A DNA stretch of 64,000 bases from Gammaproteobacteria bacterium (GTDB lineage Bacteria; Pseudomonadota; Gammaproteobacteria; GCA-001735895), in contig JAOTXY010000003.1 in the NCBI GenBank assembly GCA_029862125.1, positions 1-64,000 of the forward strand, in the 5' to 3' direction. The translations under genes were made by a program, and so were the position numbers. Position 1 is the stretch's first letter; every line of letters starts with the position of its first letter. Shown one piece after another: positions 1 to 64,000 of this stretch. The notes beneath the pieces were generated by a model that was not told where the DNA came from, made no database searches, and worked only from the letters and a program-made list of their open reading frames with translations.

Positions 1-185
1 CCCCACAACACACGAAATAAAATTAAACCCAGCACAACATAACCAGCATATACATGGATAAGTTCAATATCCTCACTGATGTAGGCAATTGTATAAAACA
101 ACACCAATGACCAGTGAAATATGCGAATACCAATGTCCCAAACTTTTATCTGAGGGTTTTCTTGCTCTTCCAAATTTGAATGCAT
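1..185 (-). CDS. cytochrome b561-family protein, N-terminal part (runs off left edge)
   Basis: Reverse-strand translation from ATG at 185: MHSNLEEQENPQIKVWDIGIRIFHWSLVLFYTIAYISEDIELIHVYAGYVVLGLILFRVLWG; KVWD..RxFHW and HxxxGY motifs typical of b561/Ni-Fe hydrogenase cytochrome b. Confidence 0.75.
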   Translation of the reverse strand, partial: MHSNLEEQENPQIKVWDIGIRIFHWSLVLFYTIAYISEDIELIHVYAGYVVLGLILFRVLW

Positions 186-283
186 AGATATGGCACAAGT
201 AAACCAGGAGAAATATTCTCCCAAGTGCTCTATTTTGCTAGACTGATGAGGGCATTAACTTGATATCAATCAAAAATAGTAAT

Positions 284-347
284 GGGCGTCCGCTTCTGGC
301 CGATCCCAGAAGCCCAGGTAGTGCTTCTCAGCGTCCGTTATCGGGAG
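284..347 (-). repeat. intergenic repeat copy 1 (reverse)
   Basis: GGGCGTCCGCTTCTGGCCG...CAGCGTCCGTTATCGGGAG. Confidence 0.8.
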
Positions 348-370
348 TTTTCCAGCACAGTGTGCACTTT

Positions 371-400
371 GTCCGACTGCATGCGCTTGTTAGACTGCAT
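371..400 (-). other. attC-like 5' motif after gene 446-895
   Basis: Reverse strand: ATGCAGTCTAACAAGCGCATGCAGTCGGAC. Confidence 0.5.
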
Positions 401-445
401 ATCGAGTTTCATTTCTATTAATCACTAGCCACCGTCATATTAAGT

Positions 446-895
446 TTAGAGTTCAATGCCACTAAGCCGCATAGCTGAGTATGCTAAGGCAAGAGCCCCC
501 CAATATACAAAGAACCCCCAGTAATAGGTGTAATAGGCAAGCGCTCCACGAGAAGGATAAACGTATTCCTTCTCCATGAACCACAATACGATATTGATAT
601 AAAGCGAGATAGATCCAGCTGCACTCCAAAGGACATAACCCCATGCATAGCCTAGGATCACGCCAATGCTTCCCGAAATTACCAGGGGGACAACAAGCAC
701 CCAATCCGCCCAAGCTAATCCCAAAGCGGAGCGAAAGTGGGTTCTGTCTCGCCAATCTTCTCCTTTGGCGACAAGGATATCTTTTGCTTGTTGGCTATGT
801 GGTTTTACTAGCATGATCAGTTGGGCCAATACGAGAGGTGCTAAGGTAACTGCACCAAATATAATGAGTACCCACGTTACAATTGTTGGTTGCAA
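446..895 (-). CDS. small multi-pass membrane protein, unknown function
   Basis: 149 aa ORF with about four hydrophobic segments; preceded by palindrome/TATAAT module and followed by TAACAAGCGC motif. Confidence 0.7.
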   Translation of the reverse strand: MQPTIVTWVLIIFGAVTLAPLVLAQLIMLVKPHSQQAKDILVAKGEDWRDRTHFRSALGLAWADWVLVVPLVISGSIGVILGYAWGYVLWSAAGSISLYINIVLWFMEKEYVYPSRGALAYYTYYWGFFVYWGALALAYSAMRLSGIEL

Positions 896-920
896 AGTTC
901 TGCCTCTAATCGCAATTTTG

Positions 921-971
921 CATGCAGTCTAACAGCATGAGTAAAAGGTAATTGACCTGATAATATATTAT
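921..971 (-). promoter_or_regulatory. palindrome + pre-gene module (site 1)
   Basis: Reverse strand: AATAATATATTATCAGGTCAATTACCTTTTACTCATGCTGTTAGACTGCATG. Confidence 0.65.
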
Positions 972-980
972 TTGCTTCTA

Positions 981-1041
981 GGCGCATGCTCCTGGCCGTT
1001 CTTTGACTCTAGCGCCGAGGATTTGTGTGTCCGCTTAGCCG
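981..1041 (-). repeat. intergenic repeat copy 2 (reverse, degenerate)
   Basis: GGCGCATGCTCCTGGCCGTTC...GTGTGTCCGCTTAGCCGG. Confidence 0.5.
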
Positions 1042-1234
1042 GAATTCGATTCCACCCCTGGGCACTAATCTGAACCAAAAGCTATTCCACAAAAACTGCC
1101 TCCGAGAAATCTCTGGCCAGTGGCTGCAACCGGCTCGCAACTAGCCTAAAGATTGATCCAGTTCTGGACTTTCAGGTTCAACTAGTGCTCTATATCGCTC
1201 GGTCTTTTCGAGCGCTGCGCGTTCCTGGATTTAG

Positions 1235-2155
1235 ATGCGACACCCACATTTCATACTGATCAGCTTTGCCGTATTTTTCGCGGCCGGAATATGGGGTCTT
1301 TACTGGTTGCCCCAGCGACTGCTTCTGGAAGCGGGGATGACTGGCGGCTGGGGCACAGTGGCTCAATATGTGATCTCTCTGGCGGTTCTGTCGCCCATCG
1401 CACTCTGGCGATTTTTAAATGGGAAGCAAGTCGGTTTTCAGCACTGGGCTTGCGGCCTGTTACTGGGTAGTGGTGCGATATTCTACGCGAACTCATTTCT
1501 CGTGACCGATATCATTCGTGCTCTGGTGTTCTTCTATCTGGCACCAATTTGGGCAACACTCGTTGAAGTCTTATTTTTAAAGCGTATTCCAAACTGGCCG
1601 AGGGCTGTCAGTATTGTATTGGCGTTAGGCGGTGTGTGGATCGTGGTTGGGCTTGATGTTGGTGTTCCATTACCGGTTAACTTAGGAGACTGGTTTGGTC
1701 TGGTCGCTGGCCTCCTGATCGCTGCAGGCGCAGCGAGGACAGAAATAGAGCAACCGCAGGGTATCTTTCCGCTATTGTTTATAGTCATTGTTTTTTGTTT
1801 TCTGTCTTCGGTTTGCCAGTACCCACTGCTGGCTGACTCAGTTGGTACCATGCCAACAATCGACGTTGCAATGTCGAGCCTGCCTCTATTGGTCGGGATT
1901 ACTTTACTGTTCGTTCTTCCAACAACTGCTATATTGTTTTGGTCTCCTTCCAGGATTGGAACAGGCGTCTTTGGCATCTTGATTCTTTCGGAACTTGTTG
2001 TCGGTGTCATCAGTGCGGCTTTGTTGACTGACGAGCCTTTTGGATGGCGTGAAGTGGTTGGTGCGACAATGATCCTTCTCGCAGGCATTGTGGAGGTTGC
2101 TTTGAGTCGGTCGCCTGAGCTTAGGTCCGACTATCCGTCGATAGTTAAAGAATAA
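1235..2155 (+). CDS. EamA/DMT-family transporter
   Basis: 306 aa, about 10 TM segments, EamA-like repeats. Confidence 0.8.
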   Translation: MRHPHFILISFAVFFAAGIWGLYWLPQRLLLEAGMTGGWGTVAQYVISLAVLSPIALWRFLNGKQVGFQHWACGLLLGSGAIFYANSFLVTDIIRALVFFYLAPIWATLVEVLFLKRIPNWPRAVSIVLALGGVWIVVGLDVGVPLPVNLGDWFGLVAGLLIAAGAARTEIEQPQGIFPLLFIVIVFCFLSSVCQYPLLADSVGTMPTIDVAMSSLPLLVGITLLFVLPTTAILFWSPSRIGTGVFGILILSELVVGVISAALLTDEPFGWREVVGATMILLAGIVEVALSRSPELRSDYPSIVKE

Positions 2156-2160
2156 TTCTT

Positions 2161-2226
2161 GAATGTCCGTTCATGGCCGAACGTCGCCTCTGACCAATCC
2201 GGCTTGAGTGTCTGCTTTGAAGAAAA
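2161..2226 (-). repeat. intergenic repeat copy 3 (reverse)
   Basis: GAATGTCCGTTCATGGCCGAACGTCGCC...TTGAGTGTCTGCTTTGAAGAAA. Confidence 0.8.
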
Positions 2227-2244
2227 GGAGTATTGCTCGGGTAC

Positions 2245-2616
2245 TTAGTCCGACCGCATGCGGTTGTTAGATATGTCATGCGCTAACTTGCTGTCAGATG
2301 GCACTTGTTCCCGATCTACCATTCCATAGTCTCTGCTGACATTTGCAACTCTCAATCGATAATCCAAAAATACTCCTTCACGCCCTTTTATTTGTGCAAG
2401 ACGATGTGATTCGATGTTTCTCCATTCTTCTATCGCTTTTTCATCTCGCCAAAATGAGAGAGATAATAATTTCCCTTCCTCTGCAAGGCTTGAAAACCTT
2501 TCTATCGAAATAAAGCCATCAATATTTTCTAATAGCGGTTTCAATCTTGCAGCTATATTCAAATATTCTTGTACTTTTCCTTCAGTCGGAATCACTTCAA
2601 AAATCACAGCAATCAC
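2245..2616 (-). CDS. antibiotic biosynthesis monooxygenase (ABM) domain protein
   Basis: MIAVIFEVIPTEGKVQEYLNIAARLKPLLENIDGFISIERFSS...LSFWRDEKAIEEWRNIESH; ABM fold signature. Confidence 0.8.
   Translation of the reverse strand: MIAVIFEVIPTEGKVQEYLNIAARLKPLLENIDGFISIERFSSLAEEGKLLSLSFWRDEKAIEEWRNIESHRLAQIKGREGVFLDYRLRVANVSRDYGMVDREQVPSDSKLAHDISNNRMRSD
2247..2280 (-). other. attC-like 5' motif overlapping 3' end of the ABM gene
   Basis: Reverse strand: CATGACATATCTAACAACCGCATGCGGTCGGACT. Confidence 0.5.
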
Positions 2617-2668
2617 AATTTATTCCTCCGATATGCGAGGCTAAATATATTTATCTCTATATCTAAAA

Positions 2669-2712
2669 ATCTAACAGAATGATTATAAAGATTTTAACCT
2701 GATAACATATTT
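2669..2712 (-). promoter_or_regulatory. palindrome + TATAAT module (site 2)
   Basis: Reverse strand: ATATGTTATCAGGTTAAAATCTTTATAATCATTCTGTTAG. Confidence 0.65.
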
Positions 2713-2726
2713 TTGCTTTGTTGCTA

Positions 2727-2790
2727 GGGGTCCGCTTCTGGCCGAAGATTGCCTCCTACCTGGACTTTGTGAGCGTCTCCTTTGGAGAAA
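2727..2790 (-). repeat. intergenic repeat copy 4 (reverse)
   Basis: GGGGTCCGCTTCTGGCCGAAGATTGCCTCC...GTGAGCGTCTCCTTTGGAGAAA. Confidence 0.9.
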
Positions 2791-2893
2791 ACAGACGCTC
2801 ATAAATGAAATTTCAGCTTCTGCTAACGAACCAACTCAGACACTTGGAGATTGGAGATGTATGCGAAAATAATAGAGCGCAATTAGCTGGTAG

Positions 2894-4939
2894 TTATTCT
2901 AATAGCCCCGCTTTGCTTAAACCACTAATAAGGTGATTGAATTGCTCGGGATTTTTGAAAGTAAACAGGTCTGACCAGTAGTCGCGCCAGCTTTCGTTAT
3001 CCCAGTCTGACTCATTGGTAAGTTCAGTTCTTGCACGTCGAAAAAACTCCGACGCCGCGGCGTTGGCCTCTTCATCCTTTCCAAGCTGCGCATAACAAGC
3101 GGCAATACAACCCTGAACCTCAATCCCGGGTGCTGACAGTTTCCCAAACGTTTTGATCGCGTTTTCGTAGCGTTCAGCAAAATACTCCGAAAATCCCATG
3201 CTTTGAAGACAGGAGTCAGGCAGGAATGGGTTTCGATTAATGGCCTCTTTGCCACAGTAAAGACTGTCTTCATAATCACCGGCACACATGGAGAAATCGG
3301 TTTTCATACAGTAATTCCAGTAATCGTTGGGATTCAAGTCCAGCGCTTTTTGTATTTCGATTTCGGCAAGCTCGAAATTGCCCTTTATATAAAAGTAAGC
3401 GCAAGCCAGCATTATATGGGCATGGCTGTCATGATTGTCCAGCTCCACTGCCTTGCTGGCACACTCAAATGTACGATCTGCGGCAGCATCATGATTTTCG
3501 GTCCAGTCGGTCCAACACTCTGCAATGTAGGTTTCGGCCAGCCCGCTGTAGGCTAATGCATAATCCGGATCCAGCTCCAATGCCTTTTCGAACATCTTCC
3601 TCGCCTGAAGAATACCCTCCTTCGAGCCGCGCCAATCGGGGAAACAGTGTTTGCCGCGAAGGTAGCAATCATAGGCCGACAGGTTCGTGCCACTTTTTTT
3701 CATCGCGCGTTGCTTGCTCTCATCTTCCAGTCGCACAGCCAGAGCCGAAACTATCTTCTGTGTGACATCGTCTTGCACCGCGAAAACATCCTCAAGGATT
3801 CGATCGTAACTCTCAACCCAAAGATGATTTCTGGTTGCAGCATCGGAAAGTTGCGCGGTTACCCGCACCCTTTCCCCTGATTTTCGGACACTCCCCTCGA
3901 GCACATACCTGGCACCGAGCTTTGCAGCCGCCTCACCCACATCAACTGACTGACCCTTGAAGGCAAAAGATGAACCACGAGCAATCACAAACAATTCCCG
4001 AAACCGGCTCAGCCCGGTGATTATGTCCTCGGTGATCCCGTCGCTGAAGTACTCTTGCTCGGAATCATCGCTCATGTTTAGAAACGGCAAGACAGCAATA
4101 GACGGTAATTCGCCAGTACTGGAATGTCCCGGATCGCCAGATGTATCTGCAGAAGGCGACTCGTCTGTAAAATCTGGTTCGGGGTCAGCGCTTCTGTTTA
4201 TTACATCTGCAGAGCCAATTCTTATTGCATCATGCAGTTCGGTTGTTTCCCGGGAGGGTTCAACGCCTAGCTCTTTGATTAAGACCTCACTACAACGTTT
4301 ATACGCCATCAAGGCATGATTTCGCTCTCCTCGAGCCGTATATACCTGCATCAAGATTCGCCAGGCTGATTCACTTATCCTGTCGAGATTGACGAATTTT
4401 TCCCCTAGTTCGGCGGCATTTTCCAGTTCACCCGATTCAATTTGGGAAACTAGTACCTTCTCCAGGGCCTGGATGACCAACCTGCGAAATCGGTCTCGCT
4501 CGGTAGCCAACCATTCTTCACCGTTGGAATCTCTTACCGCTACTCCCTCCAGAAACTCTCCTCGATAAATCCCGATCGCTTCGGCGGCAGCTTCTGGTGT
4601 TTGTTCTACCACCAGCGTTTCGAGCTTTACCGCGTCTATCTCGATCGAGCGATTATCAAAATTCACATTTATGTGATCTATTTGAAGCGGACACGGTTCA
4701 ATGTGGTCAAACATTTTCTTAAGTGCGTTCAATGCCTGGCGTAAGGAGTTACGCGCCTGTTGCTCGCCGCGATCACTCCACAAAAGATTCGCCAGGTGGT
4801 CGCGGGAATGCGGCCCTGGAACCAAGGCAAGGTAGGTAAGCAGGGTTTCCGTCTTTCGTGTAGGCAACGAAACGATCTCACCCGAAGGAAGTCGAGCTTC
4901 AAATCGGCCAAGAATGTCTAGTTGCAGGGTAGCTGCCAA
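2894..4939 (-). CDS. BTAD (SARP-like) DNA-binding regulator with TolB-like/cyclase-associated domain and TPR repeats
   Basis: N-term winged helix + BTAD, SIAVLPFLNMSDDSEQEYFSDGITEDIITGLSRF segment, C-terminal TPRs. Confidence 0.8.
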   Translation of the reverse strand: MAATLQLDILGRFEARLPSGEIVSLPTRKTETLLTYLALVPGPHSRDHLANLLWSDRGEQQARNSLRQALNALKKMFDHIEPCPLQIDHINVNFDNRSIEIDAVKLETLVVEQTPEAAAEAIGIYRGEFLEGVAVRDSNGEEWLATERDRFRRLVIQALEKVLVSQIESGELENAAELGEKFVNLDRISESAWRILMQVYTARGERNHALMAYKRCSEVLIKELGVEPSRETTELHDAIRIGSADVINRSADPEPDFTDESPSADTSGDPGHSSTGELPSIAVLPFLNMSDDSEQEYFSDGITEDIITGLSRFRELFVIARGSSFAFKGQSVDVGEAAAKLGARYVLEGSVRKSGERVRVTAQLSDAATRNHLWVESYDRILEDVFAVQDDVTQKIVSALAVRLEDESKQRAMKKSGTNLSAYDCYLRGKHCFPDWRGSKEGILQARKMFEKALELDPDYALAYSGLAETYIAECWTDWTENHDAAADRTFECASKAVELDNHDSHAHIMLACAYFYIKGNFELAEIEIQKALDLNPNDYWNYCMKTDFSMCAGDYEDSLYCGKEAINRNPFLPDSCLQSMGFSEYFAERYENAIKTFGKLSAPGIEVQGCIAACYAQLGKDEEANAAASEFFRRARTELTNESDWDNESWRDYWSDLFTFKNPEQFNHLISGLSKAGLLE

Positions 4940-5067
4940 GCTTTAGCCTTTGCTTTGTTTTTTTCGTAGCTACTGATTCTACGGGTTTTGTATATGGAAT
5001 TCACGAAGCGTCGAGCGACACTGTACACTTTTTGACGGGCTGGCAAGTAGAGATTAACCAATTACTC

Positions 5068-5131
5068 AGGGGTCCGCTTTTGGCCGAACTCGGAAGCCCA
5101 GATGACGTTTGTGAGTGTCTGTTATTGAGAA
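5068..5131 (-). repeat. intergenic repeat copy 5 (reverse)
   Basis: AGGGGTCCGCTTTTGGCCGAAC...GTGAGTGTCTGTTATTGAGAAA. Confidence 0.8.
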
Positions 5132-5406
5132 AGCAGTCCCCTCAGCGATTACTTCAATAGCCGAGAACGACTTAAAGTGCTTTTACCGAGCAAAATGCCC
5201 TCGAAGTATTGACTCGATAGCTGCAAAGTCATCGAGAATTAGGGTGACGGCCATGTTAATTCTCTTCCAAAAATATTAATAAAGTGAACCATCACGTTAA
5301 ACATCCAGTAAAGAATTATGAAAACCGCCAATAATGTTTAAAGGTTCCGTGTTTTCGCCCGAAATAGATATTACCAACGTCGGCAGGTTATGTGGACTAA
5401 TCCCTT

Positions 5407-7068
5407 ATGACAAAAAACATACAATTGGAAGGTTACACAGACCTCGCCCAAATAGGCCGCGGCGGCATGGCGACTATTTACCGTGGTCACCAGACCTCTC
5501 TAAACCGCACCGTTGCAATAAAGTTTTTATCAGCGGAACATCTCTGGGACCACCAAGCTCAGGAGTTGTTCGGCCAGGAGTCACTGGTTATCGCCCAACT
5601 CAACCACCCGAATATTATTCATATCATCGATCGAGGCTTCACTGCTGGCGGCAGACCTTATTTCGTTATGGAATACGTGGAAGGCCAGACTCTGGCCGAG
5701 AAAGTTCAACAAACCACAATGTCCCCTATGGCCAAAGTGATGCTATCAATGCAAATCTGCAGTGGTCTTGCTTATGCTCACAAGAATGGCGTAATCCACC
5801 GCGATATTAAACCCGCGAACTTGCTCATCGACAGCGAGGGTCATCTTAAAATTCTGGACTTCGGGATCGCCTGGCTAAACGCTAGAGGTAATCCCGACGG
5901 CGAGGAAGTTCTGGGCACTCCCGATTATATGTCCCCGGAACAATTCACAGCGCCCGATTCGGTTAGTCCGTTGAGCGACATTTACTCGCTAGGTGCCGTT
6001 ATGTACCTGTTGTTTGTCGGGAAAAAACACGCCGACGATATCAAAAACTGGCAGGCGCAATTGACTTCACTGCAACCGAAACTGGCTGAGCTGATTCAAC
6101 AATGTCTGGAGATCGAGTCCACCAACCGTCCGGCTTCAGCAGAAGAAGCCAGACTTCGCCTGTTACGTCTTTTACAAGGCGCGCACCTGGCCGAAGCGCA
6201 GAAAGAGGAAGCCAGTGCTGTGGTTAGCAAGGCAATCGATAATTTCGTGCTGCTCGACATAATGAAGCGCAATCAACGCGGGGCCACTTACCTGTTCGAG
6301 GATAAGTCGCGTAATCAATTAATGGTCATCAAGAAACGCGTCAAATCCGAGGCTGGACTTCGCGAGGCAAGGCTGCTGATTGACATCAAGCATCCGAATA
6401 TAATCGAAGTGCTCGGCACGTCGGAAAATAATAATGCATTTATTATAGTTATGCGTCACCTAAGCGGTGGCAGTCTCCAGGATCGCCTATCCAGACCCTA
6501 CACGGGCGATTGCTTCGTCAATACCGCGCTGCAGTTATGCCATGGCATGCAGGCTGCGCATGACAACGATATTCTGCACGGAAACCTGTGCCCCAGTAAT
6601 ATCCTGTTCGATAAAAAGGACAGAATCCGTATCAGCGATTTTGGATTCGAGAAGCATTACGGAAAAGAGGGAAAAGACTCGTACCAACCTCCTGTTCTCA
6701 GGGCTGAGGCTTCGATAGAGCGTGATGTTTACTCTATGGGTGCTATTTTCCACCATATGCTTACCAGCGAAACACTCAAGTTTTCACATCGCCGCATACA
6801 ACCCTGTCCCGCTTTCGAAAATCTCGACACTCGTTTACAAGCGTTGTTACGGAATATGCTGGAAACCGATTCGGATAATTACCTGGATCGATTGGACAAA
6901 GTCATCGTCCAGCTTGAGTCTCTCAAGGGGAAGCTGCCCGAGGCTGTGCTTGAGCGGAAAAAACGCCATCGTCGCTTAATCTGGTTTATGACAGGCGGGC
7001 TGCTGTTAATTGGAATTGCCGTTATCGTCGCTTATCTCTATCCGGATTACTGGCAAGGTAACTACTAA
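5407..7068 (+). CDS. serine/threonine protein kinase with second degenerate kinase domain and C-terminal TM helix
   Basis: First domain: IGRGGMATIYRG, HRDIKPANLL, DFG; second domain HGNLCPSNIL + DFG; C-terminal LIWFMTGGLLLIGIAVIVAYLY. Confidence 0.85.
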   Translation: MTKNIQLEGYTDLAQIGRGGMATIYRGHQTSLNRTVAIKFLSAEHLWDHQAQELFGQESLVIAQLNHPNIIHIIDRGFTAGGRPYFVMEYVEGQTLAEKVQQTTMSPMAKVMLSMQICSGLAYAHKNGVIHRDIKPANLLIDSEGHLKILDFGIAWLNARGNPDGEEVLGTPDYMSPEQFTAPDSVSPLSDIYSLGAVMYLLFVGKKHADDIKNWQAQLTSLQPKLAELIQQCLEIESTNRPASAEEARLRLLRLLQGAHLAEAQKEEASAVVSKAIDNFVLLDIMKRNQRGATYLFEDKSRNQLMVIKKRVKSEAGLREARLLIDIKHPNIIEVLGTSENNNAFIIVMRHLSGGSLQDRLSRPYTGDCFVNTALQLCHGMQAAHDNDILHGNLCPSNILFDKKDRIRISDFGFEKHYGKEGKDSYQPPVLRAEASIERDVYSMGAIFHHMLTSETLKFSHRRIQPCPAFENLDTRLQALLRNMLETDSDNYLDRLDKVIVQLESLKGKLPEAVLERKKRHRRLIWFMTGGLLLIGIAVIVAYLYPDYWQGNY

Positions 7069-7207
7069 ATGAACGGGTCTTTATTGAGCATAACCTCAAT
7101 ACCCGCTGGCGTAATCGACCGCTGCAACCAGGGCCGAGGAAAACCAGGTCAGGGAGCAATTGTTTCCAATACTTACGAAATTTGCTCGCTAACCCATGTT
7201 TTCTGCC

Positions 7208-7274
7208 GGGCGTCCGCCTCTGGCCGTTTCGAGAAGCCCAGCAAGCTCATCTGAGCGTCAGCTTTGGAGAAAAC
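7208..7274 (-). repeat. intergenic repeat copy 6 (reverse)
   Basis: GGGCGTCCGCCTCTGGCCG...CTGAGCGTCAGCTTTGGAGAAAA. Confidence 0.85.
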
Positions 7275-7440
7275 CGACGCTAAAGCTCGAGGCATCAGCG
7301 ACGATTTACAACCCAACCCGGTCTCCCGACAGATGTCGCTTAGTGATTAATTTCCCACATTGGGCACGGCTACAATTCAGGAGTACGGTCAATTTCCCAA
7401 CAAAAAATCGACCTCACTTGAGGTGGCTAACCATTCTCGC

Positions 7441-7788
7441 TTAGTTCATCGGATATTTCGTTCTTACCCTTTTTTGGCGATCTTCCTTATTCCATTTACC
7501 TGTTTCCCTCGGATCGGCCTGGCCCCAGGCATCTCGAGTTTTAACCTGTGTCAATTTCATTTCGTGCTTTCTTTCTGCCTTATCATCGGCCAGGGTAAAC
7601 TTGGAGATTGTCGTATCTTCGTCAGCGTTATATCTCCTGAGTTTTTTGGTAATACTTGCTCTCATTGCCAATTCACTACGTATAGCCGATTTGCGACTTA
7701 TCGCCGGTTCAGGGTCAACGGTTTCACTTTTATTCCCGCGCTTGAAAAGCCAATTGAACATAATTGGGCTCCAAAATTTCTTGAACAT
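7441..7788 (-). CDS. hypothetical protein
   Basis: 115 aa highly charged ORF; intergenic position; no recognised motif. Confidence 0.4.
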   Translation of the reverse strand: MFKKFWSPIMFNWLFKRGNKSETVDPEPAISRKSAIRSELAMRASITKKLRRYNADEDTTISKFTLADDKAERKHEMKLTQVKTRDAWGQADPRETGKWNKEDRQKRVRTKYPMN

Positions 7789-7920
7789 GGTTATCTATCG
7801 AATTGCTAATACTCATTGTTGCGAAGTACTTGCGTTAAATATAGCCTCTAAGTCGGTGTCAACCATAGAAATAATTCACCATCAGCTTGTGAATTAGTGG
7901 AATTTCATAATTCTCTTGGC

Positions 7921-7986
7921 CAGCGTCCGTTGCTGGCCGAAGATTGCCTCCTAGCCCAGCTAATTGAGCGTCTCCTTTGAAGAAAG
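7921..7986 (-). repeat. intergenic repeat copy 7 (reverse)
   Basis: CAGCGTCCGTTGCTGGCCGAAGATTGCCTCC...TTGAGCGTCTCCTTTGAAGAAA. Confidence 0.9.
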
Positions 7987-8185
7987 CTGACCCTCAAACT
8001 AGATCGATCAGCGGCGACAAGCGACTGTGATTTCAATTGATCACGCGCGCAGCGGGCATTGGGTTCGACTTGTTATGCATTGGTAGGCACTCTGCAGAAA
8101 TTTCTGGCATCACCCAAAGCTAAGAGACAGAAGATTGTGATTTACCTCATCAGGCCTCTCGACCAATACTAATAGGTATACTGTC

Positions 8186-8212
8186 CCCAGATTCCAGATT
8201 CCAGATTCCATT
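8186..8212. repeat. short tandem repeat (AGATTCC)n
   Basis: CCAGATTCCAGATTCCAGATTCCA next to AATAGGTATACTGTCCCC. Confidence 0.85.
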
Positions 8213-8221
8213 TCTCCTCGA

Positions 8222-9472
8222 TCAAATGGTGCCGAGCATTTGTTCGATCGTGGCTACCTCATCCTGCGATTCCTTCATGAACTCGATGCTATCCTGTGAA
8301 CCGAAATCGGTTAGTTTCAGTTTTTCAAATGCGGGCATTTTGGACAGTAGCGGTAACTGATCTGCATGCTCCGTCCCCAGGTAGCTGTGGTACCGGGCTA
8401 TCAGGACCAGATCGCAAAGGTCGGTGCTGACGGAATTGTTACGGAACCAGCTTCGGGACTCTTCTCCTACCGTAACCAGTTCATCTCCCAGATTCCATTT
8501 TTGCAGTAACATACTATTGATTTGAGGGCGCAACGCCTTGACGGTTTGATCGAGTGCATTCTCATCGTCATACTGGTCACTATGTTCCTGGGCATATTCC
8601 AGGATTGCGATGACGCCCAGGTCACTTAACAGCCCGGCCATTTGCGCGGCATCGGGATCCAAAATACCGGATTTCGCGGCGAGCACACGGCTAAATGCGG
8701 CTACTCTGCGACTGTTTTTCCAAAGTTGCCGCATCCGTTTTTTCATGCCGACCGATTTTTCCTGGAACAGCCGTGTGGTGGCGATGATAATGATATGACT
8801 CTGAACCACCTTCATACCCAGGCGCACTATGGCCTGGCGCAAGGATTCTACTGGCGATCTTCCCTGGTACAGGGGGCTGTTGGCGTGTTTTAACAGATAT
8901 GCCGTTATGACAGGATCCGACTGGATCAATTCCTGAATCCTGTCGAAATCACAATCTTCTCGGGCAAATTCCTGTTGGACTTTGACGACGATATCCGGCA
9001 GGGTCGGCAAGCTGATATTTTCACTCAAAATGTCCTGAAATAACTCGTTCGTCAAGCGGTTCGCTGTTTCACCCTTGTCAATAAAATTGACTTCTATTTC
9101 AGGATTCTCGCTTTCCAGTGCCTTCGACAACTCGGATAATTTTTCGTCGCTTATCTCCAAATAATGCACGGTGCTAATTGCATCGACATCGTAAAGGCTG
9201 GGCCGAAGCTGGGCGACCGGCTGAAGCCAGCCATCGGCCATGGTGTTTACTTTTTTGGTAATGCCATCCACGGCCCGGCTGATGGCGTCACCCGACAAAA
9301 TGTACAGGCTATAACCGCCCGTGTCTCCAGCCGCTATGATATGGTCACCCGGTTTGGCGACATTGATGGTCAGCGATTGCGCAAGGCTACTTAATTGATC
9401 GTCGCTGAATAATTCCAGGCTGCGGATATTTTTGAGCGTCGAAAGATCGGGATTGCCGGCATTACTTTGCAT
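8222..9472 (-). CDS. HDOD domain protein with N-terminal cyclic-nucleotide-binding-like domain
   Basis: LPTLPDIVVKVQQEFAREDCDFDRIQELIQSDPVITAYLLKHANSPLY plus cNMP-like N-terminus. Confidence 0.85.
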   Translation of the reverse strand: MQSNAGNPDLSTLKNIRSLELFSDDQLSSLAQSLTINVAKPGDHIIAAGDTGGYSLYILSGDAISRAVDGITKKVNTMADGWLQPVAQLRPSLYDVDAISTVHYLEISDEKLSELSKALESENPEIEVNFIDKGETANRLTNELFQDILSENISLPTLPDIVVKVQQEFAREDCDFDRIQELIQSDPVITAYLLKHANSPLYQGRSPVESLRQAIVRLGMKVVQSHIIIIATTRLFQEKSVGMKKRMRQLWKNSRRVAAFSRVLAAKSGILDPDAAQMAGLLSDLGVIAILEYAQEHSDQYDDENALDQTVKALRPQINSMLLQKWNLGDELVTVGEESRSWFRNNSVSTDLCDLVLIARYHSYLGTEHADQLPLLSKMPAFEKLKLTDFGSQDSIEFMKESQDEVATIEQMLGTI

Positions 9473-9528
9473 ACCAGTGAATTATAGCCAATAAAAGCAT
9501 ATTAAAAATTTGACGACTAAAGATTTTG

Positions 9529-9563
9529 AATTATACGTTTTTCGAGCCTTAAACATATTATCG
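9529..9563 (-). promoter_or_regulatory. palindrome-half + TATAAT module (site 3)
   Basis: Reverse strand: CGATAATATGTTTAAGGCTCGAAAAACGTATAATTCA. Confidence 0.55.
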
Positions 9564-9573
9564 CTTGGTTGTC

Positions 9574-9637
9574 GGGCGTCCGCTCCTGGCCGAAGGTTGC
9601 CCCTGACGAGAGAATTTTCAGTGTCTCCTTTGGAGAG
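9574..9637 (-). repeat. intergenic repeat copy 8 (reverse)
   Basis: GGGCGTCCGCTCCTGGCCGAAGGTTGCCCC...CAGTGTCTCCTTTGGAGA. Confidence 0.9.
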
Positions 9638-9666
9638 CCCAGAAACGCCGCAGGTGACGTCTCTAG

Positions 9667-10290
9667 TCAGACTTCGGTCTGCTCAGCCATTTCCAAAGCA
9701 TCTTCTACCTCGATGCCCAGGTATCTAATGGTACTTTCCATCTTCGTGTGACCCAATAGTATCTGCACCGCCCTCAAATTCTTGGTTCGACGATATATCA
9801 AAGATGCTTTCGAGCGTCTCATCGAATGCGTACCATACTCGGCTGGATCGAGACCGATATCTCGAACCCAGTTATCCACCAATCGGGCATATTGTCGGGT
9901 AGATATATGGATAGATGATCGATTGCGGCTGCTGAACAGATACTCATCCGACATCAACTCCGCATGATTGATCCAGTTGCCAATCGATTCTCGGGTTTGT
10001 TCGGTGATTTCAAATTGAACGGGTAATCCCGTCTTTTGTTGTACCACCACAGCACGTCTGGAGACTGTTGCCCCGTGGGTGACGTCTCGGACTCTTATCT
10101 TGACCAGGTCACAGCTTCTGAGCTTACTGTCGATAGCGAGATTGAATAATGCTAGGTCACGAACCCGTTTTGAAATTTGCAGTCGGATTCGGATTGCCCA
10201 GATTTCCTTGAGCTTGAGTGGTGGTTTCTGACCCGTGAGCTTGCCCTTGTTCCAGGGATTTTTGGTTGCTATATGGCGTAAGTGGTTCAT
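9667..10290 (-). CDS. minimal tyrosine-type recombinase/integrase (catalytic domain only)
   Basis: 207 aa; SKLRSCDLVKIRVRDV, THSMRRSKAS (HxxR), GHTKMESTIRYLG (H...Y); no N-terminal core-binding domain. Confidence 0.85.
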   Translation of the reverse strand: MNHLRHIATKNPWNKGKLTGQKPPLKLKEIWAIRIRLQISKRVRDLALFNLAIDSKLRSCDLVKIRVRDVTHGATVSRRAVVVQQKTGLPVQFEITEQTRESIGNWINHAELMSDEYLFSSRNRSSIHISTRQYARLVDNWVRDIGLDPAEYGTHSMRRSKASLIYRRTKNLRAVQILLGHTKMESTIRYLGIEVEDALEMAEQTEV

Positions 10291-10462
10291 CTTGATTCCT
10301 TCGGTTGTTTGTCGGAATCAAATTATGACTTCGAGCTTCTTTAGAGCTGATACTCAATATCTTGGTAGCAGTGCGATATGAAGGAATTCTAAAATTAGAA
10401 GGGGCCATGTAATAATAAAATCTCGGTCGACCTACCGACAACACGAAGCGCACTGCAATTAT

Positions 10463-11122
10463 ATGGATATTCAAGCTCCATCTGGCACTACTTCCGATAC
10501 GAGGCGATTTCGTATCGCTTTTATCGTCGCATTTTCGTTCGCGCTGTTGCTATGGGTATTTCATTTTGTCGGATACATTAGTGAGTATGATTTTTCTCAA
10601 TTCGGTATTTATCCGCGCCGTGTGGTTGGACTTGTAGGTGTTCTCGGTGCACCCTTTATCCATGCCTCTGTGTCCCATCTATTCGCTAACACCCCACCGA
10701 TAATTGTGATTGGTACAATGCTGCTCTACGGATATCCTCAAGCATCCAAAGTGTTTTTGCCAGTCGTCTATCTTGGCAGCGGTGTCGCAGTGTGGTTATT
10801 TGCCCGTGAGGCATATCATATCGGCGCAAGCGGACTCGCTTTCGGTATGTTGTTCTTTGTTTTTACGATTGGTGTACTTCGTTGGGAGCGGCGTACCATA
10901 GCCATCTCATTGTTGGTGTTTTTTCTATACGGAGGCATGATTTCAGGTGTAATACCAGGTGCACAGGAAATTTCTTTCGAGTCTCATTTGAGTGGTGCGC
11001 TAATCGGTATATTGCTGGCCTTCCTATTGCGTCATCGTGATCCTGAGTCGCCGCGTAAACAGTACAATTGGGAGCACGAAGAGACGGAATCCGACGATTA
11101 CGACTGGCCAGACCGGGAATAG
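10463..11122 (+). CDS. rhomboid-family intramembrane serine protease
   Basis: HASVSHLFANTPP, GASG active-site serine, SHLSGALIG histidine. Confidence 0.85.
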   Translation: MDIQAPSGTTSDTRRFRIAFIVAFSFALLLWVFHFVGYISEYDFSQFGIYPRRVVGLVGVLGAPFIHASVSHLFANTPPIIVIGTMLLYGYPQASKVFLPVVYLGSGVAVWLFAREAYHIGASGLAFGMLFFVFTIGVLRWERRTIAISLLVFFLYGGMISGVIPGAQEISFESHLSGALIGILLAFLLRHRDPESPRKQYNWEHEETESDDYDWPDRE

Positions 11123-11140
11123 TTGAATTGTGTGTTTAAT

Positions 11141-11206
11141 TTCTCCAAAGGAGACGCTCAGACGTGCTTGTCAGGCGGCGGCAAACGGCCAGGAACGGAC
11201 GCTCGG
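11141..11206 (+). repeat. intergenic repeat copy 9 (forward)
   Basis: TTCTCCAAAGGAGACGCTCAGAC...GGCGGCGGCAAACGGCCAGGAACGGACGCTCGG. Confidence 0.9.
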
Positions 11207-11211
11207 CAACA

Positions 11212-11252
11212 GATAATATATTATCGGGTCAATTACCTTTAATCATGCTGGC
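11212..11252 (+). promoter_or_regulatory. palindrome module (site 4)
   Basis: GATAATATATTATCGGGTCAATTACCTTTAATCATGCTG; first 14 nt are a perfect palindrome. Confidence 0.7.
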
Positions 11253-11576
11253 ATGGGGATGCCTAAACCGATGATTATTTCGAGATGCTCAGAATGCGGA
11301 GAGAGCCTAAACCGATACACGTTAAAAACTCTCACTTCGCTTTTTCGAATAAGAGGCGGGTTTTACACACACAAATGCAACATTTGCAAAACCACTTACG
11401 CACCTTCCACAATTATCCTACTTGTTACTATTTTTGGTCTTGGCCAGATAGATATCCGAGAAACGAACCTAAATATAGCGGTGGTGATTCTCTTAATTGT
11501 GTCTGGATTTGTGCTTTCAGTGGCATACTTATTACCATTATCCGTGTTTTACAAACCTGACGACAACCAGGACTAG
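11253..11576 (+). CDS. small zinc-ribbon-like membrane protein
   Basis: CSECGE...CNIC Cys pairs followed by two TM helices; lies within cassette-like unit. Confidence 0.6.
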   Translation: MGMPKPMIISRCSECGESLNRYTLKTLTSLFRIRGGFYTHKCNICKTTYAPSTIILLVTIFGLGQIDIRETNLNIAVVILLIVSGFVLSVAYLLPLSVFYKPDDNQD

Positions 11577-11592
11577 AAAAAGGGGATCAATC

Positions 11593-11630
11593 CCATAACA
11601 AGCGCGTGGAGCTAGACGCACCACTCGCGC
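11593..11630 (+). other. attC-like 5' motif after gene 11253-11576
   Basis: CATAACAAGCGCGTGGAGCTAGACGCACCACTCGCGC. Confidence 0.5.
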
Positions 11631-11640
11631 TGATACTTTT

Positions 11641-11705
11641 TTCTCCAAGGGAGACACTCAAAGGCTTAGTGTAGGTGGCAATCTTCGGCCAACAGCGGAC
11701 GCTCA
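11641..11705 (+). repeat. intergenic repeat copy 10 (forward)
   Basis: TTCTCCAAGGGAGACACTCAAAG...GGTGGCAATCTTCGGCCAACAGCGGACGCTCA. Confidence 0.9.
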
Positions 11706-11716
11706 TCATTTTCCGC

Positions 11717-11760
11717 GATAATTTGCTATCGAGCCAAAAACCTTATAATCATGCTGTTAT
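11717..11760 (+). promoter_or_regulatory. palindrome + TATAAT module (site 5)
   Basis: GATAATTTGCTATCGAGCCAAAAACCTTATAATCATGCTGTTA. Confidence 0.7.
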
Positions 11761-11772
11761 GAGTTTTAGTAA

Positions 11773-12267
11773 ATGATCAAACTTAGAGCATTCATTGAAA
11801 GCGACATCGATTCACTAGCAATCTTCGCAAACAATATAAATGTATCCCGATATATGGCTTCGAGGATGCCATACCCATATACCAAAGAGGATGCAAAATG
11901 GTGGGTAGAAATCGGCAGCAAGGATCTAGGCTTAAATTACGCTATCGACTTAGACGGAAAATGTATTGGTGTCGTTGGAGTTCGATTTGGAGAATCCGAA
12001 TACCAGTATTCGGCAGAAATAGGTTACTGGGTTGCTGAGAAACACTGGGGAAAAGATATTGGAACTGAAGCAGTTTTAAAAATGACAGGGAAAATTTTTT
12101 CTGAATTTAAAACTGCCAGACTTTCTGCCCCGGTATATAGCCCAAATAAAGCTTCGATGAGAGTCTTGGAAAAGTGCGGATATACGTTAGAGGCCATACA
12201 CCAAAAAGCAGTATTCAAAAACGATGAATTTATGGATGAGCATGTCTTTGTTAAATTTCGCTCATAA
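11773..12267 (+). CDS. GNAT-family N-acetyltransferase (RimJ/RimL-like)
   Basis: GYWVAEKHWGKDIGTEAVLKM and SMRVLEKCGY motifs. Confidence 0.85.
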   Translation: MIKLRAFIESDIDSLAIFANNINVSRYMASRMPYPYTKEDAKWWVEIGSKDLGLNYAIDLDGKCIGVVGVRFGESEYQYSAEIGYWVAEKHWGKDIGTEAVLKMTGKIFSEFKTARLSAPVYSPNKASMRVLEKCGYTLEAIHQKAVFKNDEFMDEHVFVKFRS

Positions 12268-12290
12268 CAAACGCATGCAGTCGAACAAAC
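12263..12290 (+). other. attC-like 5' motif after GNAT gene
   Basis: CATAACAAACGCATGCAGTCGAACAAAC. Confidence 0.5.
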
Positions 12291-12308
12291 CACTCACTTC
12301 ACTTACTA

Positions 12309-12371
12309 TTGCCCAATAGCAGACGCTGAAAAACCTTTCCTGGGCTGCTGAGAACGGCCAATAACGGACCT
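12309..12371 (+). repeat. intergenic repeat copy 11 (forward, degenerate)
   Basis: TTGCCCAATAGCAGACGCTGA...GAGAACGGCCAATAACGGACC. Confidence 0.7.
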
Positions 12372-12396
12372 TTCCCTGAGTAAGCCAAATTGTAAC

Positions 12397-13320
12397 TTAC
12401 GAAGAATTGACTTCGGTTCGAAACTCTTCTGATACTCCAATCAGCCAGTCGCGAAATGCATCCAGATTACTATTTGGCCGAGCATTGGTTGGTGAGACGA
12501 AGTAAAACCCACCACGAAACGTGACGACGGGTTGGCTGTTGGCATAAACAAGGTTCCCGGCTTCAACTTCGTCTTCTATCTGATAATTGAAGGCCAACGC
12601 GATTCCTCGACCATGGAGGGCTGCGTTTACTGCCTGGAGATCATCCGGAAGGATAATTAATTGTTCTTCTAAATCAACATAATCACGGGCAACGACATCC
12701 TCCCATAGGCCACACATGGTATCGAGATCCTTTGAGCCACGGCGGCAGTCAATGAGTCGATGGCGTTCTGGATTGGCTAAACTGTCAAGCGTGCCATGTT
12801 CGGAAATATAGTCCGGGCTGGCAACTGCATACTTCGCTATTGAAAATAAATACACACTTTGAAGATCTTCAAATTTGCCATCACCGAAGCGAATGGCCGC
12901 ATCGATACCGTCATTTTTGAATGTCACATGGTTAAGATTTTTATCAATCGCAATTGTTATATCTGGATATAATCCATAAAAATCGCCAAGCTTCGGCATT
13001 AACCATTTATCTCCAAAAACAAGCCCGGTCGATATGGTAAGGGTGCCTTGAGTTTTTTCCCGTTTAACTTTACCTGCTGCAAGCGCTATTTCTCCTAATG
13101 ACCGCTGTACGACCTCGGCAAAATCGTCCCCATCTTCCGAAAGTGTGAATGAATTAGAAGTGCGGATGAAGAGTTCGCGGTCAAGATGGTCTTCCAGGTT
13201 CCGCAATTGTTGACTTACCGCGCCCTGGCTCACGCAAAGCTCTTCGGCGGCTTTGCTTACGCTTCCAAGTCTTGATACAGCTTCGAATGCCCTCAGGGCG
13301 TTCATTGGCGGTAGTTTCAT
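12397..13320 (-). CDS. LysR-family transcriptional regulator (GcvA-like)
   Basis: MKLPPMNALRAFEAVSRLGSVSKAAEELCVSQGAVSQQLRNLEDHL HTH. Confidence 0.9.
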   Translation of the reverse strand: MKLPPMNALRAFEAVSRLGSVSKAAEELCVSQGAVSQQLRNLEDHLDRELFIRTSNSFTLSEDGDDFAEVVQRSLGEIALAAGKVKREKTQGTLTISTGLVFGDKWLMPKLGDFYGLYPDITIAIDKNLNHVTFKNDGIDAAIRFGDGKFEDLQSVYLFSIAKYAVASPDYISEHGTLDSLANPERHRLIDCRRGSKDLDTMCGLWEDVVARDYVDLEEQLIILPDDLQAVNAALHGRGIALAFNYQIEDEVEAGNLVYANSQPVVTFRGGFYFVSPTNARPNSNLDAFRDWLIGVSEEFRTEVNSS

Positions 13321-14334
13321 TGAGTTACCTTTCGAAAAACTAATAAGCCTATCCGAATAACTGCATGTACAAAATCGGGGGGCAGAGCAATTATACGCTT
13401 ACTTAAATCAACATTGTTAGAGCGACCTGAAACCGCAGAAGTTTGAAACATCGCAGTGGCAGCTAACATGAAGGGAGAAAATAAAATGCAACAGGTAGAC
13501 ACTAATCAATTATTACCGAAACTCTCAACTGTAATTAACAGTCTGCTCCACTACTTTGGTAATTCCCGAATTTCAACTGCCCAGCCCGATCGGTTCATAA
13601 CTAATATTGACTGGCCTGATGCCGACCCCGAAGAGTCTAGCTGCGGGAATGATAATCGACCGGTCAGTGGTGGCTATAACGAAGCGTTCATAGTCCAGCA
13701 CTGGACCAGCTATCACCTCCAATAATCCGGTGGCCCGAGCCTGAAATCGCATAAACGCGAGTCCAACTGAAGCAGGCTGCAAACTTACGTGTTCAACAGT
13801 AACTGATATCATGAGATTCAAGTCACTTCAGGGAGAATTGCATGACGTTATCATGGTTGGGTGGAGGAACCTATGAGGTAGTTCAAGTAGAACCTGCAAT
13901 TGGAAAATTGAAAAGCCGGTATAGAGCAACCTCATTTAAAAAGATTGTTTCCAAGCATTTGGCGACAAACAAATTTTCGGCAGTTTCCTGAGTTCAGTTT
14001 GAATAGATAATAATCCTGTTCCCCGGTAATGTAACAGGAAAAAACTGTTCAATCGTATTGCCTTGCCCTAGACAGCAATATTAAGTTTCGGATATTTGTT
14101 GGCGCCTAATTCAATAGAATCACTTGATTTATTGGTGGTAAATTTGGTGGTAAAGAACTCAAGACCACCTGAAACAGGTAGGCGTGAAGCGATAGTATTA
14201 GACAAGAAAACACAGGTACCAAATTCGGACCACCATGGTGCAGAAAACCACAGTATCCGACAACATGAAGCAGGGTGCATTTACCTATAAGTTGTTGAAT
14301 TTAATTTGGTTCAGTGTTGGGACGTATTGAGATG

Positions 14335-14385
14335 GCGAGACTCATAATGATGGGATCCCCTGTTCAAATCAGGGCGTAGCCACCA
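14335..14385 (+). repeat. 3' half of tRNA-Met(CAT), putative integration scar 1
   Basis: ACTCATAATGATGGGATCCCCTGTTCAAATCAGGGCGTAGCCACCA: anticodon loop CTCATAA, T-arm CCCTG-TTCAAAT-CAGGG, acceptor 3' strand + CCA; no 5' half upstream. Confidence 0.85.
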
Positions 14386-14638
14386 TTTTTTTCGATGACT
14401 TAGCGCACTTTCTTAATCTCCGACCACCTTCAATGTAGGAGAATTGTAGGAGATTTGCCAGGCAATGGATTCCACGAACTCTATCAGGTGGTCAATTTCG
14501 ATCCGTGAGCAGTGCGTCGTGATGTCTTCACCGCTCCAATCGGCGGCCCGGAGAGCTGGCTCCCGCCAAATTTATCTAACTTGATGTTAGACCCAAAGCT
14601 AGAATCGAAAACTGAAATTCCTGTTTGACCTGCCGAGT

Positions 14639-15871
14639 TTACTGGGGATCAAGATACGAATGAACCGTAGCTGCGATGGCATGCTGCCCGTGTTCGTTGG
14701 GGTGACCATCGTGAGACATCTTGTATGGTTGTGGCCCTGTTTCGAGTTCCAGCTGCAGTGACGGCAGAGCATCAATGTATTCTATAGTATGCTGCTGGAG
14801 AAATGACCTTGTCTCATCCCAAAACTGCCTCTCGTTTCGTACCAGGATATGGTAGTTAGGCGCATCTATCCCAGCAGCTTGTTCAGCGAACACGAACTCC
14901 TTGGTAGGAATCAGCAAAACGATGAATCGGATTCCATCTCTTTGCGCCAATTGATGCATCAGGCGAATAGCCTCTAACGAGATACGCTGTCCCTCACGTA
15001 TTCTATGATCGTCTAGATTAAGCGCCGCCAGCCTGTACTCCGAGGTAAACACGGTTCGAGCGTTATTACTCGAAAAGGCCTGAGCATACTCGGAATGCTT
15101 TGCCGCGAAAGACTGAGCCTTCTTCCATTTGTCTTCGGCACTGCGAGACGCCTGCCCCTCCTTTTTTCGGTATTGCGACAATTCGTGTTGAGTTCTGCGC
15201 AATAATCCATAGATTTTTGAATGTTCGGCAAGCCAGGCCTTGATTTTCAGGCGTGTTTTTGACTTCGTCTTGCCTCTTCGATACATTTTGCTGACGCGCT
15301 TGCTGATTGAATCGGATACTTCGGCTTGGGTCATAATGTCCTGCAGGTTTTTGTCGATCGTCTTCAACTCCGGCAATTGGCCCCTTTTGTAAACCATCTT
15401 GAACGAATCGTGAAGATCGTTTCCAGCGTAGATCGCTTCGATGACCACGGTTGGTTTCAGGGCGGCCGCTTCGTCCCAGAGCAGAAGACTATGCACGGGT
15501 CCATAACCACCGAGCCCCATGTTGTAAACGGGGTGTCCCAATAATGACTCCAGAACTCTCGGCCAGGTTTGTTCCGACTTTACGCCGCTGCCGTAGGTAT
15601 GCGAGTCACCCAGTGCAACCACATGCGCCGTCCCGGGCACCTGTGGATTACGAAATCCCTTTGCATCATGGCCGGGGTAGGCAGGATTGGGCCGATGACC
15701 TAGGCGGTCGTCGGGAATCTTGGCGGAGAGAATCGATACCACCTCGTTTACCCGCGGTGACACGGATGCCAGACCGTGAAGCACGAAGTCAGCGATGACC
15801 AGCGAGATGATCACGGTAAGAGTGGCAAAAAATAGTTTCTTTAATTTTCTAAGTATCGATAGCACGAGCAA
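14639..15871 (-). CDS. SGNH/GDSL hydrolase-like membrane-anchored protein
   Basis: VALGDSHTYGSGV ... GGYGP ... GNDLHD ... HDGHPNEHGQ. Confidence 0.8.
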   Translation of the reverse strand: MLVLSILRKLKKLFFATLTVIISLVIADFVLHGLASVSPRVNEVVSILSAKIPDDRLGHRPNPAYPGHDAKGFRNPQVPGTAHVVALGDSHTYGSGVKSEQTWPRVLESLLGHPVYNMGLGGYGPVHSLLLWDEAAALKPTVVIEAIYAGNDLHDSFKMVYKRGQLPELKTIDKNLQDIMTQAEVSDSISKRVSKMYRRGKTKSKTRLKIKAWLAEHSKIYGLLRRTQHELSQYRKKEGQASRSAEDKWKKAQSFAAKHSEYAQAFSSNNARTVFTSEYRLAALNLDDHRIREGQRISLEAIRLMHQLAQRDGIRFIVLLIPTKEFVFAEQAAGIDAPNYHILVRNERQFWDETRSFLQQHTIEYIDALPSLQLELETGPQPYKMSHDGHPNEHGQHAIAATVHSYLDPQ

Positions 15872-16032
15872 TCCTGTTTTTCGTTAACACCCGGGTTACG
15901 ATGACGTCGTTCCGGTTTATGCCGTGTCGGGAAGCGGGTAGGTGGAACAATAATCGCTAGTTTTCTGAGAGTCCAGTGGCACGGGTCACCCACTCCAACA
16001 GTCGCGGGGCGCGGTGACGCCCCCATATGGCT

Positions 16033-16653
16033 TCAATGATGATAGCGGTAGCCTTCCATCCAGGGATGGTTGCGGCGCATGGTTTCGACCATGCGCAGCC
16101 AGCGGCGCTTGATCGTGCGTTCAAGCAGATAGCTCGAGTAGTGAGCCATCGGAATTGCCACTTTTTCGCCGAGCCCGTCGATGATAAAAGGTTCGAGACT
16201 GCCATCCGCATTATGCCTGCATAAAATATTGGTTGGATTCAAATCGTAGAAAAGTACCTGGTGATCGAATAGGTAATCCTCGAGCGTATCCATAACCTCG
16301 ACATAATCCGTGGCGCTACAAATGCCCTGGCGAATGATATCTCTGAATGATTTGGCATAGTTGCCGTCGGGATCGCGGATCACGTCGTAGATATATCCGC
16401 AACCGAGACTGGTTTCAATGCTGCCATGATAACGGGTAATGTGCGCGGTCGATACGCCCCGCTTGTGCAGCGAGCGGTAAAATTTTTCCTCTCGCGCCTG
16501 CTGCTTGAGGCCGTGTTTGTTCTGCCTGGGAATCTTGATGCACAGCGAATCTTTGCCCGGATACTGGTAACAGTCGCGCCGCGTACCCGAGCCGATCAAA
16601 TCGGTGGGCGAAAGCGCAAGTGGGCCGGGAGAGCCCAGCGTTATCGAATTCAT
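16033..16653 (-). CDS. YrbL-like protein-kinase-fold protein (copy 2)
   Basis: Likely start MNSITLGSPGPLALS at 16653 rather than 16806; LFYDLNPTNIL and FIIDGLGE kinase-like motifs. Confidence 0.75.
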   Translation of the reverse strand: MNSITLGSPGPLALSPTDLIGSGTRRDCYQYPGKDSLCIKIPRQNKHGLKQQAREEKFYRSLHKRGVSTAHITRYHGSIETSLGCGYIYDVIRDPDGNYAKSFRDIIRQGICSATDYVEVMDTLEDYLFDHQVLFYDLNPTNILCRHNADGSLEPFIIDGLGEKVAIPMAHYSSYLLERTIKRRWLRMVETMRRNHPWMEGYRYHH

Positions 16654-16684
16654 TTGGACATCGAAGTGATTGCGATCCTTTACC

Positions 16685-17269
16685 CTATCTTTCGCCTTTG
16701 GCATACTGTTCAAGGCGGATGTACAATCGGTTCCAGCGCCGATTAATTTTTTTCTGAGCAAAGTATCTGAAATTGTCGAACCAGTTGATAGCCGAGTGAT
16801 TTCCAATGCCGTCGACGATCACTAGTTTGGATGTCGCAGGGGACAGTTTTTGCAGCAGGATGTTGTGCCGCCCGACAATATCCGCACTGATCACGATCAG
16901 ATTATCCAGCAGATTGTGCTTAAGCGCTTCCAGTTGCGGGAAAAATTCCGATAGCGGGCTTCCCGACCGCAACGAGTGGTACAAGGGCTCGGATATCACA
17001 CCGTCGAAATCACGGATTAGATCGAATACCATCCCCTCACCCAGGTTGGTCTCAACCTTGCCGTAATATTGTGGGACATGCTGAAAATTGGTCATGTTCC
17101 GCTGCGCGTAGTTTTTATAGATTGCCAGTTCGCGCCGGGTTTGTTTGTTGACCTCCCCAAAACGAATTTTAATCACCTTGTTTTCGTCATCGGGATGTTG
17201 GTAGCAGGCTCGTTCGGCACCTTTTGCAAACGGCTCTGCGGTAATATTGATAAGCTGGTTTTTTGTCAT
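16685..17269 (-). CDS. YrbL-like protein-kinase-fold protein (copy 1)
   Basis: FAKGAERACYQHPDDENKVIKIRFGE; IVGRHNILLQ; LVIVDGIGN; C-terminus aligns with copy 2. Confidence 0.75.
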   Translation of the reverse strand: MTKNQLINITAEPFAKGAERACYQHPDDENKVIKIRFGEVNKQTRRELAIYKNYAQRNMTNFQHVPQYYGKVETNLGEGMVFDLIRDFDGVISEPLYHSLRSGSPLSEFFPQLEALKHNLLDNLIVISADIVGRHNILLQKLSPATSKLVIVDGIGNHSAINWFDNFRYFAQKKINRRWNRLYIRLEQYAKGER

Positions 17270-18141
17270 TAAATAAAAATTGGAAATTTCTGTAATCTGG
17301 CGTTGATTCGAAGCATTATTACAGAATTCACCGCTAATGCCATTAGATTGAAATGAGGTGGAAACATCTCGTCGCGGCCGTTTGGCGATTCTACGAGAAT
17401 AGTGTCGATCACAATCAGCACCTGCTTCATACCTCTATCATTGCTGAGATTCTCGATTTCTTCGAGACAGCGAGTCAGCAAAACCTCGGCAATCACCCGG
17501 CCTTTTTCCTCACTCGCCAACGTTGCCTGTCCGTAAACGCCTGTAGCTGACCAGGTGCTCTGCCCCGAATTGCGCGTCAATCGACCCTCGCCTTCGTCGA
17601 CTGCACGATCCATGTCGATCACCCGCGGCGCGATATGCAACATCAAGGAAGTTTCATGTTCGTCTGCATGCGATCCGTATTGCTGTTGCAGCAAATCCAC
17701 GGGCAGGAATTGAAGCGCGGCGTCAAGATCCATGTAGCCAAAACGGATTGCCGCATCGAGCGCTCGCGCAACCTCGGCCAATGGGCGTAGCGTCGATAAA
17801 CTCGTGTTGAGCACGTAAAATCGAGACAGGCCATGCCGCGACAGGCTATTACAGGTATCAAGGATTAAATTACGCGCGGTTTCCAGGCGCAGACTGATCG
17901 AGCCCGTGTAATCGGTAAACGCAGGATAATAAGAAGCGTTGATCAGTGGCGCTATTACCACCGGCAATCGTCGCATGAATTCGTCGGTGAGCCATCCGTC
18001 AATTATCGCATCATTATTTAGTGGCAGGTGCGGGCCATGCTCTTTGGCAGCCGCGCCTAGCGGAATAACGAGTACCAGATCATCGGCATAACACCGTTCG
18101 GCTTGAATCCAGGTGCGCTTGTTGTTGAATTGTCGGGGTAT
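17269..18141 (-). CDS. creatininase/amidase-family protein; start codon unclear (ORF track starts at internal Met 17976)
   Basis: Frame stays open upstream of 17976 and encodes TWIQAERCYADDLVLVIPLGAAAKEHGPHLPLNNDAII, matching the paralog at 45704-46417; no ATG in that stretch. Confidence 0.7.
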   Translation of the reverse strand: MPRQFNNKRTWIQAERCYADDLVLVIPLGAAAKEHGPHLPLNNDAIIDGWLTDEFMRRLPVVIAPLINASYYPAFTDYTGSISLRLETARNLILDTCNSLSRHGLSRFYVLNTSLSTLRPLAEVARALDAAIRFGYMDLDAALQFLPVDLLQQQYGSHADEHETSLMLHIAPRVIDMDRAVDEGEGRLTRNSGQSTWSATGVYGQATLASEEKGRVIAEVLLTRCLEEIENLSNDRGMKQVLIVIDTILVESPNGRDEMFPPHFNLMALAVNSVIMLRINARLQKFPIFI

Positions 18142-18338
18142 CGGAACCGATAGTTGAAGAATTGTGCGAAAAGACCTCTCGGAAGATCATGAAAATAGGG
18201 TGTTTTTCGGATTTACTCATGAAACGGTCCGAGCGGGACCGTCGTGGAGCGCCTGGAAGAGCCGCTTCCGTGCAATCTCGTCAACGAATTCCCCCTAAGC
18301 TATTGATTAATATGCGCTTAAACAAGCTTTGACATACC

Positions 18339-18381
18339 CATAATGATGGGGCCCCCTGTTCAAATCAGGGCGTAGCCACCA
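18339..18381 (+). repeat. 3' half of tRNA-Met(CAT), putative integration scar 2
   Basis: CATAATGATGGGGCCCCCTGTTCAAATCAGGGCGTAGCCACCA, nearly identical to 14343-14385. Confidence 0.85.
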
Positions 18382-18466
18382 TTTTTTGGTTTAAGCCAAT
18401 TATGCCTTGATTAACCTTAGGCGGAACAGTCCTCTCGCCCACGACGAAGTCGGACAGGTTCACGGT

Positions 18467-19321
18467 TTATTGAACCAGATCTGCCTTGATCCAGATGCTT
18501 TCGTTGTTTCTGCTTTGAGTCGAGCTGTAACTGCCAGTGCCACTTTGCGAACGCTTGAGTTGTTCCGTGACGCCGCCGATCAGCAACCACTCACCGATCC
18601 GCCCAGTCAGGGTAGTGTTGGCATTCTGTATTTCGATGTTGTCACCGCGTGAACTACCCTGTGAATTTTTAAACGGGCTGACCTGCAGCGTGACGTTGTC
18701 GCCATGGATACGCGGAAGCACGTAAAAGCCGGTAGTCACATCCTTGTACTCGATGCCGCCTGCAACCGCTCCGGGTACGATCCAGTTGGTACCTGAGAAA
18801 TAGGGTATTTGTTCGCCGGTTTCTATGTAGGCTTCGCTGCCTTCGGTGACTCTTATCTGGTGGATCGGATTGTCTTCCAGGCGCATGCGGGTAGTGGTGC
18901 TGTTGATGTTACCGCTACCGTTATTGGTGCTGTAAGTGATGCTGCCACCGCTATCGCCGTTATTGTTACCGCTGCTCCCGATGTCGACACTTGTATCGCC
19001 ACTTTCAACTTGAATACCGCCACTGATTCCGAGGGCGCTGAGACCCCGGGTGCTGCCCTGGAAAACCGAGATTTGCAGTGTTTTTGCGGCGATATCCAGG
19101 GCATCGATCATCTCCTTTACCTGCGCCAGTGTTTGCGGTGATGAGCGTAGGAAAATTTTGTAACCCCGGCCCGTAATCGCGTCTTCGCTACCCAGCATGG
19201 GTTTGACAATGGGTATGATTTCTTCTGCCTGGCGGTTCGAGAGTTTTATTATCGTCATTGAATCTGCCTGAACGGTAGATACCAGCAGCACCAGGCCGAG
19301 TAATTTGTAAGCTAGTTTCAT
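18467..19321 (-). CDS. secretin-domain-like protein (short)
   Basis: Signal peptide; ALDIAAKTLQISVFQ, GEQIPYFSGTNWIVPGAVAGGIEYKDVTTGFYVLPRIHGDNVTLQVSP, GRIGEWLLIGG. Confidence 0.7.
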   Translation of the reverse strand: MKLAYKLLGLVLLVSTVQADSMTIIKLSNRQAEEIIPIVKPMLGSEDAITGRGYKIFLRSSPQTLAQVKEMIDALDIAAKTLQISVFQGSTRGLSALGISGGIQVESGDTSVDIGSSGNNNGDSGGSITYSTNNGSGNINSTTTRMRLEDNPIHQIRVTEGSEAYIETGEQIPYFSGTNWIVPGAVAGGIEYKDVTTGFYVLPRIHGDNVTLQVSPFKNSQGSSRGDNIEIQNANTTLTGRIGEWLLIGGVTEQLKRSQSGTGSYSSTQSRNNESIWIKADLVQ

Positions 19322-19457
19322 CGGATATGTGGTCTCCCAAAGCCGGATTGCATTTCAATGTGATTTCAGGCTGTACTCTGCATTGATAACAATGGGCCCC
19401 TGTAGAAGAATAGTTTAGCTCAAAAAGCAATAATCGGAGCATCGAGGATTTCAGGGG

Positions 19458-19496
19458 ACAGTATACCTATTGCAGATTACTAAATAGGTATACTGT
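19458..19496. repeat. perfect 14-bp inverted repeat (REP-like hairpin)
   Basis: ACAGTATACCTATT-gcagattacta-AATAGGTATACTGT. Confidence 0.8.
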
Positions 19497-19615
19497 CACC
19501 TTGATTCTCTATGCCCGGCTTGCCGCCAGCATGGGCGAGTGCGAGGAAAACCTGCCCGCCGTGGAGATACCGCTGCGCGAAGGGTACATTTTTGAAACCA
19601 GACAAGGGTAGGATC

Positions 19616-21238
19616 ATGAAAAAAATTGCTTTGATGGAATGGGACAAGTTAGCCGATCGCGAACCGCAACACGCACTAGTCGCAGACGTCGACCTCGTCG
19701 TCGTCCGTTTCGATGAACGCGTTAGCGTGCTCTACGGGCGCTGTGCGCATCGCGGAGCATTAATGGCCGACGGGTTCGTTTCCGGCGACAACCTGATTTG
19801 CGGAGTTCACAATTGGGATTACCGCATGGACACCGGCATCAGCGAATACAACAACAGCGAGACGCTGCCCAAGTTCAATGCCTGGGTCGAAGACGGGCAG
19901 GTCTGCGTCGACGAGGATGAAATCAGCGCCTGGGCCGAGGCCAATCCGCAACCGTTCAATCGCGACAGCTACCAGGGTGCCTACCAGGATCCCCATGGCA
20001 CCGTCGACGAACCCCACGTCAAGTTTATTCGCCAGCTTGCCAGCGATGGCCTGAGCAAGACCGGGCACCACGGGCCTGCCTCGGCCATGGGTGTGCCGCG
20101 CGACCTGTTGCCGAAGTGGGATGACATTCAATTTGTCGTCGGGCAACTGCACAAACTGCCGCGTCTCGATGACGAAGCCGTCGGCACCGATCTGGTTATC
20201 GGACCAAATGCGAAAAAACCGCTCAAGCTCGATATTCCACTGTTCGTCTCCGACATGAGTTTCGGCGCGCTGTCCGAGGAAGCTAAGACCGCGCTCGCCA
20301 AGGGCGCGGAACTCGCCGGCACCGGCATCTGTTCCGGTGAGGGTGGCATGTTGCCGGAAGAACAGGCTGCCAATTCGCGTTACTTTTACGAGCTTGCGTC
20401 GGCGCGCTTCGGTTATTCCCTGGATAAGGTCAAAAAAACACAGGCGTTTCACTTCAAGGGCGGCCAGGGCGCCAAAACCGGCACCGGCGGGCATTTGCCG
20501 GGCAACAAGGTCAAGGGCAAGATAGCCGAGGTGCGTGGATTACCCGAGGGACAATCTGCGATTTCGCCGGCACGGTTTCCGGACTGGACCTCACTCGATC
20601 AATACCGTGATTTTGCGGGCGAGGTGCGCGACTGTACCGGTGGCATTCCGATTGGCTTCAAACTGTCGGCGCAGCATATTGAAAAAGATCTCGACGCGGC
20701 GCTCGAGATCGGCGTCGACTATGTCATTCTCGATGGACGCGGCGGCGGCACCGGTGCCGCACCGCTGATCTTTCGCGATAATATTTCGGTTCCAACTATC
20801 CCGGCGTTGGCGCGCGCACGACGACATCTCGATCGCTGCGACGCCGACGGAGTGACGTTGATCATTACCGGCGGCCTGCGCCACCCGGCCGATTTTGCCA
20901 AGGCGCTGGCACTTGGTGCCGATGGGATCGCGGTGTCCAACTCCGCCATTCAAGCTATCGGCTGCCTCGGCATGCGTGCCTGCCACAGCAATAATTGCCC
21001 GGTTGGTATTGCCACGCAAAAACCACATTTGCGTGCACGCTTACCCGTAGATATCGCGGCCGAACGCCTGGCGCGGTTCTTTGGTGCCGCAGTGGACCTG
21101 ATGGCGGTACTGGCCCGGGCTGCCGGACACGATCACCTGCGGCAGTTTAGCGCTGACGATTTAACCACTTTTAACGCCAACATGGCACGTCTCAGCGGCG
21201 TCGCCTACGGCGGGGTGGATCTAGATGGCAGTCCCTAG
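19616..21238 (+). CDS. Rieske [2Fe-2S] + FMN-binding glutamate synthase-like fusion
   Basis: RCAHRG...CGVHNWDYR Rieske motif; GAKTGTGGHLPGNKV, LDGRGGGTGAAP, CPVGIATQ glutamate synthase motifs; start reassigned to MKKIALMEWDKL at 19616. Confidence 0.85.
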   Translation: MKKIALMEWDKLADREPQHALVADVDLVVVRFDERVSVLYGRCAHRGALMADGFVSGDNLICGVHNWDYRMDTGISEYNNSETLPKFNAWVEDGQVCVDEDEISAWAEANPQPFNRDSYQGAYQDPHGTVDEPHVKFIRQLASDGLSKTGHHGPASAMGVPRDLLPKWDDIQFVVGQLHKLPRLDDEAVGTDLVIGPNAKKPLKLDIPLFVSDMSFGALSEEAKTALAKGAELAGTGICSGEGGMLPEEQAANSRYFYELASARFGYSLDKVKKTQAFHFKGGQGAKTGTGGHLPGNKVKGKIAEVRGLPEGQSAISPARFPDWTSLDQYRDFAGEVRDCTGGIPIGFKLSAQHIEKDLDAALEIGVDYVILDGRGGGTGAAPLIFRDNISVPTIPALARARRHLDRCDADGVTLIITGGLRHPADFAKALALGADGIAVSNSAIQAIGCLGMRACHSNNCPVGIATQKPHLRARLPVDIAAERLARFFGAAVDLMAVLARAAGHDHLRQFSADDLTTFNANMARLSGVAYGGVDLDGSP

Positions 21239-21728
21239 AAACTCTTCAATCAATTAACTTTAGGAAGACAGCAGATGATTGTCGGCAACCTGGGCCTGTG
21301 ACGCTGGTGGTTTTGTTGGTGTTAACTGAGGCTTGATCTCGCAGGGTGATATAAACTATGGAGTCATAGGTTCTATATTTAAGCCACAAATCTCACCGTA
21401 ATATCTGTTCTCATATATCCGTTTAGCCTCAAGTCTTTACCTTGTGCACTTAATTGAAACAAGTGATGGGGGCTTACTGAATACTGTAGATTACAGTTCA
21501 TCCTGTCGGTTGTAGCGATGTACCGGGAATCAAATATGGCTTTGACTAATTCGCATAACCTGAACCTGACAGGTTCTGGTTACTTCTAGAATCCATATCT
21601 ATCTGTTTTTACTAGACTTAATGCCATGCTGATCGAGCTTGTTCAGAACTTTCAAAGCGCGTCTAAAAGGTCTATATTGAGCGCCACTTAAGGACAACAG
21701 AAAATCGAAAACTAAGCCGAACTCGAGA

Positions 21729-22553
21729 ATGCGAAATCAGTACACCAAGTCAGCCTTAATCGTTGCTCACGCCGATGATGAAATTCTATTTTTCAGCTCG
21801 ATCATCGACAAGGTAGATATCGTGATCGTTTGTTTTATGGGTAATCCTCGTGTACCGGAGCGCAGAAGTGCGAGGATGCGAGTCCTCAACGAATACCCTC
21901 TCGAAAACATCTCAACCTTAGACATAGACACATCTGGGGCTTCTCGTTTCGTCAATTGGGATAAGCCCGTTGAATCTTACACCGGACTGGAAATCCAAAA
22001 CGCTAGCGCTAGCGCTCGGGAGTCATACCGAAAAACCTATGAAGACATACTGAAAAAGCTACGGGACAAACTCAGTGGATACAAAACAGTCTACACGCAC
22101 AACCCCTGGGGAGAGTATGGCCATGCAGATCATGTCCAGGTTCATCGGGCTGTTGATTCCTTGGCAGGCGAACTTGAATTTCGGGTCCTGTTTTCAAATT
22201 ACGTTTCCCCCAGGAGTATGAATCTCGCACTGCCCTATATCAGCAAGACTGGTTATCTGGAGCCAATTTCCAGTCCAACCAATATAAATTTGGCCCACCA
22301 GGTCCGCGACCTGTATATCAAGGAAAACTGCTGGACGGTGCCCGAGAATTTTAGCTGGCCCAAATTTGAAAGCTTCAATTCTAAAACCGCCAACAATAAT
22401 GACGCTGAAAACTCTGAAAATTCACTCTTGTTCGCATTAAATTTCATTCCATGGCGCTACCAGGCGACAGAGCCTAAAAGCTTTTCACAAAGAATATCTA
22501 AAAATTTTACAAGAATTAAAACCAGGGCATTAGGCGCTTTGACGTCGGATTAG
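21729..22553 (+). CDS. PIG-L/LmbE-family deacetylase
   Basis: IVAHADDEILFFSS and YTHNPWGEYGHADHVQVHRAV. Confidence 0.85.
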   Translation: MRNQYTKSALIVAHADDEILFFSSIIDKVDIVIVCFMGNPRVPERRSARMRVLNEYPLENISTLDIDTSGASRFVNWDKPVESYTGLEIQNASASARESYRKTYEDILKKLRDKLSGYKTVYTHNPWGEYGHADHVQVHRAVDSLAGELEFRVLFSNYVSPRSMNLALPYISKTGYLEPISSPTNINLAHQVRDLYIKENCWTVPENFSWPKFESFNSKTANNNDAENSENSLLFALNFIPWRYQATEPKSFSQRISKNFTRIKTRALGALTSD

Positions 22554-22564
22554 ACCTGCACTTC

Positions 22565-23389
22565 ATGAGAATTGATAAACGAATTCGATCCGCAATCGAA
22601 AAAACCAGAATGACTTTAAACGGTGCTTTTGGACCCATGCCCAATCCCGACAAATGGGTCTTTATCGTTGGCTGTTACGGATCGGGAACGACACTTGTTA
22701 ATAAAATGCTTGCCACTCACCCAATGGTTGGCTCCCTACCAAAAGAAGGACAGTTTCTAACCGACCAATTACCAATGCCAAGGAGCTTCGGGCTTTCGCG
22801 TTTATGGGCTCTTCGGCCCGAGCTTTTTTACCTTGATGAACACAGCCCGGATTGTGGTCGAGCCTTGAAAATCAAGCGTCAGTGGGGCACCCGCTTCAAC
22901 GATCCTACGAGACCTATTTTAACTGAAAAATCTGTTTCAAATATGGCGCGGATCCGGTGGTTGGAAAAGAATTTTGCGCCGGCTCAATTTATTGCCATTA
23001 TACGCAGCCCCTATGCTGTTGCAGAAAGTATTCGGCGCAAGAAGTCTAACGCGTTAGAAGACTGTGCCCGACAATGGTTGAAATCGAACGAAATCATGTT
23101 GCGGGATCTTGAGCATGTAAAAAGCAAATATATTATGCATTATGAAAATTTAACCGAAAATCCAAATGAAATATGGCAGGAAGTCCTGGATTTTATCGGC
23201 ATCGACAACCCGAAGGGCGACATTTTGGAACTTAAGTGGCAAATACATGGGAACGATAGCCGCATCACTAACATGAATGCGCGTTACGTGGATTCTTTGT
23301 CCAATCAGGACTTAACCATTATTGAAAAACATACCGAGCCTTTGCTAAGCCAGTTTAATTACAAAATTGAAGTATCCCCAGATGAGTAG
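22565..23389 (+). CDS. sulfotransferase family protein
   Basis: VFIVGCYGSGTTLVNKML 5'-PSB loop, YENLTENP. Confidence 0.8.
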   Translation: MRIDKRIRSAIEKTRMTLNGAFGPMPNPDKWVFIVGCYGSGTTLVNKMLATHPMVGSLPKEGQFLTDQLPMPRSFGLSRLWALRPELFYLDEHSPDCGRALKIKRQWGTRFNDPTRPILTEKSVSNMARIRWLEKNFAPAQFIAIIRSPYAVAESIRRKKSNALEDCARQWLKSNEIMLRDLEHVKSKYIMHYENLTENPNEIWQEVLDFIGIDNPKGDILELKWQIHGNDSRITNMNARYVDSLSNQDLTIIEKHTEPLLSQFNYKIEVSPDE

Positions 23390-23461
23390 TCGAATAGATT
23401 GCTAAATGTGGTGCAGGGTCAGGCCCTGACAATCAACCCGTCACGTTACCGTGGGTTATAC

Positions 23462-24274
23462 TCACCAGTCATCGCTTGCGGCATAACCAAAATCAATCAG
23501 CATCTGGACAGCATCTTTGTCGGCCTTGAAGCGCAGCTTTTCCTCTTCAGTCATTTCTTTAATCCATTTACCCGAGCCGTCGAAAAGCTTCTGATTCATC
23601 TGCCAGGTTCGATACTCCGCGTGATCCTTGCGCCACTCTGAGCCGGGATTTCTTGTTTCCGTGGCTAAGTCATAGGCCGGTGCTTCATGATAGGCGATAA
23701 GTCCCTCCTCGAATGCTTCCCCGATGAAATCGCATATACCTGGCATGGTTTCATCATACTGCTTAACCAGGTCCTCGTAACGAACCCTCATAACCCGCGG
23801 ATCGTCTGACCAGCTCAGACCTTGGCGGTTGTCGTCCACCCATCGCTTTAGCCCTGTTGCAAAATCGCCGAATCGTTTGCGGATGGAAACTGCAACATCC
23901 CGACCGTCGCGGACGATGAAAAGCACCCTTGCCTCGGGATACAGCTCGAATATTCTATCGATCATCCGCACATGCACAGGTGTCTTCTCCGCCCAGCGAT
24001 GCTTGCGGTGAGCAATGGTGTTCCGGTTCCAGATCTTCGCGGTCAAGCGCTGCTTGAGTTCCGGATACCTGAATAATTTGCTCTCATAGGGCACGCCGTA
24101 GATCTTGCTATGCGCTCCGAGCAGGCGCAGCAGTACAGACGTTCCGCTGTGGCCGCAGCCAACGATGAAAATTGGAGCAGCCTCTATCCGATGACCACGG
24201 ATTCTTTGCCGTAAATACTCCCAGGTATCTAGAAGGAAACTTTCGTTTTCCCGTATTCTTGCTGTTAGTCCCAA
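23462..24274 (-). CDS. sulfotransferase family protein
   Basis: IFIVGCGHSGTSVLLRLLGAHSKIYGVPYE, RVLFIVRDGRDVAVSIRKRF. Confidence 0.85.
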   Translation of the reverse strand: MGLTARIRENESFLLDTWEYLRQRIRGHRIEAAPIFIVGCGHSGTSVLLRLLGAHSKIYGVPYESKLFRYPELKQRLTAKIWNRNTIAHRKHRWAEKTPVHVRMIDRIFELYPEARVLFIVRDGRDVAVSIRKRFGDFATGLKRWVDDNRQGLSWSDDPRVMRVRYEDLVKQYDETMPGICDFIGEAFEEGLIAYHEAPAYDLATETRNPGSEWRKDHAEYRTWQMNQKLFDGSGKWIKEMTEEEKLRFKADKDAVQMLIDFGYAASDDW

Positions 24275-24747
24275 ACGTTAAACTCCTAATTCAGATAATT
24301 CCCTGTATTTATGCATTTACAGGGCGCGTTAGTCCAGATCGATATTTAGATAAACTCGTATAGTCAGTGTCGACCGCCATCTCGGCATGTTTTTCATTTC
24401 GTACTCAAGATACAAACAGGACAAATGCTTTGCTTTAACGCGGATGGCCCCTGCAACCGCATTTTAATACATCCTGTTCGATTGGTATTGCTAACACAAT
24501 GAAAAACGCATGAAACAGAATTGAGCAGCCCTGTCGTCGTGCCCTAAGCATTTACTACGGTCTTAGGGCAAGCCTTGGCGGTAGGCTGTCTTCGGCTGGT
24601 AGCGAGTTTGATTTCGACCTACCCAAAAATTTCTGGAAGTTGACTAATGCATTTCGTAAAATGTAGGCGTTTACCTAGTCTGCGATCTAAATCTTCTGTT
24701 GGTTCAGCCTGGCTCCCGGATGAGGGGCCTTCGGGGAATTCCTAAAC

Positions 24748-26043
24748 ATGAATACTAGTTTGCCGCAATCCGAATTGCGGGCCAGGTTATTGTCAATTGA
24801 ACCGTTTTTGAATGCGATCTCGGTCTTCATCATGGCAACGATATTCTTGTACTGGGATGCCAGCAGAGCGATATATGTACTGTTTTCAATGGCGGCACTT
24901 GTTTTCCTTGTTAAATTTCGACCTGAGATGCCCAGTGAACACCGGCTTTACTCATGGCCGATAATCGGCTTCGTCGGTGCTGCTGTCCTGTCACTTCTGT
25001 TTAATGGAGTGCCAGATGGAGGAATTAACAGACTCGGATCGAGGTTCTTTCTCTTGCTGATCGCAATTCCCCTGGTGAGTATTTTTTATCTGAGTTTCGA
25101 TCCAAAGCGGAATGTCTGGATAAAGTATGCTGTTGGGTGCATGGCATTAGGGGGACTAGCGCTGGTTGATGCCCTGTTTCTCGATGTTAGCAGGGCAGGC
25201 GGAGGTCACAATCCGTCGGCTTTCGGTTTCGCTGCTCTGGCAATGACTTCCATTACCGCGGGGTCTTACCACAGGTTTAGCCAAATCCGGTTCGGTCGGG
25301 CCATTTTTTTTCTGGCTATTCTGATGGGTGTTTGCGCCATGATGTTATCCGGAGCCCGAACCAGCTGGTTGGCTGGTGTCGCCGTAGTGATTGTTGCAAT
25401 GTTTTTCTACATGGAAAGGTATTCGCTTTTCAAACGAGTCTTGCTCACGTTGACGCTCATTGTCGGTATTGCAATTGTCAGCAGCTCGTTACCCCAGGTA
25501 CAGAAAAGATTCAATATCATGATCGACATTACCGCACCCTATGTGACGGGTGAGGAACAAACTGGATTCAACAGTTTGAGTACCAGGGTCGAATTATGGA
25601 AAGTGGCCTGGCAGGTGGGCATGGAAAATAAAATTTTCGGTTATGGTGTAGGCAAGACCAAGCGGGTAATCAAGGATTACGGACAGCAGAATTCATATTT
25701 GAAAAGGCGAGGTAAAAAAAACGGGCACTTTCATAACCAGTTTCTTCAAACTTTTGCGATGACTGGCCTGGTTGGGCTAGTATCGTTTCTGGTATTGATA
25801 ATCTGCCATTTCTGGATATTCGCTAAATATCTGGGAAAACAATATAGCCTTGAAGTGCGCTGCCTCGCCCTTTCCGGCTTACTTTTGCTGATCTCGTACC
25901 TGGTTAAGTCAATTCCCGGGGTCCCATTTTACGGCAAGCAATACTTGATGATGTATGGTTTTGCCAGTGCATCGATATGGGGATGCCTGCTAGGTGCTTT
26001 ACGCGAACCCGGGCCAGTTGCTAACAAGCTTGATGACGACTGA
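24748..26043 (+). CDS. O-antigen ligase (WaaL-like) family protein
   Basis: 431 aa, about 11 TM segments, NGHFHNQFLQTFAMTGLVGL ligase motif. Confidence 0.8.
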   Translation: MNTSLPQSELRARLLSIEPFLNAISVFIMATIFLYWDASRAIYVLFSMAALVFLVKFRPEMPSEHRLYSWPIIGFVGAAVLSLLFNGVPDGGINRLGSRFFLLLIAIPLVSIFYLSFDPKRNVWIKYAVGCMALGGLALVDALFLDVSRAGGGHNPSAFGFAALAMTSITAGSYHRFSQIRFGRAIFFLAILMGVCAMMLSGARTSWLAGVAVVIVAMFFYMERYSLFKRVLLTLTLIVGIAIVSSSLPQVQKRFNIMIDITAPYVTGEEQTGFNSLSTRVELWKVAWQVGMENKIFGYGVGKTKRVIKDYGQQNSYLKRRGKKNGHFHNQFLQTFAMTGLVGLVSFLVLIICHFWIFAKYLGKQYSLEVRCLALSGLLLLISYLVKSIPGVPFYGKQYLMMYGFASASIWGCLLGALREPGPVANKLDDD

Positions 26044-26270
26044 GTCCAATGCTAGAAACTTCATTTCTAAGTTGGCGCTACCTTTGCTCGTGCTTGACTA
26101 AAGTCTACGACCAACAGATTAATTAAAGGAAATCAACAAGAAGCTAGTTGATATACGATACGGTTATTTTGTAGGCAATTGTAGTGCTTTGTTATGCTCT
26201 GCGGGGATAGGTTTGCAACGAACACCTCGGTAAATTTTTGAAAAATAAACAATTAAATTTACTAAACCAT

Positions 26271-26315
26271 GCTCATAATTATGGGATTCCATGTTTATTT
26301 AGGGCGTAGCCGCCA
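26271..26315 (+). repeat. degenerate 3' half of tRNA-Met(CAT), putative integration scar 3
   Basis: GCTCATAATTATGGGATTCCATGTTTATTTAGGGCGTAGCCGCCA. Confidence 0.7.
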
Positions 26316-26356
26316 TTTTCAGTTACGTTGAAATCCCGTTTTAAGTCACCATCTCG

Positions 26357-27256
26357 GTGATCTGGGCAAATTTTCCGGTGTTTGCGATGAAAACAACAAT
26401 ACCCCCACAATGGTCCCTGCGCGAAACTGTCCGTCACTGGGTGGAAGGACCCAGGGTGCAAAATAGCATCATGGTCCTGATTGTGATCAATGCCATCATC
26501 CTTGGGCTTGAAACCGTGCCGTCTGCAATGGACAACTACGGCACGCTTCTGCTTACGCTTGACCACCTGATCCTGGGCGTGTTCGTAGTCGAAATCATGC
26601 TGCGCATCTTTGCTCATCGGCTCGGGTTCTTTCGCGACGCCTGGAGCCTCTTTGATTTTATCGTGGTTGGAATTGCACTTGTACCCGCCAGCGGGCCCTT
26701 TGCCGTGCTGCGGGCGCTGCGGGTGCTGCGCGTGTTAAGACTGCTGACACTGGTCCCGTCAATGCGGCGCGTGGTAGGGGCACTGTTAAAATCCATTCCG
26801 GGTCTGGGTTCAATCGCACTGGTGTTGTTGCTTATTTACTACGTGTTCGCGGTGATTGCGACCAAGCTGTTCGGCCCGGAATTTCCGCAATGGTTCGGTA
26901 GCATTGGAGAGTCCTTGTTTACCTTGTTCCAGATTATGACCCTTGAGAGCTGGTCGATGGGAATAGTGCGACCGGTGATGGAAGTGCATCCGGCTGCCTG
27001 GGTATTTTTTGTCTGCTTTATCCTGATCGCCACTTTTACCATGCTGAATCTTTTTATCGCCATCATCGTTAATGCCATGCACAGTTTTAGCGAAGAAGAG
27101 TCACAGCAGGCCATGGAAGCGATGCACGAGGCCCGGGATCATATCGAGGCGGACCTGCACCAGGAGATGGCATCCCTGCGGCAAGAGATTGCAGAGCTAA
27201 AGCTGTGCTTAAAACCACCGTCTGATAATAACGGTATTTCAAATCAGCCTGAGTAA
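26357..27256 (+). CDS. voltage-gated ion channel, bacterial Nav (BacNav) type
   Basis: S4 RALRVLRVLRLLTLVPSMRRVV; selectivity filter LFQIMTLESWSMG; C-terminal coiled coil. Confidence 0.88.
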   Translation: MIWANFPVFAMKTTIPPQWSLRETVRHWVEGPRVQNSIMVLIVINAIILGLETVPSAMDNYGTLLLTLDHLILGVFVVEIMLRIFAHRLGFFRDAWSLFDFIVVGIALVPASGPFAVLRALRVLRVLRLLTLVPSMRRVVGALLKSIPGLGSIALVLLLIYYVFAVIATKLFGPEFPQWFGSIGESLFTLFQIMTLESWSMGIVRPVMEVHPAAWVFFVCFILIATFTMLNLFIAIIVNAMHSFSEEESQQAMEAMHEARDHIEADLHQEMASLRQEIAELKLCLKPPSDNNGISNQPE

Positions 27257-28242
27257 TCTTGCCAGGCGTTTGCGGCGACGCGTCGAAAATTGCCGCCGAG
27301 AATGCCGCGAATATCATCTTCGCCAAACCCGGCAGTAGATAGATCTTCTACCAGGCTCTCCAGCTGTCGTGGGCCGGCATGTTTTAATGCCGGGGTATCG
27401 TACTGCTGGCCCGCTGGCCAGTAGTCAGGGCGACTACGTAAAATTACCCCGATATCGACATCCACCTTTGGTGAATAATCGAAACCAAAGCCGATATGCT
27501 CACAGCCGACCAGGTCGGCGAGATATTTGATATGGCGTACCAGGGTTCTATTGCTGATGTCGTTGTCACCGAGAAAAATTCCCATGCCATTGACACCGAT
27601 CACGCCCCCGGTTGCGGCGCAGGCCCTGATCTGATCGTCGGTGATATTGCGTTGATGGTCCCAGACGGCGGTCGGATTGGAATGTGAGAACACCACCGGT
27701 TTGCTCGACTCGTGCATGATATCCATCGTGGTGGCGTAGCCTGCATGCGAGCAGTCGACAATCATGCCGACTCGATTCATTTCACGAACCACCTGCTTGC
27801 CGAATTCGGTCAGGCCGGTGTCGTGGTCATGGCAACCCCCGGCCGCGGTATTGTTGAGGTTGTATGCGAACAGCATTTGCCTTACGCCAAGCGCGTGGTA
27901 GACGCTTACCATGTTGATATCTTCGTTGAGCGCGTTCATACCCTCGATATCGAAACTGACGGCAAATTTGTTTTCCCTGCGCGCCCGATCGATATCCTCG
28001 GTATCGCCGACCAGCACGAAACGATTCGCATGCGCCAGTACCCAGTGACGATAGGCAGCCAGCGTGGCCAGGGTATCCTGCCAGTCCATGACGTCGAAGC
28101 CGACATTAATGCTGAGGTAATCAACCCCGCTGTCGGGCCATTCCTGTAACAGGTTCAGGTCGACCTCCGGGCTTGGGAATATGCCGGCGTGCGCATCCCA
28201 AACCAACGTCTCCTGCAGCAGCTTTTCAAGATCGGGTTGCAT
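27244..28242 (-). CDS. membrane dipeptidase (peptidase M19)
   Basis: WDAHAGIFP, SFDIEGMNAL, DCSHAGYAT, FSHSNPTAV, GFGFDY. Confidence 0.85.
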   Translation of the reverse strand: MQPDLEKLLQETLVWDAHAGIFPSPEVDLNLLQEWPDSGVDYLSINVGFDVMDWQDTLATLAAYRHWVLAHANRFVLVGDTEDIDRARRENKFAVSFDIEGMNALNEDINMVSVYHALGVRQMLFAYNLNNTAAGGCHDHDTGLTEFGKQVVREMNRVGMIVDCSHAGYATTMDIMHESSKPVVFSHSNPTAVWDHQRNITDDQIRACAATGGVIGVNGMGIFLGDNDISNRTLVRHIKYLADLVGCEHIGFGFDYSPKVDVDIGVILRSRPDYWPAGQQYDTPALKHAGPRQLESLVEDLSTAGFGEDDIRGILGGNFRRVAANAWQDYSG

Positions 28243-28250
28243 GACTCTAC

Positions 28251-29159
28251 CTATAAATAAACATGACCATCCAGAACACGGGTCGCGATGCCGCCTACCT
28301 GTAGCCTGGTAATCTCCTGGTCAGTCAGGGTAACACGCGATTGTATCGAACTTGGTCGCCCAAGTTCGAGCCCCTGTTCGGCATTAATCGTGACCACGCC
28401 CGACTCTGTTGGCACCAGTTCATGACGCGCCAGGTAGCTGGTTAAGGCCGCATTGGTCGTGCCCGCGGCGGCGGACTCGCTGACACCGACCGCCGGGCAG
28501 AAATCGCGTACGTGGATACTGTTTTGTACATTTTCCACCTCGGTACAAAATACTGCGATCGTTTCGATGCCATAGGCATGGCAGAATTCGATCATCCCGT
28601 TAAAGTCGGGCTGAATCGATTGCATTGCATCCAGCCCGGCGAGAGGCACCACCAGGTGAACGAAATCACCGCGAGCGGTTTCGAGCGGTAAATCAGGCGC
28701 GAGTGCGTCGGCTTTCAGCCCCAGCACTTTTAGCAAGCCCCCGGTATGGGGTGGTGGCGGTTCGAAGCGTGGCGGCGCGATGTCCAGCATCACCTGGTAA
28801 CGACCATCGTCGCGCAAACTCAAACCTACATTGGCATTCGATTTGGGTAAACGTAACTCGACCTGTCGCATCGATTGCCTGGCCATGTTGATGCGCTTTG
28901 ATTCGAGCATGTGCGTCAGCAGGCAGATGGTGCCGTGCCCACACATTGGCAATTCCATCACCGTTGACATGAACTGTACCTCGATCCAGTCCTCGGCATG
29001 ACTGTCGACAAAGGCCGTTGCCGGCATACCTATTTCGCGCGCGATGCGTTGACGCTCAGCCGTGGTGATTTGTTTCGCGTCGATAAGCACGGCTGCCTGG
29101 CTACCGCCGAAGGCAGTGGCAGAAAAAGCGTCATAGAGCGCAAACGGGAAAGACTTCAT
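28251..29159 (-). CDS. PhzF-family isomerase/epimerase
   Basis: YDAFSATAFGGSQAAV; ELPMCGHGTICL; SESAAAGTTNAAL. Confidence 0.85.
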   Translation of the reverse strand: MKSFPFALYDAFSATAFGGSQAAVLIDAKQITTAERQRIAREIGMPATAFVDSHAEDWIEVQFMSTVMELPMCGHGTICLLTHMLESKRINMARQSMRQVELRLPKSNANVGLSLRDDGRYQVMLDIAPPRFEPPPPHTGGLLKVLGLKADALAPDLPLETARGDFVHLVVPLAGLDAMQSIQPDFNGMIEFCHAYGIETIAVFCTEVENVQNSIHVRDFCPAVGVSESAAAGTTNAALTSYLARHELVPTESGVVTINAEQGLELGRPSSIQSRVTLTDQEITRLQVGGIATRVLDGHVYL

Positions 29160-29361
29160 GACTTGTCCCCGGAGTCATTACGCTGTAACAATAACGCAGC
29201 AATCTAAGCAAATTTGTGGTCATTGCGAAAGCGTTTTCTATACTTGTACCTGGAGTTGAGTTTACGGATTTGAGATAACGTTTGTGAAAATAGGAAAAAT
29301 TTCCGATTTTGGTCATGGAATCAGGGGTTTACCTGACGAATTTGTAAGGCATAATAAAGCG

Positions 29362-29916
29362 ATGAGGAATGCAAAAATCCTGAGATTGAACAAAGCCGGG
29401 ATGCCGATTGACTGGATTTCGCGCGAAGAAGCTGCAACGCTGGTGGTAAAGGATCAGGTGGTCTGGGCGTTGGGGGAAAATGCGTTTGAAATCCGGGGCG
29501 GGATCAACCGCATGGGACGGCAATCGGTGCTATCGTTGCCGAGTATCCTGGCGAGTGACGGCAGCGTCAAGCTTAACGACTTTGTGCCACCGCTGGTCAA
29601 TAGTTACCTGTTCCGCCGCGATCAATTCCTGTGCATGTATTGTGGTGGTGAATTCCCCGCGGATAATTTGTCGCGCGATCACATTCTACCCGTGTCACGT
29701 AGTGGTACCGATAGCTGGACCAATGTCGTTACTGCCTGCAAACGTTGTAATCATCGAAAAGCGAATCGAATTCCAGAAGAAGCCGGCATGCAATTGCTCG
29801 CGGTTCCGTTCGTGCCGAATCGCTACGAGTTTTTCTACCTTGCTAACAAGAACATTCTCGCCGATCAGATGGATTTCCTGAAAACGCAGTTTTCCCGGAA
29901 TGGCAAGTGGTCCTAG
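29362..29916 (+). CDS. HNH endonuclease family protein
   Basis: CMYCGGEFPADNLSRDHILPVSRSGTDSWTNVVTACKRCNHRKANR; likely start MRNAKILRLN. Confidence 0.85.
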   Translation: MRNAKILRLNKAGMPIDWISREEAATLVVKDQVVWALGENAFEIRGGINRMGRQSVLSLPSILASDGSVKLNDFVPPLVNSYLFRRDQFLCMYCGGEFPADNLSRDHILPVSRSGTDSWTNVVTACKRCNHRKANRIPEEAGMQLLAVPFVPNRYEFFYLANKNILADQMDFLKTQFSRNGKWS

Positions 29917-31226
29917 CGGTAGATCGGGAAACGCTCACATAACTCCAGGACCTTGTCCAGGTCTTCCTTTGCCTGGTTATCCGGTTTCTGTTCACAGCGC
30001 TCGATGGTTCGCGCAATTATCTCACCAAGCAATTTGAAATCCTCGACCTGCAGCCCGCGCGTGGTTGCGGCGGCAACTCCGAGACGCAGTCCCGCCCATT
30101 CGGAAGGCTTTGTCGAATCGAACGGTATCGGATTCTTGTTGGAGGTGAGGTTAACCCGGGCGAGGCCGTCCTGAACCTGCTGGCCTTTCAGGCCACGTGC
30201 GGAAAAATCGAGCAGTACCATATGGGTGTCGGTGCCACCACTTACCAGTTTTATGCCATGCTCCGTTAGCGTCTGGCCCAACATGCACGCATTTTCAACG
30301 ACTTGTTTACCATAACGTTTGAAATCATTACCGAGGGCTTCACCGAGGCACACCGCCTTGGCGGCGATAACCTGGCTGTGCAGGCTGCCCTGTACGCCGG
30401 GGAAAACGGCGGACTGGAGTTGCTTTGCCCAGCTCGCATCACGCGACAGAATCAGTCCGCCGCGCGGACCGCGCATGGTTTTAGTGGTAGTACAGGTTAC
30501 GATATCGGCATGGAGCAGCGGGGAAGGATGAGCGCCGGCGGCAACCAGGCCGGCAAAATGGGCCATATCAACCAGGTAAAGCGCTTCGACCGAGTCCGCG
30601 ATATGACGCAATCGTTCAAAATCGATACAGCGCGGATACGCCGAACCACCGGCAATCAACAACGCGGGTCGAACTTCCCTGGCCATGCGCTCGACTGCGT
30701 CGTAGTCAATTAACCCGGTTTCCCGGTCGACCCCATAGTGGTGCGCCTTGAACCAACGACCCGATAAATTCGGGTTGGCTCCATGGCTCAGGTGACCCCC
30801 GGCCGCCAGGTTCAGACTCAATATCCGGTCACCTGGTTTTACGGTTGCAAAAAATACCGCCTGGTTGGCCTGGGTGCCAGAGTGCGGCTGCACATTGACA
30901 TAGTCGCAGGCAAACAATTCGCGGGCTCGATCGATCGCTGCCTGTTCGACCACATCGACAAATTCACCACCGCCATGAAAGCGATTGCCGGGGTAACCCT
31001 CGAGTGTTTTATTGGTCATCGGGTGTCCCAACGCGTCGAGTATCGCTTGGCTGACAATATTTTCCGATGCAATCAGTTCGATTTGTGTCTGTTGGCGCTG
31101 CAGTTCATTTACCAGCGCATCACCGATCAGGGGATCGGCTTCGACAACATGGGTTTTAAAAAACTCAGACATCGATAGCGCCGCACAGGCCGAGGTCGCG
31201 AATTTTGAGCCAGTCGCGATACCCAT
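29913..31226 (-). CDS. serine hydroxymethyltransferase-like PLP enzyme (SHMT variant)
   Basis: ELIASENIVSQAILDALGHPMTNKTLEGYPGNRFHGG; VTCTTTKTMRGPRGGLIL (canonical SHMT has THK). Confidence 0.85.
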   Translation of the reverse strand: MGIATGSKFATSACAALSMSEFFKTHVVEADPLIGDALVNELQRQQTQIELIASENIVSQAILDALGHPMTNKTLEGYPGNRFHGGGEFVDVVEQAAIDRARELFACDYVNVQPHSGTQANQAVFFATVKPGDRILSLNLAAGGHLSHGANPNLSGRWFKAHHYGVDRETGLIDYDAVERMAREVRPALLIAGGSAYPRCIDFERLRHIADSVEALYLVDMAHFAGLVAAGAHPSPLLHADIVTCTTTKTMRGPRGGLILSRDASWAKQLQSAVFPGVQGSLHSQVIAAKAVCLGEALGNDFKRYGKQVVENACMLGQTLTEHGIKLVSGGTDTHMVLLDFSARGLKGQQVQDGLARVNLTSNKNPIPFDSTKPSEWAGLRLGVAAATTRGLQVEDFKLLGEIIARTIERCEQKPDNQAKEDLDKVLELCERFPIYR

Positions 31227-31469
31227 GCATCGGTTTAAAATGCGCGTTTTCGGCCCGTGACGGGCAGAATCTGGTTTTTTCCCCGGACATGGTTATCTCC
31301 GTTAAAACACTAATCGCAATCTAGCAACTGCAGTTAATCTGCGCAACGACCAGTGATCGGTTAACGGAAGATTTTTGACTGTTAAAACATGGTGTTATTC
31401 TATACTCCTAAGTATTATCTTCATCTACTAGCAACAGGCACCTAAGGGCCTGCAAGAACCGGGACCCGA

Positions 31470-31970
31470 ATGGAAGACATATTCCACGACATTTCAAAAT
31501 ACTATGCAGCCAACATTATCGAGAATGTTCTGGTTATTGGTAAAATTATTTACCAGGATGATGGTTACAGGTTTGCCCGCGATGACGTTCAAGGTCCTTT
31601 CAACCTGGTTGATCCGGAGGCCGACGTTACCCGCATGGTTCATGTTATTGGCGAAATTCACCCGCGCTCCGCGCTGGAAAAGATTTTTGAAGTCGAGATC
31701 AATTCCTGCCTTTACCTGAACGAAAACGAAGACACCGGTGAAATTGAAGTCCGCTCCATCCACAAGGGTATGGGCACTGCGATTTATTCCAAACAGGAGT
31801 GCCCGCTAATTCTATGGAATCCAAATTACGAGGCGCATCGTTATTTTGATGTGATGGACATAGGGAATGTATTTACCGAACCTCGACTAAAAAACAGTTT
31901 TACCGCGATTCTTGCTGAAAGCCTGCGCGAGTTCGAATTGTTCCCGCCGCTAGTCCAATTGAAAAAGTGA
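31470..31970 (+). CDS. hypothetical protein
   Basis: 166 aa acidic ORF without recognised motif; followed by hairpins. Confidence 0.55.
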   Translation: MEDIFHDISKYYAANIIENVLVIGKIIYQDDGYRFARDDVQGPFNLVDPEADVTRMVHVIGEIHPRSALEKIFEVEINSCLYLNENEDTGEIEVRSIHKGMGTAIYSKQECPLILWNPNYEAHRYFDVMDIGNVFTEPRLKNSFTAILAESLREFELFPPLVQLKK

Positions 31971-32005
31971 CACCCGTAGGGTGTCATCCCCGCGCAAGCG
32001 GGGAT
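31968..32005. repeat. two adjacent hairpins (TGACACCC-GTA-GGGTGTCA and ATCCCCGC-GCAA-GCGGGGAT)
   Basis: Perfect inverted repeats directly at the stop codon of the 31470 ORF. Confidence 0.8.
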
Positions 32006-32082
32006 CTAGAAAGTTAATGACACAGTAAGATTCCGATAAGTTGGACCGCCTCTCTCAAGGGATCTCGTGACCCGGCCCGGTA

Positions 32083-33618
32083 TCAGGGTAAAAGAATATT
32101 AAACTTACTTCGGATTTTCGCATCGACCACCGGGTCGATGTAATTCGGCCGATGCCGGGATAATATCTCGCGCACTTCCCGGTTGGCTTTTTGTGCGGCA
32201 TCCTGCGCACCGCCTTCGGCCCAGGTCGTCGGTTCGAGACGATCACCGAGTTTCGGATAAAAGTAATCGCGTTCCATCGCTTCCATGGTCTGGGTCTCAC
32301 CGATGAAATGGCCCTCCCCGGTTATTACGTTTTTCATCGCCTCGAAGGCCAGTGTTTCCTCGGTCACTTCAACTCCGCGAATCATGCGGTAGACGTGCGA
32401 CAACATTTCGTTGTCGAGCAGGAAGGCCTCGAAAGAGGTGCCGAGCAGGCTGGCCATCATGCCCGAAGATTCGTAAACCATGTTGGCGCCGGACAATCCA
32501 CAGGCGAGTGACGACAACGCTTTTTCCATTCCCATTTGTGCATCCACTGCTTTCGCATCAGACATGCTGGAGGCGACACCGGAGGGGACACCGATATGAT
32601 TTGCCAACTGGGCAGCACCCGCGTTCAGAATCGAAATTTCTCCGCCGCCGCCGCAAAACGCCCCGGTGCGCAAGTCAATGACGAAGGGCCAGTTGGAAAA
32701 TATCATCGGGTAGCCGGGTGCAAAAATATTGACCATGACCAGTGCCGCGAGGGTTTCGGCAAATGACGCTGCGAGCATACCGTCGATGGTTGCGGGTGAG
32801 GTTGCCCCCGACATGGCGGCAACTATGGAGTTGATCGGCATACCGCGCCGAATACTGGCCAGGGCGACGTCAAAGGCGTCCTCGCCATAGCGCATCGGCG
32901 AAATTATCGGGCTTATGTGCGCTTTACAAAACGGCTTCTCGGCAAACTTTCCCTCACCCCCCGCTACCCAGTCAAACATGTCGACGATCGGATCGACATG
33001 CTCGCCAAGGGTGAAGTTGGTGCCGACCGGTTTTTGCGTGCCGCGCATCAGGCAATAGGCGGTATTGATGTCGAGCTCGAAGATATCGGGTACATCGGTG
33101 GCAACGCAGCAGCGGGTAAACCAGGATATGTTCGGCAGTGTATCGGCGAGACGGGTGAAAGCGAACAAGTCCTCAAGTGTCGATGGACGATAAACGTGGG
33201 AATCGAGATCCAGAGTTTGTACCGCGGCGCCACCGGTGCCGAAGTAGACGCGATCACCGCCGACTTCGAAACTGTATTTTTCATCACGGCCATGAAAGAC
33301 AAAGGATTTACAGGCTCCGTCGATAATATCCTCGACCATGTCCTGCGAAAAGCACAGGCGCCCAAGTTTGTTTATGGTCGCGCCGCAGTTGAGCGCCTGG
33401 TCGGTGAGGGCCTGTGGTGAATCGCCCATACCAAGCTCGGCCAGCATTCGAATCGAGGTTTCGTAAATTTGCTCGACCTGGGTATCGGTTAACGGTCGAT
33501 ACTGTCCGCCGGTTGGGCCGGCGGGTGCTGGATTGATCGCCGGCGGCTTGCTACGTTTTGCGAGCATTGCCTCACGGCTGCCCCCTCTGCGCCGCCTGGG
33601 TCTGGCAGAATCACTCAT
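32083..33618 (-). CDS. MttB-family (trimethylamine methyltransferase superfamily) protein, non-pyrrolysine
   Basis: RRRRGG N-terminus, uninterrupted ORF, MttB-like body GGGEISILNAGAAQLANHIGVPSGVASSMSDAKAVDAQMGMEKALSS. Confidence 0.85.
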   Translation of the reverse strand: MSDSARPRRRRGGSREAMLAKRSKPPAINPAPAGPTGGQYRPLTDTQVEQIYETSIRMLAELGMGDSPQALTDQALNCGATINKLGRLCFSQDMVEDIIDGACKSFVFHGRDEKYSFEVGGDRVYFGTGGAAVQTLDLDSHVYRPSTLEDLFAFTRLADTLPNISWFTRCCVATDVPDIFELDINTAYCLMRGTQKPVGTNFTLGEHVDPIVDMFDWVAGGEGKFAEKPFCKAHISPIISPMRYGEDAFDVALASIRRGMPINSIVAAMSGATSPATIDGMLAASFAETLAALVMVNIFAPGYPMIFSNWPFVIDLRTGAFCGGGGEISILNAGAAQLANHIGVPSGVASSMSDAKAVDAQMGMEKALSSLACGLSGANMVYESSGMMASLLGTSFEAFLLDNEMLSHVYRMIRGVEVTEETLAFEAMKNVITGEGHFIGETQTMEAMERDYFYPKLGDRLEPTTWAEGGAQDAAQKANREVREILSRHRPNYIDPVVDAKIRSKFNILLP

Positions 33619-36029
33619 GTTCGTACCAATTGGTTGTCAGGATCATAGAGAATCGGTTCCACCACTATTGCATCGTATTTCTCGCCCAGGATACCGACAC
33701 TGAGCCGAGTATCGATTTCGGCCTGGTCAGGATCGACGTAGGCATAGGCTATATTTTTTGCGACCCGATGACCATAACCCGCCGAGGTAACCGAGCCCAC
33801 CTGCCGTTCTCCTGCAAATACCGGGTCACCACCATGGGCGCTGGCAAACTCGCAAGCGACCGTCATCGATACCAGCAACTTACGCGGGCCGCGTTCGATT
33901 TGCTCGAGCAGGGCCTGCTTGCCGATAAAACTGTTCTTGTCCAGTTTGACGAAACGATCGAGTCTTGCCTCCAGTGGATTGTGTTCATAGATCAGGTCCG
34001 CTTTCCAGTGCAGGTAACCTTTTTCGAGGCGCATCGATTCGGTTGCGTAAAGCCCGAAGTAACCGAGGTCGAAAGCTTCGCCGGCTTCATTTAATAGCTG
34101 CCACACCAGGTAGAGTTGTTCGTTCTGTACGTGCAACTCGTAGGCAAGTTCACCTGAAAAACTGACATTCATCGCGGTGACTTCGGCATGACCGATAAAC
34201 ATCTGGCGGCAACGTAACCATGGAAAAGCCTCGTTGGACCAGTCACAACGCGGAGAGACCGATTGCAACAAGGCGCGAGATTTCGGTCCCGCTACGACCA
34301 GGATGGTATGGCTGTTCACCATTTCGGTAATCGTGACCGACTCGGGTTTGAATCGATTCAGCCAGTCCCGATCGTGCCACTCGGCGGCCGCGGCCGAACC
34401 CCACCAGTAGCGATTCTCGTCAAGTTTTACCAGGGTGGCCTCGCTTAGGATATTGCCCTTTTCAGTGAGCAGGTAACACAGTCCGAGCTTACCGATCTCG
34501 GTTGGCAGCCGGCCACAAATCATCTGATCGAGAAATGCTTCGACACCGTCACCACTGATTTCATAGCGGTTGAATCCGGACACCTCCATGATGCTGATAT
34601 GCTGTTGTAAATGTTCGACCTCGGTTGCAACCACGGCTTTGGTCGGGGTAAACCGGTAACTGTGCTCGTCAACGAAATCGGCATCCGGTTTGAAGAACAG
34701 GGCGCGCTCCCAGCCGTTGACGACACCCCAGGCACAGTTCAATTGATCGAGCACCGGGTAGAGAGGGGTGGAGCGCGCGAGACGAGATGCGGGGCGGTGC
34801 TCGTGTGGCATATGATAGTGAAACTCGTTCTGGTAATCCTCGATCGCCTTGAGGCAAGTATGTTCGGTGTTGGCGTACTGGGTGAAGCGACGAGGATCGA
34901 GAAACCAGGCATCCCATTCGCATTCGCCATGCACGATCATTTCGGCAAGCAACTTGCCGTGGCCACCTGCTTCACCGATACCGGCGCGAAGGCCGATTGC
35001 GCAATACGCGTTTTCCACGCCCGGGACAGGCCCAATCAACGGCGCCCCGTCGATGGTGTAGGTTATCGGGCCGTTGATGGTCGTGTGGATACCCGCCTCG
35101 GTAAGTGCGGGCAGCCGCTCGAATATGCGTTCCATGTTATCGAGACAGCGGTCGAGGTCGGAAGGACACAGCGCCTGGGTGAAATCCGCGTCGATTCCGT
35201 CCATGCCAAAGGTTTTGCAGTCTTGTTCGTAGACACCGACCAGTAACCCCAGTTTTTCCTGGCGACTGTAGAAGTCATCCCCGGGATCACGGATGATGGG
35301 CACCCGAAAATCGAGCGCCTCGAGTTCCGGCATGGTATCGGTCAGGAAATACATGTGCTCCATCGAGGTGACCGGATGGGTCACGCCGAGCATATTGCCA
35401 ACCTCGTTCACCCGGTAGCCGGTCGCGTTGACCACTTTTTCGCAGGTAATGTCGCCGTTTTTGGTATGAACAATAAATTCACCACCGGGTTTGCGGGTTA
35501 TGTTTTCGACGGGATTGAATCGATAAACCTCAGCACCCGCCTCGCGCGCCTTGCGCGCCAGGGCAAAGGTGATACCGGCCGGGTCGATATCACCATCAAG
35601 CGGGTCCCACCAGGCGCCCAGTAATCCCTGGGTATTCATCAGGGGATGGCGCCTGCCCGCTTCATCGGCGTCGATGAACTCCATGTCTACGCCCATACCA
35701 GCCGCCATGCCGACGAAATGCCGGTAGGTGTCGACCTGGTCACGGGTATGCGCAAGGCGCATCCCGCCGGTGATATGGTAGGAGATCGGGTTTTCCGGAT
35801 CGGCGGCGAGTTCGCGATATAGATCAATACTGTGACGTTTGAGCGCAACCATGGTCTGGTTGCCGCCAAACTGGGTGACCTGGGCGGCTGCATGCCAGGT
35901 CGAGCCCGAAGTCAATTCATCACGCTCGACCAGCACCACATCGGTCCAGCCCTCGCGGGTCAAATGATAGAGTGTTGAGCAACCGGCGATGCCGCCACCT
36001 ATAACGACAACGCGCGCATGAGATTTCAT
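33615..36029 (-). CDS. FAD-dependent oxidoreductase with C-terminal GcvT domain (dimethylglycine/sarcosine dehydrogenase-like)
   Basis: VVVIGGGIAGCSTLYHLTREGWTDVVLVERDELTSGSTWHAA; GcvT-like SFSGELAYELHV; 4-bp overlap with MttB-family gene. Confidence 0.88.
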   Translation of the reverse strand: MKSHARVVVIGGGIAGCSTLYHLTREGWTDVVLVERDELTSGSTWHAAAQVTQFGGNQTMVALKRHSIDLYRELAADPENPISYHITGGMRLAHTRDQVDTYRHFVGMAAGMGVDMEFIDADEAGRRHPLMNTQGLLGAWWDPLDGDIDPAGITFALARKAREAGAEVYRFNPVENITRKPGGEFIVHTKNGDITCEKVVNATGYRVNEVGNMLGVTHPVTSMEHMYFLTDTMPELEALDFRVPIIRDPGDDFYSRQEKLGLLVGVYEQDCKTFGMDGIDADFTQALCPSDLDRCLDNMERIFERLPALTEAGIHTTINGPITYTIDGAPLIGPVPGVENAYCAIGLRAGIGEAGGHGKLLAEMIVHGECEWDAWFLDPRRFTQYANTEHTCLKAIEDYQNEFHYHMPHEHRPASRLARSTPLYPVLDQLNCAWGVVNGWERALFFKPDADFVDEHSYRFTPTKAVVATEVEHLQQHISIMEVSGFNRYEISGDGVEAFLDQMICGRLPTEIGKLGLCYLLTEKGNILSEATLVKLDENRYWWGSAAAAEWHDRDWLNRFKPESVTITEMVNSHTILVVAGPKSRALLQSVSPRCDWSNEAFPWLRCRQMFIGHAEVTAMNVSFSGELAYELHVQNEQLYLVWQLLNEAGEAFDLGYFGLYATESMRLEKGYLHWKADLIYEHNPLEARLDRFVKLDKNSFIGKQALLEQIERGPRKLLVSMTVACEFASAHGGDPVFAGERQVGSVTSAGYGHRVAKNIAYAYVDPDQAEIDTRLSVGILGEKYDAIVVEPILYDPDNQLVRT

Positions 36030-36083
36030 ATTGTAAGTAGTATCATGGAATAGATTTCAGTGAAATAGATAAGGGACCTGATC

Positions 36084-36917
36084 ATGAGGAAATTCTTAAT
36101 CATCTGCTTTTCATTCTTTTTTTCATCCGGCATTGCACTGGCCGATGTGCAGATTACGATCAAGGGCGACAAGGGACGCATCAGCACGTTTAGCAGCAAT
36201 GGCAAGATGGCGCGTATCGAAGATAAACAAATGCCCGGCTATGTGTTAATCGATCATACAAGCGGTGATTTTTATATGGTCGATACCAAACGTGGTGAAA
36301 TTATGAGGAGCGGTATCGGCAAGGGAGATGTTGCCGTCAACGCTTCGAAAATTAGCATAAACCTTAAGGATAAAGGTGACGGACAAAAGATTGCAGGTTA
36401 TTCAACCCGTAAATTGGAAATGATCGCGAATGGAGAAAACTGTGGCACTATTTACGCCTCGAGCAAATTGCTAAAAAATAATGAGATTCGAGCAATTTTC
36501 GAGTCGATGCGAAGCATGCAACAATTTTCCCGCAACATGACAGGGGGTATGGGCGGAATCATGTCGGTATGCCAGCAAGCTAACATGCAGCTAGCCGACA
36601 AGATCGAATCGAGCGGGGTGCCGATGCGAGTGCTCGATCAAAGCGGCAAGCTGCAATCGGAAGTGGTAGCGGTCGATACGAAAAAGAAGTTTGCCGCCAG
36701 TCACTACACGCTGCCATCTGGCATGAAGGTTGTTGATATGAGCGACAAGATGAACCAGGCGGAACAAGAAACCCAGCAGATGATGGGAGATATGCCGAAT
36801 ATGGGCGAGTTGATGAAGCAGATACAACAGGGCGGCGGGCAGATGACGGAAGAAATGCAGCAGCAAATGGAGCAGATGCAGGAAATGATGAAACAGCTGC
36901 AGCAACAATCCCAGTAG
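36084..36917 (+). CDS. DUF4412-like periplasmic protein with Gln/Met-rich C-terminus
   Basis: Signal peptide; C-terminal MMGDMPNMGELMKQIQQGGGQMTEEMQQQMEQMQEMMKQLQQQSQ. Confidence 0.6.
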   Translation: MRKFLIICFSFFFSSGIALADVQITIKGDKGRISTFSSNGKMARIEDKQMPGYVLIDHTSGDFYMVDTKRGEIMRSGIGKGDVAVNASKISINLKDKGDGQKIAGYSTRKLEMIANGENCGTIYASSKLLKNNEIRAIFESMRSMQQFSRNMTGGMGGIMSVCQQANMQLADKIESSGVPMRVLDQSGKLQSEVVAVDTKKKFAASHYTLPSGMKVVDMSDKMNQAEQETQQMMGDMPNMGELMKQIQQGGGQMTEEMQQQMEQMQEMMKQLQQQSQ

Positions 36918-36954
36918 AACAGCAAAATTTCCGTTGCCTGGAAACTAACCTAAT

Positions 36955-38154
36955 CTAGTCCAGGATTTCCGAGACCTCTTCATCAATGATGCTGCCAATA
37001 ACCTCCATATCCTCAACCGAGAAGGTGAGCGGAATACGCAGGTCGAAGGTGGTTGCCAGGATTTCCAGAGTTTGCGGCAATTGCTGGCTGCCATCGATAT
37101 AGCGCCAGCTGTCGTAACGACTGGTAAAGCCGTGCGGCTCGATGCCGCCGAACCACTTCAATTCCACACCGCGCGCCGCGCAGCCGGCAACGAAATTGCC
37201 CACCTGTTCCTGATCCAGTCCCGGTACGCGAAACTGCAACGAACTGCCGACAAAGGATTCCTTGTCGGGTCTTTGAGGCAAATGAATTTGCACATTCTTT
37301 GCTAGTCGTGTTGCGAGTGCCCGGTAGCGGTCATTCCAGCGAGCGCAATTTTTATCAAGGCCGGGTAATTGGGCGCGCAGGATCGCAGCACGCAGGTTAT
37401 CCATGCGGCCACTGTAATTCGGGGTATCGAGCTTGATATCGGTAAAAACATCGGCTTCGGGTACGGTACCGTGGCGCTCGAATAACATGTAGGAACCGGA
37501 GTAGATGATGGCCCGTGCAATGATTTCGTCGTCATCGGTAGTCAGGAACCCGCCTTCACCCGAATTGAGATGTTTGTAAGTCTGAGTGCTGAAGCAGGCA
37601 ATTTTGCCAAAACTACCCGCCCTTTTGCCGTTCCAGTGCGCGCCCATGGTATGCGCGCAATCCTCGATTAGCGTTACCCCGTGTTTTTTACATAGTGCTG
37701 TTACCGCGGTCATATCTGCGATGTGTCCACGCATGTGGGAAATCATGAAGAAGCGCGCCTTTGACTGCAGCATCATGGCTTCGAGATGCGCCAGGTCGAC
37801 ACAAAAGTTGTGATCGATCTCGACCAACACCGGTTTGCCACCGGCGTTGTCGATGGCACCGGGCACCGGGGCGAGCGTGAAGGCGTTACTGAGTACCACT
37901 TCGCCGGGTTGAATACCGGCCGCCTTTAATGCGATATGCATTGAGTAGCCTCCCGAAGTACAGGCAAGGCAGTAGCGCTGACCCATGTAGGCGGCAAATT
38001 CCCGCTCCAGTAAGGCCGTTTCGGAAGTTTCGTCTTCGACCGTGTTGTATCGATGCAGCCTGCCACTACGTAAAACTGCAATGGCCTGATCGATACCCGA
38101 ATCGGGTATGGCCTCCTGCTGGGTGAAAGGCTTGGAGAAGACGGATTTAGTCAT
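36955..38154 (-). CDS. DegT/DnrJ/EryC1/StrS-family aminotransferase
   Basis: CTSGGYSMHIALKAAGIQPGEVVLSNAFTLAPVPGAI; FSTQTYKHLNSGEGGFLTT. Confidence 0.9.
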   Translation of the reverse strand: MTKSVFSKPFTQQEAIPDSGIDQAIAVLRSGRLHRYNTVEDETSETALLEREFAAYMGQRYCLACTSGGYSMHIALKAAGIQPGEVVLSNAFTLAPVPGAIDNAGGKPVLVEIDHNFCVDLAHLEAMMLQSKARFFMISHMRGHIADMTAVTALCKKHGVTLIEDCAHTMGAHWNGKRAGSFGKIACFSTQTYKHLNSGEGGFLTTDDDEIIARAIIYSGSYMLFERHGTVPEADVFTDIKLDTPNYSGRMDNLRAAILRAQLPGLDKNCARWNDRYRALATRLAKNVQIHLPQRPDKESFVGSSLQFRVPGLDQEQVGNFVAGCAARGVELKWFGGIEPHGFTSRYDSWRYIDGSQQLPQTLEILATTFDLRIPLTFSVEDMEVIGSIIDEEVSEILD

Positions 38155-38202
38155 TCGACGCTAATCTCTTGCGGAGATACATGGCGAAACTCTCTCGATG
38201 CC

Positions 38203-39228
38203 TCAGTTATAACCCGGCAGGTCAAAGATTTTAGGGTAGGCAAACAACGAAACGCTACCGCCGGTATGCAGAAAGACGACGTTTTCACCCTGCTTGAAAT
38301 GACCCGTGCGTACCAGGTCGATGAGGCCCGCAAATCCCTTGCCCGTGTATACGGGATCCAGCAGGATACCTTCGAAACTTGCCAGCATCTTGACGGCCTC
38401 GACCATCGAGTTGGTGGGCAGGCCGTAGCCATCCCCGACGTAGTCGCTGTTGGCGACTATCTTTTCTCGTGCGACCAGGTCCGGGCTCAGCCCCATGAAC
38501 CCGGCGGTACGCTGAGCCAGCGTATAAACATTGTCTTCCTGTTTTTGTTTAGGCCTGCGTACGCTGACACCGTAGACTGGAATCCCGCTATTCATTGCTT
38601 CCATGCCCACTACCAGTCCTGCCTGGGTGCCGGCGCTGCCGGTTGCATGCACCAGGTGATCGATCCGCAACGAGCGCTCGTTCGCCTGGTGGGTTAATTC
38701 GAACGCCGCGTTGACATAGCCAAGTGCGCCGGTTTCGTTTGAGCCGCCACCGGGAATAATATAAGGTTTTCTTCCATCGTCGCGTAACTGTTGTCCGAGT
38801 TGCTCCATTTCCGCGTTCATATCGCTGTCGACCGGGCGAATGGAAATGGAGGCACCGTGCAGTTGGTCGAGTAAAACGTTGCCATTGTGGGCATAGGCCT
38901 CGTCATGGAATCCGGTGCGATCCTCGAGCAGGATATGGCAGTCTAAACCGAGTTTTGCCGCGATCGCACAGGTCTGGCGCGCGTGGTTTGACTGGGTCGC
39001 CCCCTCGGTGATGATCGTGTCGGCATCTCGCTCAACCGCCTCGGCCATCAGGAACTCGAGCTTGCGCGTCTTGTTGCCGCCCGATGACAGGCCGGTACAG
39101 TCGTCGCGCTTGATCCAGAGGTTGGGTCCACCGAGATGCTCGGAGATGCGCTCTAACGGCTCGAGCGGGGTGGGTAGATGGGCGAAATGCAGTCGCGGGA
39201 AACGGGATAGATGCACGACGATCTCCAA
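38203..39228 (-). CDS. D-cysteine desulfhydrase / L-cysteate sulfo-lyase / ACC deaminase-family PLP protein
   Basis: [48 protein letters not shown]. Confidence 0.85.
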
Positions 39229-39307
39229 AGATGATGCATGATTACAAGGTGACCCGCGATAATAATGTAATGTGCGTTAAAGTTAACCTTTTTTCGGAAG
39301 TAACTCG

Positions 39308-41662
39308 TTGACACCTGCATTTTTATTGACGCGCCAATGGTCTGATGACAAGGACGGTGTGCGCCTGGATTTCTGGCTGACTGCCGCGCAAGGCCCGCTG
39401 ATGGTTTCGATTCACCAACAGCAAGCCCTGTTTTTTATCCGGCAAGACGACGCGCAAATGGCGGACACGTTGATCGGCAAGCTTCGCGGCGTTTCGATTA
39501 AACCGCTGCAGCTGAAAACTTTCGACGAACAACCCGTCAGCGGGGTTTACTTCGACTCGCAGCAACAGCTTTATCGTTCGCGCGACAGGTTCGTACAAAA
39601 CGGCATCGCCTGTTACGAAGCCGATATTCGTCCGACCGAACGATTCCTGTGCGAACGTTTCATTACGGCCTCGGTCGATATCAATGCGGACTATAGTAAA
39701 GAGGGCCTGCAAAACGTTCGTTTGCAGCCCGGTGAATACACGCCGAGTTTCGAGGTTATGTCGCTCGACATCGAATCCGACTATGAAACCGATCTGCTTT
39801 TTTCAATTGCGTTTGTGACCGCCAGTACCAACCGGGTCCTGATGATCGGGGATGGCGTGGATAGCGACCTAATCGAGTATGTCGCTGATGAGGCCAGTCT
39901 GCTAAGCAGGTGGATCGAGTGGGTCGAGCGTATCGATCCCGATATTCTGATCGGCTGGAACGTGATCAATTTTGATCTCAGGCTGTTGCAGAAAAAGTCG
40001 CAGGCACTTGGTGTGCCGCTCAGCATCGGCCGTGGCGCATCGCAGCCGGTGTGGCGCCAATCCCAGGCTGATCGCAACCATCATTTCGTACTGATCCCGG
40101 GAAGGGTGGTGCTTGATGGCATCGATACGTTGCGCTCCGCTACCTATAACTTCGCCAGCTTCGCGCTGGAATCGGTAGCCCGGGAGTTGCTAGGTAGAGG
40201 TAAATTGATTCACGATAAAACGCACTCTGACCCTTTTTATAAGGCAAAAGAAATCAGGCGACAATTCGAGCAGGAGAAGGAAACCCTGGCGGCATACAAC
40301 CTGGAAGATTGCCAACTGGTGTGGGATATTTTTGAAAAGACCGAGCTGGTCAGGTTTTCCATCGAACGCGCCAGGCTTACCGGCCTGGAAATAGATCGCA
40401 CCGGCGGCTCGGTCGCCGCATTCGATAATCTCTACCTGCCGCGATTACACCGCAAGGGCTACATTGCACCGAACATCGGTGACTACCAGGGAGAGTTGAG
40501 CGCACCGGGAGGATATGTCATGGATTCGACCCCGGGGTTGCAGGATTCAGTACTGGTGCTCGATTACAAAAGCCTTTACCCGAGTATTATCCGGACTTTC
40601 CGTGTCGATCCTTTGGCACGGGTCGCAGCGCAACGGGCTGATCCGCAAGATGTTATTCCCGGTTACGATGGAGCGAGTTTTCACAAGCGCGATCACATCT
40701 TGCCGAAGATCATTGAAAACCTTTGGGCAGCACGTGACGAGGCCAAGCGTGACGGCAATGCCGCTTTATCGCAGGCAATCAAGATCATCATGAATTCGTT
40801 TTACGGCGTGCTTGGCACTTCTGGCTGTCGGCTACACGATTCCCGCCTGACCAGTTCAATCACGAAGCGGGGCCACGACATCATTATCCAGACGGTCAAA
40901 CTCATCGAGGCAGAGGGTTACGAGGTAATCTACGGCGATACCGATTCAGTTTTCGTTTCCTTAAACGGCTCGCGAGACAATCGCACCGCGGCCGATATCG
41001 GCAACCACCTGGTCGCTACAATCAATCGATACTGGCGCGATTACCTGCAGCAGGAGTACGCTATCGAATCCTGCCTGGAAATGGAGTTTGAGACCCATTT
41101 TCGGCAGTTCTTCATGCCGACCATGCGTGGCTCGGAGCAGGGCAGCAAGAAACGCTATGCCGGTCTTATCGACGATGAGCAGGGTAAGCGTAATATTGTT
41201 TACAAGGGTCTTGAAACAGTGCGTACCGACTGGACCGAGCTGGCCCGTGAATTTCAGCAAACACTTTACCAGCTGATTTTTGATGGCGAAGAATATGCTG
41301 ATTATATCCGGCAGACGGTGGCGGATCTTTATGATGGCAGGTTCGATCATCAATTGGTGTACCGTAAGCGGCTGCATAAGAAACTTGCCGAGTACCAGAA
41401 AAATATTCCACCGCATGCGCAGGCTGCAATCAAGGCCGAAGCCGAGTTCAAGCAGAATCAACAACCTTCACGCTATCGCAACCGAAGCTGGATCGAGTAC
41501 GTGATTACCGTTGCCGGCGCACAAACCCTGGAATGTCAGAATGCAAAGCTCGACTATGAACACATCGTTGAAAAACAACTGACGCCAATCGCAGACACCA
41601 TCCTCAATGCGATTGGCTCTTCAATGGATGAAATTGCCCGTCAACAACAAAGCCTGTTTTAG
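39308..41662 (+). CDS. polB: DNA polymerase II (family B)
   Basis: DIESD exonuclease motif, LDYKSLYPSIIRTF, KIIMNSFYGVLG, YGDTDSVFV. Confidence 0.95.
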   Translation: MTPAFLLTRQWSDDKDGVRLDFWLTAAQGPLMVSIHQQQALFFIRQDDAQMADTLIGKLRGVSIKPLQLKTFDEQPVSGVYFDSQQQLYRSRDRFVQNGIACYEADIRPTERFLCERFITASVDINADYSKEGLQNVRLQPGEYTPSFEVMSLDIESDYETDLLFSIAFVTASTNRVLMIGDGVDSDLIEYVADEASLLSRWIEWVERIDPDILIGWNVINFDLRLLQKKSQALGVPLSIGRGASQPVWRQSQADRNHHFVLIPGRVVLDGIDTLRSATYNFASFALESVARELLGRGKLIHDKTHSDPFYKAKEIRRQFEQEKETLAAYNLEDCQLVWDIFEKTELVRFSIERARLTGLEIDRTGGSVAAFDNLYLPRLHRKGYIAPNIGDYQGELSAPGGYVMDSTPGLQDSVLVLDYKSLYPSIIRTFRVDPLARVAAQRADPQDVIPGYDGASFHKRDHILPKIIENLWAARDEAKRDGNAALSQAIKIIMNSFYGVLGTSGCRLHDSRLTSSITKRGHDIIIQTVKLIEAEGYEVIYGDTDSVFVSLNGSRDNRTAADIGNHLVATINRYWRDYLQQEYAIESCLEMEFETHFRQFFMPTMRGSEQGSKKRYAGLIDDEQGKRNIVYKGLETVRTDWTELAREFQQTLYQLIFDGEEYADYIRQTVADLYDGRFDHQLVYRKRLHKKLAEYQKNIPPHAQAAIKAEAEFKQNQQPSRYRNRSWIEYVITVAGAQTLECQNAKLDYEHIVEKQLTPIADTILNAIGSSMDEIARQQQSLF

Positions 41663-41708
41663 AGAACGTTATTCCTGGGACGAGTGGGTCACGCGTTGAC
41701 TGCAAATC

Positions 41709-41740
41709 ATCCCGGAATGCGCAGGGCGCAGTTCCGGGAT
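41709..41740. terminator. long imperfect hairpin between convergent polB and cytochrome-like gene
   Basis: ATCCCGGAATGCGC-agg-GCGCAGTTCCGGGAT. Confidence 0.5.
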
Positions 41741-41815
41741 CTTGTTAGAAAGGCATAATTCCAGGTTTCCGATACGTCGGACTGCCGCTTACCCGCGATG
41801 ACATCCAGGTGTCGA

Positions 41816-42367
41816 TCAGTCCCGTAGAAACATCATGTCACCACCGGGTGCAGCGGTGTGACAGGCGATACAACCCTTCGGCTTACCCTTGGCTACCTTG
41901 CCTGCCAGCAGCATACCCTTTGGATTGGTGTCGATACTACCGTCCGCCTTGTACTTGGCCCAGAACCAGTCCTTGGTTTCAGGGTCGTAACCCGGACGCT
42001 TCAGCATCACGGTAACGGCTTTCAGGTACTTCCCTGGATCACTGGCGACATTGGCGATACTGACGCCTTCACCGCCGTAATTGCGCTTGACGATTATGTC
42101 GTGCAGTTTTCCATCTAATGCTATCTTTCCCGAGATGGTATCGAGTATCGCTCCATGCGGGTGCTGACCGGTATAGGGCCGTGACATCAGCCCGTCTTCT
42201 CCGGCATAGCCGGCATCCAGCATGGTCTGCCAAAGGTTATTGGCGTAGTTGACATCTTCTTCACCGCCAAACGGTGCTGCTGCATTGACGCTCCCGGTCA
42301 AAAATACAAGAACTCCCAGGCATAACATTTTCATTGTTTTCATTTGGACTCCCCTTTTTATTTGCAT
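41816..42367 (-). CDS. periplasmic c-type cytochrome-like protein (single C-terminal CxxCH)
   Basis: Signal peptide; GCIACHTAAPGGDMMFLRD. Confidence 0.7.
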   Translation of the reverse strand: MQIKRGVQMKTMKMLCLGVLVFLTGSVNAAAPFGGEEDVNYANNLWQTMLDAGYAGEDGLMSRPYTGQHPHGAILDTISGKIALDGKLHDIIVKRNYGGEGVSIANVASDPGKYLKAVTVMLKRPGYDPETKDWFWAKYKADGSIDTNPKGMLLAGKVAKGKPKGCIACHTAAPGGDMMFLRD

Positions 42368-43359
42368 TGTGCCTGATTTTTGACAAGCGCCAGACCGGGA
42401 GGTTTCATTAATTTACGAAAAAACAGAATTTCCCTGGCATTGATCTGCAAAGGTAAAACCCATTGACCCTCGGGTTGCAGGTGACAGATGATATTGACTC
42501 GCCCGAGATCAAGCAGAATCAGTTTGCGATCGCGGTCGCTGAGCAGCAGGTATCCGGGTTGCGAAGGATGCATGCTCAGGTCCCGTGTAACTAAAGATTT
42601 GCGCGATCTGAATTCAAGTTTGTTGCGGTCAAAAACGCTAAGCGTGCCATCGCGATGGCTGCGATAAATACGGTTGGCATAATGTTGTAGGTTAATGGGT
42701 TGTGAATCACCCTCGAGCACAGCTGAAACTGCAGCGCCAAGCGCTGCAATTACCAGCGTATTGCCATCAAACAGGTTAACCGCGATCTGGTTATTACCGA
42801 GATCGACAGGACTGAATACCAGTTCCTGGGTGGCCTCAATATCGTGCTCCAGGCTGCCATCCGCGGCCGACACGGCGTAGACACTGTGATCCTGTCCACC
42901 GGTCCAAAGCATCGTTGTCGCCTCGTTGATAACGGGCGAATAAATCCATCCCGGAAACTGACTGCGCCAAATGATGTCGCCACGCTCAGGGTCGATCGCG
43001 TATAGAGTACCGTGCAGGCTTCCGGCAAATGCCCAGGTAGAGATACTCGGTGTGAATAGCGTGTGCTGCTTCTCGATGTGCCAGGCGATACTCCCGGTTT
43101 CAAGCTCGAGTGCATACAAACCCTGCGTGCTGCCGACCAGTAGCAAGGCTTCATGAATTACGGGCTCGAAGGTTTCAATACCCTGCAGGCTTGACCAGAG
43201 TGGTTCGGACTGGTTTTGATCGAATTTGTATATTCCCTGCCGAGAAACATAAATCGAGTCATCGACCAGGACAGGATTTGTGGGGTAGCCTGCCCGCGCC
43301 GATTGGATCGCTGGCAACAAGCTGGCAGCCATCAATATCGAGGCAATAAGCCTGTGCAT
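42358..43359 (-). CDS. periplasmic PQQ/outer-membrane-assembly-like beta-propeller protein
   Basis: Signal peptide; repeated blade motifs GLYALELETGSIAWH, TLYAIDPERGDIIWR, SVYAVSAADGSLEHD. Confidence 0.75.
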   Translation of the reverse strand: MHRLIASILMAASLLPAIQSARAGYPTNPVLVDDSIYVSRQGIYKFDQNQSEPLWSSLQGIETFEPVIHEALLLVGSTQGLYALELETGSIAWHIEKQHTLFTPSISTWAFAGSLHGTLYAIDPERGDIIWRSQFPGWIYSPVINEATTMLWTGGQDHSVYAVSAADGSLEHDIEATQELVFSPVDLGNNQIAVNLFDGNTLVIAALGAAVSAVLEGDSQPINLQHYANRIYRSHRDGTLSVFDRNKLEFRSRKSLVTRDLSMHPSQPGYLLLSDRDRKLILLDLGRVNIICHLQPEGQWVLPLQINAREILFFRKLMKPPGLALVKNQAQCK

Positions 43360-43369
43360 GGCCTGGGCG

Positions 43370-43795
43370 TCAGTCTTTTACTTTGCGCGGCTGCAATTCA
43401 TCGTACTGCGGCAACCCGTCGACTGCTGCACGCCAGGGCGCCCGGTCTTTCCAGAATATGTTCTGCGTGGGTTTGATTCCCGGGTCTTCATCCAGGGTGC
43501 CGGCCGGGATGATCATCGCGGTGCCGCTTTGCGAAAGCCAGGGTAAAGAAGAACCACATTGCATGCAGAAGCAGGTGGCAAAATGCTTTGCATCCGGATG
43601 ATCAAAGCGACCGACCATCTCCCCGCCGCCAAGCCATTCGAATTGTTTTGGATCAACCAGGATATTGCTGGCGAAGGCGCTACCGGTGAACTTGCGACAG
43701 CGCGAGCAGTGACAGTACTGGAAAACATATTCAGGCCCGTGAAACTGGTAACTGACGGATCCGCACAGGCAACTACCCCTCGTGGTTTTACTCAT
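43370..43795 (-). CDS. GFA-family (glutathione-dependent formaldehyde-activating-like, CENP-V) zinc protein
   Basis: CLCGSVSYQFHGPEYVFQYCHCSRCRKFTGSAFASN; probable start MSKTTRGSCLCGSV at 43795. Confidence 0.85.
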   Translation of the reverse strand: MSKTTRGSCLCGSVSYQFHGPEYVFQYCHCSRCRKFTGSAFASNILVDPKQFEWLGGGEMVGRFDHPDAKHFATCFCMQCGSSLPWLSQSGTAMIIPAGTLDEDPGIKPTQNIFWKDRAPWRAAVDGLPQYDELQPRKVKD

Positions 43796-43835
43796 AGTTT
43801 TAATCTCCCGGTTATCTGAGAGTTTAGCCCAGGCT

Positions 43836-45533
43836 TTATCCGGGCAGCAAATCGGGCGCCAGCAAGGACACGATATCGCGCAGGGTTTCATCGACCAGGT
43901 TTTGTTCAAAGAGCCCGGTGTCGACCAGTTCGAAGCTGCCGGACCGAATAGCCATGAAGCAATTGTCTGTGGTCACGTCGACAAACTCGATCAGCTTGAA
44001 CTTCGCGATACACTGGCGCAGAAAACCGAGATTGTTTTCTACCTTCAATTGTTCAGTCGCCGCGGCTACCTGGTCTGGACTGGTGGCGAGAACATTGATG
44101 CGTTGATAGCGGTCGATATCGATCAGCGGGCGAACCCGGTAAATCTGCATCCGGCCCTGGGTACCGCGCGCGATTAGCTCGGGATAGGTTCCCATCGGTA
44201 CACTATTATCGAGAAACTCGAAAAAATACCTGGGCTTATCATTGGCAAGCCATTTGAATAATAGTTTTGGCATTCCGGCATAGGCCTCGATGCAGTGGCC
44301 AAGAAAATCTTCGACAGCTTTGTAACGCCCGCGTATCAGTCCACGCTCCCATCCGCGTTCAACGGTGGCCTCCGGCGGCGTTACGACAAAATACATGTAC
44401 ATAGTATCGATATAGCGTACGTAGGTTTTGTGCAGGACACTGGTAATTTTTTCGCTGGCGAAGCTGTCGAAACGAAAGCGATCCACCATCAGGTGCGGGA
44501 TCGAATCTCGCTCTTCCGCTTTGGCGCGAATGTAATGGTCGAGCTTGGTGTCGATGATATTGATTTCGTGGCTGGTAAATCGGCCGGCGTATTTATAACT
44601 TTCTCCCAGGGCATCGTAATCAAGCAGCATGCGGCGCCAGATATCAGGGCTGATTGTGCCGTAACCGTGATCCTCAATACCGAGTTCCACCATCATCTGG
44701 CTCAACATCGGTCGCAGCGAACTCTTGCCAGCCGCCGAAGCGCCTTTGAGGCTGATTAAAATCGGTTTTTCGGCATCCGCTATGCGTTCGTACCCCTCGT
44801 TGCTAATGGCTTCGTTTACCAGTTTGCCGACCTTGCTGCCGATTTCGCGACTACCGAGATAATTGCAGGCATGCCTGACGCAGATGTTCTTTAGATAACC
44901 AGGATCGTTGCCAACGAAGCCCCGAGTGGTCGCGATCGACCCCAGGACTCGATACAAACTTCGATAGACAGCTCGCGATAATTTGTCGTCTGCGTTGAGG
45001 CCTCGCTGCTTGTAATTGTTGATCAGCTCGAACTCGCGTTCCTGCCGGCTTTGTGGTACTGCAGGGGGTTTTGGTTTGGAAGCCGAGAAACGGGACCAGA
45101 ACGATGGTTTTGCGCTCGCCGCCGGCGTTTTCTGGGCCAGCGCAGTCTCGAGTTCCTGCTGGGTCATGTCCTCGATCTTGGTGCGCATGGTTTCGAAGCT
45201 ATGCTCGATCTGCATCAGGTTGGGAATGACATACTTGCTGAAAATTTTTCGCGCAATGGTGCGAAAATTGATGCCGAGGTCTTCCTCGTACTCGCCTTCG
45301 AGAACAACGATGTCGGCCGTAATTCGTACGATTAGCTCATGCAAAACCAGTCGGTGTGGTCGAAAGCTGATCAGTTCTTCCGGGCTAATCCCGGTTTCTG
45401 CCGCGAGTTCGTTTACTTCTGCCAGCGTGGTGAAGACGTTCGCCTGATTATAAATAGTTTCGAGCTCCCGATAGGCCGGGGGTATTTCCGATTCGATACC
45501 GGGATTCCAGGCTGAGTAGCTTTTTTGATCCAT
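43836..45533 (-). CDS. zeta-toxin-like P-loop kinase with long N-terminal extension
   Basis: ISLKGASAAGKSSLRPMLSQM Walker A; VDRFRFDSF; VVTPPEATVERGWERGLIRGR. Confidence 0.7.
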   Translation of the reverse strand: MDQKSYSAWNPGIESEIPPAYRELETIYNQANVFTTLAEVNELAAETGISPEELISFRPHRLVLHELIVRITADIVVLEGEYEEDLGINFRTIARKIFSKYVIPNLMQIEHSFETMRTKIEDMTQQELETALAQKTPAASAKPSFWSRFSASKPKPPAVPQSRQEREFELINNYKQRGLNADDKLSRAVYRSLYRVLGSIATTRGFVGNDPGYLKNICVRHACNYLGSREIGSKVGKLVNEAISNEGYERIADAEKPILISLKGASAAGKSSLRPMLSQMMVELGIEDHGYGTISPDIWRRMLLDYDALGESYKYAGRFTSHEINIIDTKLDHYIRAKAEERDSIPHLMVDRFRFDSFASEKITSVLHKTYVRYIDTMYMYFVVTPPEATVERGWERGLIRGRYKAVEDFLGHCIEAYAGMPKLLFKWLANDKPRYFFEFLDNSVPMGTYPELIARGTQGRMQIYRVRPLIDIDRYQRINVLATSPDQVAAATEQLKVENNLGFLRQCIAKFKLIEFVDVTTDNCFMAIRSGSFELVDTGLFEQNLVDETLRDIVSLLAPDLLPG

Positions 45534-45703
45534 AATTCTGTATTTGCCCTGTCGAACCCATTAAATACCGCCGGCGATGGCACCTATACCTCTGCCGATA
45601 CAAGTCGTGGCAGGATAAACGGATTAATCACCAAAGTGTATTAAGTTTTATCACAGGTTATTATCGGATTAATTCAACACGATAAGCGGTCAACCTTAGA
45701 AAA

Positions 45704-46417
45704 ATGAAGTGCGGAGTCAAGCTTGAAACGCTGAGCTGGATCGAAGCGGAGCGGTGGTTCGTAAAAGATCCCGTTGTGGTGATACCACTGGGTGCAGCCG
45801 CCAAGGAACATGGCCCGCATCTGCCGCTTAATAATGACGCTATCATTGCGACCTGGATGGCGGAAGAAATATTGCAACGTTTGCCGGTGGTGGTCGCGCC
45901 CTTGATCAACGCGTCCTTCTACCCCGCGTTCATCGAGTACCCGGGTTCCATTAGTTTGCGCAGCGAAACCGCGCGCGATGTTATCGTTGATACCTGTACC
46001 AGCCTGGCCAGTTTTGGGTTGTCGCGTTTTTACATTGTTAATACCGGGTTGTCGACACTGCGCCCGCTCGCCGAGGCTAAACAATTGCTGGATCAGGGCA
46101 TCGCGCTGGAGTACTTGAATCTCGACCGGGCGCTGCAATCGTTGCCCGACGATTTGCTCGAGCAGCAATACGGGTCGCACGCTGATGAACATGAAACCTC
46201 TTTAATGTTGCATATTGCACCCGAAGTAGTGGACATGAGCCTTGCGCTCGACGATGGTGCTGAGGGCGAAGGTAGATTGACGCGTAGCAAAGGCCAGGGG
46301 CTGTGGTCGCGTTCGGGTGTATTCGGTCAGGCAACGCTTGCTACGCCAGCGAAGGGTCGGGTAATTGCAGAGGTGTTACTGAATCATGCCCTGGCACAAA
46401 TAGCTGGTCTCGAGTGA
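45704..46417 (+). CDS. creatininase/amidase-family protein
   Basis: VVIPLGAAAKEHGPHLPLNNDAI; YGSHADEHETSLML; paralog of the 17269-18141 gene. Confidence 0.85.
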   Translation: MKCGVKLETLSWIEAERWFVKDPVVVIPLGAAAKEHGPHLPLNNDAIIATWMAEEILQRLPVVVAPLINASFYPAFIEYPGSISLRSETARDVIVDTCTSLASFGLSRFYIVNTGLSTLRPLAEAKQLLDQGIALEYLNLDRALQSLPDDLLEQQYGSHADEHETSLMLHIAPEVVDMSLALDDGAEGEGRLTRSKGQGLWSRSGVFGQATLATPAKGRVIAEVLLNHALAQIAGLE

Positions 46418-46487
46418 CCGTCGCCACTAAGCCCGGGGTAGGCAGTTTAGCAAGCGAGTGTCGCTACACCCCTCGCCGCAGTGGCTC

Positions 46488-48308
46488 CTAGCGCTGCCTT
46501 GCGCGCTTGGGCTTGCCCTTGTTCTTTTGATCCCGGTGCCTGGTTTTGGGTTTGCTACGGGCAGGTTTCACAGCAGACGGTCCTCGACTGTCGTTTCTCT
46601 TTCTGCCTCTAAGCTGCGTTATGCTCAGGCGCTGACCCGCCACCCGGACATTCTTCAGCTCGCGTAGCAATTCTTTGGGCATGTTTTCGGGTAAGTCAAC
46701 GAGACTGTATTCCTCGAATATATTAATGCGCCCGATGTATTTGCTGTCGATGTCGGCCTCGTTGGCGATCGCACCGACGATGTTACCGGGTTTCACCTTG
46801 TGTTGATGGCCGACTTCAATACGAAAGCGGTCCATTCCCGTTTCGATAGCCTGCTCTCTCGAATCCGATTGCTCCCGTCGCGGCCTTGCCGAACCCTCCG
46901 AAGCATCTCGTGGTTGCTTCCGGCGAGGCTTTCTGCCAGCGACGGAATCACCTCTATCCACTTCACGTACAGGTTTGCCAACCGCTTTACCGGATAATAA
47001 AAATGGTGCGCTACCCTGCATCTGTTTCGCCAGGGCCGCGGCTATATCGAGCGTGTCGACCTGCTGTTCCTGCTGATACTGCTCAATCAGTCCCTTGAAC
47101 AGGCTGAGGTCTGCTTCGGCCATGGTATCGCTGATGCGTTGCTTGAATTTCTCGATACGTCGGTTGTTGACCATATCTGTCGAAGGCAATTCCATTAGTT
47201 CGATTTGCTTGCGGGTGGCCTTTTCGATCGCCTGCAACATCCGGTTTTCACGCGGTGCGACAAACAGGATTGCGTCGCCCTGGCGGCCCGCCCGTCCGGT
47301 GCGCCCGATGCGATGCACGTAGGCTTCGGTATCGTGCGGAATATCATAGTTGATGACGTGACTGATCCTGTCGACGTCGAGGCCGCGAGCCGCGACATCG
47401 GTCGCAACCAGTATATCCAGCTTGCCTGCTTTTAACTGGGTGATGATACGTTCGCGGTTCTTTTGCGCGATGTCACCGTTGAGAGCGCTGGCTCGATAAC
47501 CTCGTGCTTCAAGTTTTTCCGCAACTTCGAGCGTCGCTGTTTTGGTGCGCACAAACACCAGCATCGCATCGAAACTTTCGGCTTCGAGTATGCGTGTCAG
47601 CGCGTCCAGCTTATGGGTGCCGGTTACCGGCCAGTAACGCTGACGTATCGTCTCCGCAGTCGTGGTTTTTACCTTGATCGTAATTTCAGCAGGATTGTGT
47701 AAATAGCGCTGTGTAATTTTGCGGATGGGTGCCGGCATGGTTGCCGAAAACAGCGCTATCTGGCGCTGTTTGGGGGATTTCTCCAACACCCATTCGACAT
47801 CGTCGATAAAGCCCATGCGCAGCATTTCATCGGCTTCGTCGAGCACCAGGGTTTTCATTCGATCGAGTTTGATATTGCCGCGACGCATATGATCCATGAC
47901 ACGTCCCGGGGTACCGACAATGACATGCACACCGCGTTGCAATGCACGTATCTGGGTTGCGTATTCCTGCCCGCCGTAGACTGGCAACACGTGAAAAGTT
48001 TTTATCTGCGATGCGTAAGTCTTGAAGGCTTCGGCAACCTGTATCGCCAGTTCACGGGTCGGCGTCAGCACCAGTACTTGTGGCTCCTTTTGTTTCAGCT
48101 CGAGATTCGAAAGGATTGGAAGTGCAAAGGCCGCGGTTTTACCGGTGCCGGTTTGCGCCTGCCCAAGTACATCCCTGCCTTCCAGCAGCAGCGGAATAGT
48201 TTGTGCCTGGATCGGCGTGGGCAATTCGTAGCCGACAGCGTTTAAGGCCTTTAATAGCGTTGGTTTCAACGCCATTTGCGAAAAGCTGGTGACAGGATCG
48301 GTAGACAT
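46488..48308 (-). CDS. deaD: DEAD-box ATP-dependent RNA helicase (DeaD/CsdA-like)
   Basis: AQTGTGKTAAFALP, VLDEADEML, SAT, HRIGRTGRAGRQG, C-terminal RNA-binding region. Confidence 0.92.
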   Translation of the reverse strand: MSTDPVTSFSQMALKPTLLKALNAVGYELPTPIQAQTIPLLLEGRDVLGQAQTGTGKTAAFALPILSNLELKQKEPQVLVLTPTRELAIQVAEAFKTYASQIKTFHVLPVYGGQEYATQIRALQRGVHVIVGTPGRVMDHMRRGNIKLDRMKTLVLDEADEMLRMGFIDDVEWVLEKSPKQRQIALFSATMPAPIRKITQRYLHNPAEITIKVKTTTAETIRQRYWPVTGTHKLDALTRILEAESFDAMLVFVRTKTATLEVAEKLEARGYRASALNGDIAQKNRERIITQLKAGKLDILVATDVAARGLDVDRISHVINYDIPHDTEAYVHRIGRTGRAGRQGDAILFVAPRENRMLQAIEKATRKQIELMELPSTDMVNNRRIEKFKQRISDTMAEADLSLFKGLIEQYQQEQQVDTLDIAAALAKQMQGSAPFLLSGKAVGKPVREVDRGDSVAGRKPRRKQPRDASEGSARPRREQSDSREQAIETGMDRFRIEVGHQHKVKPGNIVGAIANEADIDSKYIGRINIFEEYSLVDLPENMPKELLRELKNVRVAGQRLSITQLRGRKRNDSRGPSAVKPARSKPKTRHRDQKNKGKPKRARQR

Positions 48309-48387
48309 CGATGTGTGCCTGGGTCAAAGGGTGGCGCAGTGTAGCGGTTTGCGCCCGGCTTTGCATGTATTTAGTCTGCTTCTCTCT

Positions 48388-49902
48388 TCATTTGTCCGGA
48401 ATCTCGCGACTGCGCTGTTCGATATAGTCCAGCAGTGCCTCGTCAAGTGCTTCATCGATGGGCGGGGGTTCGTATTTTTTCAGCCACTGTTTTGCCTTGC
48501 GCACACCGACAGCCTCGCTGTCGAGCCGGCCGTCGGCGTCCCACTGCTCGTAGGAATTGTTGTGCTGCGAATCAAAAATGAAAAGATTACTGTTGAGGGT
48601 ATGTGTTTCACCGAGGAAGTGCCCGCCGGGCCCGACATGTTTGGTAGCTTCGAAGACTTCTTCGATATCGCTGAAATCAGGGCCCTGTAGAAAATGATAA
48701 AATGCGTCGAGCTGTTCGAAATCGATCATGGTCTTGCCGTAACCAACGGTCAGCGCGCCTTCGAGCATGCCACCCGCCATGGTCAGCCAGTTGGCATCCG
48801 AGAGCATGCTCGGGAACAATCCCCACATTGAATCATAGGCTGCCTGCATGTCCCCCGATTTGGAAGTCGCCACATTCAGAATCGAGCGGTGCGGTAACTT
48901 GTAGTAACGCGCCATCGAGCTAGACAGGAACTGCACCATCGCCGAATCCGGCGAGCCGTGCACCGGTGCGCCGCTGTTGAGCGCGACCGTCATTGCGGGC
49001 ACCCCAAACAGCATCGGTGCGCCGGGACGGATAATCTGCGTCATCGCCATTGCCATCAGTGCCTCGGCCAGCACCACGCCGACCGTGCCGACATTGCTTG
49101 CCGGGGTACTCGCGGCCGCCATCGAAAACGGTGAGCACATCACCGCCTGGTTATTCATCGCGTAAACCTTGAGCGCGTCGAGCATGGTTTCGTCCCAGAC
49201 CAGCGGTGAATTGGCATTGATCAGCGAGGTCGTGACCGTGTTGTTGGTCGCAAACTCCTCACCGAAGACGAGCTTCATCATGTCGACTGTATCCTCGGCG
49301 CGCTCGCGTGCGGTCACGTTACCAATGATGGGCTTGTCGGAGTATTTCAAACCGCTGTAAGCCATGTGCATGTGCCGATGCGGTACCGGGATATCGACCG
49401 GTTCGACGATAGTACCGCCGGCAATGTGAACCGTTGACGCCATGTGATTGAGTTTTTGCAGGTTGTTGAGATCTTCGAGTGTGGCATAGCGGCGCACGCC
49501 TTCCATGTCGCGCACGAAGGGTGCGCCGTAAGAGGGTGACACGACCGCATGACCATCACCGACGCGTACCGAACGTTCCGGATTGCGTGCATGATGGACG
49601 TAAGATGATGGGATCTTGCCAATCAGTTCAAGCAGCTCCTCGCGACCGATTTTCACCCGCTCACCGTCGATCTTGGCACCGGTCTGGCGCCAGTAGTCGA
49701 GCGACTCGGGATCCTGGAACTCGCAGCCGATTTGTTCGGCGACGCGCATCGCGAAATCGTGAATCAACTCCACGCCTTCCTGGTTGGTGACTTCCATGAT
49801 CGGAATGCCGCGCTTGATTTCCGGATGATGCACGATTGCGGCACTGGCCACCGCTGCGCGCCGCGCCGCGCTGCCGCCCTGTCTTCTGCGTCGGGTTGCC
49901 AT
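48388..49902 (-). CDS. MttB-family (trimethylamine methyltransferase superfamily) protein, non-pyrrolysine
   Basis: MATRRRRQGGSAARR N-terminus (start at 49902), GAPMLFGVPAMTVALNSGAPVHGSPDSAMVQFLSSSMARYY, uninterrupted ORF. Confidence 0.85.
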   Translation of the reverse strand: MATRRRRQGGSAARRAAVASAAIVHHPEIKRGIPIMEVTNQEGVELIHDFAMRVAEQIGCEFQDPESLDYWRQTGAKIDGERVKIGREELLELIGKIPSSYVHHARNPERSVRVGDGHAVVSPSYGAPFVRDMEGVRRYATLEDLNNLQKLNHMASTVHIAGGTIVEPVDIPVPHRHMHMAYSGLKYSDKPIIGNVTARERAEDTVDMMKLVFGEEFATNNTVTTSLINANSPLVWDETMLDALKVYAMNNQAVMCSPFSMAAASTPASNVGTVGVVLAEALMAMAMTQIIRPGAPMLFGVPAMTVALNSGAPVHGSPDSAMVQFLSSSMARYYKLPHRSILNVATSKSGDMQAAYDSMWGLFPSMLSDANWLTMAGGMLEGALTVGYGKTMIDFEQLDAFYHFLQGPDFSDIEEVFEATKHVGPGGHFLGETHTLNSNLFIFDSQHNNSYEQWDADGRLDSEAVGVRKAKQWLKKYEPPPIDEALDEALLDYIEQRSREIPDK

Positions 49903-49906
49903 CGCG

Positions 49907-51946
49907 TTACAGGGCCAGGCCGATCTTGCGGCCATCGTGAAATGCGTAGGGCGCTTGCCGTGGAGCGGCGGCATCGCCGATCACGTGGAAACGGGTATCG
50001 GTTTCGGCGAGTGCGAGTTCGACATCGTTGTAAACCACGTTGGTGGTTGCGGTGACAATCGCCGAGGCTTCGACGCTCGAGATCGACCCGTCCAGTAGTG
50101 AGCGAATCTCGGCGCGATCGCCGTGCCATTGCTCGATGACCGACTCGAGCAGGAAGGTTACACCGAGTTTCTTGAGCGACCCGCGAATTTTTGAATCGAC
50201 GGTCGTGCGGAACAGTTCCTTGCCGACCAACTCGTCGGGCGTGACGATGGTAACCTCGTGTCCCTTATCGGCGAGGTACCACGCAGTGCCTGTACCGCGC
50301 CAGTTACCACCTTCGTCCAGCACGATTACCGAATTACCGAGCTCGGCCTGTTCACGCAACACTTCCTCGCAGGCGAAGACCTTGCCGTTTTGCAAACCGG
50401 GCAGCTCGTCGGCCTCGGGCAGCCAGCGCTGGCGTACGCTATCGTCCGGTAACGAGCCGGTGGCCAGCACCACTTCGTCGGCGCCGAACTCGAGGATGTC
50501 CTGTTCATCCAGCGGTGAAAAATAACGCACTTCGACGCCGAGTTGTTCGAACTGACGCAGATACCAGCCCATCAACTCGGTGATCTGGCCGCGGCGCGGC
50601 GCAAGTCCCGCCAGCCGAAACTGCCCACCCAGGTCACCCAGGGCTTCGCACAGGATTACCTGGTGGCCGCGCTCCGCTGCGACACGCGCGGCTTCCATGC
50701 CCGCAGGTCCACCGCCGACCACGAGTATCTTTTTTACCGCATCGACCTTGTCAAAGCGATCGCCGCCCCATTCGAATTCACGCCCCGCGGACGGGTTCAC
50801 CAGGCACGAAATCCAGTAGTCGCGCGAGCGTCGCCCCCAGCACATCTGGTTGCAGGAAATGCAGCCGCGGATGTCGTTGTGGCGGTCTTCGCGCGTCTTG
50901 TTGACCCAGTGTGGGTCGGCGATCTGTCCGCGCACGATCGACACCAGGTCGGCGTCGCCGCTCGCGATCGTGTAATCGGCGTTTTCGGGGGTACGGATAT
51001 GACATTCGGCGGTGACCCTGGCGTGCCTGACCACCGATTTCAGTGCCGCCGCGAGCGGTACGCCCTGTTTTTCGCCGTAGACGAAGGTAGCCATCAAGCG
51101 TTCGTAGTCGACGTAGTTTCCGGCGCCGCAGGTCACGTAGTCGAGATTGCCCGTCGCATCGTGGAGGGCGATGACTTCCTGCAGTTGCTCGAGCGTCATG
51201 ATGTAAGGCGTTTCGTCCGAATAACTGATAGATAGGCCGATGATAAAATCCTCGCCGCAGGCGTTGCGAATCGAGTTGATGATCGATTGCGACAGGCGGC
51301 AGCGATTTTCCAGCGAACCGCCCCATTTGTCGTCGCGTTTGTTCGACCAGGGTGTCCAGAACTGGTCGAGCAGCGCATGATAGGCCGCAAACAGGTCGAC
51401 ACCGTCGAAGCCGGCTGCCTGGCAGCGCTTGGCTGCCGCGGTAAAGCAATCGATAACCTCGAGGATCTCGGTTTCGCGCATCGCGTGGCTGCCGTCGGAA
51501 TCGTGGTAGGACGCCAGGCCCGACGGACCCCAGTGCGGCATGAAAGACAGGTCCGAGTCGCCATGCTGACCGACGTGGTAGAGCTGTTGCAAAATAGTCG
51601 TGCCATGTTGATGCACCGCATCGGTAATCTTGCGAAAGTGGGGGATCACCTCGTCATCGCAATGACGAAAATTGCCGCGTGTCAGAACCGCGGTTGCATG
51701 AACCGGCATCGGTTCGACCACGATCATCGCTGCACCGCCAATTGCGCGTTCCTCGTAGTAGGCACGATGACGTTCGCCTGGCAGGCCCAGGTCAGACATG
51801 TTGGCCGTGTGCGCGCCGAAGACGATGCGATTATCGAGGGTGCGATGGCGCAGTTCGAGTGGTTGGAACAGGTTCTTGTATTGGGTCATTAGCACGTTGC
51901 GCATTTTTCCGAATGTTGAATATACCGATTGTGTCTTCATGAACAA
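49907..51946 (-). CDS. NADH:flavin oxidoreductase/trimethylamine-dehydrogenase-like protein with C-terminal NAD(P)/FAD domain
   Basis: OYE barrel; CISCNQMCWGRRSRDYWISCLVNP Fe-S Cys motif; KKILVVGGGPAGMEAARVAAERGHQVILCEA. Confidence 0.88.
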   Translation of the reverse strand: MFMKTQSVYSTFGKMRNVLMTQYKNLFQPLELRHRTLDNRIVFGAHTANMSDLGLPGERHRAYYEERAIGGAAMIVVEPMPVHATAVLTRGNFRHCDDEVIPHFRKITDAVHQHGTTILQQLYHVGQHGDSDLSFMPHWGPSGLASYHDSDGSHAMRETEILEVIDCFTAAAKRCQAAGFDGVDLFAAYHALLDQFWTPWSNKRDDKWGGSLENRCRLSQSIINSIRNACGEDFIIGLSISYSDETPYIMTLEQLQEVIALHDATGNLDYVTCGAGNYVDYERLMATFVYGEKQGVPLAAALKSVVRHARVTAECHIRTPENADYTIASGDADLVSIVRGQIADPHWVNKTREDRHNDIRGCISCNQMCWGRRSRDYWISCLVNPSAGREFEWGGDRFDKVDAVKKILVVGGGPAGMEAARVAAERGHQVILCEALGDLGGQFRLAGLAPRRGQITELMGWYLRQFEQLGVEVRYFSPLDEQDILEFGADEVVLATGSLPDDSVRQRWLPEADELPGLQNGKVFACEEVLREQAELGNSVIVLDEGGNWRGTGTAWYLADKGHEVTIVTPDELVGKELFRTTVDSKIRGSLKKLGVTFLLESVIEQWHGDRAEIRSLLDGSISSVEASAIVTATTNVVYNDVELALAETDTRFHVIGDAAAPRQAPYAFHDGRKIGLAL

Positions 51947-51985
51947 AACGATATATTTTCATAACTTCCATCGAAATTTGTCATA

Positions 51986-52873
51986 ATGTCGGCACTTGAT
52001 ATCGATTCCATGCGCGCCTTGACCGCAATCGCCGAAACTGGCGGTATTACTCGTGCTGCGAAACGGTTAAACCTTTCCCAGTCGGCGGTCAGTCACAAAA
52101 TGAAGCGCCTCGAGCGTAAGCTTAACCGCAGCCTGTTTGCGCGCGCGGACGGTAAGCTGAACCTGAGTGCTGACGGTGAGAAATTGCTCGACTATGCGCA
52201 GCGCCTGGTAAAACTGCATGACGAAGCCTACGCCAGTTTTCACCAGAGCGACCTCGCCGGCGAGTTGCGCCTAGGGATTACCGAGGACATCAGCGCCCCG
52301 GGGATGGCGCAAATCCTGTCGAGCTTTTCCACCGGTTTTCCAAATGTTGCACTGACCTCGCGCGTAGCGCATACGCCCGAACTGGTACGCTGGTTACGTG
52401 CAGGCGAAATAGACATGGCCCTGATAGAGGTGTTTGAATCCGAGTTGCGCGAAGGCGATCATTTGCTGGGCCAGCAGCAGGTGGCATGGTTGCAGGCGGA
52501 AGATTTTGTGCTCGATCCCGGGCATCCGATTCCGTACGTGGCCTATCACAAGGATTGTTTTTACAAGGCCTGGGCCGAAAAAGCGCTGGCCGAAATCGGT
52601 TGCAGTTTGCGGGTCGTGTTCGAATGTCCGAGTATCGAGGGTATGGTCAACGCGGTACGCAGCGGTCTGGGAATCGGGCTGGTTAACCTGGGTGTGCTCG
52701 AACAGCGCCAGCAGGGTGGACGCCGCGGTGACAGCCGGGGATTGAAAATCGACCAGGTTGATTTGCCGGAACCACCACCGATTCAACACATCGCCCGCTT
52801 CTCAACGGGCGTTTCGACACGGCAGATGGATAAACTACTCGAATCGATCAAGAATGAACTGGGAGCCCGCTAA
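51986..52873 (+). CDS. LysR-family transcriptional regulator
   Basis: LDIDSMRALTAIAETGGITRAAKRLNLSQSAVSHKMKRLERKL; divergent from the flavoprotein gene. Confidence 0.92.
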   Translation: MSALDIDSMRALTAIAETGGITRAAKRLNLSQSAVSHKMKRLERKLNRSLFARADGKLNLSADGEKLLDYAQRLVKLHDEAYASFHQSDLAGELRLGITEDISAPGMAQILSSFSTGFPNVALTSRVAHTPELVRWLRAGEIDMALIEVFESELREGDHLLGQQQVAWLQAEDFVLDPGHPIPYVAYHKDCFYKAWAEKALAEIGCSLRVVFECPSIEGMVNAVRSGLGIGLVNLGVLEQRQQGGRRGDSRGLKIDQVDLPEPPPIQHIARFSTGVSTRQMDKLLESIKNELGAR

Positions 52874-53610
52874 TGAGTAAGCCTGAACAGCCTTCGCCGA
52901 TCGTGTTGGTATCGGGTGCGAGTAGTGGTATTGGAGAAGCCATCTGTCGCCTGTTGATCGAGAAGTCGTATCGCGTGGTCGGTGCGGCACGCAATGAATC
53001 CCGCTTGCAACAGCTGTCTGCCGAACTGGGTGAAGGATTTTATCCGCTGGTACTCGATGTCACCGACAGTGCAGCGGTAGCTGGTGTGCAACAGGCATTG
53101 CCACGGGAGTTTCATGACATCGAGGTGCTGATCAACAATGCCGGCCATGATACCGGCGGGCGCAGGCTGTTTGACGAAGGCAGTGCTGAGCAGTGGTGCG
53201 ATATTATCGAGACCAACGTTCAGGGGACGTTACGGCTTACACGTGCGTTAATCGATGACATGCTCGACCGTGGCTCGGGACATATCATCAACATGGGTTC
53301 AATCGCAGGCCTCAAGCCTTATGCCACCGGTACCGCCTATGTCAGCAGCAAATACGCGGTGCATGGTTTCAGCGAAAGCCTGCGTCTCGATTACGCCAGC
53401 CGGGGAATTCGCGTCACCGAAATCATGCCGGGACCGGTGCGTACCGGGTTTGCTCAGCAACGACTCGGCGATGCACAACAGGCACGCGACTTTTACGATA
53501 GTTTCGCACAATGCCTGCGACCAGAAGATGTCGCTAACAGTGTATTTTACGCGCTAAAGCAGCCGAAACATGTCGAAATTGCCCAGCTGGTTGTTTTGCC
53601 CGCTTCTTAG
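52873..53610 (+). CDS. short-chain dehydrogenase/reductase
   Basis: VSGASSGIGEAIC, NNAGHDTGG, YVSSKYAVHGFSESL; TAATG overlap with LysR. Confidence 0.92.
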   Translation: MSKPEQPSPIVLVSGASSGIGEAICRLLIEKSYRVVGAARNESRLQQLSAELGEGFYPLVLDVTDSAAVAGVQQALPREFHDIEVLINNAGHDTGGRRLFDEGSAEQWCDIIETNVQGTLRLTRALIDDMLDRGSGHIINMGSIAGLKPYATGTAYVSSKYAVHGFSESLRLDYASRGIRVTEIMPGPVRTGFAQQRLGDAQQARDFYDSFAQCLRPEDVANSVFYALKQPKHVEIAQLVVLPAS

Positions 53611-53624
53611 TAACGAACCCAGGT

Positions 53625-53690
53625 TTTCCCGATAGCGGACGCTCGCCCGTAACAAGCGAGAGTCAGAGAACGGCCAAAAGCGGACGCTGG
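53625..53690 (+). repeat. intergenic repeat copy 12 (forward)
   Basis: TTTTCCCGATAGCGGACGCTCGCCC...AGAACGGCCAAAAGCGGACGCTGG. Confidence 0.75.
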
Positions 53691-53912
53691 TTAAGGGGCA
53701 ATAATGATCTTATCGAGCTTCGCCACCAGAAACGGTTTACAGGCCGAATTGACGATTTCTGCTTCGTCGTTGAAGAGCATAGTTTGCATTGCCGCAAGTT
53801 CATCTTCGGTCAAAGTGTCGAGCAGTATGTAAGCTCCGCCAAGTACTCTTTCACGCAACCGCTGAAGCGTGATATTGCTATTGTAACTTTTATGCTGATT
53901 TCCAGGGGTCAT
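53691..53912 (-). CDS. hypothetical small protein
   Basis: 73 aa ORF flanked by repeat copy at 53625. Confidence 0.45.
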   Translation of the reverse strand: MTPGNQHKSYNSNITLQRLRERVLGGAYILLDTLTEDELAAMQTMLFNDEAEIVNSACKPFLVAKLDKIIIAP

Positions 53913-53935
53913 GAGTTTTTAACCATTTTCAGGGT

Positions 53936-54595
53936 TTACTGCGGGATTTTAGCCGTAAGCTTGCTGATTCTATTTTCGAACTCATCTCTCCAAACTTTAG
54001 TCAAACTGTTGCAACCTGCCGCCTTTGTCAATGCGTCAATATTCTTTTTATCCAGGTAATACAACCTATGCACCTCTTCGACGGTAGGAGCGTTTGTATT
54101 CGAATAGTCGACTTCAATAGGGTCTCCCGATTGAATGAAACCCTCGTTCAACACGCGAAAATAGAATCCGGTTTTTGCGCTATTGATACATAACGAAAGT
54201 GCTTCGGCAGTCTCCATTTTTATCGCGAACTTATAACAGGGGGATCGTGGTTGGGATACTTCAAGTACCACTTCCCCTACCCGATAGCGATCACCGATAT
54301 GGACATCGGATTCAAGCAATCCTTCAGTCGTCAGATTTTCACCGAATTGGCCCGTTTCGTAAGAATCCTGTTTCAGCTTTTCCTGATAGTACGAATAATG
54401 TTCAAACGGAAATCCGTACACCGCTTTATCCACACCACCATGTACTGTCAAATCAGCTTGCTCGTCGCCATCAATGTTAAGTACACGGACCATTCGCGGT
54501 TCTGTCGTGGGAACCTTATAAATGCCGGTAAAAACTTCTTCGCCTTTGTAAATTATGGTTTTAGGCTTTGATATGTTTAGAGCGTGTACTCGCAT
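53936..54595 (-). CDS. MOSC-domain protein (YiiM-like)
   Basis: DLTVHGGVDKAVYGFPFEHYSYY; GENLTTEGLLESDVHIGDRYRVGEVVLEVSQPRSPCYKF. Confidence 0.88.
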   Translation of the reverse strand: MRVHALNISKPKTIIYKGEEVFTGIYKVPTTEPRMVRVLNIDGDEQADLTVHGGVDKAVYGFPFEHYSYYQEKLKQDSYETGQFGENLTTEGLLESDVHIGDRYRVGEVVLEVSQPRSPCYKFAIKMETAEALSLCINSAKTGFYFRVLNEGFIQSGDPIEVDYSNTNAPTVEEVHRLYYLDKKNIDALTKAAGCNSLTKVWRDEFENRISKLTAKIPQ

Positions 54596-54675
54596 ACGAT
54601 CATCCTGGTGTTTTCATCGCAAACACCAGATATCAGTATATGGAAATCCGGTTTAATATCCATTGGGCGCCTGTT

Positions 54676-54738
54676 TTCTCCAAAGGAGACGCTCATAAAG
54701 CTCTGGTAGGCGGCAATCTTCGGCCAGAAACGGACCCT
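54676..54738 (+). repeat. intergenic repeat copy 13 (forward)
   Basis: TTCTCCAAAGGAGACGCTCATAAAGCTCTGGTAGGCGGCAATCTTCGGCCAGAAACGGACCCTTG. Confidence 0.95.
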
Positions 54739-54845
54739 TGGTTTTTCGTCAAGTCCATCAAAACGAACTTAATTGGTACCATTTGATCCATATCAAGCCC
54801 CTATTATTTTTGTGGATTAGAGTGAATTGATAATCCATTCGTAGC

Positions 54846-55709
54846 TTGAGAATTATGGTTCGAGTTACTAGAAATTGTTTATTTCGTGGGCTGCTGATAG
54901 CTAGCATATATTCACTGGGTATTTTGGGTATTGTGGCCAGCGGGAGCGGTGGTGGCGGTAGTGCAAATCTCATAAATTGTGGGCCGGATGAAGTGGCTAA
55001 CCAAAATTTTTCGGCGCAAGCACCCATTGCCATTGATATCAACGTCGTCAATCACAATGAATTACTGTTGAACGGGAAGCATGGCAACGTCAGCGTTTCC
55101 GGTTTGCCAGGGGTGACATCGATAACGGTGACCGGCATGAAACGGGTTCTTTCGGAGAGTGCTCAAGATGCTCAGTCCCACCTGCAGTATCTGACGGTGA
55201 CGGCCCAGGATCTGACCACGCAGGCGTTGCTACGAACCAATCAACCGCAATGCGAACTGGGCCGGAAATACATCGTCGATTATGCGATTACGCTGCCAGA
55301 CTTTTTTCTGGTTCGGATTAATAATAATGGCGGCGAGGTGACGATAGACTCCATCGACAATGAGGTTTCGATAAACAATATCGCAGGCACTGTCACCTTG
55401 ACGGATATTGTCGGCAGCGCGGCGGTTGACTTGATTAGCGGCAACATTGTCGCCGAAATTACCTCCCTGCCGTTAAATGGCACCATTCAGATGAAAGTCC
55501 TGACTGGAGACATCAACCTTGAAATACGAACCACCACGTCGGCGGACTTTACCGCCAGAGTTTTCACCGGAAATATCACCTTGACGAATCTAGTGTTGCA
55601 AAGTCCGGTAGTGACTCCGAATCTGGTGACAGGAACACTGGGTACTGGGGAGGGAAATATTGATTTGGAAATCGAGGTGATTGGCGACATCGACGTACTA
55701 GGTATTTAA
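54846..55709 (+). CDS. putative surface/adhesin-like beta-helical protein (DUF4097-like)
   Basis: Signal/lipobox-like N-terminus, GSGGGGSA, repeated short beta-strand pattern. Confidence 0.5.
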   Translation: MRIMVRVTRNCLFRGLLIASIYSLGILGIVASGSGGGGSANLINCGPDEVANQNFSAQAPIAIDINVVNHNELLLNGKHGNVSVSGLPGVTSITVTGMKRVLSESAQDAQSHLQYLTVTAQDLTTQALLRTNQPQCELGRKYIVDYAITLPDFFLVRINNNGGEVTIDSIDNEVSINNIAGTVTLTDIVGSAAVDLISGNIVAEITSLPLNGTIQMKVLTGDINLEIRTTTSADFTARVFTGNITLTNLVLQSPVVTPNLVTGTLGTGEGNIDLEIEVIGDIDVLGI

Positions 55710-55750
55710 TCCGCCAAACAGATTCGTGCAATTAAGTTAACTGTCACCTA

Positions 55751-55814
55751 TCTCCAAAGCAGACACTCATAAAATCGCGGTGGGAGGCGACCTTCGGCCA
55801 GGAGCGGACCCTCA
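55751..55814 (+). repeat. intergenic repeat copy 14 (forward)
   Basis: TCTCCAAAGCAGACACTCATAAAATCGCGGTGGGAGGCGACCTTCGGCCAGGAGCGGACCCTCAG. Confidence 0.9.
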
Positions 55815-55964
55815 GATTTTATTCTTTGAATTTCCGCTGAGGGCACAGGCTGTATGATAACCGTCAGATCGAGCCTGAACTACTACACTTAAATTAAGGC
55901 CAGACTCGACTGTCCTCACATATTCTTTAAATAAATCTTTTCCCTTTTATTAAGTTTCCGATCA

Positions 55965-56852
55965 TTACGGTGTTACTTTAGGCAGTTCGTTTGAAAGAAT
56001 ATCAAGATTGGGAAGCATAATGATTTCTATGCGACGATTGAGCTGCCGACCTTCTTCAGTTTCATTATCAGCTCTTGGGCGAAATTCACCAAATCCGGCG
56101 GCTGAAATATTCTCAGGATCAACATCGATATCTGTCAGTAAATGGACGACTGTGAGTGCCCGGGAAGTGGATAGTTCCCAATTACTGGGAAACTGTGCAC
56201 TTTTAATTGGCTTATTGTCAGTATGCCCTTCAATTTGAAAACGCCTGTCTGAAAATTGGCTAAGTACCGAGCCGATTTGAGTCAGGGCCTCTTCGCCTTC
56301 AGGATTTAAGTTAGCGCTACCGCTTTTGAACAGGACATTATTGGGGAGATTGATGACAATTCGACCTTGTTCAATGCTAACCGTTAATTGGCCGCCGTCA
56401 ATCATGGTTTTCAAGGTATTAACAAAATTTTCATATATTTGATTGCGACGCTTGGTTTCAATCTCAATATTTCGTAGCGTAGTCATTTGTGCTTGTGATT
56501 CTGAGAGTTCCTGTTGGAGATCCTTTTTTCGTGCTTCAAGTTTCATTAACTCATCCACAGCTGCCACAACTTGCAGTCTGGCGGATTTTAGTTCCTGTTC
56601 TGTTTTCTGTATTTGTTGTTGATTACGATTGATTTCCTCCTGAGCCAGTGCATTCTGCATTTTGGCGGCAGCTAACTCCTGTTCTGTTTTCTGTATTTGT
56701 TGTTGATTGCGGTTGATTTCTTCCCGAGCGCTTCCCAGGGATTGGCGCATTGAATCCATTTCAGCAAGTGCCGCTTCATGTTTACCGCTAGATACGCAGG
56801 CAGATAAAAGTAATAACGGGAGAATAGTGAAGGTTAGTGTGCTAATTCTCAA
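55965..56852 (-). CDS. OmpA/MotB-family lipoprotein with coiled coil
   Basis: LLLLSACVSS lipobox; QIEGHTDNKPIKSAQFPSNWELSTSRALTVVHLL; FGEFRPRADNETEEGRQLNRRIEI. Confidence 0.88.
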   Translation of the reverse strand: MRISTLTFTILPLLLLSACVSSGKHEAALAEMDSMRQSLGSAREEINRNQQQIQKTEQELAAAKMQNALAQEEINRNQQQIQKTEQELKSARLQVVAAVDELMKLEARKKDLQQELSESQAQMTTLRNIEIETKRRNQIYENFVNTLKTMIDGGQLTVSIEQGRIVINLPNNVLFKSGSANLNPEGEEALTQIGSVLSQFSDRRFQIEGHTDNKPIKSAQFPSNWELSTSRALTVVHLLTDIDVDPENISAAGFGEFRPRADNETEEGRQLNRRIEIIMLPNLDILSNELPKVTP

Positions 56853-56923
56853 GATGACTCCCTGATGCTGTGTTGGTCTACTGAAGCAAAGATTGTGTGC
56901 TTCATTAAAACTTTTCTTTAAAG

Positions 56924-57187
56924 CTAGGCTGCTATCCGGATGTGCGGCTGATTTTGCTGAATCAGGATTGCGATCTTGGTGCGCACTTCACTCGCTGATG
57001 CAAATACCAGGTCTTCTGGGTCGATATTGTTCTCAGCCATCCAGTCAGCAATGGCGTTAAGGGGAAGTTTGTGCCTGATTTCTGGAAATGCTTCGAATGC
57101 GTTTGCGACCACAGTGACTGCGGCGAGATATTGATAGCATTGCATGTCTGGTTCCTCGGGTGTATTGGGCCTGCCAATTGTTACCAA
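56924..57187 (-). CDS. hypothetical protein
   Basis: 87 aa ORF, possible start MQCYQYLAAVTVVANAF. Confidence 0.4.
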   Translation of the reverse strand: MVTIGRPNTPEEPDMQCYQYLAAVTVVANAFEAFPEIRHKLPLNAIADWMAENNIDPEDLVFASASEVRTKIAILIQQNQPHIRIAA

Positions 57188-57294
57188 TTGAGAGGATCGA
57201 CATTATATGACTTCATGATGTTTTTTAGTGAAGAACCTGCGCGTAAATAATTCACAGGCCGTTCAGTTTCGGTGCGTCGAACTTGAACGTTAGT

Positions 57295-57349
57295 TTTCTC
57301 GATAGCAGACACTCACAAAGCCCTGGTGGGAGGCAATCTTCGGCCATTT
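57295..57349 (+). repeat. intergenic repeat copy 15 (forward, 3' truncated)
   Basis: TTCTCGATAGCAGACACTCACAAAGCCCTGGTGGGAGGCAATCTTCGGCC. Confidence 0.85.
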
Positions 57350-57370
57350 CCAGAAGCTCAAAGATGATGC

Positions 57371-57412
57371 GATAACACTTTAACTGATCAAAACCGTATA
57401 ATCCTGCTGTTA
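57371..57412 (+). promoter_or_regulatory. palindrome-half + TATAAT module (site 6)
   Basis: GATAACACTTTAACTGATCAAAACCGTATAATCCTGCTGTTA. Confidence 0.65.
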
Positions 57413-57435
57413 TGTGATTTTCGAAATAATTCTTT

Positions 57436-57708
57436 ATGGACTGGAAAATATTCTTAACAGTTTTTGGAGCTGTTTTTATTGCAGAGCTTGGAGACAAGAC
57501 ACAGTTAGCAACGATGCTTTTCGCAGCAGATAAAGATGTTAGTAAATATACAGTTTTTATTGCAGCTTCTGCGGCATTGGTAGTTGCTTCAGCGATCGGA
57601 GTTTTAGCTGGCAGCCTGCTGTCAGAATTTATAAACGAAAAATATTTACACTATATCGCAGGAGCAGGCTTCATAATTATTGGGGCGTTTACTTTATACA
57701 ATGCATGA
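57436..57708 (+). CDS. half-size UPF0016/GDT1 (TMEM165-like) membrane protein
   Basis: FIAELGDKTQLATMLFA ExGD(K)T motif, three TM helices, only one repeat. Confidence 0.85.
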   Translation: MDWKIFLTVFGAVFIAELGDKTQLATMLFAADKDVSKYTVFIAASAALVVASAIGVLAGSLLSEFINEKYLHYIAGAGFIIIGAFTLYNA

Positions 57709-57710
57709 AA

Positions 57711-57760
57711 CACATAACAAGCACAGGTCGCCAAAACTGGCCGATGCGAGCGTTAGGCAG
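57711..57760 (+). other. compact attC-like site
   Basis: ACATAACAAGCACAGGTCGCCAAAACTGGCCGATGCGAGCGTTAGGCAG, R'-type GTTAGGC. Confidence 0.45.
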
Positions 57761-57790
57761 ACTATTTCAGTCGCGAATCGAGATCCATAG

Positions 57791-58201
57791 ATGACCAAGC
57801 TGCAGCCCTTACCTGCTTCTGTACACAACGATAAAAATCACAACATCTTGATATACCTTCAAGGTAAGAGTGCCCACTCTGATCTTGTGGATGTCCTTGT
57901 TGAAGCTGCTGCACCGCTAGGCGATGTACAATTGTACAGTTCCGAGCCGGCAAACTACGGCTACGTTGTTCTCGCAACACAGGATGTGGTGTTCGCGGTT
58001 ACATACGGAATGTCCCTGGTCGGATTTCGCCTCGACGAAGCTTTCAAGCGGCGCGCCCTAGAGACCGGAGGCTTTGATGCTACCGAAATTGGCCCTGACT
58101 GGGTTGCATTCGAGTTGTTCCGAACCAATTATCCCGCGGTCGATCTTCGATTCTGGGCGCGTAAGGCATATTTGATCGCACGTGGAGCCGACCCGTCCTA
58201 G
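57791..58201 (+). CDS. hypothetical protein
   Basis: 136 aa ORF downstream of the attC-like site at 57711. Confidence 0.55.
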   Translation: MTKLQPLPASVHNDKNHNILIYLQGKSAHSDLVDVLVEAAAPLGDVQLYSSEPANYGYVVLATQDVVFAVTYGMSLVGFRLDEAFKRRALETGGFDATEIGPDWVAFELFRTNYPAVDLRFWARKAYLIARGADPS

Positions 58202-58267
58202 AGAACCAACCAATTGCTACTTTGAGCTTTTTGTAACGCCTCTGATTTATGTAATCTGCGCGTCTGC

Positions 58268-58334
58268 TTTCCCGATAGCTGACATTCAATAAATCGCAGT
58301 GGGAGACAATCTTCGGCCAGAAACGGACGTTCGT
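58268..58334 (+). repeat. intergenic repeat copy 16 (forward)
   Basis: TTTCCCGATAGCTGACATTCAATAAATCGCAGTGGGAGACAATCTTCGGCCAGAAACGGACGTTCG. Confidence 0.9.
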
Positions 58335-58415
58335 GGTTCAGATAAAAAAGAAATCATGGTTGCGCCTGATCGTGCTGAGCGGAATCCGCAATCCATTGCC
58401 GAGTCTCGCCCAAAT

Positions 58416-58976
58416 TTAGCCAGCGGCCAAACGCTCCCTTATTCGCACAACCGTTTTCTCGAGTTCCTTTGCCGCGCGATTGCGTACCAGTGCTGTCGGA
58501 ATTAGAAAGCCGACATCTACGTAAGACTCGTAGACGATTTCATGCAAGTTATCGCTGGGGCCGGGCAGGATCATCCAGGCGCCGGAAATCATGCGAAAAT
58601 CCCCACCAGTGCGACGCCAGGTTATTAACTCGTAAGGCCGCACGTAATCTCTTTGCAGCGTGTAATCGAAGGTGAGTATCCAGGCCTTGATCGTATAGCG
58701 TACCTGCGCACCGCGTTCGTTCTCGTTGATGATCTCGATACGGCGTATTCCTTTGAAGGTTTCCTTGAAGCGGTCGTAATCGGTCAACAGCGCCCAGATG
58801 GTCTCGCGAGACGCTTGCAGGTGGAAGGTTGCGCGAAGTCCATGGATGCCTTGATCGTTGGTCACGTCCTCGATGATGATCGATTCGTCCGTGGCCGCCA
58901 CATCGTAGGGCGCGAGCATTACACCGATGAACAGCAGAACAAGCGAAAACCCCGTGCGCTGAATTTTATCGTTCAC
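58416..58976 (-). CDS. SRPBCC/START-like (polyketide cyclase-type) exported protein
   Basis: ATFHLQASRETIWALLTDYDRFKETFKGIRRIEII. Confidence 0.8.
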   Translation of the reverse strand: MNDKIQRTGFSLVLLFIGVMLAPYDVAATDESIIIEDVTNDQGIHGLRATFHLQASRETIWALLTDYDRFKETFKGIRRIEIINENERGAQVRYTIKAWILTFDYTLQRDYVRPYELITWRRTGGDFRMISGAWMILPGPSDNLHEIVYESYVDVGFLIPTALVRNRAAKELEKTVVRIRERLAAG

Positions 58977-59023
58977 CCAATGCCCTAAGTAGTAATCGAG
59001 GGGTAGTATACCTATTTGCTCTC

Positions 59024-59090
59024 TTTTCTTAAAAAGAGACGCTCAGTAATCTGGGGTGGGCGGCAATCTTCGGCCAGGAGCGGACGCTCA
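59024..59090 (+). repeat. intergenic repeat copy 17 (forward)
   Basis: AAAAAGAGACGCTCAGTAATCTGGGGTGGGCGGCAATCTTCGGCCAGGAGCGGACGCTCA. Confidence 0.95.
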
Positions 59091-59100
59091 TAAGTGAAGC

Positions 59101-59142
59101 GATAATTTGTTATCAAGCCGAAAACCTTATAATTCAGCTGTT
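59101..59142 (+). promoter_or_regulatory. palindrome + TATAAT module (site 7)
   Basis: GATAATTTGTTATCAAGCCGAAAACCTTATAATTCAGCTGTTA. Confidence 0.7.
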
Positions 59143-59165
59143 AGCTCTGTATACCGAGAGATAAT

Positions 59166-60287
59166 GTGCGGTTAGGAAAAAGCCCAGCAATTTACTACAT
59201 CCTCCTAATGGGGATTCATGTAATACAGATTTCCATGTTTGGATGCACTGCTACAAATGCGTCCGATTTGAGTCAACAGCAACGCATAGAAGAAAGCCCA
59301 CAATGGAATGGTGAAGCATTCCAAAACCCGGAAAGGGTTCCAGATGTAGAATGGGGTCCAAGCCTGAAGATGTTCTGGAATTACTTCTTCGATAAACCAG
59401 AAGGATTTCTACCTGATCCCCCACTGACTGCAGAACCGTTTGATATTGCCCAATGGAATGGACAGCGAGACTTACAGTTCGCCTGGCTGGGGCACACAAC
59501 CTTCCTTATTAAGGTCGATGACAAAGTGATCCTGACCGATCCCATTTTCTCGCAACGAGCGGGCTCCTTTGCATGGGTGAGTCCGAAGCGATATTCTAAA
59601 ACGCTTGCTACTACGGACATTCTTCCAGAGCTCGATGTCGTATTGATTACGCATAATCATCCCGACCATCTGGACGAGGATTCAATTAAGGTACTTATTT
59701 CCAAGACCAGGCACTTCGTCGTGCCCCTTGCCGTGGGGAAATTATTGGAAGACTGGGGTGTGCCCCATGAAAAAATATACGAACTTGATTGGTGGCAGGC
59801 AACATCCATTGTTGGTTTAACGATTACTGCGGCTCCGTCGAAGCACACTTCTGAGCGGGGGTTATTTGATAAAAACCTGACGCTTTGGGCCTCCTATGGG
59901 ATTCGGGGAAAGAAACAGAATCTATATCTTAGTGGGGACTCTGGCTGGTTTAAGGGTCTCTACGAGATCGGGGAGCGACTAGGTCCTTTCGATGTGACCT
60001 TCTTTGAGATTGGTGCTTACAGTAATCTCAAAGGTCAGATGGAGGTCCATTACACCCCAGAACAGGCGGTACAAGCACATCAAGCTGTCAGGGGTAAACT
60101 GATGGTACCTAGTGGCTGGGGCACCTTTGATCTGGGACTGTTTCCTTGGTACGAGCCGATTGAGCGATTTTTGATTGCAGCTGATCATACTGGTATCGAA
60201 TATCTAACACCTAAAATTGGAGAAATAGTTAACCCAGAGCAGATGGGAGGCCGCGATGCATGGTGGAAACCATTTATCTATAAATAA
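59166..60287 (+). CDS. MBL-fold metallo-hydrolase (NAPE-PLD/UlaG-like)
   Basis: WLGHTTFLIKVDDKVILTDPIFSQRAG; ITHNHPDHLD; LSGDSGWF. Confidence 0.88.
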   Translation: MRLGKSPAIYYILLMGIHVIQISMFGCTATNASDLSQQQRIEESPQWNGEAFQNPERVPDVEWGPSLKMFWNYFFDKPEGFLPDPPLTAEPFDIAQWNGQRDLQFAWLGHTTFLIKVDDKVILTDPIFSQRAGSFAWVSPKRYSKTLATTDILPELDVVLITHNHPDHLDEDSIKVLISKTRHFVVPLAVGKLLEDWGVPHEKIYELDWWQATSIVGLTITAAPSKHTSERGLFDKNLTLWASYGIRGKKQNLYLSGDSGWFKGLYEIGERLGPFDVTFFEIGAYSNLKGQMEVHYTPEQAVQAHQAVRGKLMVPSGWGTFDLGLFPWYEPIERFLIAADHTGIEYLTPKIGEIVNPEQMGGRDAWWKPFIYK

Positions 60288-60294
60288 ATCGTAA

Positions 60295-60350
60295 ACGGAT
60301 ACTCGTAAGTGATTACCGGGCTTCATTCTTCGGCCAGGAACGGACACTTA
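60295..60350 (+). repeat. intergenic repeat copy 18 (forward)
   Basis: CGGATACTCGTAAGTGATTACCGGGCTTCATTCTTCGGCCAGGAACGGACACTTA. Confidence 0.8.
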
Positions 60351-61346
60351 AGTTTTTATAACGATAACGATTTTCCCTTTGTGGTTTCCTTCTCCAAAGT
60401 AACGCAACGCTTCAGGCACCTCACTCAACGGATAGCTGCTGTCGATAACAGGAACGAGCTTACCAGCATCGATTAGTTCTCTCAGATCTGTTAGACCTTT
60501 ATTTGGCCCCTCCGCCACTAAGCAAAGTTTTCTGTCGTCACGGGTCAGTCGTCCGATGGCGCTGAGTAGCCAAAGTTGATAGACACGAGGAATTGAACCG
60601 CCGACCATGGCATAGGTGCCCCCTGGATTTAATGCTCGTTTATGGTCAAACATGGATCGGAAATTCTGACAATCAACAACCAGATCATAGCGCTCTCCAG
60701 TCTTCGTGAAATCATCCTGAGTGAAATCAATTACGTGGTCTGCGCCAACCGACCGAATGATATCCAGCTTGTGCGAGGTATCTACCCCCGTCACTTCTGC
60801 CCCCCAGTGCTTGGCGATTTGAACTGCAAATGTACCAACACCGCCGCCTGCTCCGTTAATCAAAACCTTTTGCCCTGGTTTTAGCTGCCCGGCTTTGAGT
60901 AATCCCTGCAAGGCCAGGACACCAGCCTGGGGTACGGAGGCTGCTTCTGCGAAAGTTGAGTGTAGGGGTTTGAGTTCAAGGGCGGTTTCTTTCGCGCAGG
61001 CATATTCGGCAAAACCACCCCAGTTATCCCAGAGATCGCCAAAAACCTCATCCCCGGGTTGAAATCGTTTGACGGCCTTGCCGATTGTCTCAACGGTTCC
61101 TGAAACGTCAGAGCCAAGTATCTGCTTGCCTGGCCTTGGCTTAAGAAGACCGTAAAAGAGACGGTTAATAAACGGCTTTCCGTTCAGGAACTCCCAGTCC
61201 CAGGAATTGATAGAGGACGCGTGAACGCGTATCAGTAACTCATCGTCCCTCGGCGTAGGTTTTGGCACCTCTTTCAATTCAAGGCCATTCGGCAACCCAT
61301 ATTGAGTAAATACGATCGCTTTCATGAATATCCCCCGTGACAGCAA
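60348..61346 (-). CDS. zinc-type alcohol dehydrogenase-like NAD(P)-dependent oxidoreductase
   Basis: LGSDVSGTVETIGKAVKRFQPGDEVFGD; INGAGGGVGTFAVQIAKHWGAEVTGV. Confidence 0.88.
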   Translation of the reverse strand: MLSRGIFMKAIVFTQYGLPNGLELKEVPKPTPRDDELLIRVHASSINSWDWEFLNGKPFINRLFYGLLKPRPGKQILGSDVSGTVETIGKAVKRFQPGDEVFGDLWDNWGGFAEYACAKETALELKPLHSTFAEAASVPQAGVLALQGLLKAGQLKPGQKVLINGAGGGVGTFAVQIAKHWGAEVTGVDTSHKLDIIRSVGADHVIDFTQDDFTKTGERYDLVVDCQNFRSMFDHKRALNPGGTYAMVGGSIPRVYQLWLLSAIGRLTRDDRKLCLVAEGPNKGLTDLRELIDAGKLVPVIDSSYPLSEVPEALRYFGEGNHKGKIVIVIKT

Positions 61347-61433
61347 TCATAACTTGAGACGTAATGCAGGAGTCGATATTTTGGCTGGATTAATAACTTT
61401 CGGTCAGTTAACCGATAATTTCTGCAGGACTAA

Positions 61434-61500
61434 TTACTCCAAAGCAGTCCCTCAACACCTTAACATTAGAGGCTCAGAACGGCCAGGAGCGGACGCTCAG
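61434..61500 (+). repeat. intergenic repeat copy 19 (forward)
   Basis: TTACTCCAAAGCAGTCCCTCAAC...CAGAACGGCCAGGAGCGGACGCTCAG. Confidence 0.85.
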
Positions 61501-61553
61501 TAGACCTAAAAAGACCAGCTTAAAGCCAGTCTTTTTTATGCACTGTGAACAAG

Positions 61554-62558
61554 CTACTTCGACAAAGTCAACGTCGACCCTGAAAGATCGCATACAACAA
61601 AACCGAAATCCACATCAGGTCGAGCCGGGGTCACTATTGTTAGTGAGTCACCGTCCAGCAGTCCAGTATAACTTGAGCTATCACTACCCTGAAAAACGCC
61701 ATCAGCATAGGCCGAAGCCTCAATAATGCCATTCAGTGCGCCGGAAAAATCTATGGTGTTGCTGTTACCGATGATCGAAAAGTCTTCTCGAAAGGTAATC
61801 CCCTGTTCAGTAAGACTGAAACTGCCGTTGCCTTCAAAGGTTGCACCATTAGCAGTGAGACTGACCGAGGTGATCGTGATCGAGCCAGTTGAGCGGTTGG
61901 TTCTGTTATACCTGGAATCGTCACAATTAAAAACTCTATTAACACTGCGGCCAGTGTAGGTACCCAACCCGGCATTCAGAATATCATTCAGGGTGCTACG
62001 CAGATGGGCCTCGGCAGCCGCAGCGCTGACCAGGCTTCTTGCACCGGCGGTTGTCAATGCCGTTAGTTCTGCAACAACGGTCTGCACATTGCCATCATTG
62101 GCAAAGTCAGTCGTGCTTTGAGCGAAGTCGATGGTCTTGCCAATAGCTGCAGTACGCACCGCCTGGGTGATTAGTATGCCGTTATTGGGATCGCCGTCAT
62201 CATCGAGTGTTTGCAGAAAACTTGCAATATTGACCACGGTAGCATCAGAAGGATTCGCTGTATTAACCAATGTTAACGGAGTAAAGATACGGCGAGCTGT
62301 ACCATTACCGAGTTGAATATCACCTATGGACAGAAACAAGCTGTTGCCACTTTCGAATCTGAAACCGCCATCTGCAGCTGTTGTCCCAGATTTTTTACCG
62401 GCTGCATAGTTGGCGCCCTGAACGGGGCTATCGACGAATTTGCCGGAGAGAATAACATCCTTGTCATCACCGCCACCGCCACCGCCACCACAGGCGGTAA
62501 GCCAGACAGCGAAGCTGGTGAATAAGAGAAATTTTATAATTGTTGATAATAGCTGCAT
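61554..62558 (-). CDS. exported lipoprotein of unknown function
   Basis: WLTACGGGGGGGDDKD lipobox + Gly run; repeated beta-rich segments. Confidence 0.65.
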   Translation of the reverse strand: MQLLSTIIKFLLFTSFAVWLTACGGGGGGGDDKDVILSGKFVDSPVQGANYAAGKKSGTTAADGGFRFESGNSLFLSIGDIQLGNGTARRIFTPLTLVNTANPSDATVVNIASFLQTLDDDGDPNNGILITQAVRTAAIGKTIDFAQSTTDFANDGNVQTVVAELTALTTAGARSLVSAAAAEAHLRSTLNDILNAGLGTYTGRSVNRVFNCDDSRYNRTNRSTGSITITSVSLTANGATFEGNGSFSLTEQGITFREDFSIIGNSNTIDFSGALNGIIEASAYADGVFQGSDSSSYTGLLDGDSLTIVTPARPDVDFGFVVCDLSGSTLTLSK

Positions 62559-62824
62559 GTCATCCTCCTGATACCATTAACCAGCTAGATAGAACGCACA
62601 TACGCGGTGTGAAAAGCACTATGTATATGTGGTAATCGAGATAACTTACACCCAAACATTGTATCATTGCAAAAGAAATTGCCAGTGAATCAGAAGTGCT
62701 GAGGGAATGAATTTAACCTGTTTCGTTGGTCAATGGAATTGTGGCTCAGGGTCCGCTTTGGGTTGCCATCTCAACCGGTCGACGCAACACCTAATCTCTA
62801 ACTATAGAGTGGAGGATGTTGTAA

Positions 62825-62983
62825 ATGAAAATGCGACCAAGGATTTATTACACCGAAGAACAAAAGGCGATGATGTGGGATCGTTGGCAGAAAGGTGAGT
62901 CACTTTCAAACAATAGCCTTTGGCGGCGGCACCGACGTAACTTCAAGAAAACATCAGCCCCAGATTTTGGTTTCGAAAAATAA
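62825..62983 (+). pseudogene. IS30-type transposase N-terminal remnant
   Basis: MKMRPRIYYTEEQKAMMWDRWQKGESLSNNSLWRRHRRNF...; recognised N-terminal HTH start, then divergent sequence and stop. Confidence 0.65.
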
Positions 62984-63028
62984 TCGTTTGGAGTAACTTA
63001 GGCGAGATTTCCCGATGCGGACAATAAT

Positions 63029-64000
63029 ATGATCCTGAAGGATATTAAAACCTGGGTAACAGTGCCGCCAAGCGGTATCGGCGGCGCTTTCTGGGTAATT
63101 GTCAAAATTACCACCGATGATGGCATCGAGGGTATTGGTGAGTGTTATGGTATCCCGGTGTCAGGTGACATCGCCTGCGCCATGGTAGAGGATACCTTCG
63201 AGCGCTTTATCGCCGGTGAAGATCCGCATCATGTTGAAACCATGTTCCGGCGGGTTTACTCGGCCGGATTCACGCAACGCCCCGATATCAGCATGATGGG
63301 CGTGTTCAGCGGGATTGAAATCGCAGTCTGGGATATTCTCGGCAAAGCGCATGACCAGCCGATTTACCAGTTACTCGGCGGCAAGTTTCACGAAGATCTT
63401 CGTACCTATACCTACTTGTATCCCGAGGCAATAGCAGCGGATGGCAATCCAGGTGAAGGTGCACCGGACGTATATCACGATGGCGATGCCGCCGCGGCCC
63501 GTGCGCTCGACTACATCGACATGGGATTTACCGCGGTCAAGCAGGATCCCGCGGGGCCTTACAGCTTTCAGGGCGGACGCGAACTGTCACTGACCGAGCT
63601 GACCCGTTGCCAAGATAACATACGTAAGATTCGGGAGGCGGTGGGTGATCGGGCCGATATCCTGTTCGGTACGCATGGGCAGATGACGACGTCATCGGCG
63701 ATCCGTCTGGCGCGCCGGCTGGAACCCTACGATCCACTCTGGTTTGAAGAACCCTGTCCGCCCGATCAGATGGAAGCCATCGGCAAGGTGGCTGCAGCGA
63801 CCAGCATTCCGGTTGCGACCGGTGAGCGTTTGACCACGCGGGTCGAATTTCACCAGGCACTTAAAGCCGGGATCTCGATTCTGCAGCCCGATATCGGGCG
63901 CAGCGGCGGCGTCTGGGAAACCAAGAAAATTGCAGTGCTGGCAGAATTGTTTAATGCACAGGTTGCACCGCATATTTACTGTGGCCCGATCGCGCATGCC
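63029..64000 (+). CDS. mandelate racemase/muconate lactonizing enzyme-family protein (enolase superfamily), runs off right edge
   Basis: MILKDIKTWVTVPPSGIGGAFWVIVKITTDDGIEGIGECYG...GIEIAVWDILGKAHDQPIYQLLGG...FEEPCPPDQMEAI...ATGERLTTR...LQPDIGRSGG; absent from ORF track because no stop in window. Confidence 0.9.
   Translation, partial: MILKDIKTWVTVPPSGIGGAFWVIVKITTDDGIEGIGECYGIPVSGDIACAMVEDTFERFIAGEDPHHVETMFRRVYSAGFTQRPDISMMGVFSGIEIAVWDILGKAHDQPIYQLLGGKFHEDLRTYTYLYPEAIAADGNPGEGAPDVYHDGDAAAARALDYIDMGFTAVKQDPAGPYSFQGGRELSLTELTRCQDNIRKIREAVGDRADILFGTHGQMTTSSAIRLARRLEPYDPLWFEEPCPPDQMEAIGKVAAATSIPVATGERLTTRVEFHQALKAGISILQPDIGRSGGVWETKKIAVLAELFNAQVAPHIYCGPIAHA

Follow-up and report, generated by a model that had tools for sequence, protein, structure and literature searches.

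The window, by which we mean the whole 64,000-nucleotide stretch of DNA analyzed, comes from an uncultured gammaproteobacterium that holds long arrays of single, interchangeable genes joined by copies of an intergenic repeat, here called E (Table 1). The 19 copies listed in the sequence-only reading are genuine, as all of them are regained by a profile built from these same copies (nhmmer, E-values of 3e-9 to 3e-18), and the same search confirms that no E lies at 12.4–53.6 kb. The copies sit at gene boundaries, as described earlier, and are on the minus strand at 284–9636 and on the plus strand at 11140–61499.

Table 1. Features of the E arrays in the window
Position	Strand	Feature	Evidence or remark
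283..348	-	E 3′ part; canonical attC half in place of 5′ arm	profile search
979..1044	-	E 3′ part, then attI-like site	profile search
2160..2226	-	E 3′ part; attC half on 5′ side	profile search
2724..2846	-	full-length E, then attI-like site	106 bits
5067..5177	-	E copy	55 bits
7206..7328	-	full-length E	88 bits
7329..7920	-	mobile unit	97.8% edge to edge to unit of isolate Ww576; neighbors differ
7921..8045	-	E with 5′ arm	102 bits
9573..9638	-	half-E directly after recombinase stop codon, attI-like leader of minus array	nhmmer 43–54 bits; no 5′ arm
9667..10290	-	207-aa catalytic-domain-only tyrosine recombinase P0001, proposed cognate integrase	Pfam Phage_integrase (PF00589) 1.2e-17; R58, K86, H155, R158, H181, Y190 intact; half-E in 3′ flank in own and related genomes
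11123..11206	+	half-E heading plus array, after rhomboid gene	49 bits
11637..11705	+	hybrid: E 3′ part between attC half and attI-like site	
12309..12374	+	E copy; attC half on 5′ side	profile search
53622..53690	+	half-E heading second array	synteny with array-free sister locus stops at its CGGCCA (53671–53676)
54656..54741	+	E copy	76 bits
55734..55815	+	E copy	57 bits
55814..57271	+	mobile unit, OmpA-domain gene	94% edge to edge to G020 unit with other neighbors; breakpoint right after CGGCCA
57272..57360	+	E copy, then attI-like site	67 bits
58236..58333	+	E copy	67 bits
58334..59024	+	mobile unit, polyketide cyclase-like gene	87% to G030 unit with other neighbors
59021..59090	+	E copy, then attI-like site	58–60 bits
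60285..60350	+	E copy	42 bits
61421..61500	+	final E of second array	48 bits

Structure and arrangement of the repeat

The 55–67-bp unit of the sequence-only reading is real sequence but represents merely the 3′ part, about half, of an imperfect palindrome (inverted repeat) of approximately 124 bp, which several window copies (2724–2846, 7206–7328, and 7921–8045) retain in full. Similarly, the two near-direct GACGCTCA blocks are present but are only two of five inverted or direct 14-nt arms that share one consensus, TGAGCGTCNGCTT, and are separated by spacers of 4–6 nt. Identity among E copies is approximately 70% over the approximately 124 bp, and the hexamer CGGCCA is invariant (19 of 19 copies in the window and 26 of 26 full-length copies). 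A check for compensatory changes, suggested from the sequence alone, found none: RNAalifold gives −2.75 kcal/mol, no covariation, and no conserved RNA structure, and folding of 12 copies as single-stranded DNA is weak (z of −3.8 to +0.6) with no common structure. The earlier description of a conserved, asymmetric intergenic family without a known name holds, as the window has no Rfam match and neither E under any name nor, in a literal motif search, anything relevant was found in the open-access literature searched. The genome contains at least 104 copies, and a pattern scan of genome contigs identifies real E in the isolates Ww576 and MAG_Ve_Sed_03 as well. The many pattern matches from other genera (among them Pseudomonas and Halomonas) are single and lack the structure of E, and we treat them as chance or coding matches.

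Across this genome and its congeners, the genomes compared being metagenome assemblies, E forms head-to-tail arrays in which 250 adjacent copies are co-oriented and 7 are opposite (321 sites). The 201 E-to-E intervals have a median length of 982 bp, and 150 of them contain a single ORF of 80 aa or more. Genes within the arrays point either way (138/101), regardless of the direction of E. The arrays are headed by a half-E with no 5′ arm, a minority of E copies are hybrids flanked by attC halves and attI-like sites, and most arrays are now distant from any intact recombinase gene. The repeat family is real but incomplete as a finding, which consists of a same-orientation array with approximately one gene per interval, units that can be interchanged, and a core at which the crossover is fixed.

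Exchange of gene units between species

Whole units composed of a gene and its E are found again in other species beside different neighbors. We identified 15 whole-unit pairs that are at least 80% identical across different loci, and the neighbors differ in those inspected. In the best pairs the breakpoints fall exactly after CGGCCA or a few to approximately 20 nt away; two to three pairs have the right breakpoint at the center of E rather than at CGGCCA, and change-point analysis did not resolve the breakpoints of low-identity pairs. In the best-resolved cases homology stops at the invariant CGGCCA or close by, and the units accordingly act like mobile cassettes whose crossover point is fixed. 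Empty and filled sites, which had been proposed as a comparison, are exemplified by one locus: window positions 51501–53674 and 62942–64000 are adjacent in the sister species G030, which represents the array-free counterpart, and a second sister, G020, carries a different array with different genes at the same locus. The difference at this locus is the whole array, not a single repeat.

A small tyrosine recombinase beside the arrays

The gene at which the orientation of E flips encodes the recombinase P0001, which was absent from the sequence-only reading. P0001 has the complete R-K-H-R-H-Y catalytic set (Table 1). A recombinase gene with a half-E lies at the pivot of divergent arrays both here (contig C1) and in G030 (contig C13), a C-terminal remnant lies beside a half-E on another contig of the same genome (C122), and recombinase-gene remnants adjoin array-leading half-Es elsewhere. 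Of the 31 genomes of the genus that were examined, only 1 has an intact recombinase; in G020 and G030, about 100 Es are accompanied by recombinase remnants only, so that E number does not follow the recombinase.

P0001 belongs to the same family as small plasmid proteins annotated as tyrosine-type recombinase/integrase (for example on Cupriavidus metallidurans pMOL30 and Pseudomonas aeruginosa pPUV-7; approximately 60–74% identity), whose function is undescribed in the literature searched. In many homologs across Proteobacteria, many of the plasmid proteins among them, an E-core-like site follows the stop codon at a distance of 30–66 nt (Wilcoxon p = 0.001 against upstream and 2e-6 against shuffled sequence, n = 24), p-values that overstate independence because the motif was learned in this genus and the homologs are mutually related. 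About a third of the homologs have no clear downstream site, and the plasmids differ from the genomes described here in that blastn detected no E array in them. P0001 is the likely enzyme for E; it would act on E, a circular intermediate would be formed, and the system may be active at present.

A cassette system and its alternatives

We posit, with a probability of about two in three, that E serves as the recombination site in a gene-cassette system that resembles integrons without being one. One gene and one E would constitute the cassette, and the half-E without a 5′ arm at the start of an array would serve as the attI-like site. The 207-aa recombinase, with its own half-E just past the stop codon, would be the most likely enzyme, and its predicted binding sites are the 14-nt arms TGAGCGTCNGCTT flanking a 6-nt spacer. 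Arrays away from an intact recombinase, which are CALIN-like, presumably were built in trans or earlier.

The resemblance to sedentary chromosomal integrons and CALINs is extensive. Both have tandem arrays of mobile, mostly single-gene cassettes whose content is variable and mostly unrelated, one site per gene, co-oriented sites, a crossover close to the site's 3′ end, a tyrosine recombinase accompanied by a leading attachment site, and many arrays without a nearby recombinase. E arrays differ from integrons in their mixed gene direction, in a leading site that lies downstream of the recombinase in the same orientation, and in the recombinase itself, which has approximately 205 aa, consists of the catalytic domain only, and scores 22 bits against the TIGR02249 cut-off of 265. 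E also differs from attC in its CGGCCA core, its five 14-nt arms, and its weak single-stranded DNA folding, with no conserved attC hairpin found by RNAalifold or in the DNA folding. The idea that E is an ordinary attC of a canonical chromosomal integron gains some support from the presence of a canonical IntI (contig C143) and of attC in this genome and from the minority of E copies that carry one attC half or adjoin attI-like sites; we consider it very improbable, given that most Es lack the RYYYAAC and GTTRRRY boxes and that breakpoints fall at CGGCCA or the center of E, not at G|TT. IntI and E counts also fail to track across the genus: G013, G011, and G027 have a strong IntI with 0–1 E, and G004, G006, and G005 have 23–29 Es with only XerC/D-level matches. 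This mismatch led us to reject the canonical IntI as the enzyme for E. We also dropped the idea that E is an insert in long attC sites of the chromosomal integron, as attC halves and attI-like sites occur at a minority of copies and the full family is a palindrome without R boxes.

The main rival to the cassette reading is homologous recombination, in which E would be an old repeat and units would be shuffled by RecA-type exchange without a dedicated recombinase. The similarity among E copies, the breakpoints at the center of E, and the rarity of an intact recombinase are consistent with such exchange, which would also tend to cross at the conserved cores since these are the longest identical stretches. 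We regard it as unlikely, because sequences 70% identical over 124 bp are poorly suited to RecA and because it leaves unexplained how the arrays came to have a single orientation and roughly one gene for each E, why a half-E adjoins the recombinase gene where arrays start, why the hexamer is invariant, and why other taxa conserve the downstream site. Transposition of a MITE- or ERIC-like element between genes is less plausible still. E shares with ERIC, REP-BIME, and MITE elements an intergenic, imperfectly palindromic sequence with terminal inverted repeats and more than 100 copies, but it is no dispersed element of the MITE or REP kind: instead of lone insertions in random orientation we found the 250:7 bias and clusters holding roughly one gene in each interval. 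E is strictly head-to-tail with mobile gene units between copies, and in the cases seen it does not move alone; gene and E move together, and it is the unit that is present or absent. A purely regulatory or terminator function, for which the intergenic position could be cited, is scarcely credible given that the direction of E bears no relation to that of the genes, conserved RNA structure was not found, and the units are mobile. XerCD/dif systems and pdif modules likewise have core sites with inverted arms, a spacer of approximately 6 nt, and gene modules between sites. E differs from these in its 14-nt arms and in the single direction of all its sites, and its arm consensus, compared by eye, is presumably unlike dif.

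To our knowledge, integrons are the only well-known store of interchangeable single-gene cassettes. Leaning somewhat past even odds, we propose that E arrays represent a second, independently evolved class, in which widespread tyrosine recombinases of approximately 205 aa use a half-site downstream of their own gene as attI and E-type sites of approximately 124 bp as attC analogs. At least one gammaproteobacterial genus would have built 100 or more such cassettes per genome, still exchanged between species, beside a true integron whose cassettes the system can carry. If this is true, unrelated sites and a different recombinase would make this a second system, and cassette arrays would have evolved more than once. 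It would also account for a class of "intergenic repeats" that is invisible to integron finders, and a very common, uncharacterized plasmid recombinase family would be a carrier of gene exchange in Proteobacteria.

Element E and its arrays

The repeat noted in the sequence-only reading is real: a profile built from its 19 copies re-found all 19 (E-values 3e-9 to 3e-18) and, in the same search, left 12.4–53.6 kb of the window free of copies, as that reading had said. Its length of 55–67 bp was too short, however, as these copies are the 3′ part of E, an imperfect palindrome of ~124 bp that lies between genes, whose second arm is seen on the 5′ side in many of ~100 copies inspected on other contigs. 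In the orientation of that reading, the window copies at 0.28–9.64 kb are on the minus strand, and those at 11.1–61.5 kb are on the plus strand. The motif CGGCCA is unchanged in all 19 and invariant in an alignment of 26 full copies (128 columns, mean identity 73%; consensus TGAGNGTCNNNTTTGGGTCGTAAATCGCCGCTGATNTATNGANTTTGAGCGTCNGCTTTCTCCAAAGGAGACGCTCANAAAGC--GGTGGGAGGCAATCTTCGGCCAGAAGCGGACGCTCA). The consensus holds five matches to one 14-nt arm, TGAGCGTCCGCTTC (positions 5+, 38-, 50+, 81- and 126-), with Bhattacharyya values of 0.86–1.0 versus a mean of 0.69 (sd 0.07), and the arms define core-type sites S1, S2, and S3. Shared RNA structure is almost nil (RNAalifold, -2.75 kcal/mol), and the copies fold unevenly as single-stranded DNA (z from -3.8 to +0.6), so E resembles neither a folded attC nor an RNA hairpin.

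All genomes compared are metagenome assemblies; that of the host comprises 3.7 Mb in 188 contigs and is 91% complete. With a covariance model, the number of E is at least 104 in the window's genome, at least 110 in the sister species G020, 87 in the sister species G030, and 1–38 in 23 further members of the genus, whereas five genus genomes have none; the counting had a ceiling of about 112. Many contigs of G000, G020, and G030 end inside E arrays, which suggests that the arrays break assemblies and that these numbers are underestimates. Neighboring copies share their orientation in 204 cases versus 3 in a first set and 250 versus 7 in a larger one; a dispersed transposon or REP family, expected near 1:1, was rejected on the 250:7 ratio. 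The E-to-E intervals have a median of 982 bp (n = 201), and in 150 of them a simple ORF caller, without a gene model, called a single ORF of 80 aa or more. Gene direction relative to E is mixed (138/101), and the genes are of varied kinds (67 ORFs of the window's genome carry 93 Pfam families, nearly all occurring once).

Two unit ORFs of the G020/G030 arrays match IS110-type transposases (PF01548). A recurring ~600-aa family forms diverged paralogous units in several arrays; in the relatives it has nucleotide-cyclase and TPR domains, and PADLOC gives a weak match to Pycsar cyclases. An OmpA-domain gene has an 84-bp tandem duplication (84% identical) in its coiled-coil part (window 56572-56729).

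Exchange of units between genomes

BLASTN of interval against interval returned whole-unit matches between genomes, from E to E, with fifteen pairs of at least 80% identity in the larger set. Homology starts near the final ~20 nt of the left E and extends to ~100 nt inside the right E. In the alignments of L007/L029 and window 55814/L036 it ends directly 3′ of CGGCCA; in those of L015/L035 and window 58334/L026 it ends within a few to ~20 nt of this motif; and in window 7329/L101, and probably in two pairs of lower identity, it ends at the center of E (S2). From these breakpoints, the unit is [3′ tip of E]-gene-[E up to CGGCCA], a geometry like that of an integron cassette, although the core differs. 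We regard the arrays and the exchange of their units as well established, and site-specific recombination as likely.

The flanks of the second array are contiguous in G030, where the left match terminates within CGGCCA of the array's first, half-length E. This array-free state fits gain of the array elsewhere as well as its loss in G030. At the same locus G020 has E copies but none of the units of the window's genome, the exceptions being flank sequence, E sequence, and a single 141-bp stretch close to the far end. The terminal stretch of the array (61.5–62.9 kb) has no E at its end; from 61500 to the core flank at 62942 it holds a 334-aa ORF (61554-62558) without a Pfam match.

Features of E, its units, and associated loci
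Feature	Location	Detail
S1	E	core-type site; spacer GGGTCG
S2	E center	core-type site; CTCC
S3	E	core-type site; spacer CGGCCA; left arm weak
Half-E	window 11123	head of plus array
Unit	window 7329-7920	matches isolate Ww576, 97.8% over 593 bp
Unit	window 55814-57271	matches G020, 94%
Unit	L007 9343-11038	matches G030, 97%
Unit	L015 8546-9235	matches G020, 95%
Unit	window 58334-59024	matches G030, 87%
Left flank, second array	window 51501-53674	L213:561-2734 (G030), 94%
Right flank, second array	window 62942-64000	L213:2741-3799 (G030), 98%
Cassette in E unit 283-972	window 446-895	R''/R' matching pair GTCTAAC/GTTAGAC
Cassette in E unit 2160-2700	window 2245-2616	ABM monooxygenase; R''/R' matching pair ATCTAAC/GTTAGAT
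Cassette in E unit 11206-11620	window 11253-11576	canonical, single
Cassette in E unit 11706-12300	window 11773-12267	GNAT; R''/R' matching pair TCATAAC/GTTATGA
~600-aa family	L026:6760-8571; L027:112-1893; L028:2775-4553, 7377-9149; L038:1492-3312; window 2894-4939
GQKPPLK-coding DNA compared	window 9667-10290; homologues L293, L295, L274
S3-like downstream site	Achromobacter homologue	GCCGGCCAGAAGCGGTGGCCCA
S3-like downstream site	C. metallidurans homologue	GTCGGCCATTAGGGGCCATTTG
S3-like downstream site	P. aeruginosa homologue	ACCGGCCAAAAGCAGCCGCCCG

A catalytic-domain-only recombinase at the pivot of two arrays

The window's genome encodes four tyrosine recombinases: XerC, XerD, a canonical integron integrase (IntI), and a 207-aa protein (window 9667-10290, minus strand). 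The last lacks an N-terminal domain, keeps R58-K86-H155-R158-H181-Y190, and scores 22 bits against the IntI model (cut-off 265). Its gene sits exactly where E orientation switches, and ~30 nt past its stop codon a half-E, which lacks the 5′ arm, heads the minus array. A gene for a rhomboid/rhombosortase-like membrane protease (window 10463-11122) adjoins it at this pivot. Contig C13 of G030 has a decayed copy (81%) with a half-E at the equivalent place and, here too, minus E to one side and a plus E to the other; C122 of the window's genome retains the last 36 codons only, followed by a half-E heading an array. Diverged half-E sequences were recognized by eye behind the copies of genus members G012 and G007, and no E directly follows the remnant on G020 contig C39.

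Proteobacterial plasmids often carry homologues (1361 matching records). In a test of 24 diverse homologues, the strongest S3-like match downstream scores above that upstream (p=0.001) and above that in shuffled DNA (p=2e-6), p-values that ignore the kinship of these phylogenetically non-independent sequences. The clear sites lie 30–66 nt past the stop codon on the same strand; this result ties the enzyme family to the site, short of proof of catalysis. The DNA coding for GQKPPLK, a conserved recombinase peptide, is E-core-like (CCGGCCAGAAGCCGCCGCT) in several homologues, which may be chance or a second internal site.

Relation to integrons and a proposed mechanism

Contig C143 of the window's genome carries a complete canonical chromosomal IntI, attI, and a standard 73-nt attC (R'' ACATAAC, R' GTTATGT) at L006 476-2091, with an adjacent carboxylesterase gene; this IntI has a syntenic counterpart in G020 and is decayed in G030. 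Some E units enclose one canonical integron cassette, with an attI-like site before it and half an attC after it, in the layout E-[attI-like: GATAATATATTATC-AGG...CCTT...CATGCT-GTTRRRY]-gene-[RYYYAACAAGCGCATGCAGTCGGAC attC half]-E. R'' and R' agree within each of three hybrid cassettes, and by eye the attI-like part is similar to the attI next to IntI. An attI-like site and an attC half inside E units mark contact between the E system and the integron; a combination of two cassette systems is possible. Under the integron definition of PMC8618304, E arrays fall outside integrons because IntI strength and E number do not vary together across the genus and R boxes are absent from pure E, although their mode of working is integron-like.

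The most likely array builder is a recombinase joining E sites at CGGCCA, and we put the probability that the 207-aa family is the agent at roughly two in three. This account has one chief weakness: genomes with ~100 E keep recombinase remnants only. Exchange would then be either sporadic and enzyme-dependent in trans or, for much of the shuffling of today, homologous recombination acting on previously assembled arrays. As for the building of arrays by a recombinase, we propose that the enzyme, provided by its own locus or by a mobile carrier, would join E with E, or with half-E, at CGGCCA, so that circular [gene+E] units would be excised and inserted to give head-to-tail arrays. These arrays would outlive decay of the recombinase gene, much as CALINs, integron-type cassette arrays with no integrase nearby, persist after its loss (PMC9024848).
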